Source: Cladocopium goreaui (lineage: Eukaryota; Sar; Dinophyceae; Suessiales; Symbiodiniaceae). Taken from it: a stretch of 64,000 nt of DNA. A program made the position numbers and the translations under genes. Under the pieces are notes generated by a model, which saw only the letters and a list, made by a program, of their open reading frames with translations, was not told where the DNA came from and did no database searches. Where the stretch lies: assembly GCA_947184155.2 (NCBI GenBank), contig CAMXCT020001506.1:1-64000 (forward strand). Direction: 5' to 3'. Shown in pieces: positions 1-64,000 of the stretch (within the stretch, counting starts at the first letter, position 1; each line of letters opens with the position of its first letter).

Positions 1-6
1 TTTTTG

Positions 7-753
7 TTACAGGAGGACGACCTCCGGCGCACTCAACTCTCTGTCGGGACTGCGAATGGCCGCAGTGGGCGGATCCTGCACGAGAAGACTAAATCTTATG
101 GCGGGAGCCATCATTCTGGCTACTTCCGCTAGGAGCGTGCTTGGTTGGAGTCTTTGCACTGTTGAATTGGTTCCAGCTGCTATGGTGGTCCAGATGCGGA
201 GGTTGGGTGGCAACCCTGTCCGTAATAGTAGAAAAGCAACTTCCACCACTGTATCAGCTGCTTGCCGCATGGTCCTGCGGTCCAAAAAACCGCCCAGGGT
301 CGCAGTGATGTGTATTGTCTGGATAATCAGCCGAAATGGTCGGGCATCTATTGGCACTGGTGCAAGTCCCGCCTGATCGGTCATGCCTCCATCAGCAGCT
401 GGAACTAAGTATAGGTGGTTGACCCACACACCTCGTGTAGACGGGCGACTAAAACCTGCCACTTGGACTATGTCCTCGTATGATGCTGCTAGTGCTGTCA
501 AGAGATGCTGTGTGATTCGCTGTCCGTCCAATTCAACCTGCTGGAGGTCAGCTTCTAAGGTGTTATATATCAATTGCAGTCCATGTGCTTCTTCTGGAAA
601 AAAGGTGACACATCCACTCTGCACTAGCCGTACTGTGCGCCTGAGGTCTCGCACAGCCACCATAAGTTCTTGCGCTGCTTCCAAGCTATATAAGATCATC
701 TTTACTGGCATAGAGAAATCGTGTTCTTCACCACGGAGTCGCACATAATCCAT
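7..753 (-). CDS. Hypothetical protein A (248 aa), unrecognised
   Basis: An uninterrupted minus-strand frame begins at an ATG (751-753). I recognise no family. The N-terminal ~110 residues look helical (Leu/Ala/Glu/Gln rich, for example around LEAAQELMVAVRDLRR and LEADLQQVELDGQRI). The C-terminal half is more hydrophobic and Pro-containing, and I see no convincing signal peptide or membrane segment. It is the last of three small minus-strand ORFs (0-3.2 kb) that each lie downstream of the same stem-loop; here the hairpin is about 118 nt upstream of the ATG. The ORF is intact while neighbouring transposon genes are broken, which weakly suggests a real gene or a recently mobile unit. No splice sites were assigned, so it could be one exon. 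Confidence 0.45.
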   Translation of the reverse strand: MDYVRLRGEEHDFSMPVKMILYSLEAAQELMVAVRDLRRTVRLVQSGCVTFFPEEAHGLQLIYNTLEADLQQVELDGQRITQHLLTALAASYEDIVQVAGFSRPSTRGVWVNHLYLVPAADGGMTDQAGLAPVPIDARPFRLIIQTIHITATLGGFLDRRTMRQAADTVVEVAFLLLRTGLPPNLRIWTTIAAGTNSTVQRLQPSTLLAEVARMMAPAIRFSLLVQDPPTAAIRSPDRELSAPEVVLL

Positions 754-870
754 GGCAGTACGGGTAGAGAGAGTGGGGGCCCACGATATACAGATTGCTA
801 ACTTGCAAGTATAGTGAAAGTGACAATTAAGTTGGCAGTTAGTCGATGTTGTTGTCAGTCAGTTGCAATC

Positions 871-889
871 CCGACACGTCTTTGGTCGG
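871..889 (-). promoter_or_regulatory. Conserved stem-loop, copy 1
   Basis: On the plus strand CCGAC (871-875) and GTCGG (885-889) pair around the 9-nt loop ACGTCTTTG. The same loop with a pairing stem recurs at 2351-2369 and 3312-3330, each time upstream of a minus-strand ORF. The adjacent CTTT/AAAG and CACG/CGTG segments could add a pseudoknot. The function is unknown. The rest of 754-1506 shows no gene I can support. Confidence 0.5.
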
Positions 890-1506
890 AAAGACAACGT
901 GACCGTCATGGTTACCGTATTTAATGTCAGGCATGTTAAATATTGGGTCATATCGGTCATGCCTCTATGATGACTGTCTCGCTAGGGTATCTCAGCCAGT
1001 GTGATGGGGAAGATTAGTTTTGTTCCTATCCCATTGTCACTGAAATACGCTCACATCTAATCTTCACACCCTTGGCTTAGAGAAGAGCCTAGGACACCGA
1101 GCAAGTTACCCATTGTGTACTAGTTAATACTAGAAAACAAGTACAGACAAGTTAAATGCGGGTTGGGGGTCATCCTAAGCCCTTCGTGAACATTCCATAA
1201 ACTCACCTTCATAGGACTGTCATCTACCTTGCTAGTAGGTGGGCAGGGGATATTGCTTGTTAGGCATGCCAGCTTAGGGGGGATGAAGAACCTGTGAGCA
1301 GACATAAAGGCATGTTCACATTGCAGTCACCGCCAGCAATGTCAAGAGGAGGATGAATGTGCCCCTACTAGGTGAGCATGTGGTTCAGTTCCCTTAAGGT
1401 TATTTGCGTGACATGCGAGAATCACCACAGGAAAGGCTGACCAGTGAACCCCTCTTTTGACTGCCTGACGATCAACTTCACCGGATTTCTGCTAAATCAT
1501 TGGGCC

Positions 1507-2316
1507 TCACAGGTCATTGAAGATGGTTGCATACGCTTCACTGAGGGCATACCAATTTTGCTGTAGTCGATAAAGTGCTCGGTTGGCTTCTTGTACAAGG
1601 TCATTATGTTGCATTTGCAGCACTTGGATGCCTTCACTGAGTTGGAAGATCCGATCCGCTTCATCTTCATGATTAGGAAAACGGCCTGCTATTGCATTTT
1701 GGCACTCTTGCGAGAGCCGGAAATCAAAGCACGGTCGATCATCTTCATGGACAGCACTGTTGATTCGTGATTGCTCACTCAGTGCGATTCCTTCGAGAGT
1801 TGGCTGCAGTGTTTCAATGCGATTGCCTAGTATATTGTAAGCATGCATAATTTCTGCAATAATAGCACATTGTTGGGCATTCTTTGCAACTATTGCAAAA
1901 CGTCTGGAGTTGGCCCAGCATGCATATCCGTTGTGTCGCACCTCTGCTGCAAAGGGATAGAAACCTCCATAGCCTGCGATATTCAACCAAGCCTGTAGGT
2001 AAACCTCGTCACACTCTCGAGGATTGACCTTATGGAATCCATGGGGCAATGAAGCCCCCATCACTACTGTCGTCTCCTCCGGAAGCCATGACTCATCTTC
2101 AGCCCATAGGATGTTCCATTTTTCTCCATTGAGCCATGTGCATACTTCCATCAAGTTAAATACCCTGCACTCTATGTTGACATTGTGACATAGCCTATGG
2201 ATAGGATACTTGCCGCGATGTAGATTCGTCAACATATTTGGAGTGCTCTGAGTGGTCTCAACGTTATAACCTTTCCAATGGTAGTTCCTCAAAAATGTCA
2301 TGAGCGCGGTCGACAT
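1507..2316 (-). CDS. Hypothetical protein B (269 aa), unrecognised
   Basis: An intact minus-strand frame opens with an ATG at 2314-2316. The first ~130 residues contain many Trp, Tyr, Cys and His (for example CTWLNGEKWNILWAEDESW), suggesting a compact globular domain. The last ~60 residues, ending in a Gln/Leu/Tyr-rich stretch, look like a coiled coil. I do not recognise a family or catalytic motif. A copy of the conserved stem-loop sits about 35 nt upstream of the ATG, the closest spacing of the three. Intactness, similar spacing and shared leader suggest that it belongs with proteins A and C to one set of co-evolved units, but nothing seen says what they do. Confidence 0.5.
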   Translation of the reverse strand: MSTALMTFLRNYHWKGYNVETTQSTPNMLTNLHRGKYPIHRLCHNVNIECRVFNLMEVCTWLNGEKWNILWAEDESWLPEETTVVMGASLPHGFHKVNPRECDEVYLQAWLNIAGYGGFYPFAAEVRHNGYACWANSRRFAIVAKNAQQCAIIAEIMHAYNILGNRIETLQPTLEGIALSEQSRINSAVHEDDRPCFDFRLSQECQNAIAGRFPNHEDEADRIFQLSEGIQVLQMQHNDLVQEANRALYRLQQNWYALSEAYATIFNDL

Positions 2317-2350
2317 GGCTACGCGAGTGGAGCGCTTGCCAGGTGCAGTC

Positions 2351-2369
2351 CCGACACGTCTTTAGTCGG
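2351..2369 (-). promoter_or_regulatory. Conserved stem-loop, copy 2
   Basis: CCGAC (2351-2355) pairs with GTCGG (2365-2369) around the loop ACGTCTTTA. Resemblance to copy 1 extends beyond the hairpin: TGCARTCCCGAC before it, and further out a GGT-ACC-like stretch, an AT-rich TTTA-ATG-like stretch and GTCAGGCA. It lies just upstream of the ATG of hypothetical protein B. Confidence 0.5.
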
Positions 2370-2574
2370 AAAAGCACCGTGGCTTGGCAGCTAAGGGTAA
2401 CCTATACTATTTATGGTGGTGTCAGGCAACATTGTTAGCATCATTGAAGGTAGCACATCATTAGGTCAGCTGTATTGTCTGAACTCTGTTTGAGCCGATA
2501 GACTACGTGTGCTAGGATAGTGTTGTGAACTTCGTTACCCTGTATTGGAAATCTAGTGGCTGTCGGCATGGAAA

Positions 2575-2601
2575 AGCTTTGATATGAATATCAATAAAGC
2601 T
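2575..2601. repeat. Short inverted repeat
   Basis: AGCTTTGATAT (from 2575) is followed two bases later by ATATCA, then AT and AAAGCT, an imperfect hairpin with an 11-nt arm. It lies in the 2370-2783 spacer, in which I see no gene. It could be a 3'-end processing signal for the ORF at 2784-3167 or an unrelated short palindrome. Confidence 0.3.
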
Positions 2602-2783
2602 GAAAACACACGTGATCTTATTTTCTCAATGGCTGCACAAAACTGCGCTACGCGCGGCGTAAACACATTGGGACTAGCCAGCCTCTCATATCTCAGCAAG
2701 TTGGGAACAGGGAACTTGTAGGCACATTGTCATCTTGCTTCTTTTATAGTGCTAGCACTTCCCAGTCTTTGGTATACCCATTG

Positions 2784-3167
2784 CTAAGGTGAGCGCGGGA
2801 AGCAGTTCTCTCTCACATCATGTAGTTCTTCGCCTACACTTGAACTGATCTCAATGCCATCGGGATACACCACTGGGACTAACAGCTCGGTTTGAGCGTA
2901 TTCCATTTCACGTACGATGTGAGCTTTGTAGTCAGCTATCATGTGAAGTAAAGTGACTTGCGCTTGAATGTTCTCATCAAGCTTTTCTGGCATTGGTATG
3001 TCGACCCAGAATACTTCCCTGGCCTGTTGCTTCGCCTTGAGCAAATGGTAGTGGGCGGACTGTAAATTGTCCAGTAAGGTACAGCAAGCCGTGTACTTAT
3101 TAATGACACGTTTGATGTGTAGAAGTCGTTCGTCACAGCTTGATGCATCCGATGTTGCGCACGCCAT
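2784..3167 (-). CDS. Hypothetical protein C (~127 aa), helical
   Basis: The first ATG of this minus-strand frame is at 3165-3167. The product is almost entirely predicted helix, with Leu/His/Lys/Gln-rich heptad-like stretches such as LLDNLQSAHYHLLKAKQQAR, consistent with a coiled coil. I recognise no family. An overlapping frame (2939-3289) is open too and starts nearer the hairpin; I prefer the present frame for its regular helix-like composition and because the N-terminus of the alternative looks like out-of-frame sequence. Conserved stem-loop copy 3 lies upstream (about 145 nt from this ATG). Confidence 0.35.
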   Translation of the reverse strand: MACATSDASSCDERLLHIKRVINKYTACCTLLDNLQSAHYHLLKAKQQAREVFWVDIPMPEKLDENIQAQVTLLHMIADYKAHIVREMEYAQTELLVPVVYPDGIEISSSVGEELHDVRENCFPRSP

Positions 3168-3311
3168 GGCGGGCAACCCGATAAATGAAATTGTGTAATT
3201 GTGTAATCTCTTTCGAATCCAAATGACTCGCGCAATTCATGTGGGGGAGAAATGTAAAATGGTTGAATTCCGAGAACAAAAGAGACCATTAAATGTTTAT
3301 GTGAGGGACCC

Positions 3312-3330
3312 CTGTCACGTCTTTGGACAG
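3312..3330 (-). promoter_or_regulatory. Conserved stem-loop, copy 3 (covarying stem)
   Basis: CTGTC (3312-3316) pairs with GACAG (3326-3330) around the loop ACGTCTTTG, identical to the loop of copy 1. Compared with copies 1 and 2, two stem pairs have changed on both sides (C-G to T-A, A-T to T-A), so pairing is kept while the sequence is not. A weak relative (TTGGACAGAAG without the left arm) is seen at about 4362-4372. Confidence 0.5.
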
Positions 3331-3833
3331 AAGTACCCTGAGCTATCTTAGAAATGGAAAGCGATACATACTTCTCATTGGTCCGTTGAATGGCTAGGGA
3401 GGAAACTACAACACACGGACGATTATGGGAAAGAGTTGCAATAATTCATGAGGTCAATGAAAAATTCACAAGCTTGGTCATTTACCTCATAATGCCGCTA
3501 CTGAGGAGCCAAAAAGTGAAGTATGCATAGAGTCCTCGACAATCGGTACTGCCAATCAAGTACGTAGTTGGAGTGTGGCTCATGGACCAAGGGAGAGCAG
3601 ACTTGAATACGAAACAAACAAGGCACAAGCAAACAAAAACAGGATAGAGAGAAGCGACAAGAGGGAGAGTAAGTAGAGTGCCAATTAGCATCTCGTTAAC
3701 TAGTATCGAAATCTAGGAGAGAGAGAGGAGTAGTACACAATTGGCATGACAACTACTCAGTTGACCGGTCATTTTGCCCTCTGCGCTAATGACTGTTTTA
3801 TGGCACAAATACAATGTGCAGCAATAGGTCCGC
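3331..3833. other. Spacer without a supported gene
   Basis: AT-rich sequence with only short open frames in both directions. I see no repeat, RNA gene or domain in it. Confidence 0.4.
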
Positions 3834-4214
3834 TCATTCATCCAATTTTCGCTTCACAGAACTCTGACTGTGTTGCCTGCCGTGCTTCTCTTGCCGACGA
3901 CTTGCTTCCCATCTCTGAAAGATTTTGGCTCGATCGATGGCAGTCAAAGATTTCCGGTCAGTCTGTTCTTCACAAGATTCTCGTTTTGGGACTGCGTGAT
4001 TCCCTTCCTCATTTGCCAGGAATAGTATAGCTTCATCCAGCGCCCCTAATGCCAATTTCAGTTGCTTGACAGCTTTCTCCGTGTCCATGCCGGCTAGGCT
4101 TACATTGTCAGTTGTCTTAGCCAGGCCATTTCGCAGCTGAGTGACTTGATGGGATAACGGGTTCGCTGAGCAAGGCAATGGCTTCTGTCTAGGTCTCTCG
4201 GTCTCCGTGCTCAT
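3834..4214 (-). CDS. Hypothetical protein D (126 aa), charged helical
   Basis: The minus-strand frame begins at an ATG (4212-4214). The middle (about residues 25-70) is an Ala/Leu/Lys-rich helix with heptad-like spacing. The C-terminal third is very rich in Lys, Arg, Glu, Gln and His (ASRRQEKHGRQHSQSSVKRK), which could bind nucleic acid or be a nuclear targeting tail. It starts about 240 bp beyond the end of the LINE-1 reading frame, whose end is also Arg/Lys rich, so it may be a separate 3' ORF of that element or the first of the small hypothetical genes. I do not recognise it. Confidence 0.35.
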   Translation of the reverse strand: MSTETERPRQKPLPCSANPLSHQVTQLRNGLAKTTDNVSLAGMDTEKAVKQLKLALGALDEAILFLANEEGNHAVPKRESCEEQTDRKSLTAIDRAKIFQRWEASRRQEKHGRQHSQSSVKRKLDE

Positions 4215-4450
4215 TGGCAGAGATAGGGAGTACAGAATTAACTACCTGTGAGCAATAAAACGGCTCATAAGTTGCAAAAATATGCTTTACCTCATAGCAG
4301 TTAAGCAGAGAAAGGTGCTCCAAGAAGAAGATGCAGGTTCTACAGCACTTATCAAGCTCATTGGACAGAAGGGCTCTATACGTCTGACAAAACCGAAAAA
4401 CGACTACCCAAGTGTGTGTTCCATTTGGCTAAAGTACATAGGATGGGTAT

Positions 4451-5872
4451 CTAGGTTGCTCTACGCCGTTTGGCCATGCGTTCCGTAAAGGTATCGTAGC
4501 CCGATGTTGGTGCTTGTGTGTTCCATCGGATGGATCTCGTCCCGAAAAGCTCACTTTCGATGTTTCTTTTCCTTCCGGTACGTGGGAGGGGGGAGGGATT
4601 TGTGGCCACGTTGACATCATCGAGAGTCTGTATAAGAGCTTGAGCATCTGCGGCGAGTTCACGTAAACTGAAAAGGGGGGGATCGCATGAATCCAGCTGT
4701 AATTGATGGAGCATTGCCCGTTCTGCTTCATAAATTAACTGTGGAGAAATTTCTTTTGGGAGCCAGAGTCCGTCATGAAGCCAAATTGCTGATGTTACGT
4801 GACACCTTCTCGTTAGTTCCTTGTAGTAAGAGATCATAATGTGTTCTTCATACCATTCAAGAGTTCGAAAAGCAGCACCTCTGACATGAGCAGCATATTG
4901 TGGCCTCCTTAGGGGCAGGTGGTCGTTAACAAGCGCTTGTGTTGCTGATTCAATTTGTAGACTGAGATGATATAGAGCTGGAGGACATGGGATATGGTGT
5001 TCTCTTTCTATTTTGGCACACGCTTCTCTTGCCCCTGCATTCATTACAATTAGCGGATGTCGCTTTACGACAGCAGACCGCTGATTCGGCGATACCAACC
5101 CTAAAAGATCGGTAAGTATTGCTCGAAGATCTACTATGTGTGGGAGGTGGCTGCTGCGAAGGAGTCGTCTCATGATTTCATAGAAAGCGCCGACCATGTC
5201 TACTTCCTGGTGCGTAGTTCCAAATAGTAGTAATCGCACCTTTCGTGGAAGTCTTTGAGCACAGGGACCTCTGCCGTATAGTCGGCCAAGACAGTCTGTT
5301 GCAGATGCCGTATACTCTACTACTCGAGGTTTCGTGAGATTGGCAGTGCCCGCCAGACAGGCCTCTACTTCTTTGATATATTGCTGGTTCGCAGCGTGCA
5401 CAATAAATTTATTTACCAATTCTAGACTTATATTCGGGACCTCAGTAAGTAGACCTCTCTTCCAGTACAACGGCTCCAGACCGCATGGCCAACTGATAAG
5501 GTGCTTCAACAACGATTTCAGTAGCTCGCTAACATTAGCTGGGAAGGCCTGGGCCGCTCTGCTAGCCACACCAGCAAGATAATCTGCGAGTATATTGGCT
5601 TCTCTTGGGCGGTATACCCATTTTCCATAGTCAAAAAACCTTGATTGTTTCCGGCGAATTTGCTGTATAATAGGCTGTAGGTCGATCCTACGAAAGCGTC
5701 CTGCGAAGGCTAGGTGCTGAACGATGGGGAGGATATCCTCTTGTAGATAGGCCTGGTCAACTGCGCAGCTTCTGTGTACCATTTCTTCACACAACAGGTC
5801 TGTTGCGAGGTTAGCTGACACCGCCTCAGCAAAGATATTGTCTGGGCAGCTGGTAATGCAACAGCCCTCCAC
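4451..5872 (-). pseudogene. LINE-1 C-terminus: RNase H plus polymerase-like domain
   Basis: This 473-codon frame starts inside an RNase H fold: the acidic second motif (CPDNIFAEAV) is near residue 10 and the last Asp motif (YRPREANILADYLAG) near residues 86-100. The rest is a separate domain present in LINE-2 too. It has EVDMVGAFYE (near residue 237), a basic stretch with MNAGAREA (near 280), and IWLHDGLW (near 375). The order Asp motif, basic helix with Asn-Ala-Gly, then His-Asp resembles motifs A, B and C of the family A/T7-like polymerase palm; this is inference. The first RNase H motif (QFDGSCHAD) is just upstream in another frame, so a frameshift near 5875-5890 breaks the gene. The end is Arg/Lys rich. 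Confidence 0.7.
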
Positions 5873-5902
5873 TTGAGCAACGTTAGTCCTTCTCGCTGGA
5901 GT

Positions 5903-6514
5903 TCAAAAGAGCAGCGCCCGCTCCACCTGTTTCCTTATCAGCATGACAGGATCCGTCAAATTGTACCAGTAGTGTAGTCTTGTTAGACTGAAGCTAGCTG
6001 CTGAGCACTTATTGGTGCCTATAGGCTGCAATGCCGTAAGACGGCAATAATAGTCATCACACTCACACTGGAAAGTGGAGAGCGAGACATTGGGGGAAAT
6101 TCCTGTTCCAAACTGGATAGTTTGCTGAATTAATTGTAGCGGCTCAGAGCCTAAGGGGACGACCGCAATTATTTGATTGGTTTCCACTGCTTCACGCGTA
6201 ATGCATACCCGAGCTGGAGCAAGGGCACACGAGATGTGGAGTGGGGGTTTGTCACAGCACCAGAGTAGCGAATCATCAACAGAACAGTGGGCGGAAACTA
6301 ATTGTGTCCTTACATGCTGCATATGAAGGTCCAGGGGTAGCTCTGTTTGTACTCTTTGTACGGGATTATGTATCCAGGTATCCATGGGGATAGGGGGAGC
6401 AGAGGCTTGATGTCTCATTGCACCTGATTCTCGTAGTAGCAACCTGAATTGATGAACTACTCGCGAGGCTATTGCTAAGTGCTTAACGCTTTTCCTTGAC
6501 CCTTCGGCCAGCAA
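5903..6514 (-). pseudogene. LINE-1 linker between finger and RNase H
   Basis: A 203-codon frame. Its middle (IIAVVPLGSEPLQLI and CRLTALQPIGTNK) aligns by eye with the LINE-2 frame at 17896-18258 (PIAVLPLGHPWLSLI, CTVTALQAVSPNE), so it belongs to the LINE product. In LINE-2 the linker runs straight into the RNase H motif QFDGSC. Here that motif is read only after a frameshift close to the end of this frame (about 5955-5975). The helical start (VVHQFRLLLRE) matches VLHQFRRLLLE-type sequence in the LINE-2 half beyond Copia-1 (28694-28850). No catalytic residues are visible; it is probably a spacer or substrate-binding segment. Confidence 0.6.
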
Positions 6515-6760
6515 CAGTATTGAATCATTTCCTGTCAGGCTTCGTAGTGCTGATAGGTACTACACACCACCGAACCCAATGCCCTACAGTATTGTCTCCC
6601 TTTGCACATGCAATGCATTTGTCCCAGTCTTCACTTGCTGGCAATTCTTCTTGCATAGGGAGTTCTCTATGTGATGTCTCAAGCAGTCTGACAAGGGAGT
6701 CTGTCGTAAAGGCCGTCAGCTGTTTGGTTACTATACATGTTTCACAAATTGCGATTTGAT
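6515..6760 (-). pseudogene. LINE-1 CCHC-type finger after the RT
   Basis: Translated on the minus strand, this gap between longer frames contains CIACAKGDNTVGHWVRWC, a Cys-x2-Cys ... His-Trp-x3-Cys arrangement like the finger that follows the RT in many LINEs (zf-RVT type). An upstream CETC pair lies in the same frame. A stop codon follows shortly after the finger, and the next coding stretch (5903-6514) is in a different frame. The finger supports reading 4.4-16 kb as one LINE product. Confidence 0.6.
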
Positions 6761-6853
6761 AGCCGCCGAGTGGGTATGCACGGCCAAAGTTGGCACAGAG
6801 AGCACATTTTTTGCCGGCTTTGGCCGCGTCGTGCTAACCACTCATCATCATCC

Positions 6854-7934
6854 TCATTGACTGCCCAGCGTAGCAAACCTAGTAATACTAGGAATCCATC
6901 GCTTGTTGGCCTCGCAAGCATGACTGAGCCATGCCCAGCTGATTCCTCCCGTCCATCCTGCTGTTAGCACCTTATTACGAATATAGTGAGATGCAAGTTG
7001 CATCATGTGATGGAGCACACATTTTTTGACTGCGTTTATGCGTTGTTTGATTGTACCACTTCCTGACACAGCTCTTGTTAGGACACCTTCCCCAACGACA
7101 CGTGCCCACGCTTGCCATAGTATCCTAACTTCGTGTGTTTGTCTGTTCACTGCCGGTGGAGTTTCAACATACAGTTCATGAACCTTTCCTCCTTTTCGCA
7201 GAAATAGCCCTAATGCAGAAACAAGGATACTTACACCCGGGTCAAGTAGTGGTGCAATTTTACACAGTCGAAATACAAATGCAAGGAGGTCATGTCTAAT
7301 CCAACTACGTCCTAGTAAGAGTTCCGTTGCTGCCGCGCGTAGCATTTGAAGATCTTCCGTGGCAGCACCAAAATAGGATGTGGTATATAGTACCACACTT
7401 TGTGCAAACGTATTGAAAGCAATGCTCTTAGAGACAACCGAGAGGACTGGTTGCCGAAACAGCCTCAGCCGATGTATAAACTTTTCGGCAGCTTTAGGAT
7501 TGATTTGTTTAAGGGTAGTAGGGTGTGTAGTTACTGTCCATAAGTCACGATCAGACAATTGGGCGCCCCAGTAGTAATAGCCCGAGTGAGGTTGCAACAC
7601 CTTGGATGCAGTGTGCCTCGAAACCTGACTGATCTAACTGACGGAGCACCCAGCTTGGAAGCGGGCTGTTGATTACCAATGCTGTTTTGCACCTACAGTT
7701 ACACTCCAATGCCAACAATGAGCATATGGGTGTATAGTCAGTTCCGTTGAGGATACCGCAAGCTTCTCGAGGGGTCAACCCACAGAGGAGGCCCGCACAT
7801 GCGAAGCCTGATTTCAATTGACTTTCCAGCCCCAGAAATGGAACCTGAAAGCGCACATGTGGCATCAGCTGTCTCCGTTCCCTAGCTCCAATGCGGCGAT
7901 TGCAATGCAGCACCACCCAGGCAACATTCACCAA
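6854..7934 (-). pseudogene. LINE-1 RT thumb/connection region
   Basis: Two overlapping frames (7551-7934 and 6854-7600) continue the RT product after the insertion. The first includes CNCRCKTALVINSPLPSW and GVATSLGLLLLGRP. The second begins with GYYYWGAQLSDRDLW, the usual YLG-like segment after the palm, followed by a long helical thumb/connection region (residues ~30-240) with many Leu, Ala and Trp. They are joined by a frameshift near 7560-7600. Just upstream, at about 7935, LINE sequence stops and foreign AT-rich sequence starts; the product resumes at 9590 in the endonuclease-RT frame. Confidence 0.6.
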
Positions 7935-8534
7935 TCCGTCGCTACTCCGGCTACTCCGCTACTCCGTGGTATGTCTTAATTCAATTACTCAATGTAATTG
8001 ACACGATATCGAAACGATGGCGGAGTAAGAGAGCCTTCAATACTTCACCTTCCCACATCTTTCCCTAAGCAGATTCTTACTCCATCCCGTTTTAAATTAA
8101 TACTATTAATTAATAACGGGATTGACTAAAAAGATCATAATTTATGTTCTTTCTGGGCTGCAAACTTCGGTAGGAGTCTAGAGGGGCAAGGGGGGCCCAA
8201 CAAGGGGCAGTAAAGTGTTCAATACAATCATTCAAATGGAAGCCGGCCACCTTCGCGAAAACCCACAAACTCCTCAACAGCAAGAAACACTTCAAGCAAT
8301 CACCTAAGGCTGCAAAAGGCTGATGCGCCTTCTTTTAGCAGCAAACAATCAAGCCACCAGACGAAACGAAATAATAAAAAGCTACCTTCAACTCGGTTCA
8401 AGCAGCAACCGATATGCACCCCGCTTGCCCCCACAAGAAACAAAATCATCTACAAAACAGCTTCCTCCGACGGATCCAATTCTGGGTCCGGAAAACCTTC
8501 TCAAAACCGGCTTCGCTCAAAAGGGCCTCCCTAG
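7785..8534. repeat. Direct repeat copy 1 (insert plus LINE edge)
   Basis: This ~750-bp segment is repeated at 8861-9589, about 1,076 bp away at the left end and 1,055 at the right end (the second copy lacks about 21 bp). Each copy joins about 150 bp of LINE-1 RT sequence to ~580 bp of unrelated AT-rich sequence. It therefore looks like an insertion into LINE-1 followed by tandem duplication of the insert and one edge. The unrelated part contains nested inverted repeats: CAATTAC (7982-7988) with GTAATTG (7994-8000), flanked by TACTCCG and CGGAGTA, and CCCGTT (8086-8091) with AACGGG (8115-8120). This suggests a non-autonomous fold-back element. Confidence 0.7.
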
Positions 8535-8634
8535 TTTCCCTTCCGGTCGCCATAAGCCACAAAGCTTCATTGAAACCAAAACGTTGCGCTTCTGCAACCT
8601 TGATACAACAAACTTCAAAAAATGAACCTAAACA

Positions 8635-8765
8635 CGGTCCCAAAAATGGGACCGCCTGGCGGTCCCATTTTTGGGACCGCATGCACTGCTTAGTAAAAGA
8701 ACAAAAGAAAAGCACTTTCACGGTCCCATTTTTGGGACCGTCTGGCGGTACCAAAAATGAGACCG
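8635..8765. repeat. Paired 20-bp palindromes in two 45-bp modules
   Basis: CGGTCCCAAAAATGGGACCG (8635-8654), CCTGG, then CGGTCCCATTTTTGGGACCG (8660-8679) make one module. CGGTCCCATTTTTGGGACCG (8721-8740), TCTGG and CGGTACCAAAAATGAGACCG (8746-8765) make the second, 41 bp further on. Each 20-mer is an almost perfect palindrome with a 7-bp stem, and the paired modules can also fold on each other. They sit in the unique spacer (8535-8860) between the two direct repeat copies. Confidence 0.75.
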
Positions 8766-8860
8766 CAAAATCGCAAAATCAACAGCAAAGGCCGACCCGT
8801 GCAACGAACAAAACATGACAACTGCGTTTAGTTAAGTAACAAGCATATAGAGTTGGAACA

Positions 8861-9589
8861 GAGGAGGCCTGCACATGCGAAGCCTGATTTCAATTGACTT
8901 TCCGGCCCCAGAAATGGAACCTGAAAGCGCACATGTGGCATCAGCTGTCTCCGTTCCCTAGCTCCAATGCGGCGATTGCAATGCAGCACCACCCAGGCAA
9001 CATTCACCAATCCGTCGCTACTCCGCGCTACTCCGCTACTCCGTGGTATGTTTCAATTCAATTACCCAATGTAATTGACACGACATCGAAACGATAACGG
9101 AGTAAGAGAGCCTTTCAATACTTCACCTTCCCACATCTTTCCCTAGCAGATTCTTACTCCATCCCGTTTTAAATTAATACTATTAATTAATAACGGGATT
9201 GACTGAAAAGATCATAATTCATGTTCTTTCTGGGCTGAAAACTTCGGAAGGAGTCTAGAGGGGCAAGGGGGGCCCACAAGGGGCAGTAAAGTATTCAATA
9301 CAATCATTCAAATGGAAGCCGGCCACCTGCGCGAAAACCCACAAACTAGCAATCACCTATAAGGCTGCAAAAGGCTGATGCGCCTTCTTTTAGCAGCAAA
9401 CAATCAAGCCACCAGACGAAACGAAATAATATAAAGCTACCTTCAACTGGGTTCAAGCAGCAACCGATATGCACCCCGCTTGCCCCAACAAGAAACAAAA
9501 TCATCTACAAAACAGCTTCCTCCGACGGGCCCAATTCTGGGTCCGGAAAACATTCTCAAAACCGGCTTCGCTCAAAAGGGCCTCCCTAG
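8861..9589. repeat. Direct repeat copy 2 (insert plus LINE edge)
   Basis: Second copy of the segment at 7785-8534, with scattered substitutions and small indels. At its right edge (9589) the shared CTCCCTAG ends and LINE-1 RT coding sequence resumes on the minus strand (ADKCIA at the junction). Its left 150 bp repeat the LINE-1 sequence found at 7785-7934. Confidence 0.7.
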
Positions 9590-12293
9590 CAATACACTTG
9601 TCGGCTCGTGCAAGTATGAGTGTTTTTTGGGAAAGGATAGCCGATAAGATCGCTGCTCGTGCGGTGGGGTATTTTTTTCGTCGGAGAATAACTTCACTTT
9701 CAATCCGCCCAGGCAGGGATTGGACTGAAAAGGGGAGACAGTCAGAGCTAATAGCTTGCCAACAAGCATGCTGGTCAATTTGAAAACCTGCCGACCAGCA
9801 ACATTGATAGCATTTATGGACTCTACTTACCCAGGTAATGTCATGTCCTGGTCCTGCAATCGTATTGTCGTCAATGTATCCCTGAACGCTAATGACCCGG
9901 GGGATACGATTCATATAGTGATATATCGGGTCCATTGCCAAACAGAATAGGAACACTGAGAAAGACCTTCCCATGTCAACTCCCACATGCACCGCCCTAG
10001 GCGGCAAAAGTCTGCCTTGAACTTTATGGCGGATGAGCCTTCCAAATAGGATGTATTTGGCATAATTACATACCCATGTCGGTGCGTTGCGCATTCGCAG
10101 GATATGTAAGATCCAATAGGGATTAACCCGCTCAAAGGCTTTCGATAGATCAACTAGGAGCGCAGCCACGGGGGAATTGCTATCCAGTAAGGCTTGTATG
10201 GCATGGACAGCGTGCTGCGGTTCTTTAAAGCAATTCATGACTACTTGCGAGGGATGCATATATGCACAAGTTGCTTTCATGACTACAGCAGCAATGGTGC
10301 CATCAACAAGCCTATCACAAGTATTGGGCATTCCTAAGGGCCTGAAGTAGTCAGCAGTCGGACCTACTTTTGCCTTGGGTATCCAAACCCCTACTTGTAC
10401 AGGTGCAGCTCGTAGGCCTGCTAGCATTTTCATCATTAGCTGATCTAGGACTGGGTAGCTATCTTCAGGGGAGAGCCTCCATGCAGAGTAGGGGATTCCA
10501 TCAGGGCCAGGGGCTGAATCTTTAGTGCCAAGGAGTGTATGGAGAAAGTCCTGTTTCTGGGGAAGTTCAATACTTGGCCACGGCGAGGCAGTCTGGTACT
10601 CTCGTAAAATGGGTTCCCATTCTTGAAGAGAGTCTTGAGGCTTAATAAACCAGAAGTTCCGCGTGTCCAGCATGGCTTCATCCAGCATCTGGGAGGTGGT
10701 GCACTGTTCTCCCTGCTGATTGAGGATCAGCCCATTATAGATAACGCCCTTGGGGCAAATAGATCGTAACCGATTCCAAAACGTAATGTTATTGCCGATA
10801 CCTCTGGCTTGTTGATTTACCTGCTCAAGAGCGGGATATTGCCGAGTCATCGTGATCTGGTCTAGAAAATCACAAATCTGTTTCAACAGATCACTTCGAA
10901 TTGTTATTTTTCCTGGATATAGCTCACTAACCCCGTTAGAAGTAAATATATGGTAAGTGGCAGTCTGAAGTGCATGATATTGTTTTGCAGGTACGTGTAA
11001 CACCTCAGCTCGAATTTTAAGGAATTTCCGCAGAAGTTCATGCTCGGGAATCCGAGGATGATTCGATGGAATAGGTTGTTGTCTCCACCAAGACCAAAGG
11101 GTGGACACAAACTCAACTTCATCTGTTTGGGGTAGTCTTTGGATCCTTCTTATCAGCTCCTGTAGATCGTTAGGAACCATATAGGGGTTAGCCTCGTTCT
11201 TTCCAGGGCAAAACACGTTAGTTGGGATGGTTTGATGGACTGGGTCTTTCATGTCACTTTTGACTCTTGGTCGAACTACAAAGGTCGCGGTGAGTTGGTA
11301 ATGTCCACTGAGGTGATGTCGCCTATTGGCTGCTACCATCACATCTATTTGGGCTGCAGCTATATAATCAGTAGGACATAATACTCTGTCGAGTGCTGAA
11401 CTTCCAGTAGGGCTTTCGAAGGTGTGAAGTTGTGGATGCATGTCGAGAACTTGCGCGTGGACTAATAATTCATTCCAAAGGTCCGGGCAACTGGTATCAA
11501 CCTGGTTAAAGTCTCCTCCCATATAGAGGGGAAAGTCTACTTTACTGGTCTTGACCCAGGCGATTAATTCTTTCAGCTCAACGACCTTAGTTTGTGGATG
11601 TAGATACACTGACAAAAGTCCGATAGTAGAGTATCTGTCTTGGATTACTGCGAGGACAATGCGACCTGGGATGACAACTTCTGTTCGGTCAAGTTTCCAC
11701 CCAGGTGGAATTAGGGCTGCCGCACCACCCGACACTCCACCTCTTTCTGTTAACAATCCTTGGGTGTGTGCAACTTGAATGCCTGGTATGTTATGGTGCA
11801 AGACCTGATGGGTTTCAGCATGCCATCTGGTTTCTTGTAGTAAGACCGGGCCTGTCCGTAGAAGTCGCTTAACTAGTCGCATTTTGGCATCCCCTGCCCT
11901 AGTTGCAAGTGTCCACCCTGATACATTCCACACATGTAATCGTTTGAGCCTGAAAGGAAGATCTTGCCTGATAGCTTTTCGGTATTCGAGAATGCCTCTT
12001 CCTATTTCTTCTACTGCAAGAGAAGGTAATGTTCGGGAGTCACACATAATTTGCTGATAGAAATTATCAGCACTCTGATGGAAAAGTGCGGCAACATGTT
12101 GCAAGGTTAGCTTCCACCATGGTGTTCGGACATGGAGTATATTGGGCAATATTGATAAGTCACGTATCTTTGATAGATATGGCGGGCATTGAGTCCCTGT
12201 TTCGAATAGGTAAGTCGTTTTGACACATCGCGTAAGCATCTTGAGCAGAGTACGGAGCAGAGGAGCAGGCAGGTTCCGCAGAATCATCATCAT
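9590..12293 (-). CDS. LINE-1 APE endonuclease and reverse transcriptase
   Basis: The longest intact LINE-1 frame (900 LINE codons; it runs 30 more codons into the insert, to 9501). Endonuclease, about residues 125-345: VLLQETRW (Glu motif), YMGGDFNQVD (Asp/Asn motif), SALDRVLCPTDYI and LSGHYQL, where the usual Ser-Asp-His is Ser-Gly-His, possibly an inactivating change. Reverse transcriptase, about 560-900: SAPGPDGIPYSAWR, RPLGMPNTCDRL, motif A LLVDLSKAFERVNPYW, the MGRSFSVFLFCLAM region, and motif C GYIDDNT with both Asp. The endonuclease would nick target DNA and the RT would prime there. In the same frame upstream, past one UGA (12309-12311), lies 12309-13478. The 3' end is cut by the insertion at 9589. 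Confidence 0.85.
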
Positions 12294-12308
12294 TCCGAGT
12301 AATAGAAA

Positions 12309-13478
12309 TCAGTTTACTCCCTCCGTTGGGGCTTCTCCCAGTGCGAAGAGCAGCCTGCTCCACTCCTCCGTACTTGCAAAGATAAGATATTCTCCTGATG
12401 GGTCCAGTGTATGCGATTGCATGAGCTGAGTTCCAAGTTGCCTGGGCATTCGTCGCATGGGCGATGACTGCGTATACCACATTGGTGACCATACTACAGG
12501 GGTGGCAACTTTGTACGCAACAAAGGACTTAGAGTCTGCAAGATCTTGAACTTGGTGATTGTCAACCACATGTATGGCGATCCATTGTGGAATGGCACCA
12601 CTAACATCTCGTGCTAATACACCTAAAATACTTAAGCCACCTGTGCCATCCAGACCACCGAGTAAATGGATGACAGTGCTAGCGGTCGAGGCGTTGTGCA
12701 TAAAGCACTGCGGGGCACCAAGTGTGTGCAAATAACACAAGGCACAGAAAGGGCACTGTAAAGCCGCAAATTCACTAAGATGTATATAGTGTTGTCCATT
12801 ATCAATTCGAGCAAGTATCGGGTAAGTCGTAAACGTATGATAAGAAACTTGCACCACATCAGCAAATATCTTTGGCATGTTGGCATGAATGAGAAGGTCT
12901 TTACTTTGTCGATAGTCAAATGCGACCGTTCCAAAGCGAAACGGTTGATCAGGCTCATGAGAAAGCAACAGGAATAGCAGGCAAGGTCGTTGTACCCCAA
13001 CATAGATAAGGGGAGGTTGCATGATTTTTGGTGCCCAAATGATAAAACCGTAGGGAAATTGGTGCTTTACACTGAGCGTTGCAATCTGGAAAACAACAAA
13101 TAGTTGTTTGATAGCAGTAAGTTGTTCAGCACCAGTATATTCTTTCAACAGTTCAATATGCTTTGCTTTAATCTCTTGAGCTTCAGAATGAAATCCAAGA
13201 CAATTTTTAACAGCCAAGTAAAGCATGTGCGCTGATAGGGTAACATTTTCAAATGTGTTTGAGGACTCTAGCACCCAATCAATCCGAGTTTGGGTCATAA
13301 TATTGCTCAACTCTTTATCACCAAAGGGGGGTTTATCCTCACTGTGGGTTCCATGATACTTAGGAGGGTTGGATCCTTGTAAAAAGGCGAAAACTGTCGG
13401 CTGGTGCACTACTGGGGGGCAAGCTGATTCGACGCTGTCATTAAGAGAGTAGTGCCGCCATTTTGCTTCAAAATCCAC
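12309..13478 (-). pseudogene. LINE-1 module between methyltransferase and endonuclease
   Basis: About 389 codons, open upstream without an ATG at the edge, so an internal part of a polyprotein. A Cys/His cluster (CPFCALCYLHTLGAPQCFMH, about residues 238-257) looks like a metal-binding site. The rest shows no motif I recognise; hydrophobic stretches around IIWAPKIMQPPLIYVGV and CLLFLLL look like a beta-rich globular core. It is in the same frame as the endonuclease-RT, separated by a single UGA. At its upstream end the frame connects to the methyltransferase through a one-base shift in a TTTTT run near 13520. It may be the element's RNA-binding (ORF1-like) part, but this is a guess. Confidence 0.5.
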
Positions 13479-13482
13479 TTTG

Positions 13483-14154
13483 TCATCTCTGAGTTGAACT
13501 CCTCGAGCGGCTGCTTGCTCTAAAAACCAGCTTCAGCAAGTCTTGGTATTTAGAATAAACTTCTTGGATACTCGGTAGGTCCTTGTGGTACGGCTGCGCA
13601 TCATTGTTTCCCTCAACCCACTGTTGTAATTGATCATCGGTACCGAGGGCCGCACTGATGAGAGATGGATGAAAACTATTTCCACAAAAGTCTCGAATCA
13701 CTTTATCCGTGAGAAGGGAAGGCCCATGTCTTTCTGTCGTTAAGATACTCTCAAGTCCTGCTAATTTGCGTACTTCTTGGACCGTCAGAATTCTCATTGG
13801 CAGTACAATATTTGGGTTATGAAAGATAGGCACCAGTTGTTCGATGAGTTCATCTTTTTTTTATGTGGTCGCTCTGTCTGTTTGAAGAGTGATAAGGAAA
13901 CTTTTCCATATAGGGAGAAAGTGAGCAGGGATGAAGCTTGCCCATAGCAGATTTGGGACTCTAACTCCCTCAGCCATTTGGATTAACAACATGAAAGATT
14001 TCCTCCCACCAAAAAAGGAATAATCCCATAGAAGTGCACTGGGCTGGTAGCCTGTCCAGGAGAGCTTCAGGATTCCACTGTTTGACAGCCCTCTTGTTCG
14101 GAGTAATGGAGCCAATGGTAAGTTTTCACCATTCAAGGTCACTAATGGGCCCAT
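13483..14154 (-). pseudogene. LINE-1 Dnmt3-like methyltransferase, C-terminal part
   Basis: Two pieces in one frame, separated only by a TAA at 13861-13863 in a poly(A) stretch of the coding strand. The upstream piece has PLAPLLRTRGLSNSG and a Trp/Tyr-rich stretch. The downstream piece contains LTVQEVRKLAGLE and RDFCGNSFHPSLISAAL, which fits C5-methyltransferase motif X (Gly-Asn-Ser followed by an aliphatic helix). It continues the fold begun in 14142-14561 and 14507-15697. The C-terminal tail leads by a frameshift into the frame at 12309-13478. Confidence 0.65.
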
Positions 14155-14561
14155 TCATCGAGAAATGTAAGTGGAACACTGGCAAGTTCCTCTGTGTCCA
14201 TGTGACTCCGTAGAAATACCCTTTTTCGCTGAATGCCATAGTAGGGACTCGTGTCCCAGACCCACCGGTTGGTTGGTTGTTTACTAGGAAGTCCAAGACA
14301 GTATAGAAACATTTGGAAGTGTTCAGACTGCTCAAGACGCTGCATACCTTTAGGTTTGCGGTCAGTTTGTACAACTTGCATGCTTCCAGTATTCTCTGTC
14401 AAGTATCGGATCGATTCAGTTCCAAAGAGCTTCTGAAGATGCAGAATAACAAGGTAAACTATAAAGAAGAGCATACTCCGCTGACCTGTCAGCCCAAGCA
14501 ATCCATTTAAATAACCTGCATAAGTAGATCTTGACAGGGAGATCCTGCAACAACAATCCAC
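14142..14561 (-). pseudogene. LINE-1 Dnmt3-like methyltransferase, motifs VI-VIII
   Basis: A 139-codon frame overlapping the end of the previous piece in another frame. GLTGQRSMLFFIVYLVI corresponds to the segment after motif IV in Dnmt3-type enzymes. YLTENTGSM matches motif VI, with Glu-Asn-Thr in place of the usual Glu-Asn-Val; the catalytic Glu is kept. GIQRKRVFLRS fits motif VIII (Arg-x-Arg). The frameshift linking it to motif IV is near 14510-14560. All residues expected for base flipping and methyl transfer are therefore recognisable but spread over three frames, so the copy is dead. Confidence 0.75.
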
Positions 14562-15697
14562 TTGATTGTAGGGTGCATTGCCTTGGCTTGACGAAGGATC
14601 AGAGAGTCACGGGCAACTAAATCCCAGACATCTTTAACGTAGATGGTAGCAACCCCTTCAATCGTATATCCCCACTGTTGGTCTTCACGCAGCCCTATTT
14701 CAGCAGCAACAAGCCGACGTAAGACAGGATCAATTTCTGCTGCGATGAAAATAGTAGGGGGTTTACCTAGTTTTTTCTTAATGGTGTGATAGACAGATCC
14801 GACTCCATCAAACATCGAGATAACACCAATGTTGGCCGGCGTTCCGTGTGCGATAATCCTAGGTAATCCTTCAGGGTCGATCTCTTCAACTATATCCTCA
14901 TTCTTACCATCTTTAGGGGGTCCATGTCTGGTCGCCTTCGCCTTCTTCTTGCTCGACTTGGTTTTAGCGTTGTGCTTGCAAGAAGGGTGAGAGAGCTGCG
15001 AGGTTCGTGTTCTTTTCTGCTTCCGAGGCGATTTGAGAAAGCCTTTGACAACCTTTAATTGTCTTCTGCGATACTGCGCAACTTCACCACCTCCTGCTGC
15101 TTCAGAAAGTTGCTTTGTCATTAGAATTGCTTTGGGTGATTTGACTGGCAGTATGACAAGCCCACTGATGAGGAGCTTCCCGCTGACATGCTTGTAGTCC
15201 GCAACTCGTATACCATTGTTATGGTCGTACATACTTATCATTCCAGGCTGACTAGTATGCAGGACTATGAGCTGGCTGTCAAAGTCAAGCCTAGTGGTGG
15301 CTATGAGACACTGGATTTCATACTCTCTTTCTTGGAACATAAATTTGTGCCCAAGTGGGAGTCGTTCTTCCTCGAGTTTCGGAAAGGAGCATCCTGGAGG
15401 TACTTTGATTCGAACGATGATCAACGGGCCAAATTTGCCGCACTTCCACTTGGCTTTGGCAGCGTCTAGACATGAACAAGCTTGACACTCTGTCAATTCA
15501 TCAGTATTCCAGATTGGAACTAACGAGTCACAAAGTTCATCTATACCTGTATTAGGCTTGATTGTCGCAGTGAAGGTGTCAATTGGTATTGCGCTAGACC
15601 GTAAGCACGCCTGACATTGTAACACAAATCTTGAGAAAAGAAAACTACGTGTACTCTGACTAAGGTTAGCGCATACAATTGAATATAGTTCATACAC
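14507..15697 (-). pseudogene. LINE-1 USP-like module and methyltransferase motifs I-IV
   Basis: A 396-codon frame with two parts. Residues ~26-180 resemble the second half of a ubiquitin-specific protease: two Cys pairs (CQAC, then CQAC about 65 residues later) spaced like the USP zinc ribbon, a PLIIVRIKVPPG strand where USPs have the LKRF segment, and YEIQCLIATT ... LIVLHTS ... MYDHNNG where USPs have the His box. The Gly-His-Tyr of that box is not present, so the module is dead or misassigned. A basic linker (residues ~215-275, KKKAKA) follows. Then come methyltransferase motif I (FDGVGSVYHTIKKKLG), AAEID and motif IV VAGSPCQDL with the catalytic Pro-Cys. Methyltransferase call strong, USP call moderate. 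Confidence 0.75.
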
Positions 15698-15719
15698 TGC
15701 ATCATTTTGTGTAGTCCCG

Positions 15720-15990
15720 TTGGGGGGAATGGTGCTAAGTGTTGCTAAGGATAGGCAGGCGTCAAAACAAGGGAAAAACCGTGGGTACTTGATGGACCCA
15801 GCTCCACTCTACACCTACTGCTGCAAGGGCTGCTTGTCGAACATGTATACTAACATGTGTTGGGATCCAAGGCCCTCTTATAAGCTTGTGACAATGCGCG
15901 GGTACATCGGAGGGTCGGAGAATATGGCATGGTACAGGGCTTTTCTACGGACAGACAGAAAACTAGATTCAAGTAGCAAGTGACTACTAC
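15720..15990 (-). pseudogene. LINE-1 N-terminal fragment
   Basis: Minus-strand translation gives WIPTHVSIHVRQAALAAVGV (about 15810-15870), then a frameshift and FFPCFDACLSLATLS, which runs directly into the start of the frame at 15697. There is no ATG near, and upstream sequence is full of stops, so the true start of the element is either further upstream and decayed, or truncated here. I do not recognise this part. Confidence 0.4.
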
Positions 15991-16564
15991 TGTTTTTTTG
16001 TGCTTTATATCAGTCCGAAGGGGCCTGAGCAACTCGATGCGGGTCACTGTAACCTTCTCCATTACCCAAGGTACCCTTGGGAACAGAAAGGGTCGTATGG
16101 CAGTTGCACGGGTGCCATTGAACAAAGATGCTTGATTGCGCATTCCCAGGGGCACCTCTAGTGACGGAACTGTCCAACAGGCTGAGACTGAAGTGCGTCA
16201 TAATAATTGTCCCACCGCTAGTCCATCCTCTCAGGGCAAAATGTTTTGCACTCTGCTTCACGATGTCTGTGTTTGCTGAGGAGCTGGAGTGCAGAGAGAA
16301 ACCGATTTTTGTTTTTTTTTTTCCCTCCCACCGTTTCCCCAGGGTGGGAAGTTGTTTCCCTCTGGACACATAGAAAGAGGCAAACAGGAGTTCGAAACAG
16401 AGTGGAGCTATACTGCGAGATACACCAGTAATCAAACTGTGAGGTGGACATGGTCGTGTTGAACAGTTACTACAGCCTGGCAACCTAATAGCATCTGCAG
16501 GGTGATATTTAGGCTTAGCTGATGCTCAGTGAGCGGCTGAAACTGGGTCCTGTCTGGGGACTAC
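15991..16564. other. Inter-element spacer with poly(T) run
   Basis: No gene supported. It includes a T-rich run (GTTTTTTTTTTTCCC near 16310-16325) and a short inverted repeat in TTTCCCCAGGGTGGGAAG. On the minus strand the T run is poly(A) and could mark the 3' tail of the LINE-2 fragment just upstream of LINE-1, but spacing to the last LINE-2 coding sequence is about 240 bp. Confidence 0.35.
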
Positions 16565-16852
16565 TTAATCACCTGCGAGTGCCATATAATTGGTGGGCAG
16601 CAGAAGGTCGCCCATAGTTACTTCCTTCTCGATCTGCCTTACCAGTTGTTCAGGAGGCGGGGGAGCAACTAAGAAACCATCGTGTAGCCACACCAAGGAT
16701 TGTGTTGGGTGTCGGGCAATGAGGGCACGAATGGTGTCCTCGACAATCATGGCTTCAAAGTGCTCTAGCAATCTAAAGGCGCTGTCATTATGGTTGACCA
16801 GGAACTCTGGGCGGAACCGCGGTAGCAACTGAGTAGTCAGGGTTGTACTCAA
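16565..16852 (-). pseudogene. LINE-2 polymerase-like domain, motif C part
   Basis: A 95-codon frame with a helical start (FRLLEHFEAMIVEDTIRALI) and VWLHDGFLVAPP, equivalent to IWLHDGLWLP in LINE-1. The shared Trp-Leu-His-Asp-Gly between two diverged copies suggests it was under selection when the elements were active. Confidence 0.6.
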
Positions 16853-16934
16853 GGACCAGAGTTGGCAAAGGATTGCGCTTACACTAGCACTGGGGGAGTC
16901 ATCAACAAGAGAGCTTAGATATCGGTATGTAGCA

Positions 16935-17378
16935 TCAATTGATAATCCTCAGTGGGAGTTGCTTGATGGTGTCAGGGCAGATTGCTTCTACTTTTTGAAT
17001 ATAGGGGTCACGGGCTAGCTGCGCGCGAAACTCATCGATGGTTGGGAGGGGTACTAAATCTGGCGCAAAAAGTAATCCCAGGCGTCGGACAAGCTCATAA
17101 AAAGACCCTTTGAGGTCAACTTCACAATGATTCCGTCCGAACAATAAAAGCCTGGCGGCTCTCGGCAGCCGCTGGCCTCCTATGGTGCAGCAATATCTTC
17201 GTCCATGGTTGTCGGCAGCTTTGGGGGAATAGTCAATTTCACTGCAGTTTTGCGGTAGACACGGGGAGAGATAGGATTCGATCAGCTGGCGGTGATGGGG
17301 GTGGAGGGTCACGTGTTTGCGGAGGAGACCGTGATCAATACTGGGCCTCTCTACTAGGTAAGTATCGGCTGGCTCCAA
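16935..17378 (-). pseudogene. LINE-2 polymerase-like domain, motif A/B part
   Basis: A 147-codon frame. RLPRAARLLLFGRNHCEVDL then KGSFYELVRRLG aligns with RLPRKVRLLLFGTTHQEVDM then VGAFYEIMRRLL of LINE-1; the Asp after Glu-Val is the candidate motif A carboxylate. KQLPLRIIN at the end corresponds to KRHPLIVMN in LINE-1 (candidate motif B). A stop follows, and the domain continues in another frame at 16565-16852. Confidence 0.65.
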
Positions 17379-17899
17379 GGCTGTTCAAAACTTTGAATGT
17401 GAAAGCCTCCGACCTGAAAGAGGCCCGTGGGGAATGATGGTTTGATGGACACCGGCCCAGCATTCCGATTGAAGGCAGCAGGGTCGCTCCTATATTTAGC
17501 CAAAAGGAACTGAGAGGCTTGCCCTGCCAAGTCATCCGCTATGCCGTTAGCAACTCGAGGCAGGTATATGAAGAGACTATAAGGGAGGTGCAGACTCACG
17601 GTTGCTCGAATGCTTTCCAATGGTTGGTGCATATCTAGTCTTCGGAGACGGCCTGCAAATTGGAAGTACTTAATGACAGGGAGAATATCACCTTGGATGA
17701 CTACCTTGGGCGTGAGGTGAGGCCGCGGCTCGATAAAAGCTGCTTATCGACAACAGCAACTTCTTCAACCAGATACAAACAGGCCATGATTTCTGCTTCT
17801 ATATTATCTGAACAATGCGGCAGAGCGACTGACCGACATGCAATAACGCGAGACCGACCACCTTCTATTACATATATGACATATCCAGCTCCTCCTTAG
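17354..17899 (-). pseudogene. LINE-2 RNase H, broken by stops
   Basis: Minus-strand reading from the in-frame TAA at 17896-17898 gives GGAGYVIYVIEGG, then SVALPHCSDNIEAEIMACLY (second acidic motif, Glu), and after a frameshift YLPRVANGIADDLAGQAS (final Asp motif; frame 17354-17632). The first motif, QFDGSC, is immediately upstream in the frame 17896-18258. All three RNase H acidic positions are therefore present across stops. The LINE uses RNase H to remove template RNA from the first cDNA strand. Confidence 0.65.
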
Positions 17900-18396
17900 G
17901 CGTCTTCGTGCATACAACTGCCATCGAATTGGCCTACAATCTGGATCGAGGGTTCGGATGGTGTATCGTCGGGAGGGATTGCTAAGATCAACTCATTAGG
18001 ACTGACGGCTTGAAGAGCTGTAACTGTACAGAAGGAATCAGGCGAGTTGGGGCAGGCTGGTACAATCTTGGCATTAGGGCGGAATGCAGCGACCCGGGCT
18101 TGAGCTGGGGCAATGAGGCTAAGCCATGGATGTCCAAGTGGGAGCACTGCGATAGGCTGATCCGGGGCAATGGATGTAATAGATGTAATAGCTGTGCAAA
18201 CTAGATCGGGAAGTGCTGCAGAGTGGAGAGTAACTGCTTCATTGGCGGCGGTTTGCATGTAGCAGGGATGATTCTGGTTGTTTGCGCCTGCACTCTGGGG
18301 TCTGACGGGAGAGACAGGCTCCGGGAGGAAGCGAGTTGGGATCGCTTGCAGAGCATTGTCATGTGGGTGGGTTAACCATTCAGGGACACTTAGGGG
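17896..18396 (-). pseudogene. LINE-2 linker and start of RNase H
   Basis: The frame 17896-18258 continues upstream without clear stops to about 18390 (PEWLTHPHDNALQAIPTRFL). It matches the LINE-1 linker (PIAVLPLGHPWLSLI, CTVTALQAVS) and ends with QFDGSCMHEDA, the first RNase H Asp motif, then TAA. The LTR of Copia-1 begins at 18397, within this reading frame. Confidence 0.65.
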
Positions 18397-18941
18397 TGTG
18401 AAAAATCATCCTATGTATAGCTAGCGTAGCGATCTTGTGCTTGTACTTAGGTAGTTGTTAGTTGCTTTGTAGTTGTAGTTTGTGGACTTGCGTAGTTTGG
18501 ACTTTGTTTTGTAGTTAGCAGGTGATTGTGATGTAGTTAATCGATCTCATCTCATTCCGTCACAAAGAGTTGTGACGGAGTTGCCATTTTTCGTTTGTAG
18601 TTAGCCGTTTTTAGGTTTTTTGCACGTTGTAGGTTATTCCACACGAGAACCAAACTGCACGAAACCAATCTTAGGTTTTTGCCACGTAGAAGTTTGTTTT
18701 TTGCACGTGTCTAGATTTGTAGAATCGTTTCTGGAACTGCTATGACCCAACGTAAACGTTGGCTCAAGACCCGCGAGTTCGAAAAGGGTGAGTGTGTCGC
18801 CGTGAGACGGCCTGGGAAAGTTGACACAGACAGAAACGCGAAACGACCACCGTTTGTTTGTGTTTTGGTTTGGGTTTACTTTGTGCACGAGAGGTTTGAA
18901 AGCGGTTTTCGCGATCTAACTTTGTGTGTCAAAGTTTTACG
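18397..18941 (+). repeat. Copia-1 5' LTR
   Basis: Starts TGTGAAAAATC and ends AAAGTTTTACG. Differs from the 3' LTR at 18808 (C here, T at 28560) and 18837 (C here, T at 28589); both are C of a CpG here. It contains a perfect 9-bp hairpin at 18556-18577 (CCGTCACAA, loop AGAG, TTGTGACGG). Internal TTGGCTCAAG (about 18770-18779) matches the last 10 nt of the dinoflagellate spliced leader, which may be chance. Confidence 0.95.
18556..18577. promoter_or_regulatory. LTR hairpin
   Basis: CCGTCACAA (18556-18564), loop AGAG, TTGTGACGG (18569-18577): perfect 9-bp stem. Repeated in the 3' LTR at 28308-28329. Possible role in RNA 3'-end formation or packaging; unproven. Confidence 0.6.
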
Positions 18942-18958
18942 TGGTAGCGGAGCTTGTG
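18942..18958 (+). other. Copia-1 primer-binding site
   Basis: TGGTAGCGGAGCTTGTG begins directly after the LTR. The TGGTA start complements a tRNA ending in TACCA, and the sequence resembles the initiator-Met primer sites (TGGTATCAGAGC) of plant copia elements. Confidence 0.65.
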
Positions 18959-19084
18959 TGCTCCCTCCACAAGAGATCCTGTGAGGATCTGGCACGCCTG
19001 TGTGCGTCTTGTGTGTGCCTGGTTCCAGGGAAGTTGGTGTGAGTTGCGTTTGACTGTCGTGTGTTTGACTTCGAGGTGTCAGAA

Positions 19085-20820
19085 ATGTCTCAATCAGGAC
19101 AACCACAGCATTTTCGAATGGACGGCCAAGGTACCCAGAGCGGAGAGAAAGGATATGGTAAGGGTTTTCAGGCAGGTGGACCGACTGGACCGTACCCTGT
19201 TGGAGAAGTTGGACCGGGGAGTCCGCAACCTGCGTCACCGACGCACCAAGAGCAGCCTAGTATGCCAGGAAGTCCAGGTCCGCAAGGTCCTTTGTTCACG
19301 CCAGATCAGTTGACCCAGATCGCACAGATCTTCCGCATGGGAATTGAGCCTGTCGTAAGGGAGATGAGTACGAGACTTGACAGTTTGCAAGCTCAGGTGA
19401 CTCGCGTTCAAGAGGGAACTGCAGCCTTGCACGGTGCGAGACCGGCTGATGCATCCTTGTCTTCAGGTTTAAGCAGTGGACCTTCACGGTTTGGTGAACA
19501 GCCACCCACGAGTCCAGGACCTGCGTTCCGACCTGTGGGGTCGCCGCCAGGTATAGCACAAGTGACACCCCAGAGGGGGGAGAGAAATCCGAATCAAGAT
19601 GACGACAGAGATGGTCGTGACATCTTTAGTAAATCTGAGAAATGGTTACCTCCTATGCCCACTGTGGATTTCAGGAATTGGAAACCCGTGCAGATGAAGT
19701 CCTTGGATTTTCGGACTGGGTTCAGGCGCTACGTGCTTGGGTTTCCTTAGGAAGTGACATCTTTGCCTGGGAGATTGCCCAGTGCATTGGTTGGGAACAA
19801 GAGATCCATATGTCTGTGCTGAAGCCCGCTCAACAGACCCGCAGCGCGCGTCTTCTTGCAATCCTCATCCAGACGTTTAAGGATTTCCCAAGGGGGAACA
19901 CCATGCTGCAAGCTTATGTTGAAGGAGTTGGTGTTGATGGAGCGTTCTTGGCAACTAGAGGTACGAGTGGTTTTGAAGGTTTGCGTTTGTTGGCAAGAGA
20001 GTTTTCTTTGCGTTCAAGGGCAGAAGCGTCTTTCTTTCGCACTGAGTTTTTGGCAAAGACGTTCAAAGCGTCTGCTGGTGTTACTCAGGTCAGTGACATC
20101 ATTCGCCAGATTGACGTCGGACTGTCAAGGTTTCGCAAGATGATTGAAACTCTACCTGCAACTGTGTCCAGAGTTGGACTTGAGGTGCAAACAAGTGATC
20201 TGACCATCATGCTTTTACGTTCGCTGCCACATGATGTTCGTTCGTACACCACGTTACATGCAGCAGGTGATGCATACACCGACCTTCGCACTGCTGCGTT
20301 GCGTTTTGAGACGCAGCAACGCATGTTTGCTGAGTTGAGTGGCCCATCTTCATCAGGTGCACGAGGTGTGCATGCACTTGAAAGTGCCGAGACCGCTGAA
20401 GAGTGGTGGGGATACGATCAGGAAGGTTATGACAACTCTGAGTATGCCCAGGAAGAAGATCCTGATGATCAATGGGAATGGGACGAAGATGCACAGGTTT
20501 GGATCAGTGCTACTGTTGCCAAAGGAAAGGGAAGTCCCAAGAGCACGATGAAGTGTCATCTGTGTGGGAGGCGAGGCCACATGGCCAAGCAATGCAAGGC
20601 CGATCTGAGCAAGGTGAAGTGTTTTCATTGCTCGAAGTTTGGTCACATTGGGGCACAATGCCCTGACAAGCCCAAAGGTGACAAGGGAAAGCAGCAAAAG
20701 AAGCCCCAGCCGAAAGCTGGAAAGAGCAAAGGTAAGGGAAAGATGCACGAGTTGGCAGAGGAGAATGGGCAGGAAGCTGCTCCAGCACAAGGTGAGGTGC
20801 TGATGCCATTGATTTCTTCA
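19085..20820 (+). CDS. gag: Copia-1 Gag (with a -1 frame change)
   Basis: The first ATG in good position is 19085. The N-terminal ~195 residues are Gly/Pro/Gln-rich with a short helical segment (LTQIAQIFRMGIEPVVREM). Near 19685 coding potential moves to the -1 frame: WK in one frame continues as TRADEVLGFSDWVQALRAW in the other, the normal Gag core by comparison with Copia-2. The site TGGAAACCC might allow slippage, or one A has been lost. The core (about 19690-20340) is helical capsid-like sequence, and an acidic stretch follows. Two CCHC knuckles come next, CHLCGRRGHMAKQC and CFHCSKFGHIGAQC (about 20555-20663), then a Lys-rich stretch before the protease. Confidence 0.8.
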
Positions 20821-23800
20821 GTTGAACATTCGGGTGATGAGTGGCGATGGTGGTTGATTGACAGTGGAGCAGCTGTCTCAGTGTTGTCTGAGCAGTTCAA
20901 GGCCTACTACAAGTGCAGCGCAGAAGAGCAGGTGATGGACACCTACTATGCAGCCAATGGGTCTGCAGTCACCATGAGAGGTGAAGTTCAGGTGACAGTT
21001 GTGTTTGAGACGGGATCAGGTTCCAAGAAGTCTCAGAACTTTCGTTTGAAGTGCTGCGTAGGCTCCACCAGCCACAACATTGTGAGCACAACCCAGCTTG
21101 TGAAGCGTGGATGGACAGTTGTTCAGTCGCCAGGTGAAACCTATCTTTGGCATGAAGAGTCGAATACCGTGATTACTGATGTGGTGTTGTGGGGAGGATG
21201 TCCCTGGCTGAGAGCTAAGAAGACAACATCTCAGGTTCCTGCTTTGAAGGATACCTACATGCCGATGGAAGTTGATGTGCCAATGGAGTCAGTGAGGACC
21301 GGGCAAGGCTTGACTGTTGGTATGGTAGGTGCGGTTGAGTTGTCAACCCAGGAGAGACTGCGTCAACACATCTTGAGAGGCCATTATCCGTATGACCCTC
21401 ATTGTTTGGAATGTCAACAGGGCCGTGGTGTTTCCAGAGCACCCAGGCGAGATTTGAAAGAGCGCTTGCTTGAGGTACAGGTTGACTTCATGTTCTTGGG
21501 AACAGTTGGATCGCAGTACAAGTTTTTGTTGTTTCGTCACTGTTTCAGTGGTTTGTTGGGTGTCTGCGCTGTGAGCGAGAGTCTTGACACCACCGGCCAA
21601 CATGTCCGCCAGATCTTGGCAGAGTTTGGACTGTTGTCTGGAGATCCAAAGCCGATTGACTTCAGGTCAGATGCGTCCGATGAACTCGGGACGACGTTGA
21701 GAAGAGCTGGTATTCCAAGAGAATTTACCGTCAGCAAAGCAGGTCCCCAGAACCATGATACTGTTGGTTCAGTGGAGCGTGGAGTCCGTGAGCTGAAAGA
21801 AGGTCTTGCGGTACTGAGACTCGAATTGGGGAAAGCAGGTGTTGACGTGGTCAACAGTTTGGTTGGCTGGGAAGCCAGTTCAAGGTACGTGATTGCGATG
21901 CACAACTTGCATTCGAAGTTGGATGGCACAGGATTGAGTGGACGAGAGGTCCTGAGAAACCAGGTTGATCAGAAGAATGCTGTCACAGCGATGTTCTGTT
22001 CTAGGGTTCTTGCGGAGACACCTGACAGTGTGAACAGCATCGGAAGGTTTGTGACTGCTGGATACCTGTATCCTGTGAGGAACTCGTTTGCACACTTTGT
22101 AGTTGCGTTGATTGAAGGTGAACTGAAATTTTTCCAAGCGAAGAGCCTGAAGCTCGTTTTTCCAATTGTGTATCCTCTGGAATTGGTTGGGAGGTTCTTG
22201 CGGGCAGTGGACTCTGCTGGACCTGCACCCGCCATCTTGGACCAGGAACCGATTGAGATCGTTCCAGAGGACTTTGCACGTCTGCCCGACAAGGTGCAAC
22301 CTCCACGGCATTGGATTGATGCCCATGGACGGACCGAAGGTTGTAGTTCTTGTGCTACTCGTCAAGGTCGACACTCCAAGAAGTGCTGTGAGCGCTATTG
22401 GACATGGCTTCGGAACCAGAGATCCAAAGAAGCCGTTGTGCCTGAGAAACAACTCCCACTTGCCGAGCCCAATGACCAAGAAGTGGCGGTACCAGTACCA
22501 TCACAGCCACTACCAAAGATTCCAGGTTTGCCATCTGGAATGTTGCCTACAAGGCACTGTCCGAGTTGTGAATCAGGTATGAATGCTCCTGGCACCCGCC
22601 ATTCGGCTGAGTGCCGCAAGAGGCAAGGTGAGTTCTTGTCTACTCCTATCAAGCCGTCGCTTGAGGATGTGGAGCAAGCTTTGGAGCAAGCAGGTGAAGG
22701 TGGAGACGTCCCCTACTCACCATCTCTGGGTCCCGAACATGCTGATCTTGCCGATGTGGACATGGACTTACCACTTGAGGCGAGTTCTGCACCAGCTGAG
22801 GCTGCATCCTTTTCGGAGCGAGACGCTCCAGATTTTCAATCCGAAGATGTTGAGATGGAAGTTGAACAGCCACAGACGATCCCGATGATCGATGTGTGTC
22901 TTTGCTCTGAGAGAGTCAGGATTGGATGTTTGACTTCTCCCGATCTGCTCTCCGAGGAGCGGTTCTCTGTTGAGTCTATCAGTTTTTCAGGTGGAGCTCA
23001 TGACTCTGAAGTTGTTGAGCTATGTGGATCCAAGGTTCGATTGTGGAAGCCAACAGGAGCTGTTTCGGATACCACTCTTGAAGAACTGGACCCCCAAGGA
23101 ACTTTCCTTGCGATGGTCAAAGAGCTCAAGGGATTGACTCATGTGAAGGCAGGTCGTATCATGAAGGAGAAGGAAGCCTTGCAGTTCTGCAAGAAGCACA
23201 ACATCAAAGTTATCTCCTGCAGGTGGGTTACGAACAGTAAGCCTGAAGCCGACGAAGGAGTTCGTGCTCGGATAGTCGTGAAAGATTTCGCTAAAGGTCA
23301 GAAGACCGCCAGGCAGGAAGGTATTTCTTCCCCCACACCCTCGATTGAGTCGCTACGACTTCTGTTGGGAGCGGCAACGGGTATGTGGACTGGTGGAAAA
23401 GGTTTCAACCTTTATGCGATTGACGTCAGTCAGGCGTTCATGAATTCACCGCTCACTGTGAAGGTTTGTGTCCGGCTTCCATCATCAATCAGCACACTTG
23501 ACAATGAACCGGTTTTTCTTGAGGCTTACAAGGGTTTGAATGGACTTCGTATCGCAAGTTTGACTTGGGTTCTGTTCTTTGATGGGATTGTCAAAAGCGT
23601 TGGCATCCGATCTGGACTTGTGGAGCCATGCTTGTACGGTGGGATGGTACGGGGTGCCCCCATCCTTGTCATCTGTTATGTTGATGACCTGTTGGTTGCC
23701 ACGCCCAGCGAGGCTGCGTATCGTGTTCTGTTTGAAGCTCTTGAGAAGCAGGTCAAGATCCGAGAGACTGGCCGAGTGACCATGTCTGGTGGTTCATTGA

Positions 23801-24780
23801 AGTTTCTAGGCCGTACCATCCTCCGAGAGAAGGGAAGCTCAGGTTTGCAGTTGTTTGTCGACCAGGATTACCTGAACAGTGCGTTCGAGGAGTATGGAAT
23901 CTCCAAAGGTTCCACTGCATTTCCTGATCTTCGTCCATTTTTGGAGCAGACACTGCAAGAAGAGCCTATCAGCGCTGAGGCGCACTCCAAGTTCAGGAGA
24001 GTTCTTGGACGTCTGTCATGGCTGGCACAGACCCGACAGGATATCTTGATCCTGATTGCAATGCTGTCAACTGGACAATCCTGTCCAAAGCCAGGCCATG
24101 AGAAAGCTCTGCGAGCCGTGCTTCGATTTATGTTGTTGCACATGAAGATGTCCCAGAAATTTCCCTCACCTGGACTTGAGGACCTTTCTGAGAAAGACAT
24201 CGGTCTGGAAGTTTATAGTGATGCTGGATTTGCCCCTATGCAAGCTACTCAGAGGAGAAGCATCACTGGGTGCGTTATTGTTTTCCGATGTGTTGTTTTG
24301 AAGTGTTTCTCTCGACATCAGGCATCTGTGACGTTGAGTTCATGCGAGGCAGAGCTCGTTGCCGTTCAGGCAGCTGTCCAAGAAGCCATTGGTTTGCTGA
24401 GAAGTTTGAGTTTTGTCCTGCGTCGCATTCAGGTATATCCACCGTCTTTGTCAGAGGACGACAGCTTGGATTTTGTCTGTCCGATCCTCTTGTGGACTGA
24501 CTCCCTGAGTGGGAAGATGCTTTTGGAAGGTTCCGACCTCCAGCGTAGGTCAAGACATATCGACATCAAAGTGAACTGGTTGAGAGAACTTTTGGGAAAA
24601 GAAATCCTGCAAATTGGACATGTCAGAGGAACTGGAAACGTCGCTGACCATTTTACCAAATGTTTGCCGACGATCAAAGCGTTGCAGTACATGGAAATAC
24701 TTGGTTTTTCGTCGTTTGAAGGTATTCTTTTGGACTGTTTGCTTGATTTTGAAATCCGCGACAACAGTTTTTCAGGTATT
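20821..24780 (+). CDS. pol: Copia-1 Pol: protease, integrase, RT, RNase H
   Basis: Continuous with Gag in the frame that stays open to 27105. Protease: WWLIDSGAAVSVLS (about 20848). Integrase: zinc-binding H-H-C-C in HILRGHYPYDPHCLECQQG (about 21370-21425), then Asp (VDFMFLG, 21481), Asp (FRSDASDELG) and Glu (GSVERGVRELKEG, about 21770). RT: SCRWVTNSKPEADEGVRARI, motif A YAIDVSQAFMN (about 23410) and motif C ICYVDDLLVA (about 23670). RNase H: VYSDAGFAPM, LSSCEAELVAVQ, LLWTDSLSGK and HVRGTGNVADHFTK (about 24205-24660). Every catalytic residue I checked is present and there is no stop, so the element may be autonomous or was very recently. Confidence 0.9.
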
Positions 24781-27105
24781 TTGTGTGCGTTTTCAACCAG
24801 GAACTGCATGTTTTGTGGAGAGTTGATTTGTGAAGAACCTGCAAATTCAACAACTTGTGAATTGTCGCCATTTCCACGTTCATGCACTCATATGATCAAT
24901 GCACTTGTAGCTGTTTGCGAAAGGTTTCAAGGCGAGGGAATCGGTTCCGCTATGGCTGGACGTATCCCTGCAGAACGAGAAGAGCCCAGAGCGCCGGACA
25001 GCCATGCGCTCCTTGGGCATCCAACAGCTGAAGGTGTCGGTGCGGCACCTGAATCTGATGATACGGTCACCATCATAGGTGGTGAAGCCAACACTGCGAC
25101 TGTTGCGGTGACATCTGCAGAGGCAGTGGTGCCAGCTGCTGAGGCAGTGCCGAAGGCAGCAGAGGCTGCAGCTCCCCCTGCCGCTACTGAAGCGGCACCA
25201 GGTGCACCAGTTGCATCAGAGACTGCAGCTGCCGAGGCTGAGGAGTTGGAGATCAACCCGAAAGCTGAGGAGGAAAAAGGACCCGCCTTTGTGAGGTCTT
25301 TCAGTGGATTCAGCTGGAAGAATCCGAAGGGTCTGAAGTGCGGTCATTGTGGAGAGAAAGGCCATATCATCTCTCAGTGTCCTGAGATGGAGCGAAGGGT
25401 GAGCCTTACTCATGGGCGTGTGACTTTGACGCCGCGAGGACAGCACCAGCCAGACTCTACTGTGGGCGATGAGGTTGCCCCGGGTGATTCAATTTCACAG
25501 GTTGGATTGACCCAGGAGTCACTACGTATCCACAACAAGAGGCTGAGAGGCCACGGTTGGTCCGAGGAGGCCCCAGCAGCCGCAGGTAGCCCTCCAAGAG
25601 CTCGTCAGAGGACTGGGATGGGTCCCCCTCAGACGCCACCGAAGAGGAGCGGCCAGTTTCCGGCCAGCAGCAATGCGGCAGTGGCGATGGGTCCAAAGCC
25701 GCCTCCACACCCGCCAAAGGGGTGGGTTCCGCAAGGGCCACAGCCACCACAGGCACCACCCATCTCTGGGAAGGCCCCTCCAGCAATGCCTTCTCCAGCC
25801 CAGGGCCCTCTACCACCACCGCCAGCGCCCCCGGCGCCACCTCAGGTACCACCACCGCCGCCAGCTCCAAGAAGAGTTTCAAGTGCGCCAAAGACGCCAC
25901 CCAAGACGCCTCCAAAGGCGAAATCTGGAGAGCCTACATCGCCTAAGGCGAGTCCAGGTGCAAAGGCAGCACCAACTGTGGATTTGGTTACTCCAAAGAG
26001 CCCTGAAGCGAAAGCAGCGTCGCTTGTGGGCGAGCCGCCCCATAGGCCATTCAGAGTTGGCCCAGGAGGAGCACTGGAAGCTGAGACAATTGCCCCTTCA
26101 TCGGGGTACAGTATGTCTATGATTTCAAGGACCCCAGTTGCAAAGGCACCGGCCAGTGAGGCCCCGCCAGAGCCTTCTGAGACATCAGGGAGACCGCCCC
26201 AGCGTCGTATGGAAGCCTGCATAGCATGTCATGGCAGTGGAGAGCTTCCGATGCGAGCGAATCGGAGGTTGTTCAGGTTGTTGACATCGTCAACAGCGTC
26301 AGCAGCAACTGCAAATGCAGCTGCTCGAGGTGGAGCAACGGCCAGTGTTTTGTCTGCAATTTCAGGTTCAAGTTCTTCAGAAGCTGATGTGACCCATTTC
26401 AAGAGTGAAAGGGGGGTAGGTCTTTTTGTTGAGCTAGCCTGCAGCAAAGCCAGTGTCTTGTCAGCTGCATGCGCTGAGAGCCGTGCTTGTTATGTTGGAG
26501 TTCATGGAAATCTTGAGAAGATAGCTACACAGAATCATGTTGCAGATCTTGTGAACCAGGTGATGGAGGAGTTGAAGATGACCAGATCAGCCTCTGATCG
26601 AGAGCTGGGAGAGGTGCATTTGTTCTGTCACGTTCACATGTCATTACCGTGCACAGGTGGATCTCCATTGCAGAATTTTTCGGGTGGGAAAAGAGTCCCA
26701 GAGCATGAGCGAAAGTTTTTCGAACTTTTAGCTGCTTGTGAAAAGTTGTCGGATCGGTTAGTAGAAAGACATCCCGAGTTGTCTATGTCTTTTGAATTGC
26801 CAAATTCCAACAGGTATTGGACTCATCCGAAGCTGCAAGCCTTTGTTCAGGCCAGAATTCCATTCAGGTCTGTTGTCCATGCTTGTGCAATGGGAATTGA
26901 AGGACTGCCAGGATTACCCATCAAGAAAGCGTTCAGGATCATGTCAAGTTCTGAGGAGCTTAGTCAACGTCTTGAGAAGCGTTTTCATTGTGCTTGTGAT
27001 TTCCACGCATCATTCAATTTTTCTGACTTTCAGTTGTCAGAGAAATACTCCAGGAAATTTGCCAGATTCTTTGTGCGAATGCTCGCATTACTTGCCCTCA
27101 GGTGA
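24781..27105 (+). CDS. Copia-1 Pol extension: third CCHC knuckle, Pro-rich linker, MTase-like domain
   Basis: About 775 codons in frame beyond RNase H, where Ty1/copia Pol normally ends. First a Cys-containing patch (CMFCGELICEE), then an Ala/Glu/Val-rich low-complexity stretch (about 25080-25250), a third CCHC knuckle CGHCGEKGHIISQC (about 25340-25381), and a long Pro-rich linker (25560-26220). The last ~230 residues form a domain shared with Copia-2: LFVELACSKASVLSAAC (like a SAM-binding motif I), a histidine-rich strand and SLPCTGGSPLQNFSGG (like a Pro-Cys motif IV), SFELPNSNRYW (Copia-2: SLEWPVCNSLW, like an Asn-Pro-type motif), then GIEGLPGLPIKKAFRI and FHCACDFHASF. I infer a cytosine-methyltransferase-like fold; activity is unknown. 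Ends TGA at 27103-27105. Confidence 0.65.
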   Translation: MCAFSTRNCMFCGELICEEPANSTTCELSPFPRSCTHMINALVAVCERFQGEGIGSAMAGRIPAEREEPRAPDSHALLGHPTAEGVGAAPESDDTVTIIGGEANTATVAVTSAEAVVPAAEAVPKAAEAAAPPAATEAAPGAPVASETAAAEAEELEINPKAEEEKGPAFVRSFSGFSWKNPKGLKCGHCGEKGHIISQCPEMERRVSLTHGRVTLTPRGQHQPDSTVGDEVAPGDSISQVGLTQESLRIHNKRLRGHGWSEEAPAAAGSPPRARQRTGMGPPQTPPKRSGQFPASSNAAVAMGPKPPPHPPKGWVPQGPQPPQAPPISGKAPPAMPSPAQGPLPPPPAPPAPPQVPPPPPAPRRVSSAPKTPPKTPPKAKSGEPTSPKASPGAKAAPTVDLVTPKSPEAKAASLVGEPPHRPFRVGPGGALEAETIAPSSGYSMSMISRTPVAKAPASEAPPEPSETSGRPPQRRMEACIACHGSGELPMRANRRLFRLLTSSTASAATANAAARGGATASVLSAISGSSSSEADVTHFKSERGVGLFVELACSKASVLSAACAESRACYVGVHGNLEKIATQNHVADLVNQVMEELKMTRSASDRELGEVHLFCHVHMSLPCTGGSPLQNFSGGKRVPEHERKFFELLAACEKLSDRLVERHPELSMSFELPNSNRYWTHPKLQAFVQARIPFRSVVHACAMGIEGLPGLPIKKAFRIMSSSEELSQRLEKRFHCACDFHASFNFSDFQLSEKYSRKFARFFVRMLALLALR

Positions 27106-27641
27106 TCGATGGCGTCGAAGCTACGCTGATTTTATCGCCTGATCTTCCCTGAGGAAAAAGGAAGAGTCTGCTGCATGAGTGAACTTGTGAGATTTTTTGG
27201 ATAGCTTGAACGACTTGTGAAGTCATCTTGAAGTTTTGATAGACTTGTGAAGTCATCTGGATAGAGAAAGGTCTTTAAATGTCTAAGACATGAGGCTGAA
27301 AACTCTCTTTGATCGTTGCCCTGTGCGTTGCTTGGGTAGTCGGATCTAATTATCGAGACTTTGAGGTCTGACGATTGCATGATATCGTTCTGAATCCAAT
27401 TTGAATTGCAAGAGTTGCAGAAGTCTTTAGAAGACATCGAGAGGATGATCTTTGGACTTTCGGAGATACAGAAGTCTTTAGAAGGCATCTAGAGGATGAT
27501 CTTTGGACTTTCTGGGATCGTTTTTGGACTTTCCTTGATGGACTGTCTTTGGAATGTTTGTGGACTGCTTGGAATGGATTTCAGCGTGAGCTTGATTGGA
27601 TTTCCGCAGCCATTTGTGTGTGTGGGCAGGTCGCGCAAGCC

Positions 27642-28103
27642 ATGGCCACTGGAGAGATGGAAGAGCTCTACTGGCTCTTATTCTTTGTGTATACACTGGG
27701 TTTTCTATCTGGTGTTCTTTCAGCTTGCTGCATTACGAAATGTTGCAAAAGCCGCAATACAACTGCAAGAAATTCAGGTACAGCTATGAAGAGTTCTACA
27801 GCTTTGTCAGGTGATTCTGACGGTGAAGGCCCAAGTACTCGTATCTATTGGAGTTTTTGCCGAGAGATGTATCACTGCAGTGAGAAGTGCAAGGTTTTGA
27901 TTGCCGCCGCTGGTCCAAATGGACATACTCGATGCCGAGACAATTGCCAGGTTTGCCAACCGGAGACTGGACCCTTGTTGGTTGTGACTTCAACAGGATC
28001 GAAGTATCACTGTTCAGGTTGCCGTACAACGGAGAAGTCAAAGCAGATGACGCTGTTAGCATGCCCTATCTGCTATGGCATGGGAAATGTCAAGGCCGAG
28101 TGA
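27642..28103 (+). CDS. Copia-1 ORF2: membrane-anchored Cys/His protein (153 aa)
   Basis: The first ATG of the frame is 27642 (the frame is open from further upstream). Residues ~9-30 are a transmembrane helix (YWLLFFVYTLGFLSGVLSAC) followed by Cys/Lys (CCKSR). The rest has two similar modules: FCREMYHCSEKCK...CRDNCQVC and TGSKYHCSGCRTTEK...ACPIC. The Tyr-His ... Cys ... Cys-x2-Cys pattern resembles Ada-type small metal-binding domains. Copia-2 has an equivalent ORF in the same place (37504-37863). Location between Pol and 3' LTR is where env-like genes sit in some copia lineages, but there is no signal peptide or glycoprotein-like feature, so I do not call it Env. The interval 27106-27641 has no supported gene. 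Confidence 0.65.
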   Translation: MATGEMEELYWLLFFVYTLGFLSGVLSACCITKCCKSRNTTARNSGTAMKSSTALSGDSDGEGPSTRIYWSFCREMYHCSEKCKVLIAAAGPNGHTRCRDNCQVCQPETGPLLVVTSTGSKYHCSGCRTTEKSKQMTLLACPICYGMGNVKAE

Positions 28104-28139
28104 CTGAACTCGTTTTTTGGACTTGAGTCGCACAAGTTC

Positions 28140-28148
28140 GAAAGGGGG
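28140..28148 (+). other. Copia-1 polypurine tract
   Basis: GAAAGGGGG directly before the 3' LTR (TGTGAAAA at 28149). The same tract precedes the Copia-2 LTR (38281-38289) and the LTR-like sequence at 52636, a shared hallmark of plus-strand priming in this group. Confidence 0.85.
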
Positions 28149-28693
28149 TGTGAAAAATCATCCTATGTATAGCTAGCGTAGCGATCTTGTGCTTGTACTT
28201 AGGTAGTTGTTAGTTGCTTTGTAGTTGTAGTTTGTGGACTTGCGTAGTTTGGACTTTGTTTTGTAGTTAGCAGGTGATTGTGATGTAGTTAATCGATCTC
28301 ATCTCATTCCGTCACAAAGAGTTGTGACGGAGTTGCCATTTTTCGTTTGTAGTTAGCCGTTTTTAGGTTTTTTGCACGTTGTAGGTTATTCCACACGAGA
28401 ACCAAACTGCACGAAACCAATCTTAGGTTTTTGCCACGTAGAAGTTTGTTTTTTGCACGTGTCTAGATTTGTAGAATCGTTTCTGGAACTGCTATGACCC
28501 AACGTAAACGTTGGCTCAAGACCCGCGAGTTCGAAAAGGGTGAGTGTGTCGCCGTGAGATGGCCTGGGAAAGTTGACACAGACAGAAATGCGAAACGACC
28601 ACCGTTTGTTTGTGTTTTGGTTTGGGTTTACTTTGTGCACGAGAGGTTTGAAAGCGGTTTTCGCGATCTAACTTTGTGTGTCAAAGTTTTACG
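28149..28693 (+). repeat. Copia-1 3' LTR
   Basis: 545 bp, identical to the 5' LTR except T at 28560 and T at 28589, both of which are C (in CpG) in the 5' copy. Followed by target duplication AGGGG (28694-28698). Confidence 0.95.
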
Positions 28694-28850
28694 AGGGGAA
28701 CTGAGGATGGCGCATGCTGCATGCCTCCTATGCTCAAGCAAGAGTCGGCGGAACTGATGTAGAATGTGGCTCGCGATCACGCATCCGGCTGTATCGACTA
28801 GGGCTAGTTGATCCAATGATTTCACTGGATTGGGGGAAGGTGACAAGATG
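28694..28850 (-). pseudogene. LINE-2: continuation beyond the Copia-1 insertion
   Basis: On the minus strand this reads SLDQLALVDTAGCVIASHIL then HQFRRLLLEHRRHAACAILS. The middle matches IASRVVHQFRLLLRESGAM of the LINE-1 frame at 5903-6514. Read through the AGGGG target duplication it continues into 18396 and below (PEWLTHPHDN). So this short piece is the upstream half of LINE-2 and proves Copia-1 jumped into it. LINE-2 homology ends near 28850, where the minisatellite begins. Confidence 0.65.
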
Positions 28851-28859
28851 TTGGCAACA

Positions 28860-29170
28860 TCAAAATGCAGGTAGACATCTCACAAGAGGCATTTTATGCC
28901 AGAATTTACAAGAAACAGAAAATTGGAGCGCCTTTTGCGCGAGCCTCTCGAAATGCACATGGACATGTCACAAGAGCCATCGTACGTTTGGCGTGCCCAG
29001 TCGAAATGCACATGGACATCTCACAAGAAGCAATTTATGCAAATTTACGCGGTCAAAAAATGCCGCGCCCCAAGATCGCGACGCACAGTTTGTGCGAGCC
29101 TTCGCACTCAAAATGCACATGGACATGTCACAAAAGCCATTTCATGCGAAAATTTACCGAGAGCGTACCC
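28860..29170. repeat. Degenerate minisatellite with AATGCACATGGACAT core
   Basis: Four diverged units start at about 28863, 28952, 29002 and 29111, each with a core like AAATGCACATGGACATSTCA followed by CAARA and a variable AT-rich part (WTTTAYGC, AAWTTAC). Unit length varies from about 50 to 110 bp. Both strands give open frames through it, probably a by-product of composition. Confidence 0.65.
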
Positions 29171-30025
29171 TGATCTAACCCCGCTTTACGATTTACCGCC
29201 AGAACCCCTCAGTGTTGACACATTGCTTGGGAAAAAAGGAGACTTGTCGCTGCAGTTGAATGAAGCTGGTCACCTCCGCGTTGGTTTGCTCAATTTCGTT
29301 GGTTGGGCTCCAAGTCCTATTCCTTGTTTTCCTGAAGATGCATGGCTAAACTCCAGAAGCAAATCGACCATGCGAAAATTCAACCCTCTGGAAACATTCA
29401 CCAACATCTGAAATCCAGCCGCGGCGTCCAGCATCCAAAGACTTACGGACGGTCACCAAGTTGCCGCGCCTGACATGCAAAACAGCTGCGGCGTCCAGCG
29501 TTCAGAGGTTCACCGGAGAGCACCAAGTGCCGCCAAGTCGCCTGCCACGCAAAACAGCCTCAGCGTCCAGCATCCATCCAGCGTCCAGAGACTCTACGGA
29601 GCACCATTGCTGGGCTCCGGTGCTTTGCCTGGCTCACCATCCTCCTCCTGGAAGTTCTCTTTCAGAGTATAGCCTTAAGATCTTTTGATAGAAAATCCTC
29701 AGCAGAATTGTCCGTGGAGTCGGTGTGATGTGCTCAGTTGACTGTTCGACACACCCCTGTAGAATTTCGACACTTTTGGCGACCTTCTCCACATTCTCAG
29801 CCATCCCAATGAGAACTTGTCTTTGGGAGGCATAGTGCTGGAGGGCCGCGACAACCACTCCCAGGAGAATGCTTTCATACTCTGCTTGATCTCACCAACA
29901 ATGGCTTTGCATTGACTGCTGTAAAAGCCGATAACAACATCCAAAAACTAAAATGACGTCAAGAATTCTGCCATTTGACCATCCTGTTGCTGTTGGCCCT
30001 GTCTCAAAGCAAGACCTAGCTAGGT
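29171..30025. other. Unassigned sequence, possible coding remnants
   Basis: Short GCGGCGTCCAGCRT motifs recur near 29421, 29490 and 29568 (loose direct repeats). A minus-strand frame at 29634-29858 gives a Val/Ala/Glu helical segment (IGMAENVEKVAKSVEILQG), possibly a coiled-coil remnant of a transposon ORF. I cannot assign it. Confidence 0.3.
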
Positions 30026-30044
30026 CTTGGCTGAAGGAAGTTTG

Positions 30045-30190
30045 TTTTTTTTGTGGCCGGCGCCATTGTCTTTCGACTGGTCACCACACTTGAGGCTTAC
30101 CTGCGCATCAGCGGGGAATCGAACCACCACCGGTAGTCTGTCCGCGTCGTCAAGAACGACGCCCTACCAACTACTCCACAGGGACGCCTT
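30045..30190 (-). mobile_element. SINE-A, tRNA-derived, with 19-bp target duplication
   Basis: On the minus strand the head is tRNA-like: an A-box-like GGAGTAGTTGGTAGGGCG and a B-box-like GGTGGTTCGATTCCCCGC. A tail with GGCGCCGGCCAC runs into poly(A). CTTGGYTGAAGGAAGTTTG flanks it at 30026-30044 and 30191-30209 with one mismatch, a clear target-site duplication from LINE-type retroposition. No intact tRNA cloverleaf or terminator is expected of it. Confidence 0.88.
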
Positions 30191-30269
30191 CTTGGTTGAA
30201 GGAAGTTTGGAAGTCAAGCTTCCGACAATATGAACAGATGAAAAAGCACAGGGAAGAGGTGAGTCAGAA

Positions 30270-30330
30270 AAGAGGAGAAGAGAAGAGAAGAGAAGAGAAG
30301 AACAGAGAAGAGCAGAGAAGAACTGCGAGA
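30270..30330 (+). repeat. Purine-rich (AGAAG)n microsatellite
   Basis: GGAGAAGAGAAGAGAAGAG-type repeats, degenerate at the right end. From there to about 30830 I see no supported gene. Confidence 0.75.
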
Positions 30331-30833
30331 GCCTTCAACCCAAAGTATGATCTCAAGAACCAACACCTGCAATACTGCACGACGACAACAAAGCAAGATG
30401 TCAGTTCATGTAGCTGTACTGTGATTTATCTCTTGTTTGACTCACACTCCTTGAGAGTGAAATGCGCAGTGGAAACTCGATTCCTGGTCTAAACAATTCC
30501 TGAGGAAATCAAAACCTACATGCCGACAAAAGTTCTTTGGACAAAAGTCACAAAATAAGTGACGTCCAAACTGTTTGGTTTCAGGTTCACAAATCCCTAG
30601 ATCTACAAACCCTACAAATTAATTTGTCCATCGAGATAGGTCATTAATTCCCCTTAAAGGTGGGTTTTCCTCCCATCAGTCGCCGTCTCAATTCTCAACA
30701 CAAGTCTCAACGGACCTTTCCGTCAAGTGATGGCTTCAGACATCACTTGGGAGAAAGCCCAACAAATTTTGGGTCCAAACCTTAAGACCTATCGAACAGA
30801 TGCACAAGTTCAAACTGTCACGTTCAAAACCTT

Positions 30834-31176
30834 TCGAAACAATCTCAAACGTAGGCTCTTACTGAAAACATCAACTTCATCCCGATTGGAATGTCTTTCG
30901 CGTATTAGGCTCCCTAAACGGTTGAATGAAGGTTTTCACGGCGTTCCAAGACAGCAAGTCGGTTTGAAACCTCAGATTGAAAGCTTGACATCGTCTGCAT
31001 CATCTGGTTCATCTGAGCCATTCTGACATTCATAGGTTCCATGTTACCAACAGGCATTTGTTGTTGTTGAAATAATGACCTCTGCACAAACGGCACAGAC
31101 ATCACAGGATCAACACGTTTTCTGAGTAGGATGAATTTGTTTGAAACCGTTTTGGAAACGTTTGAGATTGTTTCGA
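30834..31176 (-). pseudogene. Inverted Copia-2-type gag start
   Basis: On the minus strand, 31106 to about 30925 encodes MSVPFVQRSLFQQQQMPVGN followed by MEPMNVRMAQMNQMMQT, with the same character as the Copia-1 Gag segment LFTPDQLTQIAQIFRMGIEP. It is opposite in direction to the rest of Copia-2 (31321 onward). The segment is bounded by an 18-bp inverted repeat, TCGAAACAATCTCAAACG at 30834-30851 and its complement at 31159-31176. So the 5' end of Copia-2 was inverted or captured as a fold-back, next to SINE-B. Confidence 0.5.
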
Positions 31177-31320
31177 TTTTTTTTTGTCGGCGCCCGTTGC
31201 CTTTCGGCGGGTCGCACTTGAGACTCCCGAGTGGACCAGCAGGGATTCGAACCACCACCGGCAGTCTGTCAGCGCTGGCAAGACCAACGCCATACCAACT
31301 GAGCCATCGGGTCGCTTGGA
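31176..31320 (-). mobile_element. SINE-B, tRNA-derived
   Basis: Minus-strand head with A box TGGCTCAGTTGGTATGGCG and B box GGTTCGAATCCC, then GACCCGCCGAAAGGCAACGG and GCGCCGAC-poly(A). It is the same family as SINE-A (shared GACAGACTRCCGGTGGTGG). A target duplication is not evident. The right side abuts the Copia-2 Gag core, the left side the inverted gag piece, so it sits exactly at the rearrangement breakpoint. Confidence 0.82.
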
Positions 31321-32440
31321 CAACAAGGGAACAGGAGATTGAGGGATTTTACTCATATATCCAAGCTTTGAGGTCTTGGAGTATGCTTGCATCTGAACGT
31401 CTCGCCAATGAGATTAGCCAAGCGATGAGTTGGCCTGAGAAGATTATCACTTCGACTTTGACTCCAGGACAACAGGCTCGAAGTGCGAAGCTCTTTGCAC
31501 TACTTCGAACTGCATTTGCAGCGCATCCACGTGTGGATGCTCTCATTCGAGCTTTTGAGGCGGGAGCCCTAATACATAATTCCCCAATGAAACCTTTCGG
31601 TTCATGTGGATTTGAATTGTTGCGAGTCTTGGGACTAGAATTTTCATTGCGAACCCGCACAGAAGCCATTTGTTTGCGGTCTGAGGTTATGAAGAAAGAC
31701 TTTCGTATAGATGCTAGGGGTACCCATGTGGTGAGTGATCTTCTTCGTGCAATGGCTGTTGAAACATCCAGGTATGACAAGTTGATCAGTACTCTTCCTA
31801 CTGTATCTAGAACTGACCTCTTGCTGAATGAATCAGATCAGGCTTTGATCCTGATTAGGAATTTGCCAGCTGATGCTCGCCAGTACGTGCTGCTGCATGC
31901 CCAGGATGATGGCTTAACTGCCTTACGGGAAGCAGGGTTGAAGTATGAACGTCAACAACGGCTGTATAGTGAATTGGGTGCTGTTGCTGGTAAACTTAGG
32001 CAGGTGCAGGAAGGTGAGTCGGGTGCTGAATCTGACGATGAGGGTGCTGTGGATGCCATTGGAACGGGTGACAGGTCCAAATGTGGGAAACGTCATGAAA
32101 CAAGTAAGTGTAAAACTGACATGACGAACATTACTTGTTTCAAATGCGGAAAAAGAAAGGCCACATTGGTGCCAACTGTAAGGTGAAATCAGCAAAAGGT
32201 TCTGATGGAAGGTCGTCCAAGGATTCTGGAAGGAGTTCTGGTAAGGTTTCGCAAGACGGAAAACCATCTTCAAAGGGTTCTGGAAAGGGTAAGAAAGGAA
32301 AAATTTTTGAAGTCACTGAAGGTGATGGAGGAATCTTTGAGAACTCTTGGAACGGTTTTTGCAGTTTTCATGCATGTCATCGCATGTTTCATGTTTTGTT
32401 GCGGTATCCAAATGGTTTTCAGGGATGTTGCAGTCGATAG
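31321..32440 (+). pseudogene. gag: Copia-2 Gag core and zinc knuckles, frameshifted
   Basis: Homology to Copia-1 Gag starts at TTREQEIEGFYSYIQALRSW, directly after SINE-B. The capsid-like helical part continues to about 32010. The first knuckle is degraded (KCGKRHETSKC); the second is CFKCGKKGHIGANC only if one base is dropped in the AAAAAGAAAGG run at about 32147-32160, where the frame changes. A Ser/Lys/Gly-rich tail follows (32170-32310). Stops beyond separate it from Pol. Not functional as it stands. Confidence 0.7.
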
Positions 32441-32663
32441 AAAACAGCTGTGTTGCGGTCGTCTGATCCATGGATGGGTTTTAGAAGTAAGACTCATTGG
32501 ACGGACCTGCATGGCATGTTGTTGGTGGATTGCACCCTTGATGAGACATGGCATGAGACTCCAGTGAAGTTGGGGTACTGTAAATCTCCGTTGAAGGCGA
32601 AAAGATTGTTGTCTGAGGTGCCAAGCAGTGATGTTTGCATGTGTGTGCATGCTTCTGACCGAG

Positions 32664-32905
32664 TGTGTGCAGTGGATTGCGTTGCAGACCTCTTGTCACA
32701 TGACATGGTTGGGATTGGATCGTGTTGCAGCTGTGTAGTGTGCAGTGGATTGCGGTGCAGACCTCTTGCCACATAGCATAGCTAGGTGCACCTGTGATGA
32801 GATGCGCGGTTGTGGAGTGTGTGCAGAGAATTGCATTGCAGATCTCTTGCCACATGATACGACTAGATGTGCCTGTGATGAGAATGTTGCTGAGGTGCAT
32901 AACCG
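32664..32905 (+). repeat. Cys-rich tandem repeat before protease
   Basis: Three diverged units of about 72-90 bp share TGTGCAGNGNATTGCNNTGC, AGAYCTCTTGYCACAT and (units 2 and 3) TGTGATGAGA. Units 2 and 3 lie in the open Pol frame and encode Cys-rich repeats with the core ADLLPH (MDCGADLLPHS, ENCIADLLPHD). They have no counterpart in Copia-1. Confidence 0.6.
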
Positions 32906-35900
32906 TCACTGCTTGGTAAGCGATCCGTTGTCGCCGCTTTTGAATTCTACCCTCCAAGAAGAAACTGATTGGTGGTTGATAGATAGTGGGGCTTCGGTTA
33001 GTGTTATCTCTGAAAGGAATGTGAGAAACTATAAAATCGTCTCGAGGGAACCATATGTTTCATCTGCAGGGTTCTTTGCTGCGAATGGGAGTCCTGTAAA
33101 GATGTCAGAAAGGGTCAAACTTGAAGTGACTTTGCAAACGGTGAGAAACGGTGAAACGCAAAACACCAGGGTTCTTATTGCATGTTTGGTAGGAGACACC
33201 AAAAGTAACATCCTTTCTACGGGTTCCTTGGTTAAGAATGGATGGGCAATTCAAATGAGCTCTGAAGAGTTTTCCATGAAACATTCCAGTGGACCTGAAT
33301 GTCAACTGATCGAATGGGGTGGTTGTCCTTGGATTTCATGTAAAGGGGTTTCAGGGGTATCACCAATAAGTAGTGGGGAACTCAATGTGGTTCGGTATGG
33401 ACTACAGCCCGATGAGCTTCATCGTGCACGTGGACACATGCCTTACGATCCGAACTGCAAGCATTGCGTTGCTGCGAAATCTGTTGGTCAACACCGACGG
33501 AAGAACCAGGACTCGGAAGGTGGGATCATCATGGAGTTGCATTCAGATTTCTTTTTCATTGGTAAAGAGAAGTTTTTGGTTGTTGCAGATCTATCTTCAC
33601 ACATGTTTGGAGCGTTGTGGATGTCCCCCAACTCTGATGTGAACCATCGTAACTTGTCCTACTGGTTGAAAGAGTTTGGATGTATGGATGGAAATCCTCA
33701 AGGGGTACTCCATGTGTATACCGATGATGAGGTTGCAGTAGGAGCGGTTTTTCAAGATGCGAAGCTGGACAAACCTGTCAAAGTGACTAGAGCTGCGCCT
33801 CAGAGCCCAGAGACGAATGGTTTAGCTGAACGTTGTGTAAGGACTCTTAAGGAGACTCTTCTTGTTTTGAGAATGGATTTGCAAACTAGTGGACTGGACA
33901 TCCAAAGGACTGGTGCCGCTTTGCATGAGTTGGTTTTGTACATCTCTCACATGTCAAACATGTATGTTGGAGTTCATGGAACCACTAAGACTGCTAGAGA
34001 GTTTCTTGAGGGTCGCAAACAGCAAACGCCTGTGACTTCGAGTTTTGGTGCGGTTGTTTTGTGCGAACTTCCAGATTCGGTTAGAGATCAGCGGAAGACT
34101 GAACTTCCACGTTTTATGGAAGGTGCGTATTTACATCCTGCGTTTGGGTCAAAAGCTCATGAATGTATCGTTTCAGTTGATGGTGAATGCAAAAGGATTC
34201 GTCCTAAGTCCATTAAACTCGTGATGCCATTGCGCTGGGAGTTTAGTTTGGTTAGAAGCTTGTTTGTGCAAACTGGGGAGGTGGTTGAACATGCGAGTGC
34301 GAGTCAAGATGACCTAGTTGTGCGAGCGAGCGAGCGACCTCCAGAAACTGAACCAACTTGCCCTAGGAGTGGTCCCCCAAACAGTTGGTTTGAAGAACAT
34401 GGTCTGTATACCCCAAACTGTGGAGCGTGCAAGAACCTTGAACTTGGTCTTGGTCGTTCAGGTAAGTCTCATAGCGCTAGATGCTGTCGTGCGTATGTTG
34501 AATGGTTGAAGGAAGAGCGTGCCAAGTTGGGTGTAGGTCAACCCGTTGCAGGTAGAGCCCAGGTTGAGGAGCGTAGTGGTCCTGTCATTGACAGTCCGGT
34601 GCCATCCCCAAGTACCCCTGGTGATGCAGGTGACGTTGAGGATGTTGTGCCTGTTCCTGGAAGTATCTTCAATGATGAGGAGGTAGTGACTTCTGAACCT
34701 GTGTTTGACGATGCGATGGGTGATGTGGGCCCTTCTGGTTCTGGTGCGCGTGCATCGCGTAAGCGTGGTGTGCCTGAAACTGAAACCGCGGTAGCTTCTG
34801 GTGACACCTCTGTTGGGGCTAGTAGCGACTCTAGAGGGGTTAAACGACCAGCTGAAAACGAAGACATGCCACCTGTCTTGGAGGATGATTCTGAGAGGCC
34901 TAGAGGTGTGAAACGAGGTATTGATGAACCAAACGATGGAATGGAGTGCGTTTTTGATGCTGAAGTTATGGACGGACTTTGGACACATGAGGACTTGTGC
35001 AGCATTGTGACTTATCCATGTTTGGTTGAAGAGAGTTCTGCAGCAAGTATCATGTTTGGGAGTAATCCTCAAAGTGAAGTCATTGACTTTTGTGGGGTGA
35101 AAGCGAAAGTTTGGGTTCCGAGTGAAGCTGTTGATGATAGCACCATGGGTAGCTTGCCACGGGATAAGACGCTTGACGGTATGAAGACTGAAATCCGTAA
35201 TTTGACACGGTGCACAGCTGGTATTCCCCGAAAATATGAGGAAGCTCAAGCGTTTTGCGCGAAACACAACACAAAAGTATTGACATCGCGATGGGTTACG
35301 ACCCATAAAATCATTGACGGACAAGATGGAGTGCGATCTAGGATCGTAGTCAAAGACTTTGCATCAACAAAGGCGAAGAGTAGTGGTGTTTCGTCGCCAA
35401 CGCCATCTACTGAAGGACTGAAAGCAGTACTCGCCCTTGCGGCGCAAGACAAGATGTTTTTAACAGGATTAGATGTCAGCGCCGCGTTCATGCACACTCC
35501 TCTACGTTCGCATTGTAAGTACATGGTCAAGATGCCCTTGAGCCTAACTTGGGAGGATGGGTCTCCGATCTATCTGGAACTAACACGTGCTCTTAATGGT
35601 CTTCGACCAGCGTCAGGGGAGTGGTTACACTATGTAACTTCCATTGTGAAACCTATGAACTTGACTGCTGATGAGAGGGAACCATGTATCTTAGCTGGGC
35701 CTGACGGACTTGTTGTTATTTATGTTGACGACGTTTTGATAGCTAGTCCACATGAGGGTTTTGCCAAGAAGGTCCATGCTCTGTTGAACTCTGTTGTGCC
35801 CACTAAGATAACCGGGAGTGTTCACCCTTCAAAGGGGGGTCAATTGAAGTTTGTGGGTAGAATCATCAAGAGATTGCCTCGTGAACCAAAACTGTTCATT

Positions 35901-36830
35901 TCGGTTGAACCAACGTATTTGGACAGTTCATTTTCGGATTATCAGATTGGGAGCAATTGGAGAACTAAAACAGCTGGTGTTGCAGTGCCGAACATTCGAA
36001 CGACTCTGGAGCAGCCTGGGGAAAGTCCATTGCTGAGCCATGAAGCTCATGCGAAATATCGACGTGCTCTTGGAAAACTGGCTTGGCTCTCGCAAACTCG
36101 AGATGACATTCACATCATGGTATGTATTTTGTCTACAGGTCAAGCAGCTCCAAATGAACGTCATGAAAGGGCTTTGAGACAGGTACTTCGTTGGTTGTTT
36201 CATGATGGCTTGGTTTGTTTAACTTTTCCAAGTGATGGTGAAATAGGTAGTGAAGATTACCTTTTGACTGGGTACTGTGATGCTAGTCATGCCCCAATGC
36301 GGTCGACTAATCGAAAGGGAATTAGTGGAGCTGCAATCATCTTCTGTAACTGTTTGATCAAGAGCTATGCACGTCACCAGACAGCTGTGTCGCTGTCAAC
36401 ATGTGAAAGTGAATTGTTCGGGATTCAGGCAGTTATCCAAGAACTTTTGGGTTTACGTCAATTGGTTTTACGTCTTGTGGAATCATTGGGGGGAATCCAG
36501 AGTAAACTTCCAAAGGGGGTGATTGTAAAGACTGATTCGGCTTCAGCTCGCGACCTGTTGGATGCGAGTGATGTTCCCGGGCGTTCACGCCACACTGAGG
36601 TACGAATCTATTGGGTCCGTGAACAATTGGAATCCCAAAGGGTGGTCATTGTTTGGATGAAGGGTAGTGAAAATCCTAGTGATATGATGACCAAAGTGTT
36701 GGATACCCGGAATTTCAAACGGTATCGTGAATTGTTGGGTTTTGTTGCAGGCGAAGGTATTCTTTCTGTTTCAAAGTTACCAGCCCAGATGATGTGTGAA
36801 ACACCTGAGAGTGAGGAATTGGCCGCACTG
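32905..36830 (+). CDS. pol: Copia-2 Pol: protease, integrase, RT, RNase H
   Basis: The frame is open from 32745 (GTG, so no real start) to 37478. Protease WWLIDSGASVSVIS (about 32970). Integrase HHCC in LHRARGHMPYDPNCKHC (about 33415-33465), Asp (LHSDFFFIG), Asp (VYTDDEVAVG), Glu (ETNGLAERCVRTLKE, about 33810). RT TSRWVTTHKI, motif A TGLDVSAAFMHTPL (about 35465), motif C VVIYVDDVLIA (about 35715). RNase H GYCDASHAPMRST, LSTCESELFGIQ, VKTDSASARDLL and WMKGSENPSDMMTK (about 36265-36690). All catalytic residues are visible, so this frame was selected until recently although the 5' end of the element is broken. A Gly/Ser/Pro-rich, acidic spacer separates integrase and RT. Confidence 0.88.
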
Positions 36831-37478
36831 ATGAAACCAGGTGGAACTGATGGGCTGGTAATCATCGAACTTTGTTGTGATGTTGACTCATCATTACGTA
36901 CTGTTTGTGAAGAATGGGGGATAACATATTTTGGGGTTTCAGAGAAAGCAGAAGAAGCTTCGACCGTGAAATGGCTTCGTGAGCAAGTTGACGAAGAGAG
37001 GAGGCAGGGATCGAAACATGTCCATATGCACGCAAGTTGTCCATGTACTGCTGGGTCACCCATAAGAAATCTTAGTGGGAATGGAAAATATGACTTTCGG
37101 TTTGCAGAGTTGGAAGAAATCGTGAAACGATTGCCAGAGTATGAGAAGATTGCAGATGGAACGTCATTAGAATGGCCAGTGTGCAACAGCTTGTGGAAGT
37201 GTGACGGTGTTGAGAAACGTTTGAAAACGATGAAACTCACACACGAGGGTCTTGTTGCACTTTGCAGAGTGGGATATGTATCCAGCCAGGGTCTTCCCAT
37301 AGGGAAACGATTGAAGTTTGTTTCGAATAAACAGGGTTTCGCAAGTTACATGGCACAATTCAAAGACTGCTTTTGTGCTTCACATGCTCCTTTCAATACA
37401 GTTGATTGGACTCAGACTGGACTGTATAATCGGACCTTAGCCACTAAGATCCTTAAGGGAATTTTGGCTTCAAGGTAG
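36831..37478 (+). CDS. Copia-2 Pol extension: MTase-like domain
   Basis: About 215 in-frame codons beyond RNase H. Landmarks: GLVIIELCCDVDSSLRTVC (motif I-like), ITYFGVSEKAEEAS, HVHMHASCPCTAGSPIRNLS (Pro-Cys motif IV-like, about 37020-37080), SLEWPVCNSLWKC, VGYVSSQGLPIGKRLKF and CFCASHAPFN. Every landmark has a partner in Copia-1 in the same order, although the proteins are far diverged, so the domain is conserved and not read-through of noncoding DNA. The fold assignment to a cytosine-methyltransferase-like Rossmann domain is inference. Confidence 0.65.
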   Translation: MKPGGTDGLVIIELCCDVDSSLRTVCEEWGITYFGVSEKAEEASTVKWLREQVDEERRQGSKHVHMHASCPCTAGSPIRNLSGNGKYDFRFAELEEIVKRLPEYEKIADGTSLEWPVCNSLWKCDGVEKRLKTMKLTHEGLVALCRVGYVSSQGLPIGKRLKFVSNKQGFASYMAQFKDCFCASHAPFNTVDWTQTGLYNRTLATKILKGILASR

Positions 37479-37503
37479 TTTCACTACGTTGTTGCAGCTA
37501 AGT

Positions 37504-37863
37504 ATGAATGCCACTGACTCTGGACTGAGCGAACCTGTAGGGTTTGAGACTGTGGTTGTGTGCGTACTCGTGCTCACTTTCTTGAGCGGTTTTGTCACCG
37601 GTGGTTGCACAGTATGGCTGTGTGGGTCGAAACCTCGAAAGGGGGCTGGTGTAGATCGCTCTGTGATGACCAATGATAGCTTACGGGAGGGTCCAAGTTC
37701 TTTGGAGTTTGTGATTTTTCCGGCAGCTGGTGAAAAGTATCACACTCAGACTTGTCACCATGTTTTAGCCAGAGCTAATGCTGTGACTGTTTCACCTGGA
37801 ACTGTCAGGCATAGAGGTATGAGGTTGATTCGACCATGTGAGGATTGTCAACCGTTACGATAG
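37504..37863 (+). CDS. Copia-2 ORF2: membrane-anchored Cys/His protein (119 aa)
   Basis: The first ATG is 37504. Residues ~18-40 are a transmembrane helix (VVVCVLVLTFLSGFVTGGC), then a short basic patch. The C-terminal half has AGEKYHTQTCHHVLA ... RPCEDC, matching the Tyr-His ... Cys ... Cys-x2-Cys module of Copia-1 ORF2 (TGSKYHCSGC ... CPIC), once instead of twice. It starts 25 bp after the Pol stop. The topology suggests a small type I or tail-anchored protein with a metal-binding head; no known role. Confidence 0.65.
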   Translation: MNATDSGLSEPVGFETVVVCVLVLTFLSGFVTGGCTVWLCGSKPRKGAGVDRSVMTNDSLREGPSSLEFVIFPAAGEKYHTQTCHHVLARANAVTVSPGTVRHRGMRLIRPCEDCQPLR

Positions 37864-38280
37864 TCTGGACCGTGGTCCTTAGTCAGCTGTTGTACCTGGA
37901 CGTTTGTGTGAAACATTCTGTCCTGCTTTGCTTGCCTGCTTGTGTGGGTGTGTAAAGATACTTTTGAGACCATTCGCATCCGTGCGAAGCCATGGAATCT
38001 TATGGTCTATGTACCTCTGGATACTGAACTGGTAGATGAACCTTCATTAGCTGGAACGGTGTTCTATATGTAAATCTAGCTGGATTGTGGTGGGAGACGA
38101 TTCTTCGACTTCTATGGCAGTCTATGTTGGAGCACTATATCTACTTTCATTCTGGCGTGGCTGCATCTTTGGACTTCGTCTATTGGAGCAATCATTCGAG
38201 GATGAGTTTGTGAATAATGTGAATACAACTGCTCGTGCTGAGCTATATGAGTCTGGGATTGATCCATCTTCATTCATCTC

Positions 38281-39470
38281 GAAAGGGGGTGCGAATATTC
38301 TGGGCTGATATTGACCAATTTGGTGCGAGATGAATTTGTAGTTGTTGCGGTCATCGTTGCAGTCGTGAGACATTGACAATGACGTTGCAGTCAATTTGGT
38401 GCATTGACAGTGTTGGTGAGATTACCATCAACGATCTGAATTTGTGATTGGAAAGTGTCATAGTTGTTCCAACTATGACATTGGACTATGTGCAATTTTG
38501 TGATCTCGTGATTCTGTGACATCTGTGCAATTTCGTGATTTTGTGATTTCGTGATCTTGTGACATCATGGTTGATAAACCGTGATGATCCGTTTTGATCG
38601 GAACATTTGCATGTTTGGAGAATTGTGAATTTGGGATGTCATGGTTTTTACAACCATGACCTCCGAGCAATCTACGAGCTTGTGAATTTGGATGTTGTAG
38701 TTGAGGAACTACAACGTGGAATCCTAGTTTTATGTTGTTTGAGACCAAACTGGCCGGAATCGATACTTTCCGTTGCCTTCGTACAGGTAGCAAGTTTTGT
38801 CAAAGTAGGTTGGTTTGTACAACGTGAATTTGCTGGAATCAGTTTTTGGCAAACAGAATTCGTGACCTATTTTGTTTTGACCGAACGAGTTTGAATTCAC
38901 TATTTTGGTGGAACCAAAATAGTCTGAACGGCAGTGTGAACTGAGTTTGTTGCAGTTTGAGGGTGTCAACGTTTGTTTCCCGTGACCGTGTGCAGGTGAA
39001 GACTTCTCTACTCTATTGGATGTTGTTTGTCTCCTAATGATGACATATGTCACTCAACCAGGTAGCTTCGAGCTACGTCTTGACTCAACCGTGTTGAGAG
39101 AGTGACGTCTGAAGGGGACAAACACATTCATTGAGTGTGTTTGTCTGTCTCTGGTTTGTGGAAGAAGAAATGGAAAGGAAACAGTTTTTGGAACTAACTC
39201 AACCTTTAAACACGTGGCTCAAGGTGAAACCTTGTGAACCTGTGAAGAGTTAGTAAGACACCTCACGTCCTTGTTTTGGTTTGTGGAGACCGTGTGTAAC
39301 TGCTGACCTGCTGCTGGACAGACTGTGGAGTGCAAACGGAAAAGGGATCAGACTGAGTGAGGCCATTGGTTTTTGACACTTCGTGAACCTTGCGTTTTCG
39401 TTTTGGTGTTAAGTAACTGCGCGTAAACTTTTGGCGAAATCGGTTTTGATTTTCTACGCTGGAGTGTGAT
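38281..39470 (+). repeat. Copia-2 polypurine tract and 3' LTR (end uncertain)
   Basis: GAAAGGGGG (38281-38289) is followed by TGCGAATATTC, a TG LTR start at 38290. Within it, CGTGATTNTGTGA-like short repeats occur at 38505-38575. GTGGCTCAAGG near 39220 resembles the spliced-leader end. No second copy is in the window, so the LTR end cannot be fixed; sequence character changes near 39470. Between ORF2 and the tract (37864-38280) there is no supported gene. Confidence 0.5.
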
Positions 39471-40229
39471 TTGAAGAAGTGCGGCGTTCAATCAACGCCT
39501 TCATTTCGGCCTCGCCTTCCGCAAAGACGTTGCTCTCTCTGCTGGCCCCTGCCCCCCCCCAAAACCCTTCGAATCGTGCCTGGTCCGGATTGGCAAAACT
39601 CCGGATGTATTTGATGCTATGCATTTTGTTTAGGGAAATCGCGTCCCAGCTCTTCGAAGGACCGCTCGAGCGTTCTTCCGCTGCAAAGTCAAAGCCAGAA
39701 TTTATTGCAGCCGCTCCGTCAAGGAGTTTCCAACTCGAACTGGCTGCAGGGTGCCCAACCGCCAGCGCATGCTTCAGCGACAAGAGAAACAACTGCAACC
39801 CTTCAGCGGTGCCATTGGCTTCGGTGTTGGGAACGCTTGTGAGCTTCGTAGTCTGCCGCGGACCGGCTGTTGAGCAGAGCCAGCGACCGCCGGACGCGCA
39901 GCCTAGAAGTGACTATCAGGTCAAAAAAGGATAAAATGAAGGCCTCAGTGTGGGACGTAAACATCTGCTGGGCGTGGACCAGGCTTTTGCCATAGTAACC
40001 CGGATTTTTCAAATTCAGGGTGGAGGCTAGGCGCAGGTGCCCAGGTCGTGCGAAGACGATTGTTCTTGTTCGGGGCGCGAAAGAAGCTGGCGCAGCATCT
40101 TGCTGGAGCCACCTTGCACGCGTTACCCATGGCCCTATGTTTTTTTGGGATTCAGTGACAGAGCTGAATGAAAAAAAGAGCTGTGTTTATTGAACTTGAC
40201 TTGACTACGTGTTTGGACTTCTCATGTTG
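39471..40229. other. GC-richer unassigned sequence
   Basis: Base composition shifts relative to Copia-2. The minus frames 39454-39798 and 39803-40012 are open and have protein-like composition, possibly decayed exons, but I recognise no family. A run of ten C occurs near 39551-39560. Confidence 0.3.
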
Positions 40230-40495
40230 CACAGGTTTCATTCCACTTTCGCTACATTTCTTTCAGACAACTTTTGGCTCAGTGTTTTGGATGACAAATT
40301 GCGCTGAAGATCGCTTCGAGATCGATCCTGTTCCAGCAATGGCAATGGAGGCTATCGTCTTTGGTTGGCTTTGACCCCCAAGCAGTTTGAAGCGCTTTGG
40401 GTTGCGCAAGGATCCAATCGCAGCTGAAACGTGCACAGTACTTCAATGATTGGACACCTGAGGAACCCAAAGATGAATTTTGTGCCAAACACTAT
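40230..40495 (+). pseudogene. Left half of the coding-like target of DIRS-1
   Basis: Plus-strand reading gives LTPKQFEALWVAQ, then after a frame change QLKRAQYFNDWTPEEPKDEF and CAKHY up to the DIRS-1 boundary. Read past the element, the frame continues at 49349 with VLVEVETTAISYLQKAEAG. The composition is protein-like; the family is not recognised (host gene or older transposon). Confidence 0.4.
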
Positions 40496-40878
40496 GGGAA
40501 TTTCAGCGAGCTGACAGTACTTTCTCTCTAGCCACCCAAACAGGACTATACTAGGTATAGTCCGGTCTGTATACCTAATTCTCTCTTCCTCTACCCTTCC
40601 TTACGCGTCCTCTACACACGCCTGCGCAAACCTGAAAACCAAACAATGAAACCCAAAACAGTTGAAATCCAAACCGTTGAAATCTTTGTTTTTAAGTTTT
40701 AATTTGACAACTGCAATCTTTCAGAAAGAATTGCACATGTTGGGTTGTCATGTCAGAGTATCAAAGATATATCTGAAACTGTTAGATCTGATGACTATTT
40801 GTTTCTGTGTAGCCACTCATGTTTAAGGGTGTGGTGGGAGGGTCGTCGTTCATTTCTTTGCTATGGGACTTTTCCTGT
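40496..40878 (+). repeat. DIRS-1 repeat A1
   Basis: Starts GGGAATTTCAGCG and ends GGGACTTTTCCTGT. Apparently identical to A2 at 48344-48726 (constant offset 7,848). It carries the palindrome-like ACTATACTAGGTATAGT and probably the 5' transcript leader. Confidence 0.92.
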
Positions 40879-41060
40879 GGTAGCAGGGGCATTTTCCTGT
40901 GACCTGGATCACCGGCACCGTTGTGAGAGCCTGACAGCATTTTGGATTAGCCGAAGTTCATTTTGGACTGTTTTTCATGCTGGTGGTTTTCATTTGGAGC
41001 TGGTTGTGTACTTTTGCATTTCAATTCCAGTGTGCATCTTGTTCTGGACTTGATTCAGCA

Positions 41061-43184
41061 ATGAATTTGGACGACGATGAGACTGAGCAGGGATTGCGAC
41101 CGCTCAGAGGTTTTCGAAGACGTTGGCAGGCACCTCAGCCTTCATCTCCTGCTGATTCAGATGTTGTAGGGCTGCATGATCTTGAAGAGGGTCCTTATGA
41201 AGTAAATTCACCTTTGATGGGAGAGAGCGCTTTTGGTTCAGCAGATGTTGGCATGACTTTGGATGATTGGGACTTTCTTGAGTCTTCACCTGTCCACGTT
41301 GAACATGTGTCAAACACTATGAAACGTTTGCTGGAGCCTGAGAGTGATTTTGCAAACCAAGAATGTCGTGTTCGAGTTTTGGACCCAAACAGCAGAGAAC
41401 CGACGTGGAAAGCAGCTGCAACAGCATCTAATTTCAAGAGGATGAAACGTGACCTTGAGAAGTTGCCCTGGGAGGTTGAGGGAACTGCCTTTCGTTTACA
41501 GGACAAATGGCATGGAACTGCGCTGGCCTCGTTTGACTCCTATTTTTCTCCAACATGCATTGGTGCATTTGATGTTTGGGATTCACAGGTTGTTAAGACC
41601 AGGCCTGAAGTGACCCGTGTTGCAGTTGATTTGCCAGTGGTGCCTTTCACCCTCAAGAGGGCCAGACGTGAGCCAGTGGATGAGGATATCAGATGTCAGG
41701 CCCTTATGAAATTTCGTGACATCATTCTCCAGGATCCTTTGAGCACTCAGCTTGGGGCCAGTTTGAGGGGACGTTTGGACCAGGGTACATCTCATGATGA
41801 CATTGACCAGTCATTCAGAGATTGTTTTCGTATGAAAGCATCATCTACTTTGCAGAAGCGCTCAGCATCTCTGGCAAAGCTGTCCAAGTTTTTGAGGGCT
41901 GCAGGACAGTTATACCCACTGCGGCTGTCTGAACCTCAACTATACGCTGCACTTTGCAGTATGCGTGAAGCTGGATCGGGTGCAACTTCTGCACAGCATG
42001 TCATTGAAGCGTTGCATTTTCTTGACAGCACTGCAAAACTGAAGATTGTGGATTTGTCAGATGTTATTTCTGCAAGATGCCGTGGAGTGGCAAGGGATAT
42101 GTATTTGACAAAGAGCCCATTGCAGCAGAAGCAGCCTTTAACTGTTGCACAAGTTTACAAGCTTGAGGGTGCCATGCAATCTTCAGGGACGGTCTTGCGT
42201 TGCATCTTGGGGCAACTCTTGTTTTGCATACATGCCTGTTGTCGGTGGCGAGATGCACAGCGTTTGAAGTCTATTTCGACTGAAACTGGCCAATGTGAAT
42301 CACTTTTGTATGCCGATGCACTGACTTCCAAAACCGCCTTGACTGCAGAGGCGAAAACGAGATTCCTCCCCTATGCCGCGATTGGCACGGGCCTGTCGGC
42401 AGAGGACTGGTCAGCCATGTGGCTTGACGCCAGGCGAGAGGAGGGGTTGACTTTTTCAGAGTTTGTGCTGCCCAGTTTTTCAGAGAAGTATGCTTGCTGG
42501 CTGGATACACCGATGAGCGCTTCTGAAGCGACAGTGTGGCTGCGGGAGTTTCTTGAGGGGTCGGAAAATTTCAGACCTGAGATGCTGGGGTCTCATTCGT
42601 GCAAGACCACGCTCCTCACGTGGGCGGGGAGGAGTGTCAGAGTGGTGTTCACTCCATCAGAACGCCGCCTGCTGGGGCACCATCTTGACCCTAGCATGAA
42701 GAGTGTCTTGTGCTACTCGCGTGAAAGCTATACCAGCCTATACTCCAAGGTGCTTGGCATGTTCCGCCTGATCAGGTCTGGCGACTACAATCCCGACCAA
42801 TCGGCGATTGACAGAGTGGTGCAGATGGCCGAAGAGTCAGGCGAGGTTTATGCAGAGCCCATTCAAGAGACTGAGGGTGCAGACATCCACTCGGATTCAG
42901 AGTCCAGTGTGGCTTCAATGGAGAGCTTGCGCGTCCCGGAAGAGGGAGATGATGAGAGGAACACCCAATGCATTTCACTGTTTCCTGCCTTTCCAGGCGT
43001 ACCTGAGGCATCCATGTTTGTGCATAGGATCTCGGGTCTTGTGCACGTGGCAAACGAGGACGACGTCTTGATTTGTGGCCGACCTACATCGCTCCACTTC
43101 AAACCTTTTTCGAAGGTAGCTGACCGTGAACATTTGGAAAGCTGCCGTCAGTGCCTCAAGTCCTTTCAAAATAGGAAGGCTTGA
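41061..43184 (+). CDS. DIRS-1 tyrosine recombinase (~707 aa)
   Basis: The frame is open from 40977; I prefer the ATG at 41061 because 40977-41060 encodes an unlikely hydrophobic leader. The N-terminal third is acidic, without a recognised domain. The core-binding-like helical part is about residues 220-380. Catalytic motifs: CRWRDAQRL (Arg, about 42246), SHSCKTTLLTW (His 42594, with Lys 42603 where most recombinases have Arg), RLLGHH (42678-42683) and CYSRES (Tyr 42714). The C-terminus has an acidic Ser linker and a His/Cys module (VHRISGLVHVANEDDV ... CRQCLKS) also found in the two downstream recombinases. The enzyme would integrate the circular element DNA. Confidence 0.88.
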   Translation: MNLDDDETEQGLRPLRGFRRRWQAPQPSSPADSDVVGLHDLEEGPYEVNSPLMGESAFGSADVGMTLDDWDFLESSPVHVEHVSNTMKRLLEPESDFANQECRVRVLDPNSREPTWKAAATASNFKRMKRDLEKLPWEVEGTAFRLQDKWHGTALASFDSYFSPTCIGAFDVWDSQVVKTRPEVTRVAVDLPVVPFTLKRARREPVDEDIRCQALMKFRDIILQDPLSTQLGASLRGRLDQGTSHDDIDQSFRDCFRMKASSTLQKRSASLAKLSKFLRAAGQLYPLRLSEPQLYAALCSMREAGSGATSAQHVIEALHFLDSTAKLKIVDLSDVISARCRGVARDMYLTKSPLQQKQPLTVAQVYKLEGAMQSSGTVLRCILGQLLFCIHACCRWRDAQRLKSISTETGQCESLLYADALTSKTALTAEAKTRFLPYAAIGTGLSAEDWSAMWLDARREEGLTFSEFVLPSFSEKYACWLDTPMSASEATVWLREFLEGSENFRPEMLGSHSCKTTLLTWAGRSVRVVFTPSERRLLGHHLDPSMKSVLCYSRESYTSLYSKVLGMFRLIRSGDYNPDQSAIDRVVQMAEESGEVYAEPIQETEGADIHSDSESSVASMESLRVPEEGDDERNTQCISLFPAFPGVPEASMFVHRISGLVHVANEDDVLICGRPTSLHFKPFSKVADREHLESCRQCLKSFQNRKA

Positions 43185-43560
43185 TACCAGTGTGCATGCC
43201 GCGGTGAAAAACAAAATTCACTGATCAGTTGTTGAGTGAGAAGCTGAAAATCACCATGCAATCATGACCGCATGCCAAACCATGTTGTGAGTGCAATCGC
43301 ATCACCAAATCTGATTGGTGGAAAGCTTGTTGTCCAAACTCCAAGAAACTTCGTCTTGCAGTGGGACAAACCTCAAGCTCAGCTAACTGCACTTGAACGT
43401 TGACACTTGACATTTGAGCAGGTTATGCATGGGCGATCAATTCAAAATCAGCTGATACTCACCCAAAAAGTGTTTAAACATTGTCTCGGGTTTTTGTTTT
43501 TGCATGATTTTTGCACTAAACTCGGATGTGACGGAACTTTCAATAACCACGTGTTTGGTC

Positions 43561-44817
43561 ATGATGAATGGTTTACGCTGGTTCCCGATAATCGCGGCGT
43601 TGATGGCTGCGTCAACTCTGGAATCGGAGGCTGCCTTCAAGGAAAGGGCATTGCAAATCGGAATAGAGGAAAGACACGTTGAAAAGTTTGTGGAGAAGAG
43701 ATTTGCAGCGTTTGGCCGCTATGCTTTTGCAGTGGTTTACTCTCCACACCATACAGATGAGGCACCATTGCGCCGATTCCTGACGGATTTGTTGGAAGAA
43801 GAGCCCAGCTTGGATCAACTGTCATGCATGCGGAGGTTGTTCTTTGAGGCGCACACGATGGCGCTGACAGATGCGCGCCAAAGGGTAGAGGCATCGCCAG
43901 ACCCTGGTATGGCGACCAGGAAATTGGCCACAGCCGAACGTGTGGCACGGCAGAAAGAACAGGAGTCGAGGCTTGGAGGATTAGTCTTCACGCCGGAGAC
44001 TACTCCTTCAAACCATCTGGTGGACCTCTTTGTTGAGATGTGTGAGACAGGCGTCCTCTCATACATAAAACCAGAGCAATGTTGCAGCAGGGCCCAAGAA
44101 GTCAGTGCAGTACGCAGGGACCCAACAGTGTCCACAGATGCCCTGGGAATGCTGAAGCTGGGGGCCAAAACGATGGACCCGACATGTGAGGCCAACACTG
44201 AGTTGAAGCTGCGAGCTTGTTGGCAACGCAGAAACCTGGCTATGGATCTGGCTGGATTGGCCAGCTTCGATGTAGTTGAAGGATGGGTCCAATTCCTCTT
44301 CTTGCAGTTGTTGCGGGAGCAATCCCGGGGCTTTGCAAAGATTTCATTGCAGCAGATTTTGGACTGCGATAAACAGTTGTTTACCCTGGCCTCGCATCGA
44401 ACCATGGGGAACTTACAGAAAGGAGCTGATGAGGCAAAACCTTTGGACACCACCATCAACAGCTTGAAGGAGTCCAGCGAGATTTTGCAGTATCTCATGC
44501 CATTACCGGCAACGAGAACCCATGAGGCTCCAGCCCCTTCAGGTAGCCGCCCTGAAAAGTTCCAGAAGACCGACAAGGGTGGCAACAAAGGTGGCAACAA
44601 GGGGTCTGGAAAGACAGGGAGCAACCCGAAGGTACAACTTCCTGAAGGTTGTACCACCCATGATGATGAGCACAAACCTTTGTGCTTTGCATTCCAGAAC
44701 AACAAATGCAAGTTCAAGGGACCGCCTGGGAAGCGTTGTGCCCGTGGGTTCCATAAGTGTTACAAGAAAGGGTGCTACAGGCCCAAGCCTTACTACCTGT
44801 GCACCCATACAGACTGA
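43561..44817 (+). CDS. gag: DIRS-1 Gag-like protein with C-terminal Cys/His fingers
   Basis: The frame is open from 43504; candidate starts are 43504, 43561, 43564 and 43603. The protein is mostly helical (about 300 residues). A Lys/Gly-rich linker (GGNKGGNKGSGKTGSN) follows, then CCCH-type fingers CFAFQNNKCKFKGPPGKRC (about 44690-44745) and HKCYKKGCYRP. Related sequence is at 59726-60742, and the finger alone is at 55680-55950. It likely packages RNA. The stop is UGA at 44815-44817; the same frame then stays open through Pol to 47862, so a Gag-Pol fusion needs only one stop to be read through. Confidence 0.75.
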   Translation: MMNGLRWFPIIAALMAASTLESEAAFKERALQIGIEERHVEKFVEKRFAAFGRYAFAVVYSPHHTDEAPLRRFLTDLLEEEPSLDQLSCMRRLFFEAHTMALTDARQRVEASPDPGMATRKLATAERVARQKEQESRLGGLVFTPETTPSNHLVDLFVEMCETGVLSYIKPEQCCSRAQEVSAVRRDPTVSTDALGMLKLGAKTMDPTCEANTELKLRACWQRRNLAMDLAGLASFDVVEGWVQFLFLQLLREQSRGFAKISLQQILDCDKQLFTLASHRTMGNLQKGADEAKPLDTTINSLKESSEILQYLMPLPATRTHEAPAPSGSRPEKFQKTDKGGNKGGNKGSGKTGSNPKVQLPEGCTTHDDEHKPLCFAFQNNKCKFKGPPGKRCARGFHKCYKKGCYRPKPYYLCTHTD

Positions 44818-47800
44818 CTCACGGAGGAGACAACAGCAGTTTCACAAGCGACAGTTTCACGAGATTCACCTCCCCTATTTGTGGAAATCTTTGCAGGACG
44901 GGGAGCCTTTTCTAAGGCAGCCATACAAGCTGGGCTGCGAGTTGTGAGTGTTGACCATGAAGTGGTACAACCGTTTGCACCCATTGTGACGTTGGATCTG
45001 ACCACTAAAAGTGGGGTTCAGATCATGTGGGCCATTTTGGACTCACCTGGGCTGGCAGCAGTGCATCTAGGCTTGCCCTGCGGGACAAGTAGCAGGGCTA
45101 GGGAGTTACCCTTGCCGAGGGCGTTGAGACTAGCTGGAGTGCCTGAACCTCCACCACTTCGATCGGCAGAGTACCCATTAGGGTTACCAAACCTTAGTGC
45201 CAAGCACCAAGCCCGAGTTGACAGTGCGAATGCCTTGTACAAGCTTGCAGTTGACATAATACTTTGGTGTTATCGGAAAGGTATTGTGATCAGCATAGAG
45301 AACCCAGCTAACAGTTGGTTGTGGGCAGTGCTGGTCAAGGTGGCGCGGGAACACTCAGAAGAGGCAGCACACGCCTTGAATCTTTTGCAGATGATACAGT
45401 TTCATGCATGCTGCCATGGATCAGCCAGGAGAAAGCATACAGGCTGGCTTTCGACAGCGGGTGTCTACGCCGCATTGGAGGCGACATGTCGTAACGATCA
45501 CAGCCATGAACCTTGGGGAGTGCGATGGCAGGCTGGCTCTTGGGTTTTCGATACATCTACAGAAGCCCATTACCCTGCCTTGCTTGCGCAAAGAGCCACA
45601 GAGTGTTTGCTGCGTTTTTGCCATGCTCAAGGGCTGTCGGTGACAAAGCAGTTGAGGTTGCATGACCAGTCGGTCGCAGTGCAGGGTAAGCAATCGAAAA
45701 AGCACCGCCCAATTGTGCCGGAATACCATCGCATTGTCTCTGCAAAAGCTGGTATACCCCAACCTGAGGGGTCAAAGATTCTTCCTCCTCACTTTGCGGG
45801 GGAAGTAGGGCACGAGGAGGAGATTGGGGCTGGCATGGAGAAAGCGAGCAGTGCTGATACAGTCAAGTTTGGTATTTATCATACCCCCAAGCAGTTCCTT
45901 TCCATGGCCAAGAAGGCGAACCACCCTATGGATTCAGTTGACCATTTGGAGGAGGTGACAAAATATGCACTTGATTTCAATTTTCGTTATCCAGAGCATG
46001 TTGTCAAGTTGGAGCGGAGGAAAAACCTGCTTCAGGCAAAACTGTTGAGTGTGAAGCTTGCGGACGAAGAAAGCAGGTTGCATGCGTCTTTGCCGCCTCC
46101 ACTGCAGAAGGTCCTCGAGGGGAAGAAGTTGCTTGTTTGGCAGGCCTTGCTGGAGAAATTTGGGTATGACGACATGGGAGTCGTACCCTTCATGATGGAA
46201 GGGGTGAAACTGGTAGGCCGACATGATGCCCCAGAGTGCTATCCACAGATGTTGAGGCCAGCCACTCTGGTGGCTGAGGATCTTAGTTCCTCCTCTGTCT
46301 GGCGCCGCAAGGCGATTGTTGGCAGGGTAGGCACTTCTGACCCTGCGCATGTGGCTCATTTGGAGGAGACGGCCTTGGAGGAATTGCAACTGGGTTTTCT
46401 TGAAGGGCCGTTTGAGAGTGAGGCCATGGTGACGGCCTACCTGGGGAGAAGCGACTGGTGTGTGGTCCGAAGATTTGTGCTTGTTCAAGGTGCAGAGATG
46501 AAACTGCGCCCCATCGACGATTGCTTGGAGGCTCAAATCAACCATGCATTCACAGTGTCTTCTTATTTGAAGTTACAAGACATTGACTACATTGCTGGCT
46601 TGGCTCTCCGAATAGCTGAGTGCTTGGCTGGGTCGACAGAGGGCCCAGGAGTTGAGCCTTGGGTTGGAAAATGCTTGGATCTTAGCAAGGCATACAAGCA
46701 GCTTGCGGTCCACCCCAGTGACAGACACCTGGCAGTCATTTTCTATCACGACAGTGACGGCCGCCCCAAGTTCTATGTGGCCAACTCCCTTATGTTTGGA
46801 TCAACGGCGGCAGTATACAGTTTCAACAGGGTCTCAAGGAGTTTGTGGTTCCTTTTCAACAAGATGTTGGTCATACCCAGCGGGGTCTTTTTCGATGACT
46901 TCCCCATGTTTTCTCCCAGTGGCCTGGCGAGTGACGCCGACTTTGCCGCCAGCGAGCTGCTGGATCTGTTGGGCTGGAAGCATGCCAAGACTGGCACTAA
47001 GGCTTTTCCGTTTCAACCAAAGTTTCAAGTGCTGGGCTGCGTGTTGGACCTGGGCAAGGTGGACCAGGGTTATTTCTGGCTGGAAAATAAACCAGGACGG
47101 ATCGACAGGTTGGTTGCGCTTCTTCAACAGATTCGTGCAGACGGCCAGATGACCAGACATCAGGGCCAGGTGATCCATGGGCTGATGCGCTATGCCTGTG
47201 GGTTCTTCAGTGGAAAGTTTTTGCAGCAGGTCAGCTCAGAAGTGTTGGCCATTAGCGGAGTTGGGGGTCGCAAAGGCCCGGCTGAAGTTGCGTCGTTTTG
47301 CGACTACGCAGTGGCCATGTTACAGGCGGCAAAACCGAGGTGTATCAATGTCAGCTTTGAGAAGACCCCTGTTTTAATTTTCTCAGATGGCTGCTGGGAA
47401 AAGAACTTTGCAGGCATTGGTGCAGTGGTGCTTGATGCCGCCACAGGGCAAGGCTTTGTTTGCCAGGGATGTGTCCCGGATGTGCTGCTGGACAAGTGGA
47501 AAGTGTTGGTGGGGGATCACCTGATATGCCAGATAGAGCTTTACGTGATGGTGTTGATCAGGTGGCAGTTCAGATCCCTCCTACACAACAGACGTTCCAT
47601 CTGGTGGGTTGACAATGACGCAGCGCGTTACTGTACAATCAAGGGCCAAAGTGCGAGCCCCTCCATGAGGGATTTGGTGCGAGAGTTCTACGCTGTCGAC
47701 GCTGACAGCCCGTCCTACAGCTGGATTGAGAGGGTGCCGAGCCTATCCAATATTTCTGATGGGCCATCTCGTCACAATAGTGCTGAAGCCTTGAAAATCC

Positions 47801-47862
47801 TTGGAATCGATGCGCTAACTGAGTTTCAGCACCCTGAGGAGCTTGTCAGACGTTTGAAATAG
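44818..47862 (+). CDS. pol: DIRS-1 Pol: MTase-like domain, reverse transcriptase, RNase H
   Basis: In frame with Gag after the UGA; no ATG near the start. N-terminal ~220 residues: VEIFAGRGAFSKAAIQAG (SAM motif I-like), HLGLPCGTSSRAR (Pro-Cys motif IV-like, about 45065-45105) and VISIENPANSWLW (Glu-Asn-Pro, about 45285-45325), the landmark order of cytosine methyltransferases. RT: RPIDDCLEAQINHAF, motif A CLDLSKAYKQLAVHP (about 46670), NSLMFGSTAAVYSFNR and motif C GVFFDDFPMFS (about 46885), all DIRS-like. RNase H: LIFSDGCWEKNFAGIGAVV, QIELYVMVLI, WWVDNDAARYC and ERVPSLSNISDGPSRHN (about 47370-47775). No disruptions. Known DIRS elements carry an adenine-type methylase after RNase H; an N-terminal Pro-Cys type is unusual. 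Confidence 0.85.
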   Translation, partial: LTEETTAVSQATVSRDSPPLFVEIFAGRGAFSKAAIQAGLRVVSVDHEVVQPFAPIVTLDLTTKSGVQIMWAILDSPGLAAVHLGLPCGTSSRARELPLPRALRLAGVPEPPPLRSAEYPLGLPNLSAKHQARVDSANALYKLAVDIILWCYRKGIVISIENPANSWLWAVLVKVAREHSEEAAHALNLLQMIQFHACCHGSARRKHTGWLSTAGVYAALEATCRNDHSHEPWGVRWQAGSWVFDTSTEAHYPALLAQRATECLLRFCHAQGLSVTKQLRLHDQSVAVQGKQSKKHRPIVPEYHRIVSAKAGIPQPEGSKILPPHFAGEVGHEEEIGAGMEKASSADTVKFGIYHTPKQFLSMAKKANHPMDSVDHLEEVTKYALDFNFRYPEHVVKLERRKNLLQAKLLSVKLADEESRLHASLPPPLQKVLEGKKLLVWQALLEKFGYDDMGVVPFMMEGVKLVGRHDAPECYPQMLRPATLVAEDLSSSSVWRRKAIVGRVGTSDPAHVAHLEETALEELQLGFLEGPFESEAMVTAYLGRSDWCVVRRFVLVQGAEMKLRPIDDCLEAQINHAFTVSSYLKLQDIDYIAGLALRIAECLAGSTEGPGVEPWVGKCLDLSKAYKQLAVHPSDRHLAVIFYHDSDGRPKFYVANSLMFGSTAAVYSFNRVSRSLWFLFNKMLVIPSGVFFDDFPMFSPSGLASDADFAASELLDLLGWKHAKTGTKAFPFQPKFQVLGCVLDLGKVDQGYFWLENKPGRIDRLVALLQQIRADGQMTRHQGQVIHGLMRYACGFFSGKFLQQVSSEVLAISGVGGRKGPAEVASFCDYAVAMLQAAKPRCINVSFEKTPVLIFSDGCWEKNFAGIGAVVLDAATGQGFVCQGCVPDVLLDKWKVLVGDHLICQIELYVMVLIRWQFRSLLHNRRSIWWVDNDAARYCTIKGQSASPSMRDLVREFYAVDADSPSYSWIERVPSLSNISDGPSRHNSAEALKILGIDALTEFQHPEELVRRLK

Positions 47863-47879
47863 CTGGCCTGAGTTGAAAA

Positions 47880-48343
47880 GGGGGTATCTTGCAGTCCAGC
47901 TGGAAAACAATCCATACAGCTATCTCAAGATAGCATCAAGTTGCCAGAATGGACTTGAACCTACCCAAGCAGCTAGCACCCTTGTGCGAACGTGGCTACT
48001 TGAAACTTAACCCCGGATCATTCAACGCAAAGGCGTGAAAAAGCGAAGCGACCGAGTGCATCAAATCCACCGTTTTCCACATGTTCAGTTTTTGTGATTT
48101 TTGCAGTGATGTTTTTGATGTTGTTGAAGCCACCTGCAGTGTTCAGACATGTCAGACTCAGTTTTTGGATGTTCACTGTGGTTTTGGGTTCTTGTTTTTG
48201 GTTTGCGTATATGTGAGGGTATGTTTCGTGTTTATATTTTTATATACCCCACGTATGATACGTATGCGCTTGCGTAGGATCAGGACGCGATAAGGGTTGA
48301 GAGGGTTTATTGGGATACAGACTTTGGTTGTGGTATAGGAGAA
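47880..48343 (+). repeat. DIRS-1 repeat B1
   Basis: Starts GGGGGTATCTTGCAGTCC, 18 bp after the Pol stop, behind a purine-rich GTTGAAAAG. Ends GGTATAGGAGAAG, directly joined to A2. The matching part of B2 is 48766-49348. Confidence 0.9.
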
Positions 48344-48726
48344 GGGAATTTCAGCGAGCTGACAGTACTTTCTCTCTAGCCACCCAAACAGGACTATACT
48401 AGGTATAGTCCGGTCTGTATACCTAATTCTCTCTTCCTCTACCCTTCCTTACGCGTCCTCTACACACGCCTGCGCAAACCTGAAAACCAAACAATGAAAC
48501 CCAAAACAGTTGAAATCCAAACCGTTGAAATCTTTGTTTTTAAGTTTTAATTTGACAACTGCAATCTTTCAGAAAGAATTGCACATGTTGGGTTGTCATG
48601 TCAGAGTATCAAAGATATATCTGAAACTGTTAGATCTGATGACTATTTGTTTCTGTGTAGCCACTCATGTTTAAGGGTGTGGTGGGAGGGTCGTCGTTCA
48701 TTTCTTTGCTATGGGACTTTTCCTGT
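48344..48726 (+). repeat. DIRS-1 repeat A2
   Basis: Second copy of A1, seemingly without a difference in 383 bp. Followed by a 39-bp spacer (48727-48765) of unrelated sequence (CCCACCCTATCAATTCCC). Confidence 0.92.
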
Positions 48727-48765
48727 CCCACCCTATCAATTCCCACCCGAAAATCCCATATCAAG

Positions 48766-49348
48766 GGGGGTATCTTGCAGTCCAGCTGGAAAACAATCCA
48801 TACAGCTATCTCAAGATAGCATCAAGTTGCCAGAATGGACTTGAACCTACCCAAGCAGCTAGCACCCTTGTGCGAACGTGGCTACTTGAAACTTGCAGTC
48901 CAGCTGGAAAACAATCCATACAGCTATCTCAAGATAGCATCAAGTTGCCAGAATGGACTTGAACCTACCCAAGCAGCTAGCACCCTTGTGCGAACGTGGC
49001 TACTTGAAACTTAACCCCGGATCATTCAACGCAAAGGCGTGAAAAAGCGAAGCGACCGAGTGCATCAAATCCACCGTTTTCCACATGTTCAGTTTTTGTG
49101 ATTTTTGCAGTGATGTTTTTGATGTTGTTGAAGCCACCTGCAGTGTTCAGACATGTCAGACTCAGTTTTTGGATGTTCACTGTGGTTTTGGGTTCTTGTT
49201 TTTGGTTTGCGTATATGTGAGGGTATGTTTCGTGTTTATATTTTTATATACCCCACGTATGATACGTATGCGCTTGCGTAGGATCAGGACGCGATAAGGG
49301 TTGAGAGGGTTTATTGGGATACAGACTTTGGTTGTGGTATAGGAGAAG
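48766..49348 (+). repeat. DIRS-1 repeat B2 with internal 118-bp duplication
   Basis: Same as B1 except that 48774-48891 is repeated in tandem at 48892-49009; B1 has this unit once (47888-48005). The rest matches B1 to the end GGTATAGGAGAAG. Confidence 0.9.
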
Positions 49349-49521
49349 TGTTGGTTGAGGTCGAAACGACTGCCATCAGCTATCTCCAGAAGGCCGAGGC
49401 AGGCATCCTTTTGAAATCCAAACGCAACGAATATCATGGACAAGGGACCATGAAGGCTCTGGAATTCGAGAACGGCAACCTCCGAAACAAGTTCGGATCA
49501 GAAGCGATGAAAATTGTTTAA
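49349..49521 (+). pseudogene. Right half of the coding-like target of DIRS-1
   Basis: Reads VLVEVETTAISYLQKAEAG, NEYHGQGTMKALEFENGN and FGSEAMKIV to a TAA at 49519-49521. It is in phase with the left half (…CAKHY at 40495) if DIRS-1 is removed. The family is unknown. Confidence 0.45.
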
Positions 49522-49772
49522 AAGGGGCATGTGAGATCGAGTTTGAGCAGTTTCTGATGTCAGCTGTCATGAGTTTTGCACTGGTTTCATTTTTCTGCAT
49601 GACATGTCTATGGGTTTTATCCGCGGAAACCATTGTGATCTATTTTGTAGTTGTGTGAAGGGTTGTGCATGCATTGGTAGTTGAATGTGAGTGGATTTTG
49701 CAAGTTAACACAAGTCTGTAATTTGTTTTTTGTCTGAGACATCAGAGTGGAATTGACTGCACATTGCCTGTC

Positions 49773-49860
49773 AAGATGTGCGGCACGCATCTTGGGGTAA
49801 TAGTGAGTGTGGTGTGTATGGAAGTGTGAATCATCTATTAAGGTGTGAGGCACGCACCTT
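49773..49860. repeat. Two covarying hairpins
   Basis: 49773-49793: AAGATGTG, loop CGGCA, CGCATCTT. 49840-49860: AAGGTGTG, loop AGGCA, CGCACCTT. Both have 8-bp stems with one G-T pair in the same place. The A-T pair of the first is G-C in the second. They lie 67 bp apart upstream of the ORF remnant starting at 49930. Confidence 0.65.
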
Positions 49861-49929
49861 AGGATGAGAGAAAGATGTAGTTGGGGTTGGTCTTGGTTGT
49901 GGTTGATTGAGTTGGGGTAGTTAGCAGCA

Positions 49930-51135
49930 ATGGGTATTGAGAGTCACTTGGAACTTGAAAAGTCTTGGCAACAGTATGCCCAAGCTGTTCATCCCACCGG
50001 GATTGTAGCAAAGAGTGCAAACAGCTCTGATCCGTAGAGTAGAGACCTTCATGGCGGCAGCAAGATCAGAGGCTTTGACGTCTGGTGCTGTAACTCCCAT
50101 GGAGATGGCTCCGGGAGGAAATACAGCAATGCCAGGGACGCATGAGGGCTCTGGATCTGAAGCTGGAGAACCCGGGAACCAAGAGGATCAGACCAAATCT
50201 CCAGTGGCTGAAGGCAAAGACAACGAGGAAAGAGGAAGATCAAGGTCGCCACGACCTAGATTTGATGTGAGAGATCCGGATGCTGGGAATCCTGTTGAAG
50301 TACTTGCGGCATGCTCCTCCTTGGGAGTTGGGATTGTCAGCATGGTTGGTGCTTTGAAGTCCAATGGAGAGAAGATGGACAGTCAGTCTCATTGGACAAA
50401 ACCAGGCACTGCAAAGTGATCTTTTGAAGAGCATGGATGTCCTGGCAAAATCCATCAATGGTATGTCACACTCCATTGAGTCACTCTCTGGAGGTGTTTC
50501 ATACAATACATGCGCGTAGGCGCACTGACTGGTGAGATCCAGAAAATCCGAAAACACATCGAGTGGAGCCTGAATAGGACACTCTCAGATATGCAAAAGG
50601 AGAGTCTTGCAAAGAGCAGTGAAGATTCTGGAAGAATTGCGTCTGCTTTGGAGGGACTATACGAAGGCATGGACAAGTTCCAAGAGAAGAACCTTCGGGA
50701 GATGGCGCGCAAGATGGAGGCAGTGCGTCAGGTTCCAATCACAGAGAAGGGTCCTCGGGAGCTTGAGTTCGGGCCAGCTATCCCACCCACAGGATTCAGC
50801 GGCACACCCAATACACCCAATATGGGTGGTGCGGCGAGCGGTCTGCTTCAACCGCCTTTGGCGCCGCCTCAACCTCCGCCGGCTATGCCAGCAGCAACTT
50901 TTGTTGGCTGCCGGCACGGGCCGGAGAAGCCCCTATGCTGCACCCGGTCAACATGGAAGTACCCTTTATGAAAGGCACATCGGTCAAGGTGATTGACGAG
51001 GGCACTGGCAGAGTGAGAACCGTTTCCCCAACGCGCCAATTACATCCCAGCACGGGGACGGCAGCTTTTGCCCCTTTGGGGTATATGTGCCTGAAGGGAA
51101 CTTCAGATTTCAGGCGTATCTATGCCCTGTAAAGG
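49930..51135 (+). pseudogene. Decayed ORF with coiled coil, unrecognised
   Basis: An ATG at 49930 gives LELEKSWQQYAQAVHPTGIV, then a stop. The frame 50015-50419 adds ETFMAAARSEALTSGAVTPM and a Glu/Ser/Arg-rich segment. The frame 50510-50971 has IQKIRKHIEWSLNRTLSDMQ and MDKFQEKNLREMARKMEAV (coiled coil), followed by a Pro-rich stretch. At 51050-51120 one frame reads HGDGSFCPFGVYVPEGNFRF. Together this looks like one Gag-like or host protein broken by several frameshifts. No family assigned. Confidence 0.4.
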
Positions 51136-52626
51136 AAGGATATGCCTGAGATGGAAAAGGGTTTAAGGTTTAAGGTCCTTTTCCAAGAATTCGAACTGAC
51201 CCGGATGGGGAGAGAATAGCTTTCGAGCTTGAGGTTAGCTCCTCTTTGGGATTTGCGCTGTAGAGACCTGCGCACAGTGCGACTTGGTTCGATTGCGAGT
51301 TTAAAAGGGGGCCATGCCTGATGGGACAAGTTGGAGTTTGAAGTGTCTTGGAACGGTGAATTCTGAGATCATTGCAAAGCTTGCGTTGTTTCTCGAGTGA
51401 AAGCGGATGCTTGCCAAACCTGTTTGCATGTTGTGAGGCGTGTGAGATTGTTCAGAGTTTTCATATGTCTCTCGATGATGATGTAAGGAAATTGCAACGT
51501 TCTGAAAGGCATTCAGAAACCGGAGTTGCCAACAAATCTGAGGGAGACATCATGAAGAAAGGTTGAAGTTGTTTGTGATTGACTTGATTGTGTTGATGGG
51601 CATGTCGGAACTAATATGTTCATGGTTTTGAGTTTTTGTTGCATGAGGCACTCAACTTCACTGTCGGGAATGCGGTCATGAGCACATGGTACAATTGAGT
51701 TGTCATGGTGAATGATGAAGACCTGGGAAGAAGCTCAGAAGGAATCTGAGTCTAACTAGTGTGAAAACTTCCAGGAAATCTGATACCATTGACGTAGAAG
51801 TATTGTACTTTCATGTGATGATATGACGCTTACGCAGGAAGGATCAGACGTTGAAAGGGGGACAGCGATTTTTTGTGTCGATCTTAGCTAGTCTTAACCC
51901 TAACTGTGAACGATTTCATTCAGAACATTGAGAATTCATTTTTGCAGTGACTGTGAACGTTACTTTGCAGAAGTTTTGAATTTAAGATGAGTTGCATGAG
52001 GGATACTGACGCATTTGCGTTTTGTTTTCATACGCCTACCTTCTTTACGACGGTGCGGATTAGCTGAAACAGTTGGCCTTTGTTTTCGCGGTGACTCCAA
52101 TCGTGCGACGTCTGTCTTCGTCTTGGGTCTCGTGTGTGTGTGTTTGTTCTGTTTTTTGTTGTGTTGTTTTGTTTGTTGTAGGGTAGGATGACAACAGCAC
52201 TGTAGATCTATCGTTATTAACGCCATGGTTTATCCGAAGAGCTGGAAGTCGGAAGACAAATCTGGTACGGGAAAGACTTTGAAGTCTATGGACTGAGTTT
52301 GGATTCCTACAGCTGGTTACAAGGATTTGTATTTGCAACATTGTAAGTCATGAAGATCGTCATGACTGGAGTTACGTGGAGTTTTACTTTCATCTCTAAA
52401 CTGAAGAATCCATTTTTTGTTTGGAGCTTACGACATTGAGTACGAGTTAAACGAGATGAGTTTTGGATGATGTTTCATCATCAATCTTTTGTTTTGGAAG
52501 AGCGACGTATTCTTCTTTCACTATTTTTGATCACGGATGTGATCTCGGCCCAGAGATATTTTTTTGAATCCAGTGTGGACACAGGATTGAACATCCGTAC
52601 AATGTAGTGAGATGGGATGCCATGTC
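51136..52626. other. No supported gene
   Basis: Only short frames. Purine tracts TTAAAAGGGGG (51301) and GAAAGGGGG (about 51855) resemble the copia polypurine tract but are not followed by TG. A GT-rich run (TGTGTGTGTTTGTTC) lies near 52132-52150. Confidence 0.35.
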
Positions 52627-54140
52627 GAAAGGGGGTGTGAAAGTTGATCACCCTATGGGTGACCTGTAAGGGTGACCTACAGGTGGCGACATGTCATTCT
52701 TCATCGTGAACGTCCTCCACGCGTTCGGTTTTGATACAATTTTGTGCACGGAAGATTGGTGGACAACATTCAGTATGTTGTTGGAAAGGTCTGTGCATTT
52801 GACCTGCAGTTTGGACACGATATTCTATTGTCCTTTGAATCTGCAGTCTTTTATGACACTCAGAATGTCAGTGATCGATGTTGAGCTGGAATGTGGCGTA
52901 TTGATCAGTTCTACATCTTATTTCGGATTCTGCTCGAATCCGGTACAGCCGTAGGCGGACTTAAGCTGAAGGTACCTACATTGGTTTGACATTGCGATTT
53001 CCGAGCGTGTCTTCGACACTGAGCAGTTTGATCTCTCCAAGTGATGAGAGCATACAGCTGGAAACTCTGGGAGAAGAGTTTGGATTAGCTGGAAGCATCT
53101 GATGGGGAGAACATATCAGACTTTGAGAACATATCAGACTTTGAGTTGTGGACAGCGAGATGCATTGGCGTTGTGAGGACAATGGCCATATTGGCGCATC
53201 TTACTTGTCTGAGATTTTTATGTGATGAGATGCTTCGGTATTGTGAGGACAATACCTACATCATCGTCATCAGGATCTACAGATCAAACATCTGGTCTTG
53301 GGTTATGTGTTTTCTCGTCTTCTGAGACGACTTTGCTTCACATTGTGGATTGGCTATTACAGTGGTCGGAAGACTACAGCGATACAACTGTATTTGGCTG
53401 ACCTGCATTGAGAATGTAGAACAGAATGGCTTATTTCTACATTGAGGTTCGAAGCTGTGAGATGCTATCTCTATGTGGAAAACCGATTTAGAGATGGGAC
53501 TTCGTGTTCCAACTATGTTTTGTATCCAGAAGAAGGTTGTAGAGAATACTTTGTATGAACCACTTCGTTCTTGAAGAGCTACGCGACTTGTTTAGATGTC
53601 TAGTAACGCCTAACAGCGTTAGGTTAGCGCTAGCGAGATGGTTATTCACGTTTGGATGAGAACCAGTTTGTTTTGAGAACTTTTGGAAGTGTTTCGATGT
53701 TTTTGCCACTAGGTGAGTTTGTAAATTTGTAGCAGCTGGAATTGTTTCAACAAACCTTTCTTTGAAGAACCTGAGGTTTGTTAACTGGAAACCTGGAATC
53801 GAGTTTACCAGTTGAGACATCGGCTCAAGGGAGTGGTGTCAGAAGTTCATTTAATGAACAGAGCTGCAGTGTCACCTAGTTTAGCATAAGACAGACCGAC
53901 AGAGGGAACTCTTTGTCTTCTTCCTTTGCCTTTTGTTTTGTTTGTCGTGTTTGTGCTTCCCTGTGACTGATCGTGTTGCGTCTGGAGCGAAAAGAAGGAG
54001 TCCGACGTCAGCATGTGGGAGTCGAGGGTGAAACAAGTTTCTTGACACAGCAGTGTTCTAGTGTAATTAGGTTTGCGACTACATGCTCTGCGCTTGTGTT
54101 TGACGTTCGCGTTTTTCCCGCGTAGTCCTGTAGAAATTTT
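52627..54140 (+). repeat. Probable copia polypurine tract and LTR, third family
   Basis: GAAAGGGGG (52627-52635) is immediately followed by TGTGAAAGTTG (52636), the same tract/LTR-start arrangement as in Copia-1 (TGTGAAAAATC) and Copia-2. Just inside are small palindromes CACCCTATGGGTG and CCTGTA...TACAGG. No partner LTR is in the window, so the length is a guess and it may be a 3' LTR of a lost element or a solo LTR. No coding sequence supported inside. Confidence 0.4.
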
Positions 54141-54187
54141 GATGAAGCGTTGGATCTGACTTCAGATCTGTGCACGGCGCTTTTTCA

Positions 54188-54248
54188 CAGGCAGTCTGTC
54201 AGCGACACAAGAGTGGCGCCATACCAACTGAGCCACGAGGACGACTTG
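54188..54248 (-). mobile_element. SINE-C fragment
   Basis: Minus-strand TGGCTCAGTTGGTATGGCG followed by GACAGACTGCC: the A-box part of the same tRNA-derived SINE family as SINE-A and SINE-B, truncated before the B box. It fuses in frame to the RNase H remnant downstream, probably by chance. Confidence 0.7.
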
Positions 54249-54560
54249 TCACTCCTACCATCAGAAGGCATGTTCCAAAATGATCGGTTGGTTGTGTTCG
54301 TGGATCACGATGCAGTGCTGCACATGCTGGTGTCAGGCCGTGGGGGAAATCGCATAGACAATTTGATCTTTCAGCGAGTATTGTCCTGGGAATGTGACTC
54401 CAGCATTCTAGCTTGGTATGAGCGTGTGCCAAGTTCAGTAAATGTGGCTGATGCTCCGTCAAGAGGCGATGTGTCAAATCTCGATCCATCTCTGGAGATA
54501 ACCGTAAGTGTTGCGGATGTTCTGGATGACCTCTTTGAAAGCAGTCCCTCTGAAATGTAA
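54249..54560 (+). pseudogene. DIRS-like RNase H C-terminal remnant
   Basis: LVVFVDHDAVLHMLVSG, WECDSSILAWYERVPSSVNV and ADAPSRGDVSNLD parallel WWVDNDAARYC, SPSYSWIERVPSLSNIS and DGPSRHN of DIRS-1 Pol. It ends in a stop at 54558-54560 with a purine-rich CAGGGGGAGGAG next to it, as DIRS-1 does before B1. This is the tail of a second DIRS-like Pol, truncated on the left by SINE-C. Confidence 0.7.
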
Positions 54561-54568
54561 CAGGGGGA

Positions 54569-55384
54569 GGAGCAGAGCGACAAATCCCCATGTGCAAAAA
54601 CAATGTGCTGTGCGAGTGTTGTTGTTCACCGTCACTTGAGCTGCAAACATCGCAAGAACAAGAGCTTTCTCCTGCAGGGATAAAACCTTGTTTGAAAGAT
54701 GTGCAGAGTGCGCATTCACACATCAGCTCATGTGTCACGTGTACATGTTTGCGTTGATTTGGTTCAAATTTTTCATATCCAAATCAATTTTTTTCCCTCC
54801 CTCCCTCTGCCTTCATGTTTTTTCCCTGACATGTTCGTAACTCCACCAGTCATCTTCCATGTATTTTCTTTCACCTCACCATGACGTTAGCACGGCCCGT
54901 CGAGCCCATGTCAATTCAACAAACTGTGGCTCCATTATTATCCATTATTGGCTGTAGACGGAAAACTGCAGGAACTTGAAAGTATCTTCTACGACCTTCA
55001 CGATATGATGGACGACTTCACTGACTGGCAAGTCCCAAGTGCTGTGTTGCCCCTACAACAAGCCATTTTCCAAATTCGTGTCACGATCATGGAACTCAAA
55101 ATACACAGATTGAAGACTTTGTGCCAGTTCATCCGTTTTCTGCACCATCATTGGCAGCTGTATGGTCGACCACTCTATCTTGATTTGGATTTGGCATAGT
55201 AGAATCTTCACACTTTCAAGTGCTGTTTTCTTTATTGCTGGACTTGGGATAGCCCACATCAAGGGATGTTGGTTGCCTACCCAACCGTCCGGAGCAGAGC
55301 GACAAATCCCCATGTGCAAAAACAATGTGCTGTGCGAGTGTTGTTGTTCACTGTCACTTGAGCTGCAAACATCACAAGAACAAA
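54569..55384. repeat. Direct repeat pair (~94 bp)
   Basis: 54569-54662 and 55291-55384 share GGAGCAGAGCGACAAATCCC, CATGTGCAAAAACAATGTGC and onward with only about three differences. The first follows the DIRS-like Pol remnant, so these may be remains of its terminal B-type repeats. The 630 bp between holds no supported gene. Confidence 0.65.
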
Positions 55385-55669
55385 AGTACATTCTGGGAGA
55401 CCGTGCGTGCGGGATACAGATTCCGTCAGATTCTGGAGATTCTGCGCAACAAAGGGTCAGACCGGATTGGTCTATTGTCTTGGCTTACGAGTTCAAGCTG
55501 AGGAAAGAGGCCATGTAAAAGGTGTTAGCTGGGCATACATTGGCAGAGTCCCTGGAAGCTGTCAGTCGTGACCCTGATCTCAAAGAGGCCTACTTCACAA
55601 CTCCAACGGCGCTCCATGCATCGATGCCTGAATCTCAGCCGAACAAGTTTGTGCGCCACAATTGAAAAG

Positions 55670-55955
55670 GGGGGCTTGGATCCTTCACTGGGAAGCAATC
55701 ATTTGGCTTTTCAAAGGAGTAAGGGCAAGGGCTCCAAGGGAAAGAACAGGGGCAAGGCTGTGGATTCTAGGCTGAAAGGCCTGAGCTTGGCTTGGAGGAC
55801 ACCAGGTGGCGGTGAACTTTGTTTTGCATGGAATACAGGTGATTGCGACGGGTCTTGCTAAAGGGTCCATCAGTGCAGAGTTAAGGAGTGCTACGCAAGC
55901 CACAAAGCAGTGAACACGTCAAAGGCCAACAAGCGTCCTGAGAGGACAAAGGTGT
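55670..55955 (+). pseudogene. gag: DIRS-like Gag C-terminal finger remnant
   Basis: A Lys/Gly-rich linker (SKGKGSKGKNRGKA) leads to LCFAWNTGDCDGSC, a TAA (55859-55861), and in frame RVHQCRVKECYASHKA. With the stop ignored this is the same CCCH-type arrangement as the DIRS-1 Gag end (CFAFQNNKCKF ... HKCYKKGC). Upstream frames are broken. Confidence 0.6.
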
Positions 55956-57024
55956 AGACTTGCCCAGCGGGACTACACAGGAGAAAGAACTTCAGGTACT
56001 GAAAGTGATGTACCTATTTGCTAGAATGTCACCTGTTGGGGATGAGTCCCAATACGTGGCCCCAGTGCCGAATTTTCACAATATGAAATTTCACTTTGTG
56101 AGGGTTCCAACAAGGAGGCAGCATGGCCAAACAACTGGACTGCGGAACCTGTGCCATAGTAATGAGTGGCAAAACTGCCAACATTAAGGCGGGGTGAAAC
56201 ATATTTCCGCATTTGCAGTTGGGTACATTTGCATGTCAGTCATGTAGTTGTGCACATGTCACGGCACAAATCGAGTAGTGTACATCAGGATGAATTCTGA
56301 GGCGCTTTCGGTTCCAGAAAAGTTCGCAGAATCACTTGGCCCGGGGGCTGGGGTGGGGATCTCGCCTCGCGGTCTCTTGATTTGCTGCTTCTCCGTTGCC
56401 CTGTTGGTTGCCTCCTGCTTGCGTGTTCCTCTCTGTTTGTTGCTTACTTAGATGTTGCAGTGGAGCACTAGAAGTGATACAGGTTGAATGGTGCGAGGTT
56501 CAGCGTCAACTTTAGTTTTGGGTGTTCTTGTTTTGTTTTTGTTGTTGAAAAACAAATTGGGGGTTTCAGCCATCTTCGTTTGTTGTTTCATTTATATTAA
56601 AGGGAGGGGTAGATAGAAGAAACCGTCGTTGCAGTTGTCAGTTGTCATACATGTCAGTGCGTGTCAAAAAATACAAACGAAGAGGGTGTTCAGTGCGGTT
56701 ATCGTCATGCAAACATGTAAATTCGCAAAAATTAAACTTGAGACAATCTCAATGGTCAGCTTGAGTTGCTCTGCAATCTCCAGGTGGTTACCCGCTCGGA
56801 TAATGTTCTGGTTCAAATTCTAAATTTCGTATACCCGCCCTATACCCTTGTGATTCCAGGTGATGATGCAGCTCACTTTAGTGATCGAATAGTCTTGCTA
56901 GCATGTTCAGGAATTGAGATTCCGGGTCACAACTGTTTGATCCTGTAGCTTTATGTCTCTCAAGGGAGGGCGAGGTGGGTGCCGCTGTTACTTTTAGAGT
57001 TTGAAAGCGTGTAGGGGGTGTGCC
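55956..57024. other. Leader region of DIRS-2, no supported gene
   Basis: Several short frames without protein-like composition. It probably includes the left terminal repeat and 5' leader of DIRS-2, but no second copy of such a repeat is in the window to prove it. Confidence 0.35.
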
Positions 57025-59367
57025 ATGGATGATGATTCTAGCAAAGCCTGTGTCGACCTTACTGTACAGGAAGATGTTGAAGATTTCAGTGAATGGTTGA
57101 GTGCTTCCATGGACGGACTTGCAACTACAACTGTTGATGCTTCTTTTGATTCACAGACTGATTTGCACGATGATGTTGCGTTGTTTACATATCAACCCTC
57201 CTCTTGTGATTGGCCTGTTGGCCACAGCGGCGAGCTTGAGAGAACAGAAGAGGTTTCAGTGTGTCCAAGCCCAAGCTTGGCAAATGAACTCAGTGTTGCT
57301 GAACCTTTTGCGGAGTCTGGACCTCAGCCTACAGTTGATGCATTTCAATGGCAACTTGGAGGAGCCGCAAACTTTGCACAGTTTTCACATCAGCCTAATG
57401 CTCTATTGTTTCCGTGGGAGACTGGCGTTTTTGGAGAAATCTTTGGGGAATCCAGACTTTTGGAGCTTCCTGCAACTCACCTGCCAGAGCCAGACTCGGC
57501 GCTGATGGAGCACATCATTGCGGCCGCAGAAACGTCAGACAGCAGCGAGCTTAAGCCGTTGGACTCTTGCTTTGACAAGGTTGTGAGAAACATGCAGGAT
57601 TTGGAATATTTCGAGAGCAAACACAGACAGTTGGAACTGGCTTGCGGTCAGTGGCTTGAGCTGCTATCTTGCGATTGGTACGCAACTGGTGTGGGTGAGC
57701 ATCTTGCAAGGGACTTGCAACGCGATACAACAGGCACTTCAGCTTTTGAGACTCTTAGGGCTTGTTTCGGCATTAAAAGTCCATCCACTCTTTTGAAGAG
57801 GGCTTCAAGTTTGAGGAGATACTTTAAGTGGCATTCTGGAGTGCGATCAGATGCAAACGATGTCGAGGTTAGCCCACTGCCTTTGGCTGAAGCTGATGTT
57901 TGGAGTTTCTTTCATTGGCTTGGAGAAGTAAGGTGTGAGAACAACAGAGGTTTTACCAATGCAGCTGCTTTCCTTGAAACGGTTAGATTCATGAAGTTCA
58001 CCTTGGAACTACGTGAGGTTGATTCAATCCTTCAGTCTCGAAGGTTGTTGGGCTTCGCTGCAAGCGAGCGCCTCAAGAAAGGACCGACTCGACAAGCTGC
58101 TCCTTTGGAACTGGTGCATGTGCAGAGGCTTCATGAAGTTTTGGAACATGGTACCTGTGTTACTGACAGGTTAGGTGCAGGTGTAATGCTTGTTTGCATT
58201 TATGGCCGGGCAGGATGGTCTGACTTGCGATGCATTCATCACGTGGTGGTTGAAGAAGGCAGGAATGGTTTTCTGACCCTTTTCACCTCTGAACATAAGA
58301 CCTCAGCTGTTGGTGCACGGCGAGAACAGTATTTGCCTCTGGTGATACCTTGGATGGGTGTAACTCATGATGAGTGGGTGCGCACCTTTCTACATGTTTA
58401 CAAACAATGCGGCCTTGACATCACAAGGGTTCCACTTGGACCTTTACTCCCAGCTCCGAAGTTAGGAGGATCGTTTGGTGCACGCCCTTTGCGCACACCT
58501 GAGGCCGCTGATTGGCTTCGACTCCTTTTGCAGGGCACAGCAGACAGCCATTTGTTTCGGGCCCACTCGTTGAAAACAACTTTACTTGTTTGGGCTGCAA
58601 AAGCAGGGCTTGACAAAGAGGTGCGAGCAGTTCTTGTGCACCACGCTTCAGCTTTGCAAGGATCTGAAGTAGTTTACAGCAGGCACTTGCAAACCAGAGC
58701 GCTGCGAAAACTCAACATGCTGTTGCATAGAGTCCGCATAGGACTTGGGTTGGAAGAGGATGCTTTGGCTCCAAATCCTTTTGCGACACCTTGCGCAAGA
58801 ACCCCAAAGCCGTTGGCGACACAGCCAGTTACTCCTCTACCTCCTGTGCCAGTTGCTGACTTGGGCGCAAATGTGATTGAGAAAGCAGCAGAGGAAGTGA
58901 ATGACGCAGGAGACTTAGAGAGTGTCAAAGAGGAACAGCTGGACGAGGCGCAGATTTGTGCTGCAGCATCAAACATTTCCTTGTTTGATTTGAACATGGT
59001 TGAGAACGGAGTTGTTGAGATTGACAGCTCTTCTGGGAGCAGCAGCGATAGTGACAGCTCGTCCTACAGCAGCGACGAAGGCAATGTCAAAAGACCAGAT
59101 GTCAATGCTTTCATTGAGCATGTCCCTGAAGGTTTTGAGTTTCACAAGCACAAGAAGAGCGCAATAGTTCACAAAGTGAAATGTGGCCACAAAGTGGCTT
59201 CTTGCGGAGTGCAGCTCTCGGCAAACTTGCAGAAGATGCCACAGGAGTTGAAAGTGCGATGGCCTAAGTGTTTGAAGTGCTTCCCAAAAGATGGCAGCAG
59301 GATTCGAAGCGTTGCTCAGCTCACAGGAGCATTGGACGCTGCCTTAAATAAGGTCAGACGTCGTTGA
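57025..59367 (+). CDS. DIRS-2 tyrosine recombinase (780 aa)
   Basis: The first ATG in frame is 57025. An acidic N-terminal region (about 180 residues) precedes a helical core-binding-like domain (from about LQRDTTGTSAFETLRACFG). Catalytic motifs: YGRAGWSDLRCI (Arg-containing box, about 58200-58240), RAHSLKTTLLVW (His 58564, Lys 58573), VHHASALQGSEVV and YSRHL (Tyr 58675). A Ser/Asp tract (SSSGSSSDSDSSSYSSD) joins a C-terminal His/Cys module (IVHKVKCGHKVASCG ... KCLKCF) shared with DIRS-1 and DIRS-3. Fully open. Followed 358 bp later by a Gag of the same family, the same order as in DIRS-1. Confidence 0.85.
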   Translation: MDDDSSKACVDLTVQEDVEDFSEWLSASMDGLATTTVDASFDSQTDLHDDVALFTYQPSSCDWPVGHSGELERTEEVSVCPSPSLANELSVAEPFAESGPQPTVDAFQWQLGGAANFAQFSHQPNALLFPWETGVFGEIFGESRLLELPATHLPEPDSALMEHIIAAAETSDSSELKPLDSCFDKVVRNMQDLEYFESKHRQLELACGQWLELLSCDWYATGVGEHLARDLQRDTTGTSAFETLRACFGIKSPSTLLKRASSLRRYFKWHSGVRSDANDVEVSPLPLAEADVWSFFHWLGEVRCENNRGFTNAAAFLETVRFMKFTLELREVDSILQSRRLLGFAASERLKKGPTRQAAPLELVHVQRLHEVLEHGTCVTDRLGAGVMLVCIYGRAGWSDLRCIHHVVVEEGRNGFLTLFTSEHKTSAVGARREQYLPLVIPWMGVTHDEWVRTFLHVYKQCGLDITRVPLGPLLPAPKLGGSFGARPLRTPEAADWLRLLLQGTADSHLFRAHSLKTTLLVWAAKAGLDKEVRAVLVHHASALQGSEVVYSRHLQTRALRKLNMLLHRVRIGLGLEEDALAPNPFATPCARTPKPLATQPVTPLPPVPVADLGANVIEKAAEEVNDAGDLESVKEEQLDEAQICAAASNISLFDLNMVENGVVEIDSSSGSSSDSDSSSYSSDEGNVKRPDVNAFIEHVPEGFEFHKHKKSAIVHKVKCGHKVASCGVQLSANLQKMPQELKVRWPKCLKCFPKDGSRIRSVAQLTGALDAALNKVRRR

Positions 59368-59454
59368 GCTTTTGCGTTGGAGAAAAAAGTTGATAAGTTG
59401 TCTTTGAGCCACAAGTTCAGGGTTGAAAAGTCAACCACACGTACATCACATGCT

Positions 59455-59605
59455 GCAGAAAGCTGCAGTGGAAAACATTTGGGCAGAAAGCTGCATGAGT
59501 TTGTTTTGCATGTTCATGGCTCAAAGACCAAGGAGAAAGCTCCTCGCGCAGAAAGCTGCAATATGTTAGATAACAGAGTTTTAATTGAATTTGGCAGAAA
59601 GCTGT
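59455..59605. repeat. Four GCAG-AAAG-CTGC mini-hairpins
   Basis: GCAGAAAGCTGC at 59455-59466, 59483-59494 and 59548-59559, and GCAGAAAGCTGT at 59594-59605, in the 358-bp gap between DIRS-2 recombinase and Gag. Each is a 4-bp stem with an AAAG loop. No such series is in the corresponding gap of DIRS-1. Confidence 0.7.
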
Positions 59606-59725
59606 CTTTACCAAAGGGTGCTTTTACGTTTAAGAACGAATCAGCTTCGCAGAGATTTTCATTGTGACTCACTTGTTTGCATGTTTGTTTTCTTTGGAAT
59701 TTGCTTCACTTGCTGATTTAGGGTC

Positions 59726-60742
59726 ATGACTTCGTTGCTGGACAGCTCAGCGCACTTTGAGGAGAGATGTCAAAAGCTTGGCATGGGAGCGCCGTTTGTC
59801 GCAGCCTTGTCAGTTGCACATGTTGACAGTTTGTCGAAGTTGGCATTTGTGATTGGCCAGCCTGGTCAACCAATTCAAAATCAAGATGTTACGGACTTCT
59901 TGCAGAGAGCCTTGGGACGTGTGCCAACCTTAGCTGAAACAACGGCACTGAAGAGGCTTGGGTTTGAGGCTCATACTTTTTTGGTTGCAACCTTGAGACA
60001 ACAGATCGACCAAAGCGATGACACTCAGCCGCGTAGAGTTGCTTTTGCTGAGAGAAATCAAAGGATGGACAGCTTGCGTCAGGACCTCAGAGGAATTGAA
60101 ATTTCTGGTGAGCTTGAGCCTTCACATGGCTTGCTTGATAAGTGCTGTGCGATTTACGACAGCAACAGTATCAAATGGCTTGAACCCTCTGTTTGCATTT
60201 CACGAAGTATGGAAGTTCAGGGCACTCCCAAATCCAGGGAATTGACATTGGAAAAGGGATCGCTTATCCTGAAGAGCGATGACAAGATGACTTGCGCGAC
60301 AGACTCAGAGATAAAGCTGCACTATGCTTTCACTAGGCGTGCAGTAAGCCTTGCATTTGCCAGGGTGATGTCATTTCAACAACACAGCGCTTGGGTGAAT
60401 TTTCTGTTTGAGTCTTTGCACCGTGAAGTCCCTCCAGGGTACAGCAAGGCAAACTTGTCGCAGGTGGTAAGCTGTGATAAGGCTGCTTGGGCAAGGCTTG
60501 CAACTTTGAACATCAGCACACGTGAAGCTGCAGATGGTTCTTTTCCACTTGGTGATGCACTGTTGGGTTTGAAAGGAGACCCATCAATTGCCTTGTACTT
60601 GGCACCCTTGGCCAAGCCAGTTCAGAGTTCCAGTGCGGCCCCAAGCAGACCTGCACCATACCATGCTACAGGTCCAAAGCAGAATACAGGCAAAGGAAAG
60701 GGAAAAGCAACTCTTAATGTACTTGTTTCATTAGTGTTTTAA
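59726..60742 (+). pseudogene. gag: DIRS-2 Gag-like protein, 3'-truncated
   Basis: ATG at 59726. It aligns in outline with DIRS-1 Gag: LKRLGFEAHTFLVATLRQQI versus MRRLFFEAHTMALTDARQRV, IKWLEPSVCISRSMEVQG versus LSYIKPEQCCSRAQEVSA, and SEIKLHYAFTRRAVSLAFA versus TELKLRACWQRRNLAMDLA. The Lys/Gly linker begins (GPKQNTGKGKGKA) but the finger is absent; the frame ends in LNVLVSLVF and a stop. No Pol follows, so DIRS-2 was cut off here, just upstream of the spliced-leader-like sequence. Confidence 0.75.
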
Positions 60743-60761
60743 TCAATGTAATGCTTCATTA

Positions 60762-60775
60762 CATTTTGGCTCAAG
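60762..60775 (+). other. Possible spliced-leader relic
   Basis: CATTTTGGCTCAAG equals the last 14 nt of the 22-nt dinoflagellate spliced leader (CCGTAGCCATTTTGGCTCAAG with one variable first base). The next bases are TAAGC, so a donor-like AAGTAAG overlaps. It stands between the truncated DIRS-2 Gag and DIRS-3. Relict leaders mark retroposed trans-spliced mRNAs in dinoflagellates. The upstream 7 nt do not match. Confidence 0.5.
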
Positions 60776-61354
60776 TAAGCATTCAACTAATTTCAAAAAG
60801 CTGGAAACGCATTTTCCGTCACAGCGAGGTTTTTCTCCCTGCAACACTGGGTTCACACTTTAACAGGCTGGTTATTATCATTTCAACTCTTTGCTTTCAC
60901 CTGTGGGTTTTCAGCCCTGTTTTTCCCCGGGGGGGCGTGTTTTTCCCATGTGTTCCCAGAAGTTTGTTCACCATGTGTTTCAGCTTTCAACTGGCAGTTT
61001 GACTTTTGTGCATGTCTTCCATTTTCCTGGGGTGTCGGTCCGATGGCAGCAGCCTGATCTTGGCGAGACCGCACGGGGCACCCACACGTGTGGGAACAGT
61101 GCACTTCAGATCGGTTTTCTTTGCACTGGGCCCAGACCGTCGCATCCGTAGCTGCATTTTGATTCATTTAGGTCAAGTGGACTGGAGACAATTGAGAAAC
61201 TCAAACGCTCGACTTCTTTTGCTCTTTGAGTATTCATCAGCATCAGCAGTTCAATCTCCTCAAGTGCAGCGCGTGCGAGCCCCAGGATCTCCAGCAGTGT
61301 CAAGTGGTCCATCAATATCTAGTGATTCACCAATTTCAGCCAGTGACAGTTCAG

Positions 61355-62818
61355 ATGACTCCCAGTGATACAGACTGGATTTTCATTCCTGCGACTCAGA
61401 AATCAGAGCCACTGGCCAGACCGACATTAGGGACTTTGCCCAACCGACCCAAACACAAGGGTCCGCCACTACAGTTTGGAGGACTGCCTGTCCCTTCAGC
61501 CAGGCCCATGCCGAAATCCGTATCACAAGCCAGACCCATGTTAGATTCGGTAGGTCATCAACAGGTGCCATCAGTTTCACAACCAGCCGTTTCACCTCAG
61601 CCGATTCCAATTTTTGGCAAACATGTCAAACCACCTGTTTCCAGAGGAACTGCATGCAAAGCCTCGCAACAATCCGAATTTCTGAGAATTCAATACCCAT
61701 CCAAATCTGCTTGGCTGGTTCAGGAATGGAGAAGCATTTTGCTTCAGCTGGGCCCGGATTCATCAGTTTTCCTAACACTAGAACAGTCGGACCACCCAGA
61801 GGCTCATGCTGCCAGATTGTTGGATCAATTTGCGGCTTCAACATTACTTAGATATTTTGCAGCCTGGCAGAGTTTCCGCAATACCGTGCATAGCTTGAAC
61901 CTGTCGATTGCCGACCTGTCGGAAGCTCAACTTGCAGATGTTTTGATTGCCACTTCGCTCAGCAAGAAATCCGATTGCAATGCTGGTAGCCACATAACCA
62001 TCAAGTCTATCAGATGGGTAGCCACTCATGCTGGTGTGCAGGGGTTGAAACTTGCATGGAGCCCATTGATTGATAGTTTCCTGCGCAGCAGAATCCCAAA
62101 GGAGCTCAAAGAGGCATTGCCATTTTCGCTGTATACAGTTTGGCAACTGGAGAGACGTCTGCTCATGTCAGCTTGCAGCACAGTGGAAACAGTGATCATT
62201 GGAGCCATTCTCGTTTGCATGTGGTCGGGCATGCGTTTCGCTGATGCCCAACGGTGCAGTTATCACTCATTTTGTTTTGATGGGAAATCCTTGCGAGGCA
62301 GCTGCTGGCGGACAAAGACATCCAGCCGCGGACAACCGTGGGGCCTATTGGCATCAGGCTTCATGTCGTTAGGAACTTTCAACTGGGTTGAGAAATGGTT
62401 GACCACTATGGACGACCTTTGGCACCAGGCCAAATCTACCAATTTAGACATGCCGACCCCAGATTTCTTGTTTCCAAAGTTGGGGACTTCGGGAATTGAA
62501 ATTCCTTGGACTCCAATGACCTATGCGGATGCTCTTGCATGGTTGCGATATGCCACAGCCCTTCCATGGAAGTCCAGCACTCAGCAGTCCACTCAATGGA
62601 CAGCACACTCCATGAAAAGCACTTTGCTTGCATGGGGAGCCCAACTGATCGCAGAAGGGAAGGTGACGCCCGAAGAACGCATGCTTCAGGGACATCATAG
62701 GCAGGGTACCAGCAAGAGCCTTCGCATTTACAGTAGAGACGATGTGCATGGCCAGTTATCTTTTCAGCAGAAGGTCATTGACTTTGTCAGACGAGGGGGT
62801 AGATTCATGACAGCCTAA
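61355..62818 (+). CDS. DIRS-3 tyrosine recombinase, stop before the C-terminal module
   Basis: The first ATG of the frame is 61355 (MTPSDTDWIF); the frame is open from 61226. A Pro-rich N-terminus is followed by a helical core-binding-like domain (from about WLVQEWRSILLQLGPDSSVF). Catalytic motifs: MWSGMRFADAQRCSYH (Arg, about 62220-62260), TAHSMKSTLLAW (His 62606, Lys 62615), LQGHHRQGTS and IYSRDD (Tyr 62729). TAA at 62816-62818. The same frame then stays open to 63154 and encodes the Ser/Asp/Glu linker and His/Cys module that the two other recombinases have, so the TAA is either a premature stop or a readthrough point. Confidence 0.85.
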   Translation: MTPSDTDWIFIPATQKSEPLARPTLGTLPNRPKHKGPPLQFGGLPVPSARPMPKSVSQARPMLDSVGHQQVPSVSQPAVSPQPIPIFGKHVKPPVSRGTACKASQQSEFLRIQYPSKSAWLVQEWRSILLQLGPDSSVFLTLEQSDHPEAHAARLLDQFAASTLLRYFAAWQSFRNTVHSLNLSIADLSEAQLADVLIATSLSKKSDCNAGSHITIKSIRWVATHAGVQGLKLAWSPLIDSFLRSRIPKELKEALPFSLYTVWQLERRLLMSACSTVETVIIGAILVCMWSGMRFADAQRCSYHSFCFDGKSLRGSCWRTKTSSRGQPWGLLASGFMSLGTFNWVEKWLTTMDDLWHQAKSTNLDMPTPDFLFPKLGTSGIEIPWTPMTYADALAWLRYATALPWKSSTQQSTQWTAHSMKSTLLAWGAQLIAEGKVTPEERMLQGHHRQGTSKSLRIYSRDDVHGQLSFQQKVIDFVRRGGRFMTA

Positions 62819-63154
62819 CATAGAGGGGCCCAACACTCCAGTGATTCTAGCTCCTCGTCATCAGAGGAATCAGATGCAGCTGAGACCAAACCTAATTCTA
62901 GGAAGAAGCCCAGAACGACAGCCAACGTCGAAGATGCCGATGAAATTCTAATTGCTTTTGTGACCAACGTGCAACACGCCATGTTGCCCACTTCGGAAGA
63001 CTGGAAGCCCTACCATGAGGGCAAGCATTACCAAGCAGCTTGTGGCGCAAGACTGGATTCTGACCGGGTCCAATTCTCTCGAGACCTTGAACCAGGTAAA
63101 TCGCTGTGTCAGCGACCCGCTTGCATGAAAGCTTGGAAAAGCAGCCTTCTGTAG
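62819..63154 (+). pseudogene. DIRS-3 recombinase C-terminal module after in-frame TAA
   Basis: In frame with the recombinase. A Ser/Asp/Glu linker (HSSDSSSSSSEESDAAETK), then YHEGKHYQAACGARLD ... CQRPACMKAW, ending with a stop at 63152-63154. It corresponds to VHKVKCGHKVASCG ... KCLKCF of DIRS-2 and VHRISGLVHV ... CRQCLKS of DIRS-1. Probably a small metal-binding domain. Confidence 0.6.
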
Positions 63155-63728
63155 ATCAGAACTTCGGGCCGCTTGCCCTGTCCAACCATCGGATGATGGA
63201 GCGTCGAGACAAAAAACACTACGTTGGGGCCGGAGGCCATTTCAGCAGTGTCATGGTCATTTACCATGTCAACGCGTATCATATGACATTAGCATTTTGA
63301 TCAGTCATTTTAAACTGAAAGCAGAGGGTCACCTGGAGAGTGAATGGTTTTTCGTTATCAGTTCATGTCAAGTTTGTTTTCTCGTCACTTATTTCTTTGA
63401 CAGCAATTTTTCATCAGCTGACAAGTATAGTCAATCTCACTGGAACCATGCAGTTGTTGACAGGGGGTTTTTTCCTGGCTTGAGGATGCCGGTGCATCCA
63501 CTGCGCATGGTCCACAGCTGATGGCTCAGCGCGACAGGCAACAGTCAGCTCACTCACCAATCATGCCATGGATGTTCATGTACCCAAAAATCCCAAACAA
63601 AAAGGGGATTTATTTTAAACCCCCAATTTTTTTCCAAATCCACAACGTAAGGTTTTCTTAACCAGCAATCCTGTACATTTGCCCCTGTTTTGCTTTCACC
63701 TGCCACTTTGGCATTCGGTGCACCGATC
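63155..63728. other. Gap between DIRS-3 recombinase and Gag
   Basis: No supported gene. The length (574 bp) is comparable to the recombinase-Gag gaps in DIRS-1 (about 380 bp) and DIRS-2 (358 bp). Confidence 0.4.
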
Positions 63729-64000
63729 ATGGATGACTCACTGGATACGATTCTGGGCAATGCAGGAGTTGACCCAACCCTGGCATCGAATCTGGTTTCA
63801 GATGGATGGACAGTTACTTCATTTCGAGAGATTGCAGCTTCGCCCTCAGATTTTACGGATCAAGTATTTGCAGAACTCTGCCATGACGTTAGTTTGTCCC
63901 TGCTTCAGAAGTCCTGCATCAAGGGAGCATGGCGCAGTCTCCAGACATCCCAAATTCAAGAAGCCAACACACCATCAGGCACATCATCCGCTGCAGGGAT
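63729..64000 (+). CDS. gag: DIRS-3 Gag-like protein, N-terminal part (runs off window)
   Basis: ATG at 63729-63731 opens a frame without stops to the end of the window (90 codons). MDDSLDTILGNAGVDPTLAS, then GWTVTSFREIAASPSDF and SLSLLQKSCIKGAWRSLQ, are helical and lie where Gag is in the other two elements, downstream of a tyrosine recombinase. The sequence ends in a Ser/Thr/Pro stretch. Identity as Gag rests on position and character; the conserved central part lies outside. Confidence 0.55.
   Translation, partial: MDDSLDTILGNAGVDPTLASNLVSDGWTVTSFREIAASPSDFTDQVFAELCHDVSLSLLQKSCIKGAWRSLQTSQIQEANTPSGTSSAAG

Follow-up and report, generated by a model that had tools for sequence, protein, structure and literature searches.

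Copia and DIRS retrotransposons of the dinoflagellate Cladocopium goreaui appear to share a divergent domain of predicted C5-methyltransferase fold

Methyltransferase-type domains have been described in several kinds of retrotransposons, including DIRS and LINE elements. In classic DIRS-1, the methyltransferase domain is located after RNase H (PMC3266345) and is of the adenine type (PMC5890265). A 2018 study of Symbiodinium genomes (PMC5890265) described SymbioLINE-Dnmt and SymbioDIRS-Dnmt3, the domain of the latter being detected by PF00145 and clustering with eukaryotic Dnmt3. According to that study, DNMT is also present in Gypsy elements; Copia, the most abundant retrotransposon in these genomes, is reported without any DNMT, and DNMT is considered dispensable for retrotransposition, since DNMT-free elements (Copia, some DIRS) also spread. 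Some DNMT3 in "LTR Copia and DIRS" elements are mentioned in passing in PMC12344493, with the 2018 paper cited. The literature searched, subscription papers and preprints excepted, reports no methyltransferase domain in dinoflagellate Copia.

Here we report an analysis of a 64-kb window of the Cladocopium goreaui genome, that is, the whole stretch comprising positions 1-64,000 of the forward strand of contig CAMXCT020001506.1 (GCA_947184155.2). As proposed in the initial annotation, each of three retrotransposon classes in this window (LINE, Copia, and DIRS) bears a C5-methyltransferase-like domain, and the position of this domain in the polyprotein or element differs among them (Table 1). The proposal of several separate captures is not borne out: the window probably holds two domain lineages instead of three, one in the LINE and the other in DIRS and Copia; profile comparisons and aligned invariant residues suggest a single divergent family to which the domains of both Copia and DIRS can be assigned. 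The span originally outlined began at position 4451 with a minus-strand ORF (4451-5902) that has no methyltransferase match.

Table 1. Retrotransposon features and domain motifs in the window
Feature	Position	Strand	Details
LINE ORF2, reverse transcriptase	9501-12308	-	RVT_1 E 3.5e-10; endonuclease part by eye
LINE ORF1 with Dnmt3-like motifs	13483-15808	-	three frames
LINE ORF1 motifs I and IV	14507-15808	-
LINE ORF1 motifs VI and VIII	14142-14606	-
LINE ORF1 motif X	13483-13860	-
Copia-1	18393-28696	+	552-bp LTRs 18393-18944 and 28145-28696, 99.5% identical
Copia-1 C-terminal domain	26404-27102	+
Copia-1 domain motif starts	26431, 26647, 26788	+	ELACSKAS, PCTGGSP, SFELPNSNRYW
Copia-1 domain motif starts	26878, 26989, 27037	+	HACAMG, CACDFHA, SEKYSRKFA
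Copia-2 Pol polyprotein	32739-37478	+	RVT_2 E 6.4e-17
Copia-2 C-terminal domain	36840-37475	+
Copia-2 domain motif starts	36867, 37041, 37164	+	ELCCDVDS, PCTAGSP, SLEWPVCNSLW
Copia-2 domain motif starts	37257, 37368, 37416	+	ALCRVG, CFCASHA, TGLYNRTLA
DIRS-type retrotransposon	40496-49348	+	self-BLAST; A-coding-B-A-B
DIRS repeat A copies	40496-40878, 48344-48726	+	100% identical, self-BLAST
DIRS repeat B copies	47888-48344, 48892-49348	+	100% identical, self-BLAST
DIRS ORF taken as tyrosine recombinase	40935-43184	+	by eye only
DIRS Gag-like ORF	43456-44817	+	ends in TGA, same frame as Pol
DIRS Pol	44818-47862	+	methyltransferase-like domain, RT, RNase H (RNase H by eye)
DIRS domain of predicted C5-methyltransferase fold	44845-45717	+	motifs, predicted model
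DIRS motif I	44884-44904	+	EIFAGRG
DIRS motif II	44950-44961	+	VDHE
DIRS motif III	44992-45003	+	LDLT
DIRS motif IV	45076-45102	+	PCGTSSRAR
DIRS motif VI	45298-45324	+	ENPANSWLW
DIRS VIII-like motif	45409-45441	+	CCHGSARRKHT
DIRS Cys/His motif	45487-45507	+	CRNDHSH
DIRS X-like motif	45553-45576	+	TSTEAHYP

The LINE domain appears to be of the SymbioLINE-Dnmt type, already known from the published description (PMC5890265), to which we liken it by layout: in both, DNMT motifs, recognized by eye in our case, lie in an ORF upstream of the reverse transcriptase ORF, here on the minus strand. The Dnmt3-like motifs noted earlier were recovered between about 14830 and 13660 as motif I, GSPCQ, ENT, QRKR, and GNSFHP, but not in one frame; they fall in three reading frames, and ORF1 is therefore broken in this copy, unlike in SymbioLINE-Dnmt. 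None of the individual ORF1 pieces was significant in any search, and three of the four align weakly and in order with the C5 profile, at its motifs IV, VIII, and X. The identity of ORF1 as a putative methyltransferase rests on motif order and the published element layout.

In the DIRS element, the methyltransferase-like domain occupies Pol residues 10-300, and residues 617-701 match RVT_1 at E 0.0066, which is below the Pfam cut-off. Pfam searches gave no match for the Gag-like ORF and none at E<=0.5 for the putative tyrosine recombinase; in the relative P0083, a single ORF holds both Gag and Pol. The previously noted VEIFAGRGAFS, LPCGTSSRAR, and ENPANSWLW were all found within 44881-45324. 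The motifs, whose numbers we assign by presumed equivalence with those of C5 methyltransferases, follow the C5 order of motif I, PC (IV), and ENx (VI), and only a short stretch separates the VIII-like from the X-like motif, leaving a very short target-recognition region. The N-terminal part of Pol has 101 relatives at E<=1e-3. In the domain alignment, near-invariant positions include G27 (35/35 rows), P87 and C88 (46/48 each), and E161 and N162 (48/48 each), residues that we take to be catalytic or SAM-binding. Motif I is retained, as are two acids (D46 and D60), the Glu of ENP (E161), and a Cys of the catalytic type (C88), and on this basis the domain would most likely be an active methyltransferase.

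Structure prediction, a check suggested in the initial annotation, yielded a DIRS model with a C5-methyltransferase fold, and this is the fold predicted for the domain. TM-scores of the model against structures (Foldseek) are low, 0.30-0.41 by query, and structural alignments with C5 methyltransferases have about 9-19% identity, with a few viral rows at 8%. The domain is not assigned to PF00145, the profile of which matched 0/12 members; a single such match, that of P0105 at E 0.067, lies below the cut-off. A PDB search with a profile of 12 DIRS rows gave an aminotransferase (E 0.38) and the methyltransferase 7zgt_A (E 0.77), both insignificant. Searches with the DIRS and Copia domains found nothing over the cut-off or significant in Pfam, NCBIfam, and PHROGs, and nothing significant among PDB sequences. 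No relative was confirmed in scans of viral and genome contigs, and P0105 had no tblastn match in phages.

Copia-1 matches RVT_2 at E 2.5e-15, and no LTR pair flanking the Copia-2 Pol was found by self-BLAST. In both elements, the motif pairs reported earlier are present in an open polyprotein: ELAC...PCTGGSP at 26431-26667 in Copia-1 and ELCC...PCTAGSP at 36867-37061 in Copia-2. The two C-terminal domains match each other at E 2e-23 and have 150 and 148 scored genomic matches, some of which are pieces of a single copy. The Copia domain is under selection; six between-subfamily pairs were left out of the dN/dS comparison because their synonymous sites were saturated. The domain retains the Cys, Glu, and Lys, and the motif I Gly is mostly lost. 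At the position of the DIRS motif II acid D46, S, H, T, or V is found in 15/15 rows in three alignments, and three further DIRS residues align with other or variable ones (G27 with D/S/G, R204 with I/V, and H228 with A/D/K/Q). At the motif III position, two alignments have an acid in 10/15 rows and the third has a gap. With the motif II acid absent and the motif VIII Arg lost, methyltransferase activity of the Copia domain is doubtful.

The kinship of the Copia and DIRS domains is suggested by their profiles, which align collinearly over 192-195 columns with a score that rises as rows are added. This match is specific to one slice of each side, and eleven invariant residues are in register. 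All three observations argue against an unrelated Copia domain whose likeness to a DIRS domain of C5-methyltransferase fold is limited to short Cys/Glu motifs. This alternative would agree with the noise-level score of the Copia profile compared directly with the C5 profile, with the mere 38% obtained against the smaller DIRS set (12 rows), and with the Copia structure model, and we regard it as quite unlikely. The model was built from five sequences because protein searches gave so few relatives (one for the Copia-2 domain and two for the Copia-1 domain); it is of low confidence (pLDDT 57.3, pTM 0.59), and its best fold matches are other Rossmann-like folds, dehydrogenases and aminotransferases, with no methyltransferase among the matches listed. 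The initial proposal of three independent captures seems less likely still. It draws on the different element classes and polyprotein positions, and Copia and DIRS could each have acquired a related gene, which is compatible with the unrooted tree; the homology of the two domains speaks against it, as does the tree itself, where nine of nine Copia rows lie on the same side of a branch with support 100. This grouping fits one old gain in Copia. The Copia branch has a length of 3.8, and because its placement among the DIRS rows is supported only at 50-69%, we make no claim on the direction of transfer.

Our preferred explanation, which we consider probable, combines two lineages: the Dnmt3-like motifs of LINE ORF1, and a divergent family of C5-methyltransferase fold, in which the target-recognition region is very short and a Cys/Cys/His set is conserved (C198, C224, and H230 in DIRS; C142, C177, and H182 in Copia). 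This family would be represented at the N-terminus of the DIRS Pol and, by a more derived version, at the Copia Pol C-terminus. Activity, substrate, and benefit we infer as follows: the DIRS domain would most likely be active, modifying the cDNA or RNA of its own element inside the particle, and the Copia domain would most likely bind nucleic acid or perform altered chemistry. A catalytically dead family, serving throughout as an RNA- or cDNA-binding domain of Gag-Pol, would accommodate the Cys/Cys/His set of both forms, the missing motif II acid of Copia, and the closeness of the VIII-like to the X-like motif, but near-invariance in DIRS of the presumed catalytic and SAM-binding residues is not needed for binding alone, and we hold this reading to be unlikely. 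Somewhat more plausible, though still tentative, is the proposal that a domain of C5-methyltransferase fold is ancestral to Copia and was repurposed there, perhaps to flip or bind modified pyrimidines. It would have lost the motif II acid while retaining the Cys of nucleophile type, the Glu of ExP, and the metal-type Cys/Cys/His set, and would form with the DIRS enzyme a family that moved between retrotransposon classes. 5-Hydroxymethyluracil is also reported from dinoflagellate DNA (PMC11071213). No clear CpG depletion was seen in the domain-bearing elements, as the CpG O/E ranges of four such elements (0.58-0.71) and four other stretches (0.68-0.81) overlap; the lowest value, 0.53, belongs to a second DIRS, for which no domain was found within the window.

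Versions of the same very divergent domain would occur in two distinct kinds of retrotransposons, one of which, Copia, is reported to have none, and elements serving as methyltransferase-free comparisons may in fact carry it. If "DNMT-free" elements do bear a methyltransferase-fold domain invisible to Pfam, the 2018 comparison changes, and what such domains do in retrotransposition can be tested in the elements that are most common in the genome.

Among described systems, the DIRS element shares with SymbioDIRS-Dnmt3 the A-coding-B-A-B repeat arrangement of SymbioDIRS and a cytosine-methyltransferase-type domain in an RT-bearing Pol ORF, as far as that element is described in PMC5890265. Its Pol has no Dnmt3-type, PF00145-detectable domain, and the PCGT, ENP..S..W, and Cys/Cys/His motifs set it apart by description. 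With classic DIRS-1 it has in common a methyltransferase-type domain in Pol, but this domain does not follow RNase H; it lies at the opposite end of Pol and has C5-type motifs and a predicted C5-type fold. The model fold, motif order, and Cys and Glu of the DIRS domain are those of C5 methyltransferases (M.HhaI, DNMT3A/B, and short viral cytosine methylases), from which the DIRS/Copia family differs by the very short gap between the VIII-like and X-like motifs and by the Cys/Cys/His set, and the Copia form also by its lack of the motif II acid.

The first ~290 residues of the DIRS Pol hold the series EIFAGRG, VDHE, LDLT, PCGTSSRAR, ENPANSWLW, CCHGSARRKHT, CRNDHSH and TSTEAHYP, in agreement with the initial annotation, which had placed EIFAGRG, PCGTSS and ENPANSWLW at the beginning of this protein. 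The names of the C5 motifs and the roles of their residues, as applied here to the domains of the window, follow general usage. A protein search (2632 candidates) identified 101 relatives of this N-terminal part; the two listed with an organism name, P0083 and P0085, are from the dinoflagellate Symbiodinium sp. CCMP2592. Conservation was counted in 48 of the 101, representatives with <70% identity in which 150 or more columns are filled: E161 (motif VI), N162, P163, T90 and S92 are kept in 48/48 and C88 (motif IV) in 46/48, as are the motif III acid D60 (47/47), the motif II acid D46 (43/46), E23 and G27 (both 35/35), R204 (46/47), K206 (44/47), T208 (43/47), C198 (47/47), C224 and H230 (both 46/46), H228 (43/46) and Y252 (45/45). 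The DIRS Gag and Pol share one frame and are parted by a single TGA at 44815-44817, a candidate for stop-codon readthrough judging from the sequence, with no ATG between it and the domain; in P0083, Gag and Pol lie within one ORF.

The initial annotation took the retrotransposon classes to be unrelated and their methyltransferases to have been captured several times; profile comparison instead places the C-terminal domain of Copia-1 and Copia-2 in one family with that of DIRS. When 12 Copia rows were compared with 35 DIRS rows in both directions, the probabilities were 89.1 and 94.0% (scores 47.6 and 56.0 over 192-195 columns), against scores of 12.5 for the reversed profile and 24.3 for the best of 30 shuffles; adding three Copia rows raised the probabilities to 93.2 and 95.2%, while a DIRS set of 12 rows gave just 38%. 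Among 14 slices of the Copia Pol, only the C-terminal one matches the DIRS domain (77.9%; others at most 2.6%), and with the DIRS Pol taken in eight slices, similarity to the Copia domain is confined to the first (85.7%; others at most 0.5%). The invariant residues are in register: DIRS E23, H83, P87, C88, E161, W169, C198, K206, H230 and Y252 fall on an identical residue in 15/15 Copia rows; C224 does so in two alignments out of three. For P163 the Copia residue is P in 14/15. The same position-by-position check, which made the register of these motifs more secure, shows an acid at the D60 position in 10/15 Copia rows by two alignments, the third having a gap there. N162, R204, T208 and H228 are lost in Copia, where the D46 position holds S/H/T/V and that of G27 D/S/G. 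The C5 fold of the Copia domain is assigned by way of DIRS, since direct comparison of the Copia profile with C5 proteins scored as noise and the Copia structure model, built from five sequences, is poor (pLDDT 57.3, pTM 0.59; no methyltransferase among the fold rows listed).

The Copia-1 and Copia-2 domains share 29% identity (E 2e-23), compared with 33% in the aligned remainder of Pol, which makes it probable that domain and Pol have been inherited together from the common ancestor of these two sequences. In the searched genome (1.17 Gb, 6202 contigs), the Copia-2 domain has 150 scored matches from 1803 first-look candidates, forming subfamilies at about 100, 92, 86, 47, 36 and 35%; the Copia-1 domain has 148 from 2453 candidates, 45 of which round to 100%, the window's own copy included. 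Twelve overlapping within-subfamily pairs of Copia domains gave dN/dS of 0.073-0.253 (Nei-Gojobori). No LTR pair was found around Copia-2 in the window. In Copia-1, RNase H is separated from the C-terminal domain by a proline-rich stretch of ~560 residues with an additional CCHC zinc knuckle (25339-25380); Copia-2 is without this stretch.

Coordinates of Pol and ORF features in the DIRS and LINE elements
Feature	Position	Strand	Basis
DIRS Pol	44818-47862	+	first ~290 residues hold methyltransferase-like motifs
LINE ORF2	9501-12308	-	RT found
LINE ORF1, motif I and GSPCQ	14507-15808	-	motif reading
LINE ORF1, ENT and QRKR	14142-14606	-	motif reading
LINE ORF1, GNSFHP	13483-13860	-	motif reading

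The Dnmt3-like motifs initially annotated in the LINE are present in ORF1, upstream of ORF2, but they are spread over three frames of a broken copy. Searched separately, the ORF1 pieces gave no significant match, the motif I-IV piece retrieving DNMT3C (E 2) after a row without relation to it (E 1.5). When four pieces were aligned with the C5 profile, three had their best placement at motifs IV, VIII and X, in correct order, with P of 0.013, 0.042 and 0.004, respectively; the fourth piece and the N-terminal half of ORF1 have no such alignment. Each piece is weak singly, because P is also as low as 0.041 when the VI-VIII piece is aligned with the DIRS profile. At the 3' end of the LINE, a direct repeat of ~750 bp (7782-8534 and 8858-9589; 93.5% identical) includes in its first copy a short piece of the ORF2 C-terminus.

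Placed between Gag and RT, immediately after the in-frame TGA, the DIRS domain would be inside the particle, where cDNA is made; judging from the residues that it has retained, it may be an active C5 enzyme working on cDNA or RNA before integration. Since the Copia domain has no motif II acid, binding or an altered chemistry is more likely there. The CpG O/E is 0.58-0.71 in the four domain-bearing elements, slightly lower on average than in four other stretches (0.68-0.81), with overlapping ranges and no clear signature; it is 0.53 in a second DIRS-like element, in which no such domain was found within the window.

This second element (56998-62818) comprises a Gag-like ORF matching the P0083 Gag and two ORFs that by eye are recombinase-like; no Pol is found for it within the window apart from a match to the Pol C-terminus at 54189-54500. 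Two minus-strand ORF sets, 4451-5902 and 16565-17743, look alike by eye (LLLFG..H.EVD, WLHDG) and are a putative further mobile-element type; the former has no Pfam match above the cut-off.

The element types of the window match those described from Symbiodinium in PMC5890265 and, together with the two named relatives of the DIRS Pol, mark the window as dinoflagellate-like. That study, whose searches used PF00145, found DNMTs both in the ORF1 of LINE elements and in DIRS elements, the latter with two DIRS-Dnmt3 types; in yeast, DIRS-Dnmt3 domains were shown to methylate CG sites. Copia is stated there to be without any DNMT domain. No Copia methyltransferase was found in passages of PMC6338049 or PMC11453091, and a passing remark in PMC12344493, with reference to PMC5890265, places some DNMT3 in LTR Copia. 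The LINE has the same layout as the published SymbioLINE-Dnmt. In classic DIRS elements, according to PMC3266345, the methyltransferase is located after RNase H, whereas here the domain precedes RT. Thus, methyltransferases in Symbiodinium LINE and DIRS elements are already known, while the DIRS/Copia domain family is a new form, its Copia half being the surprising part.
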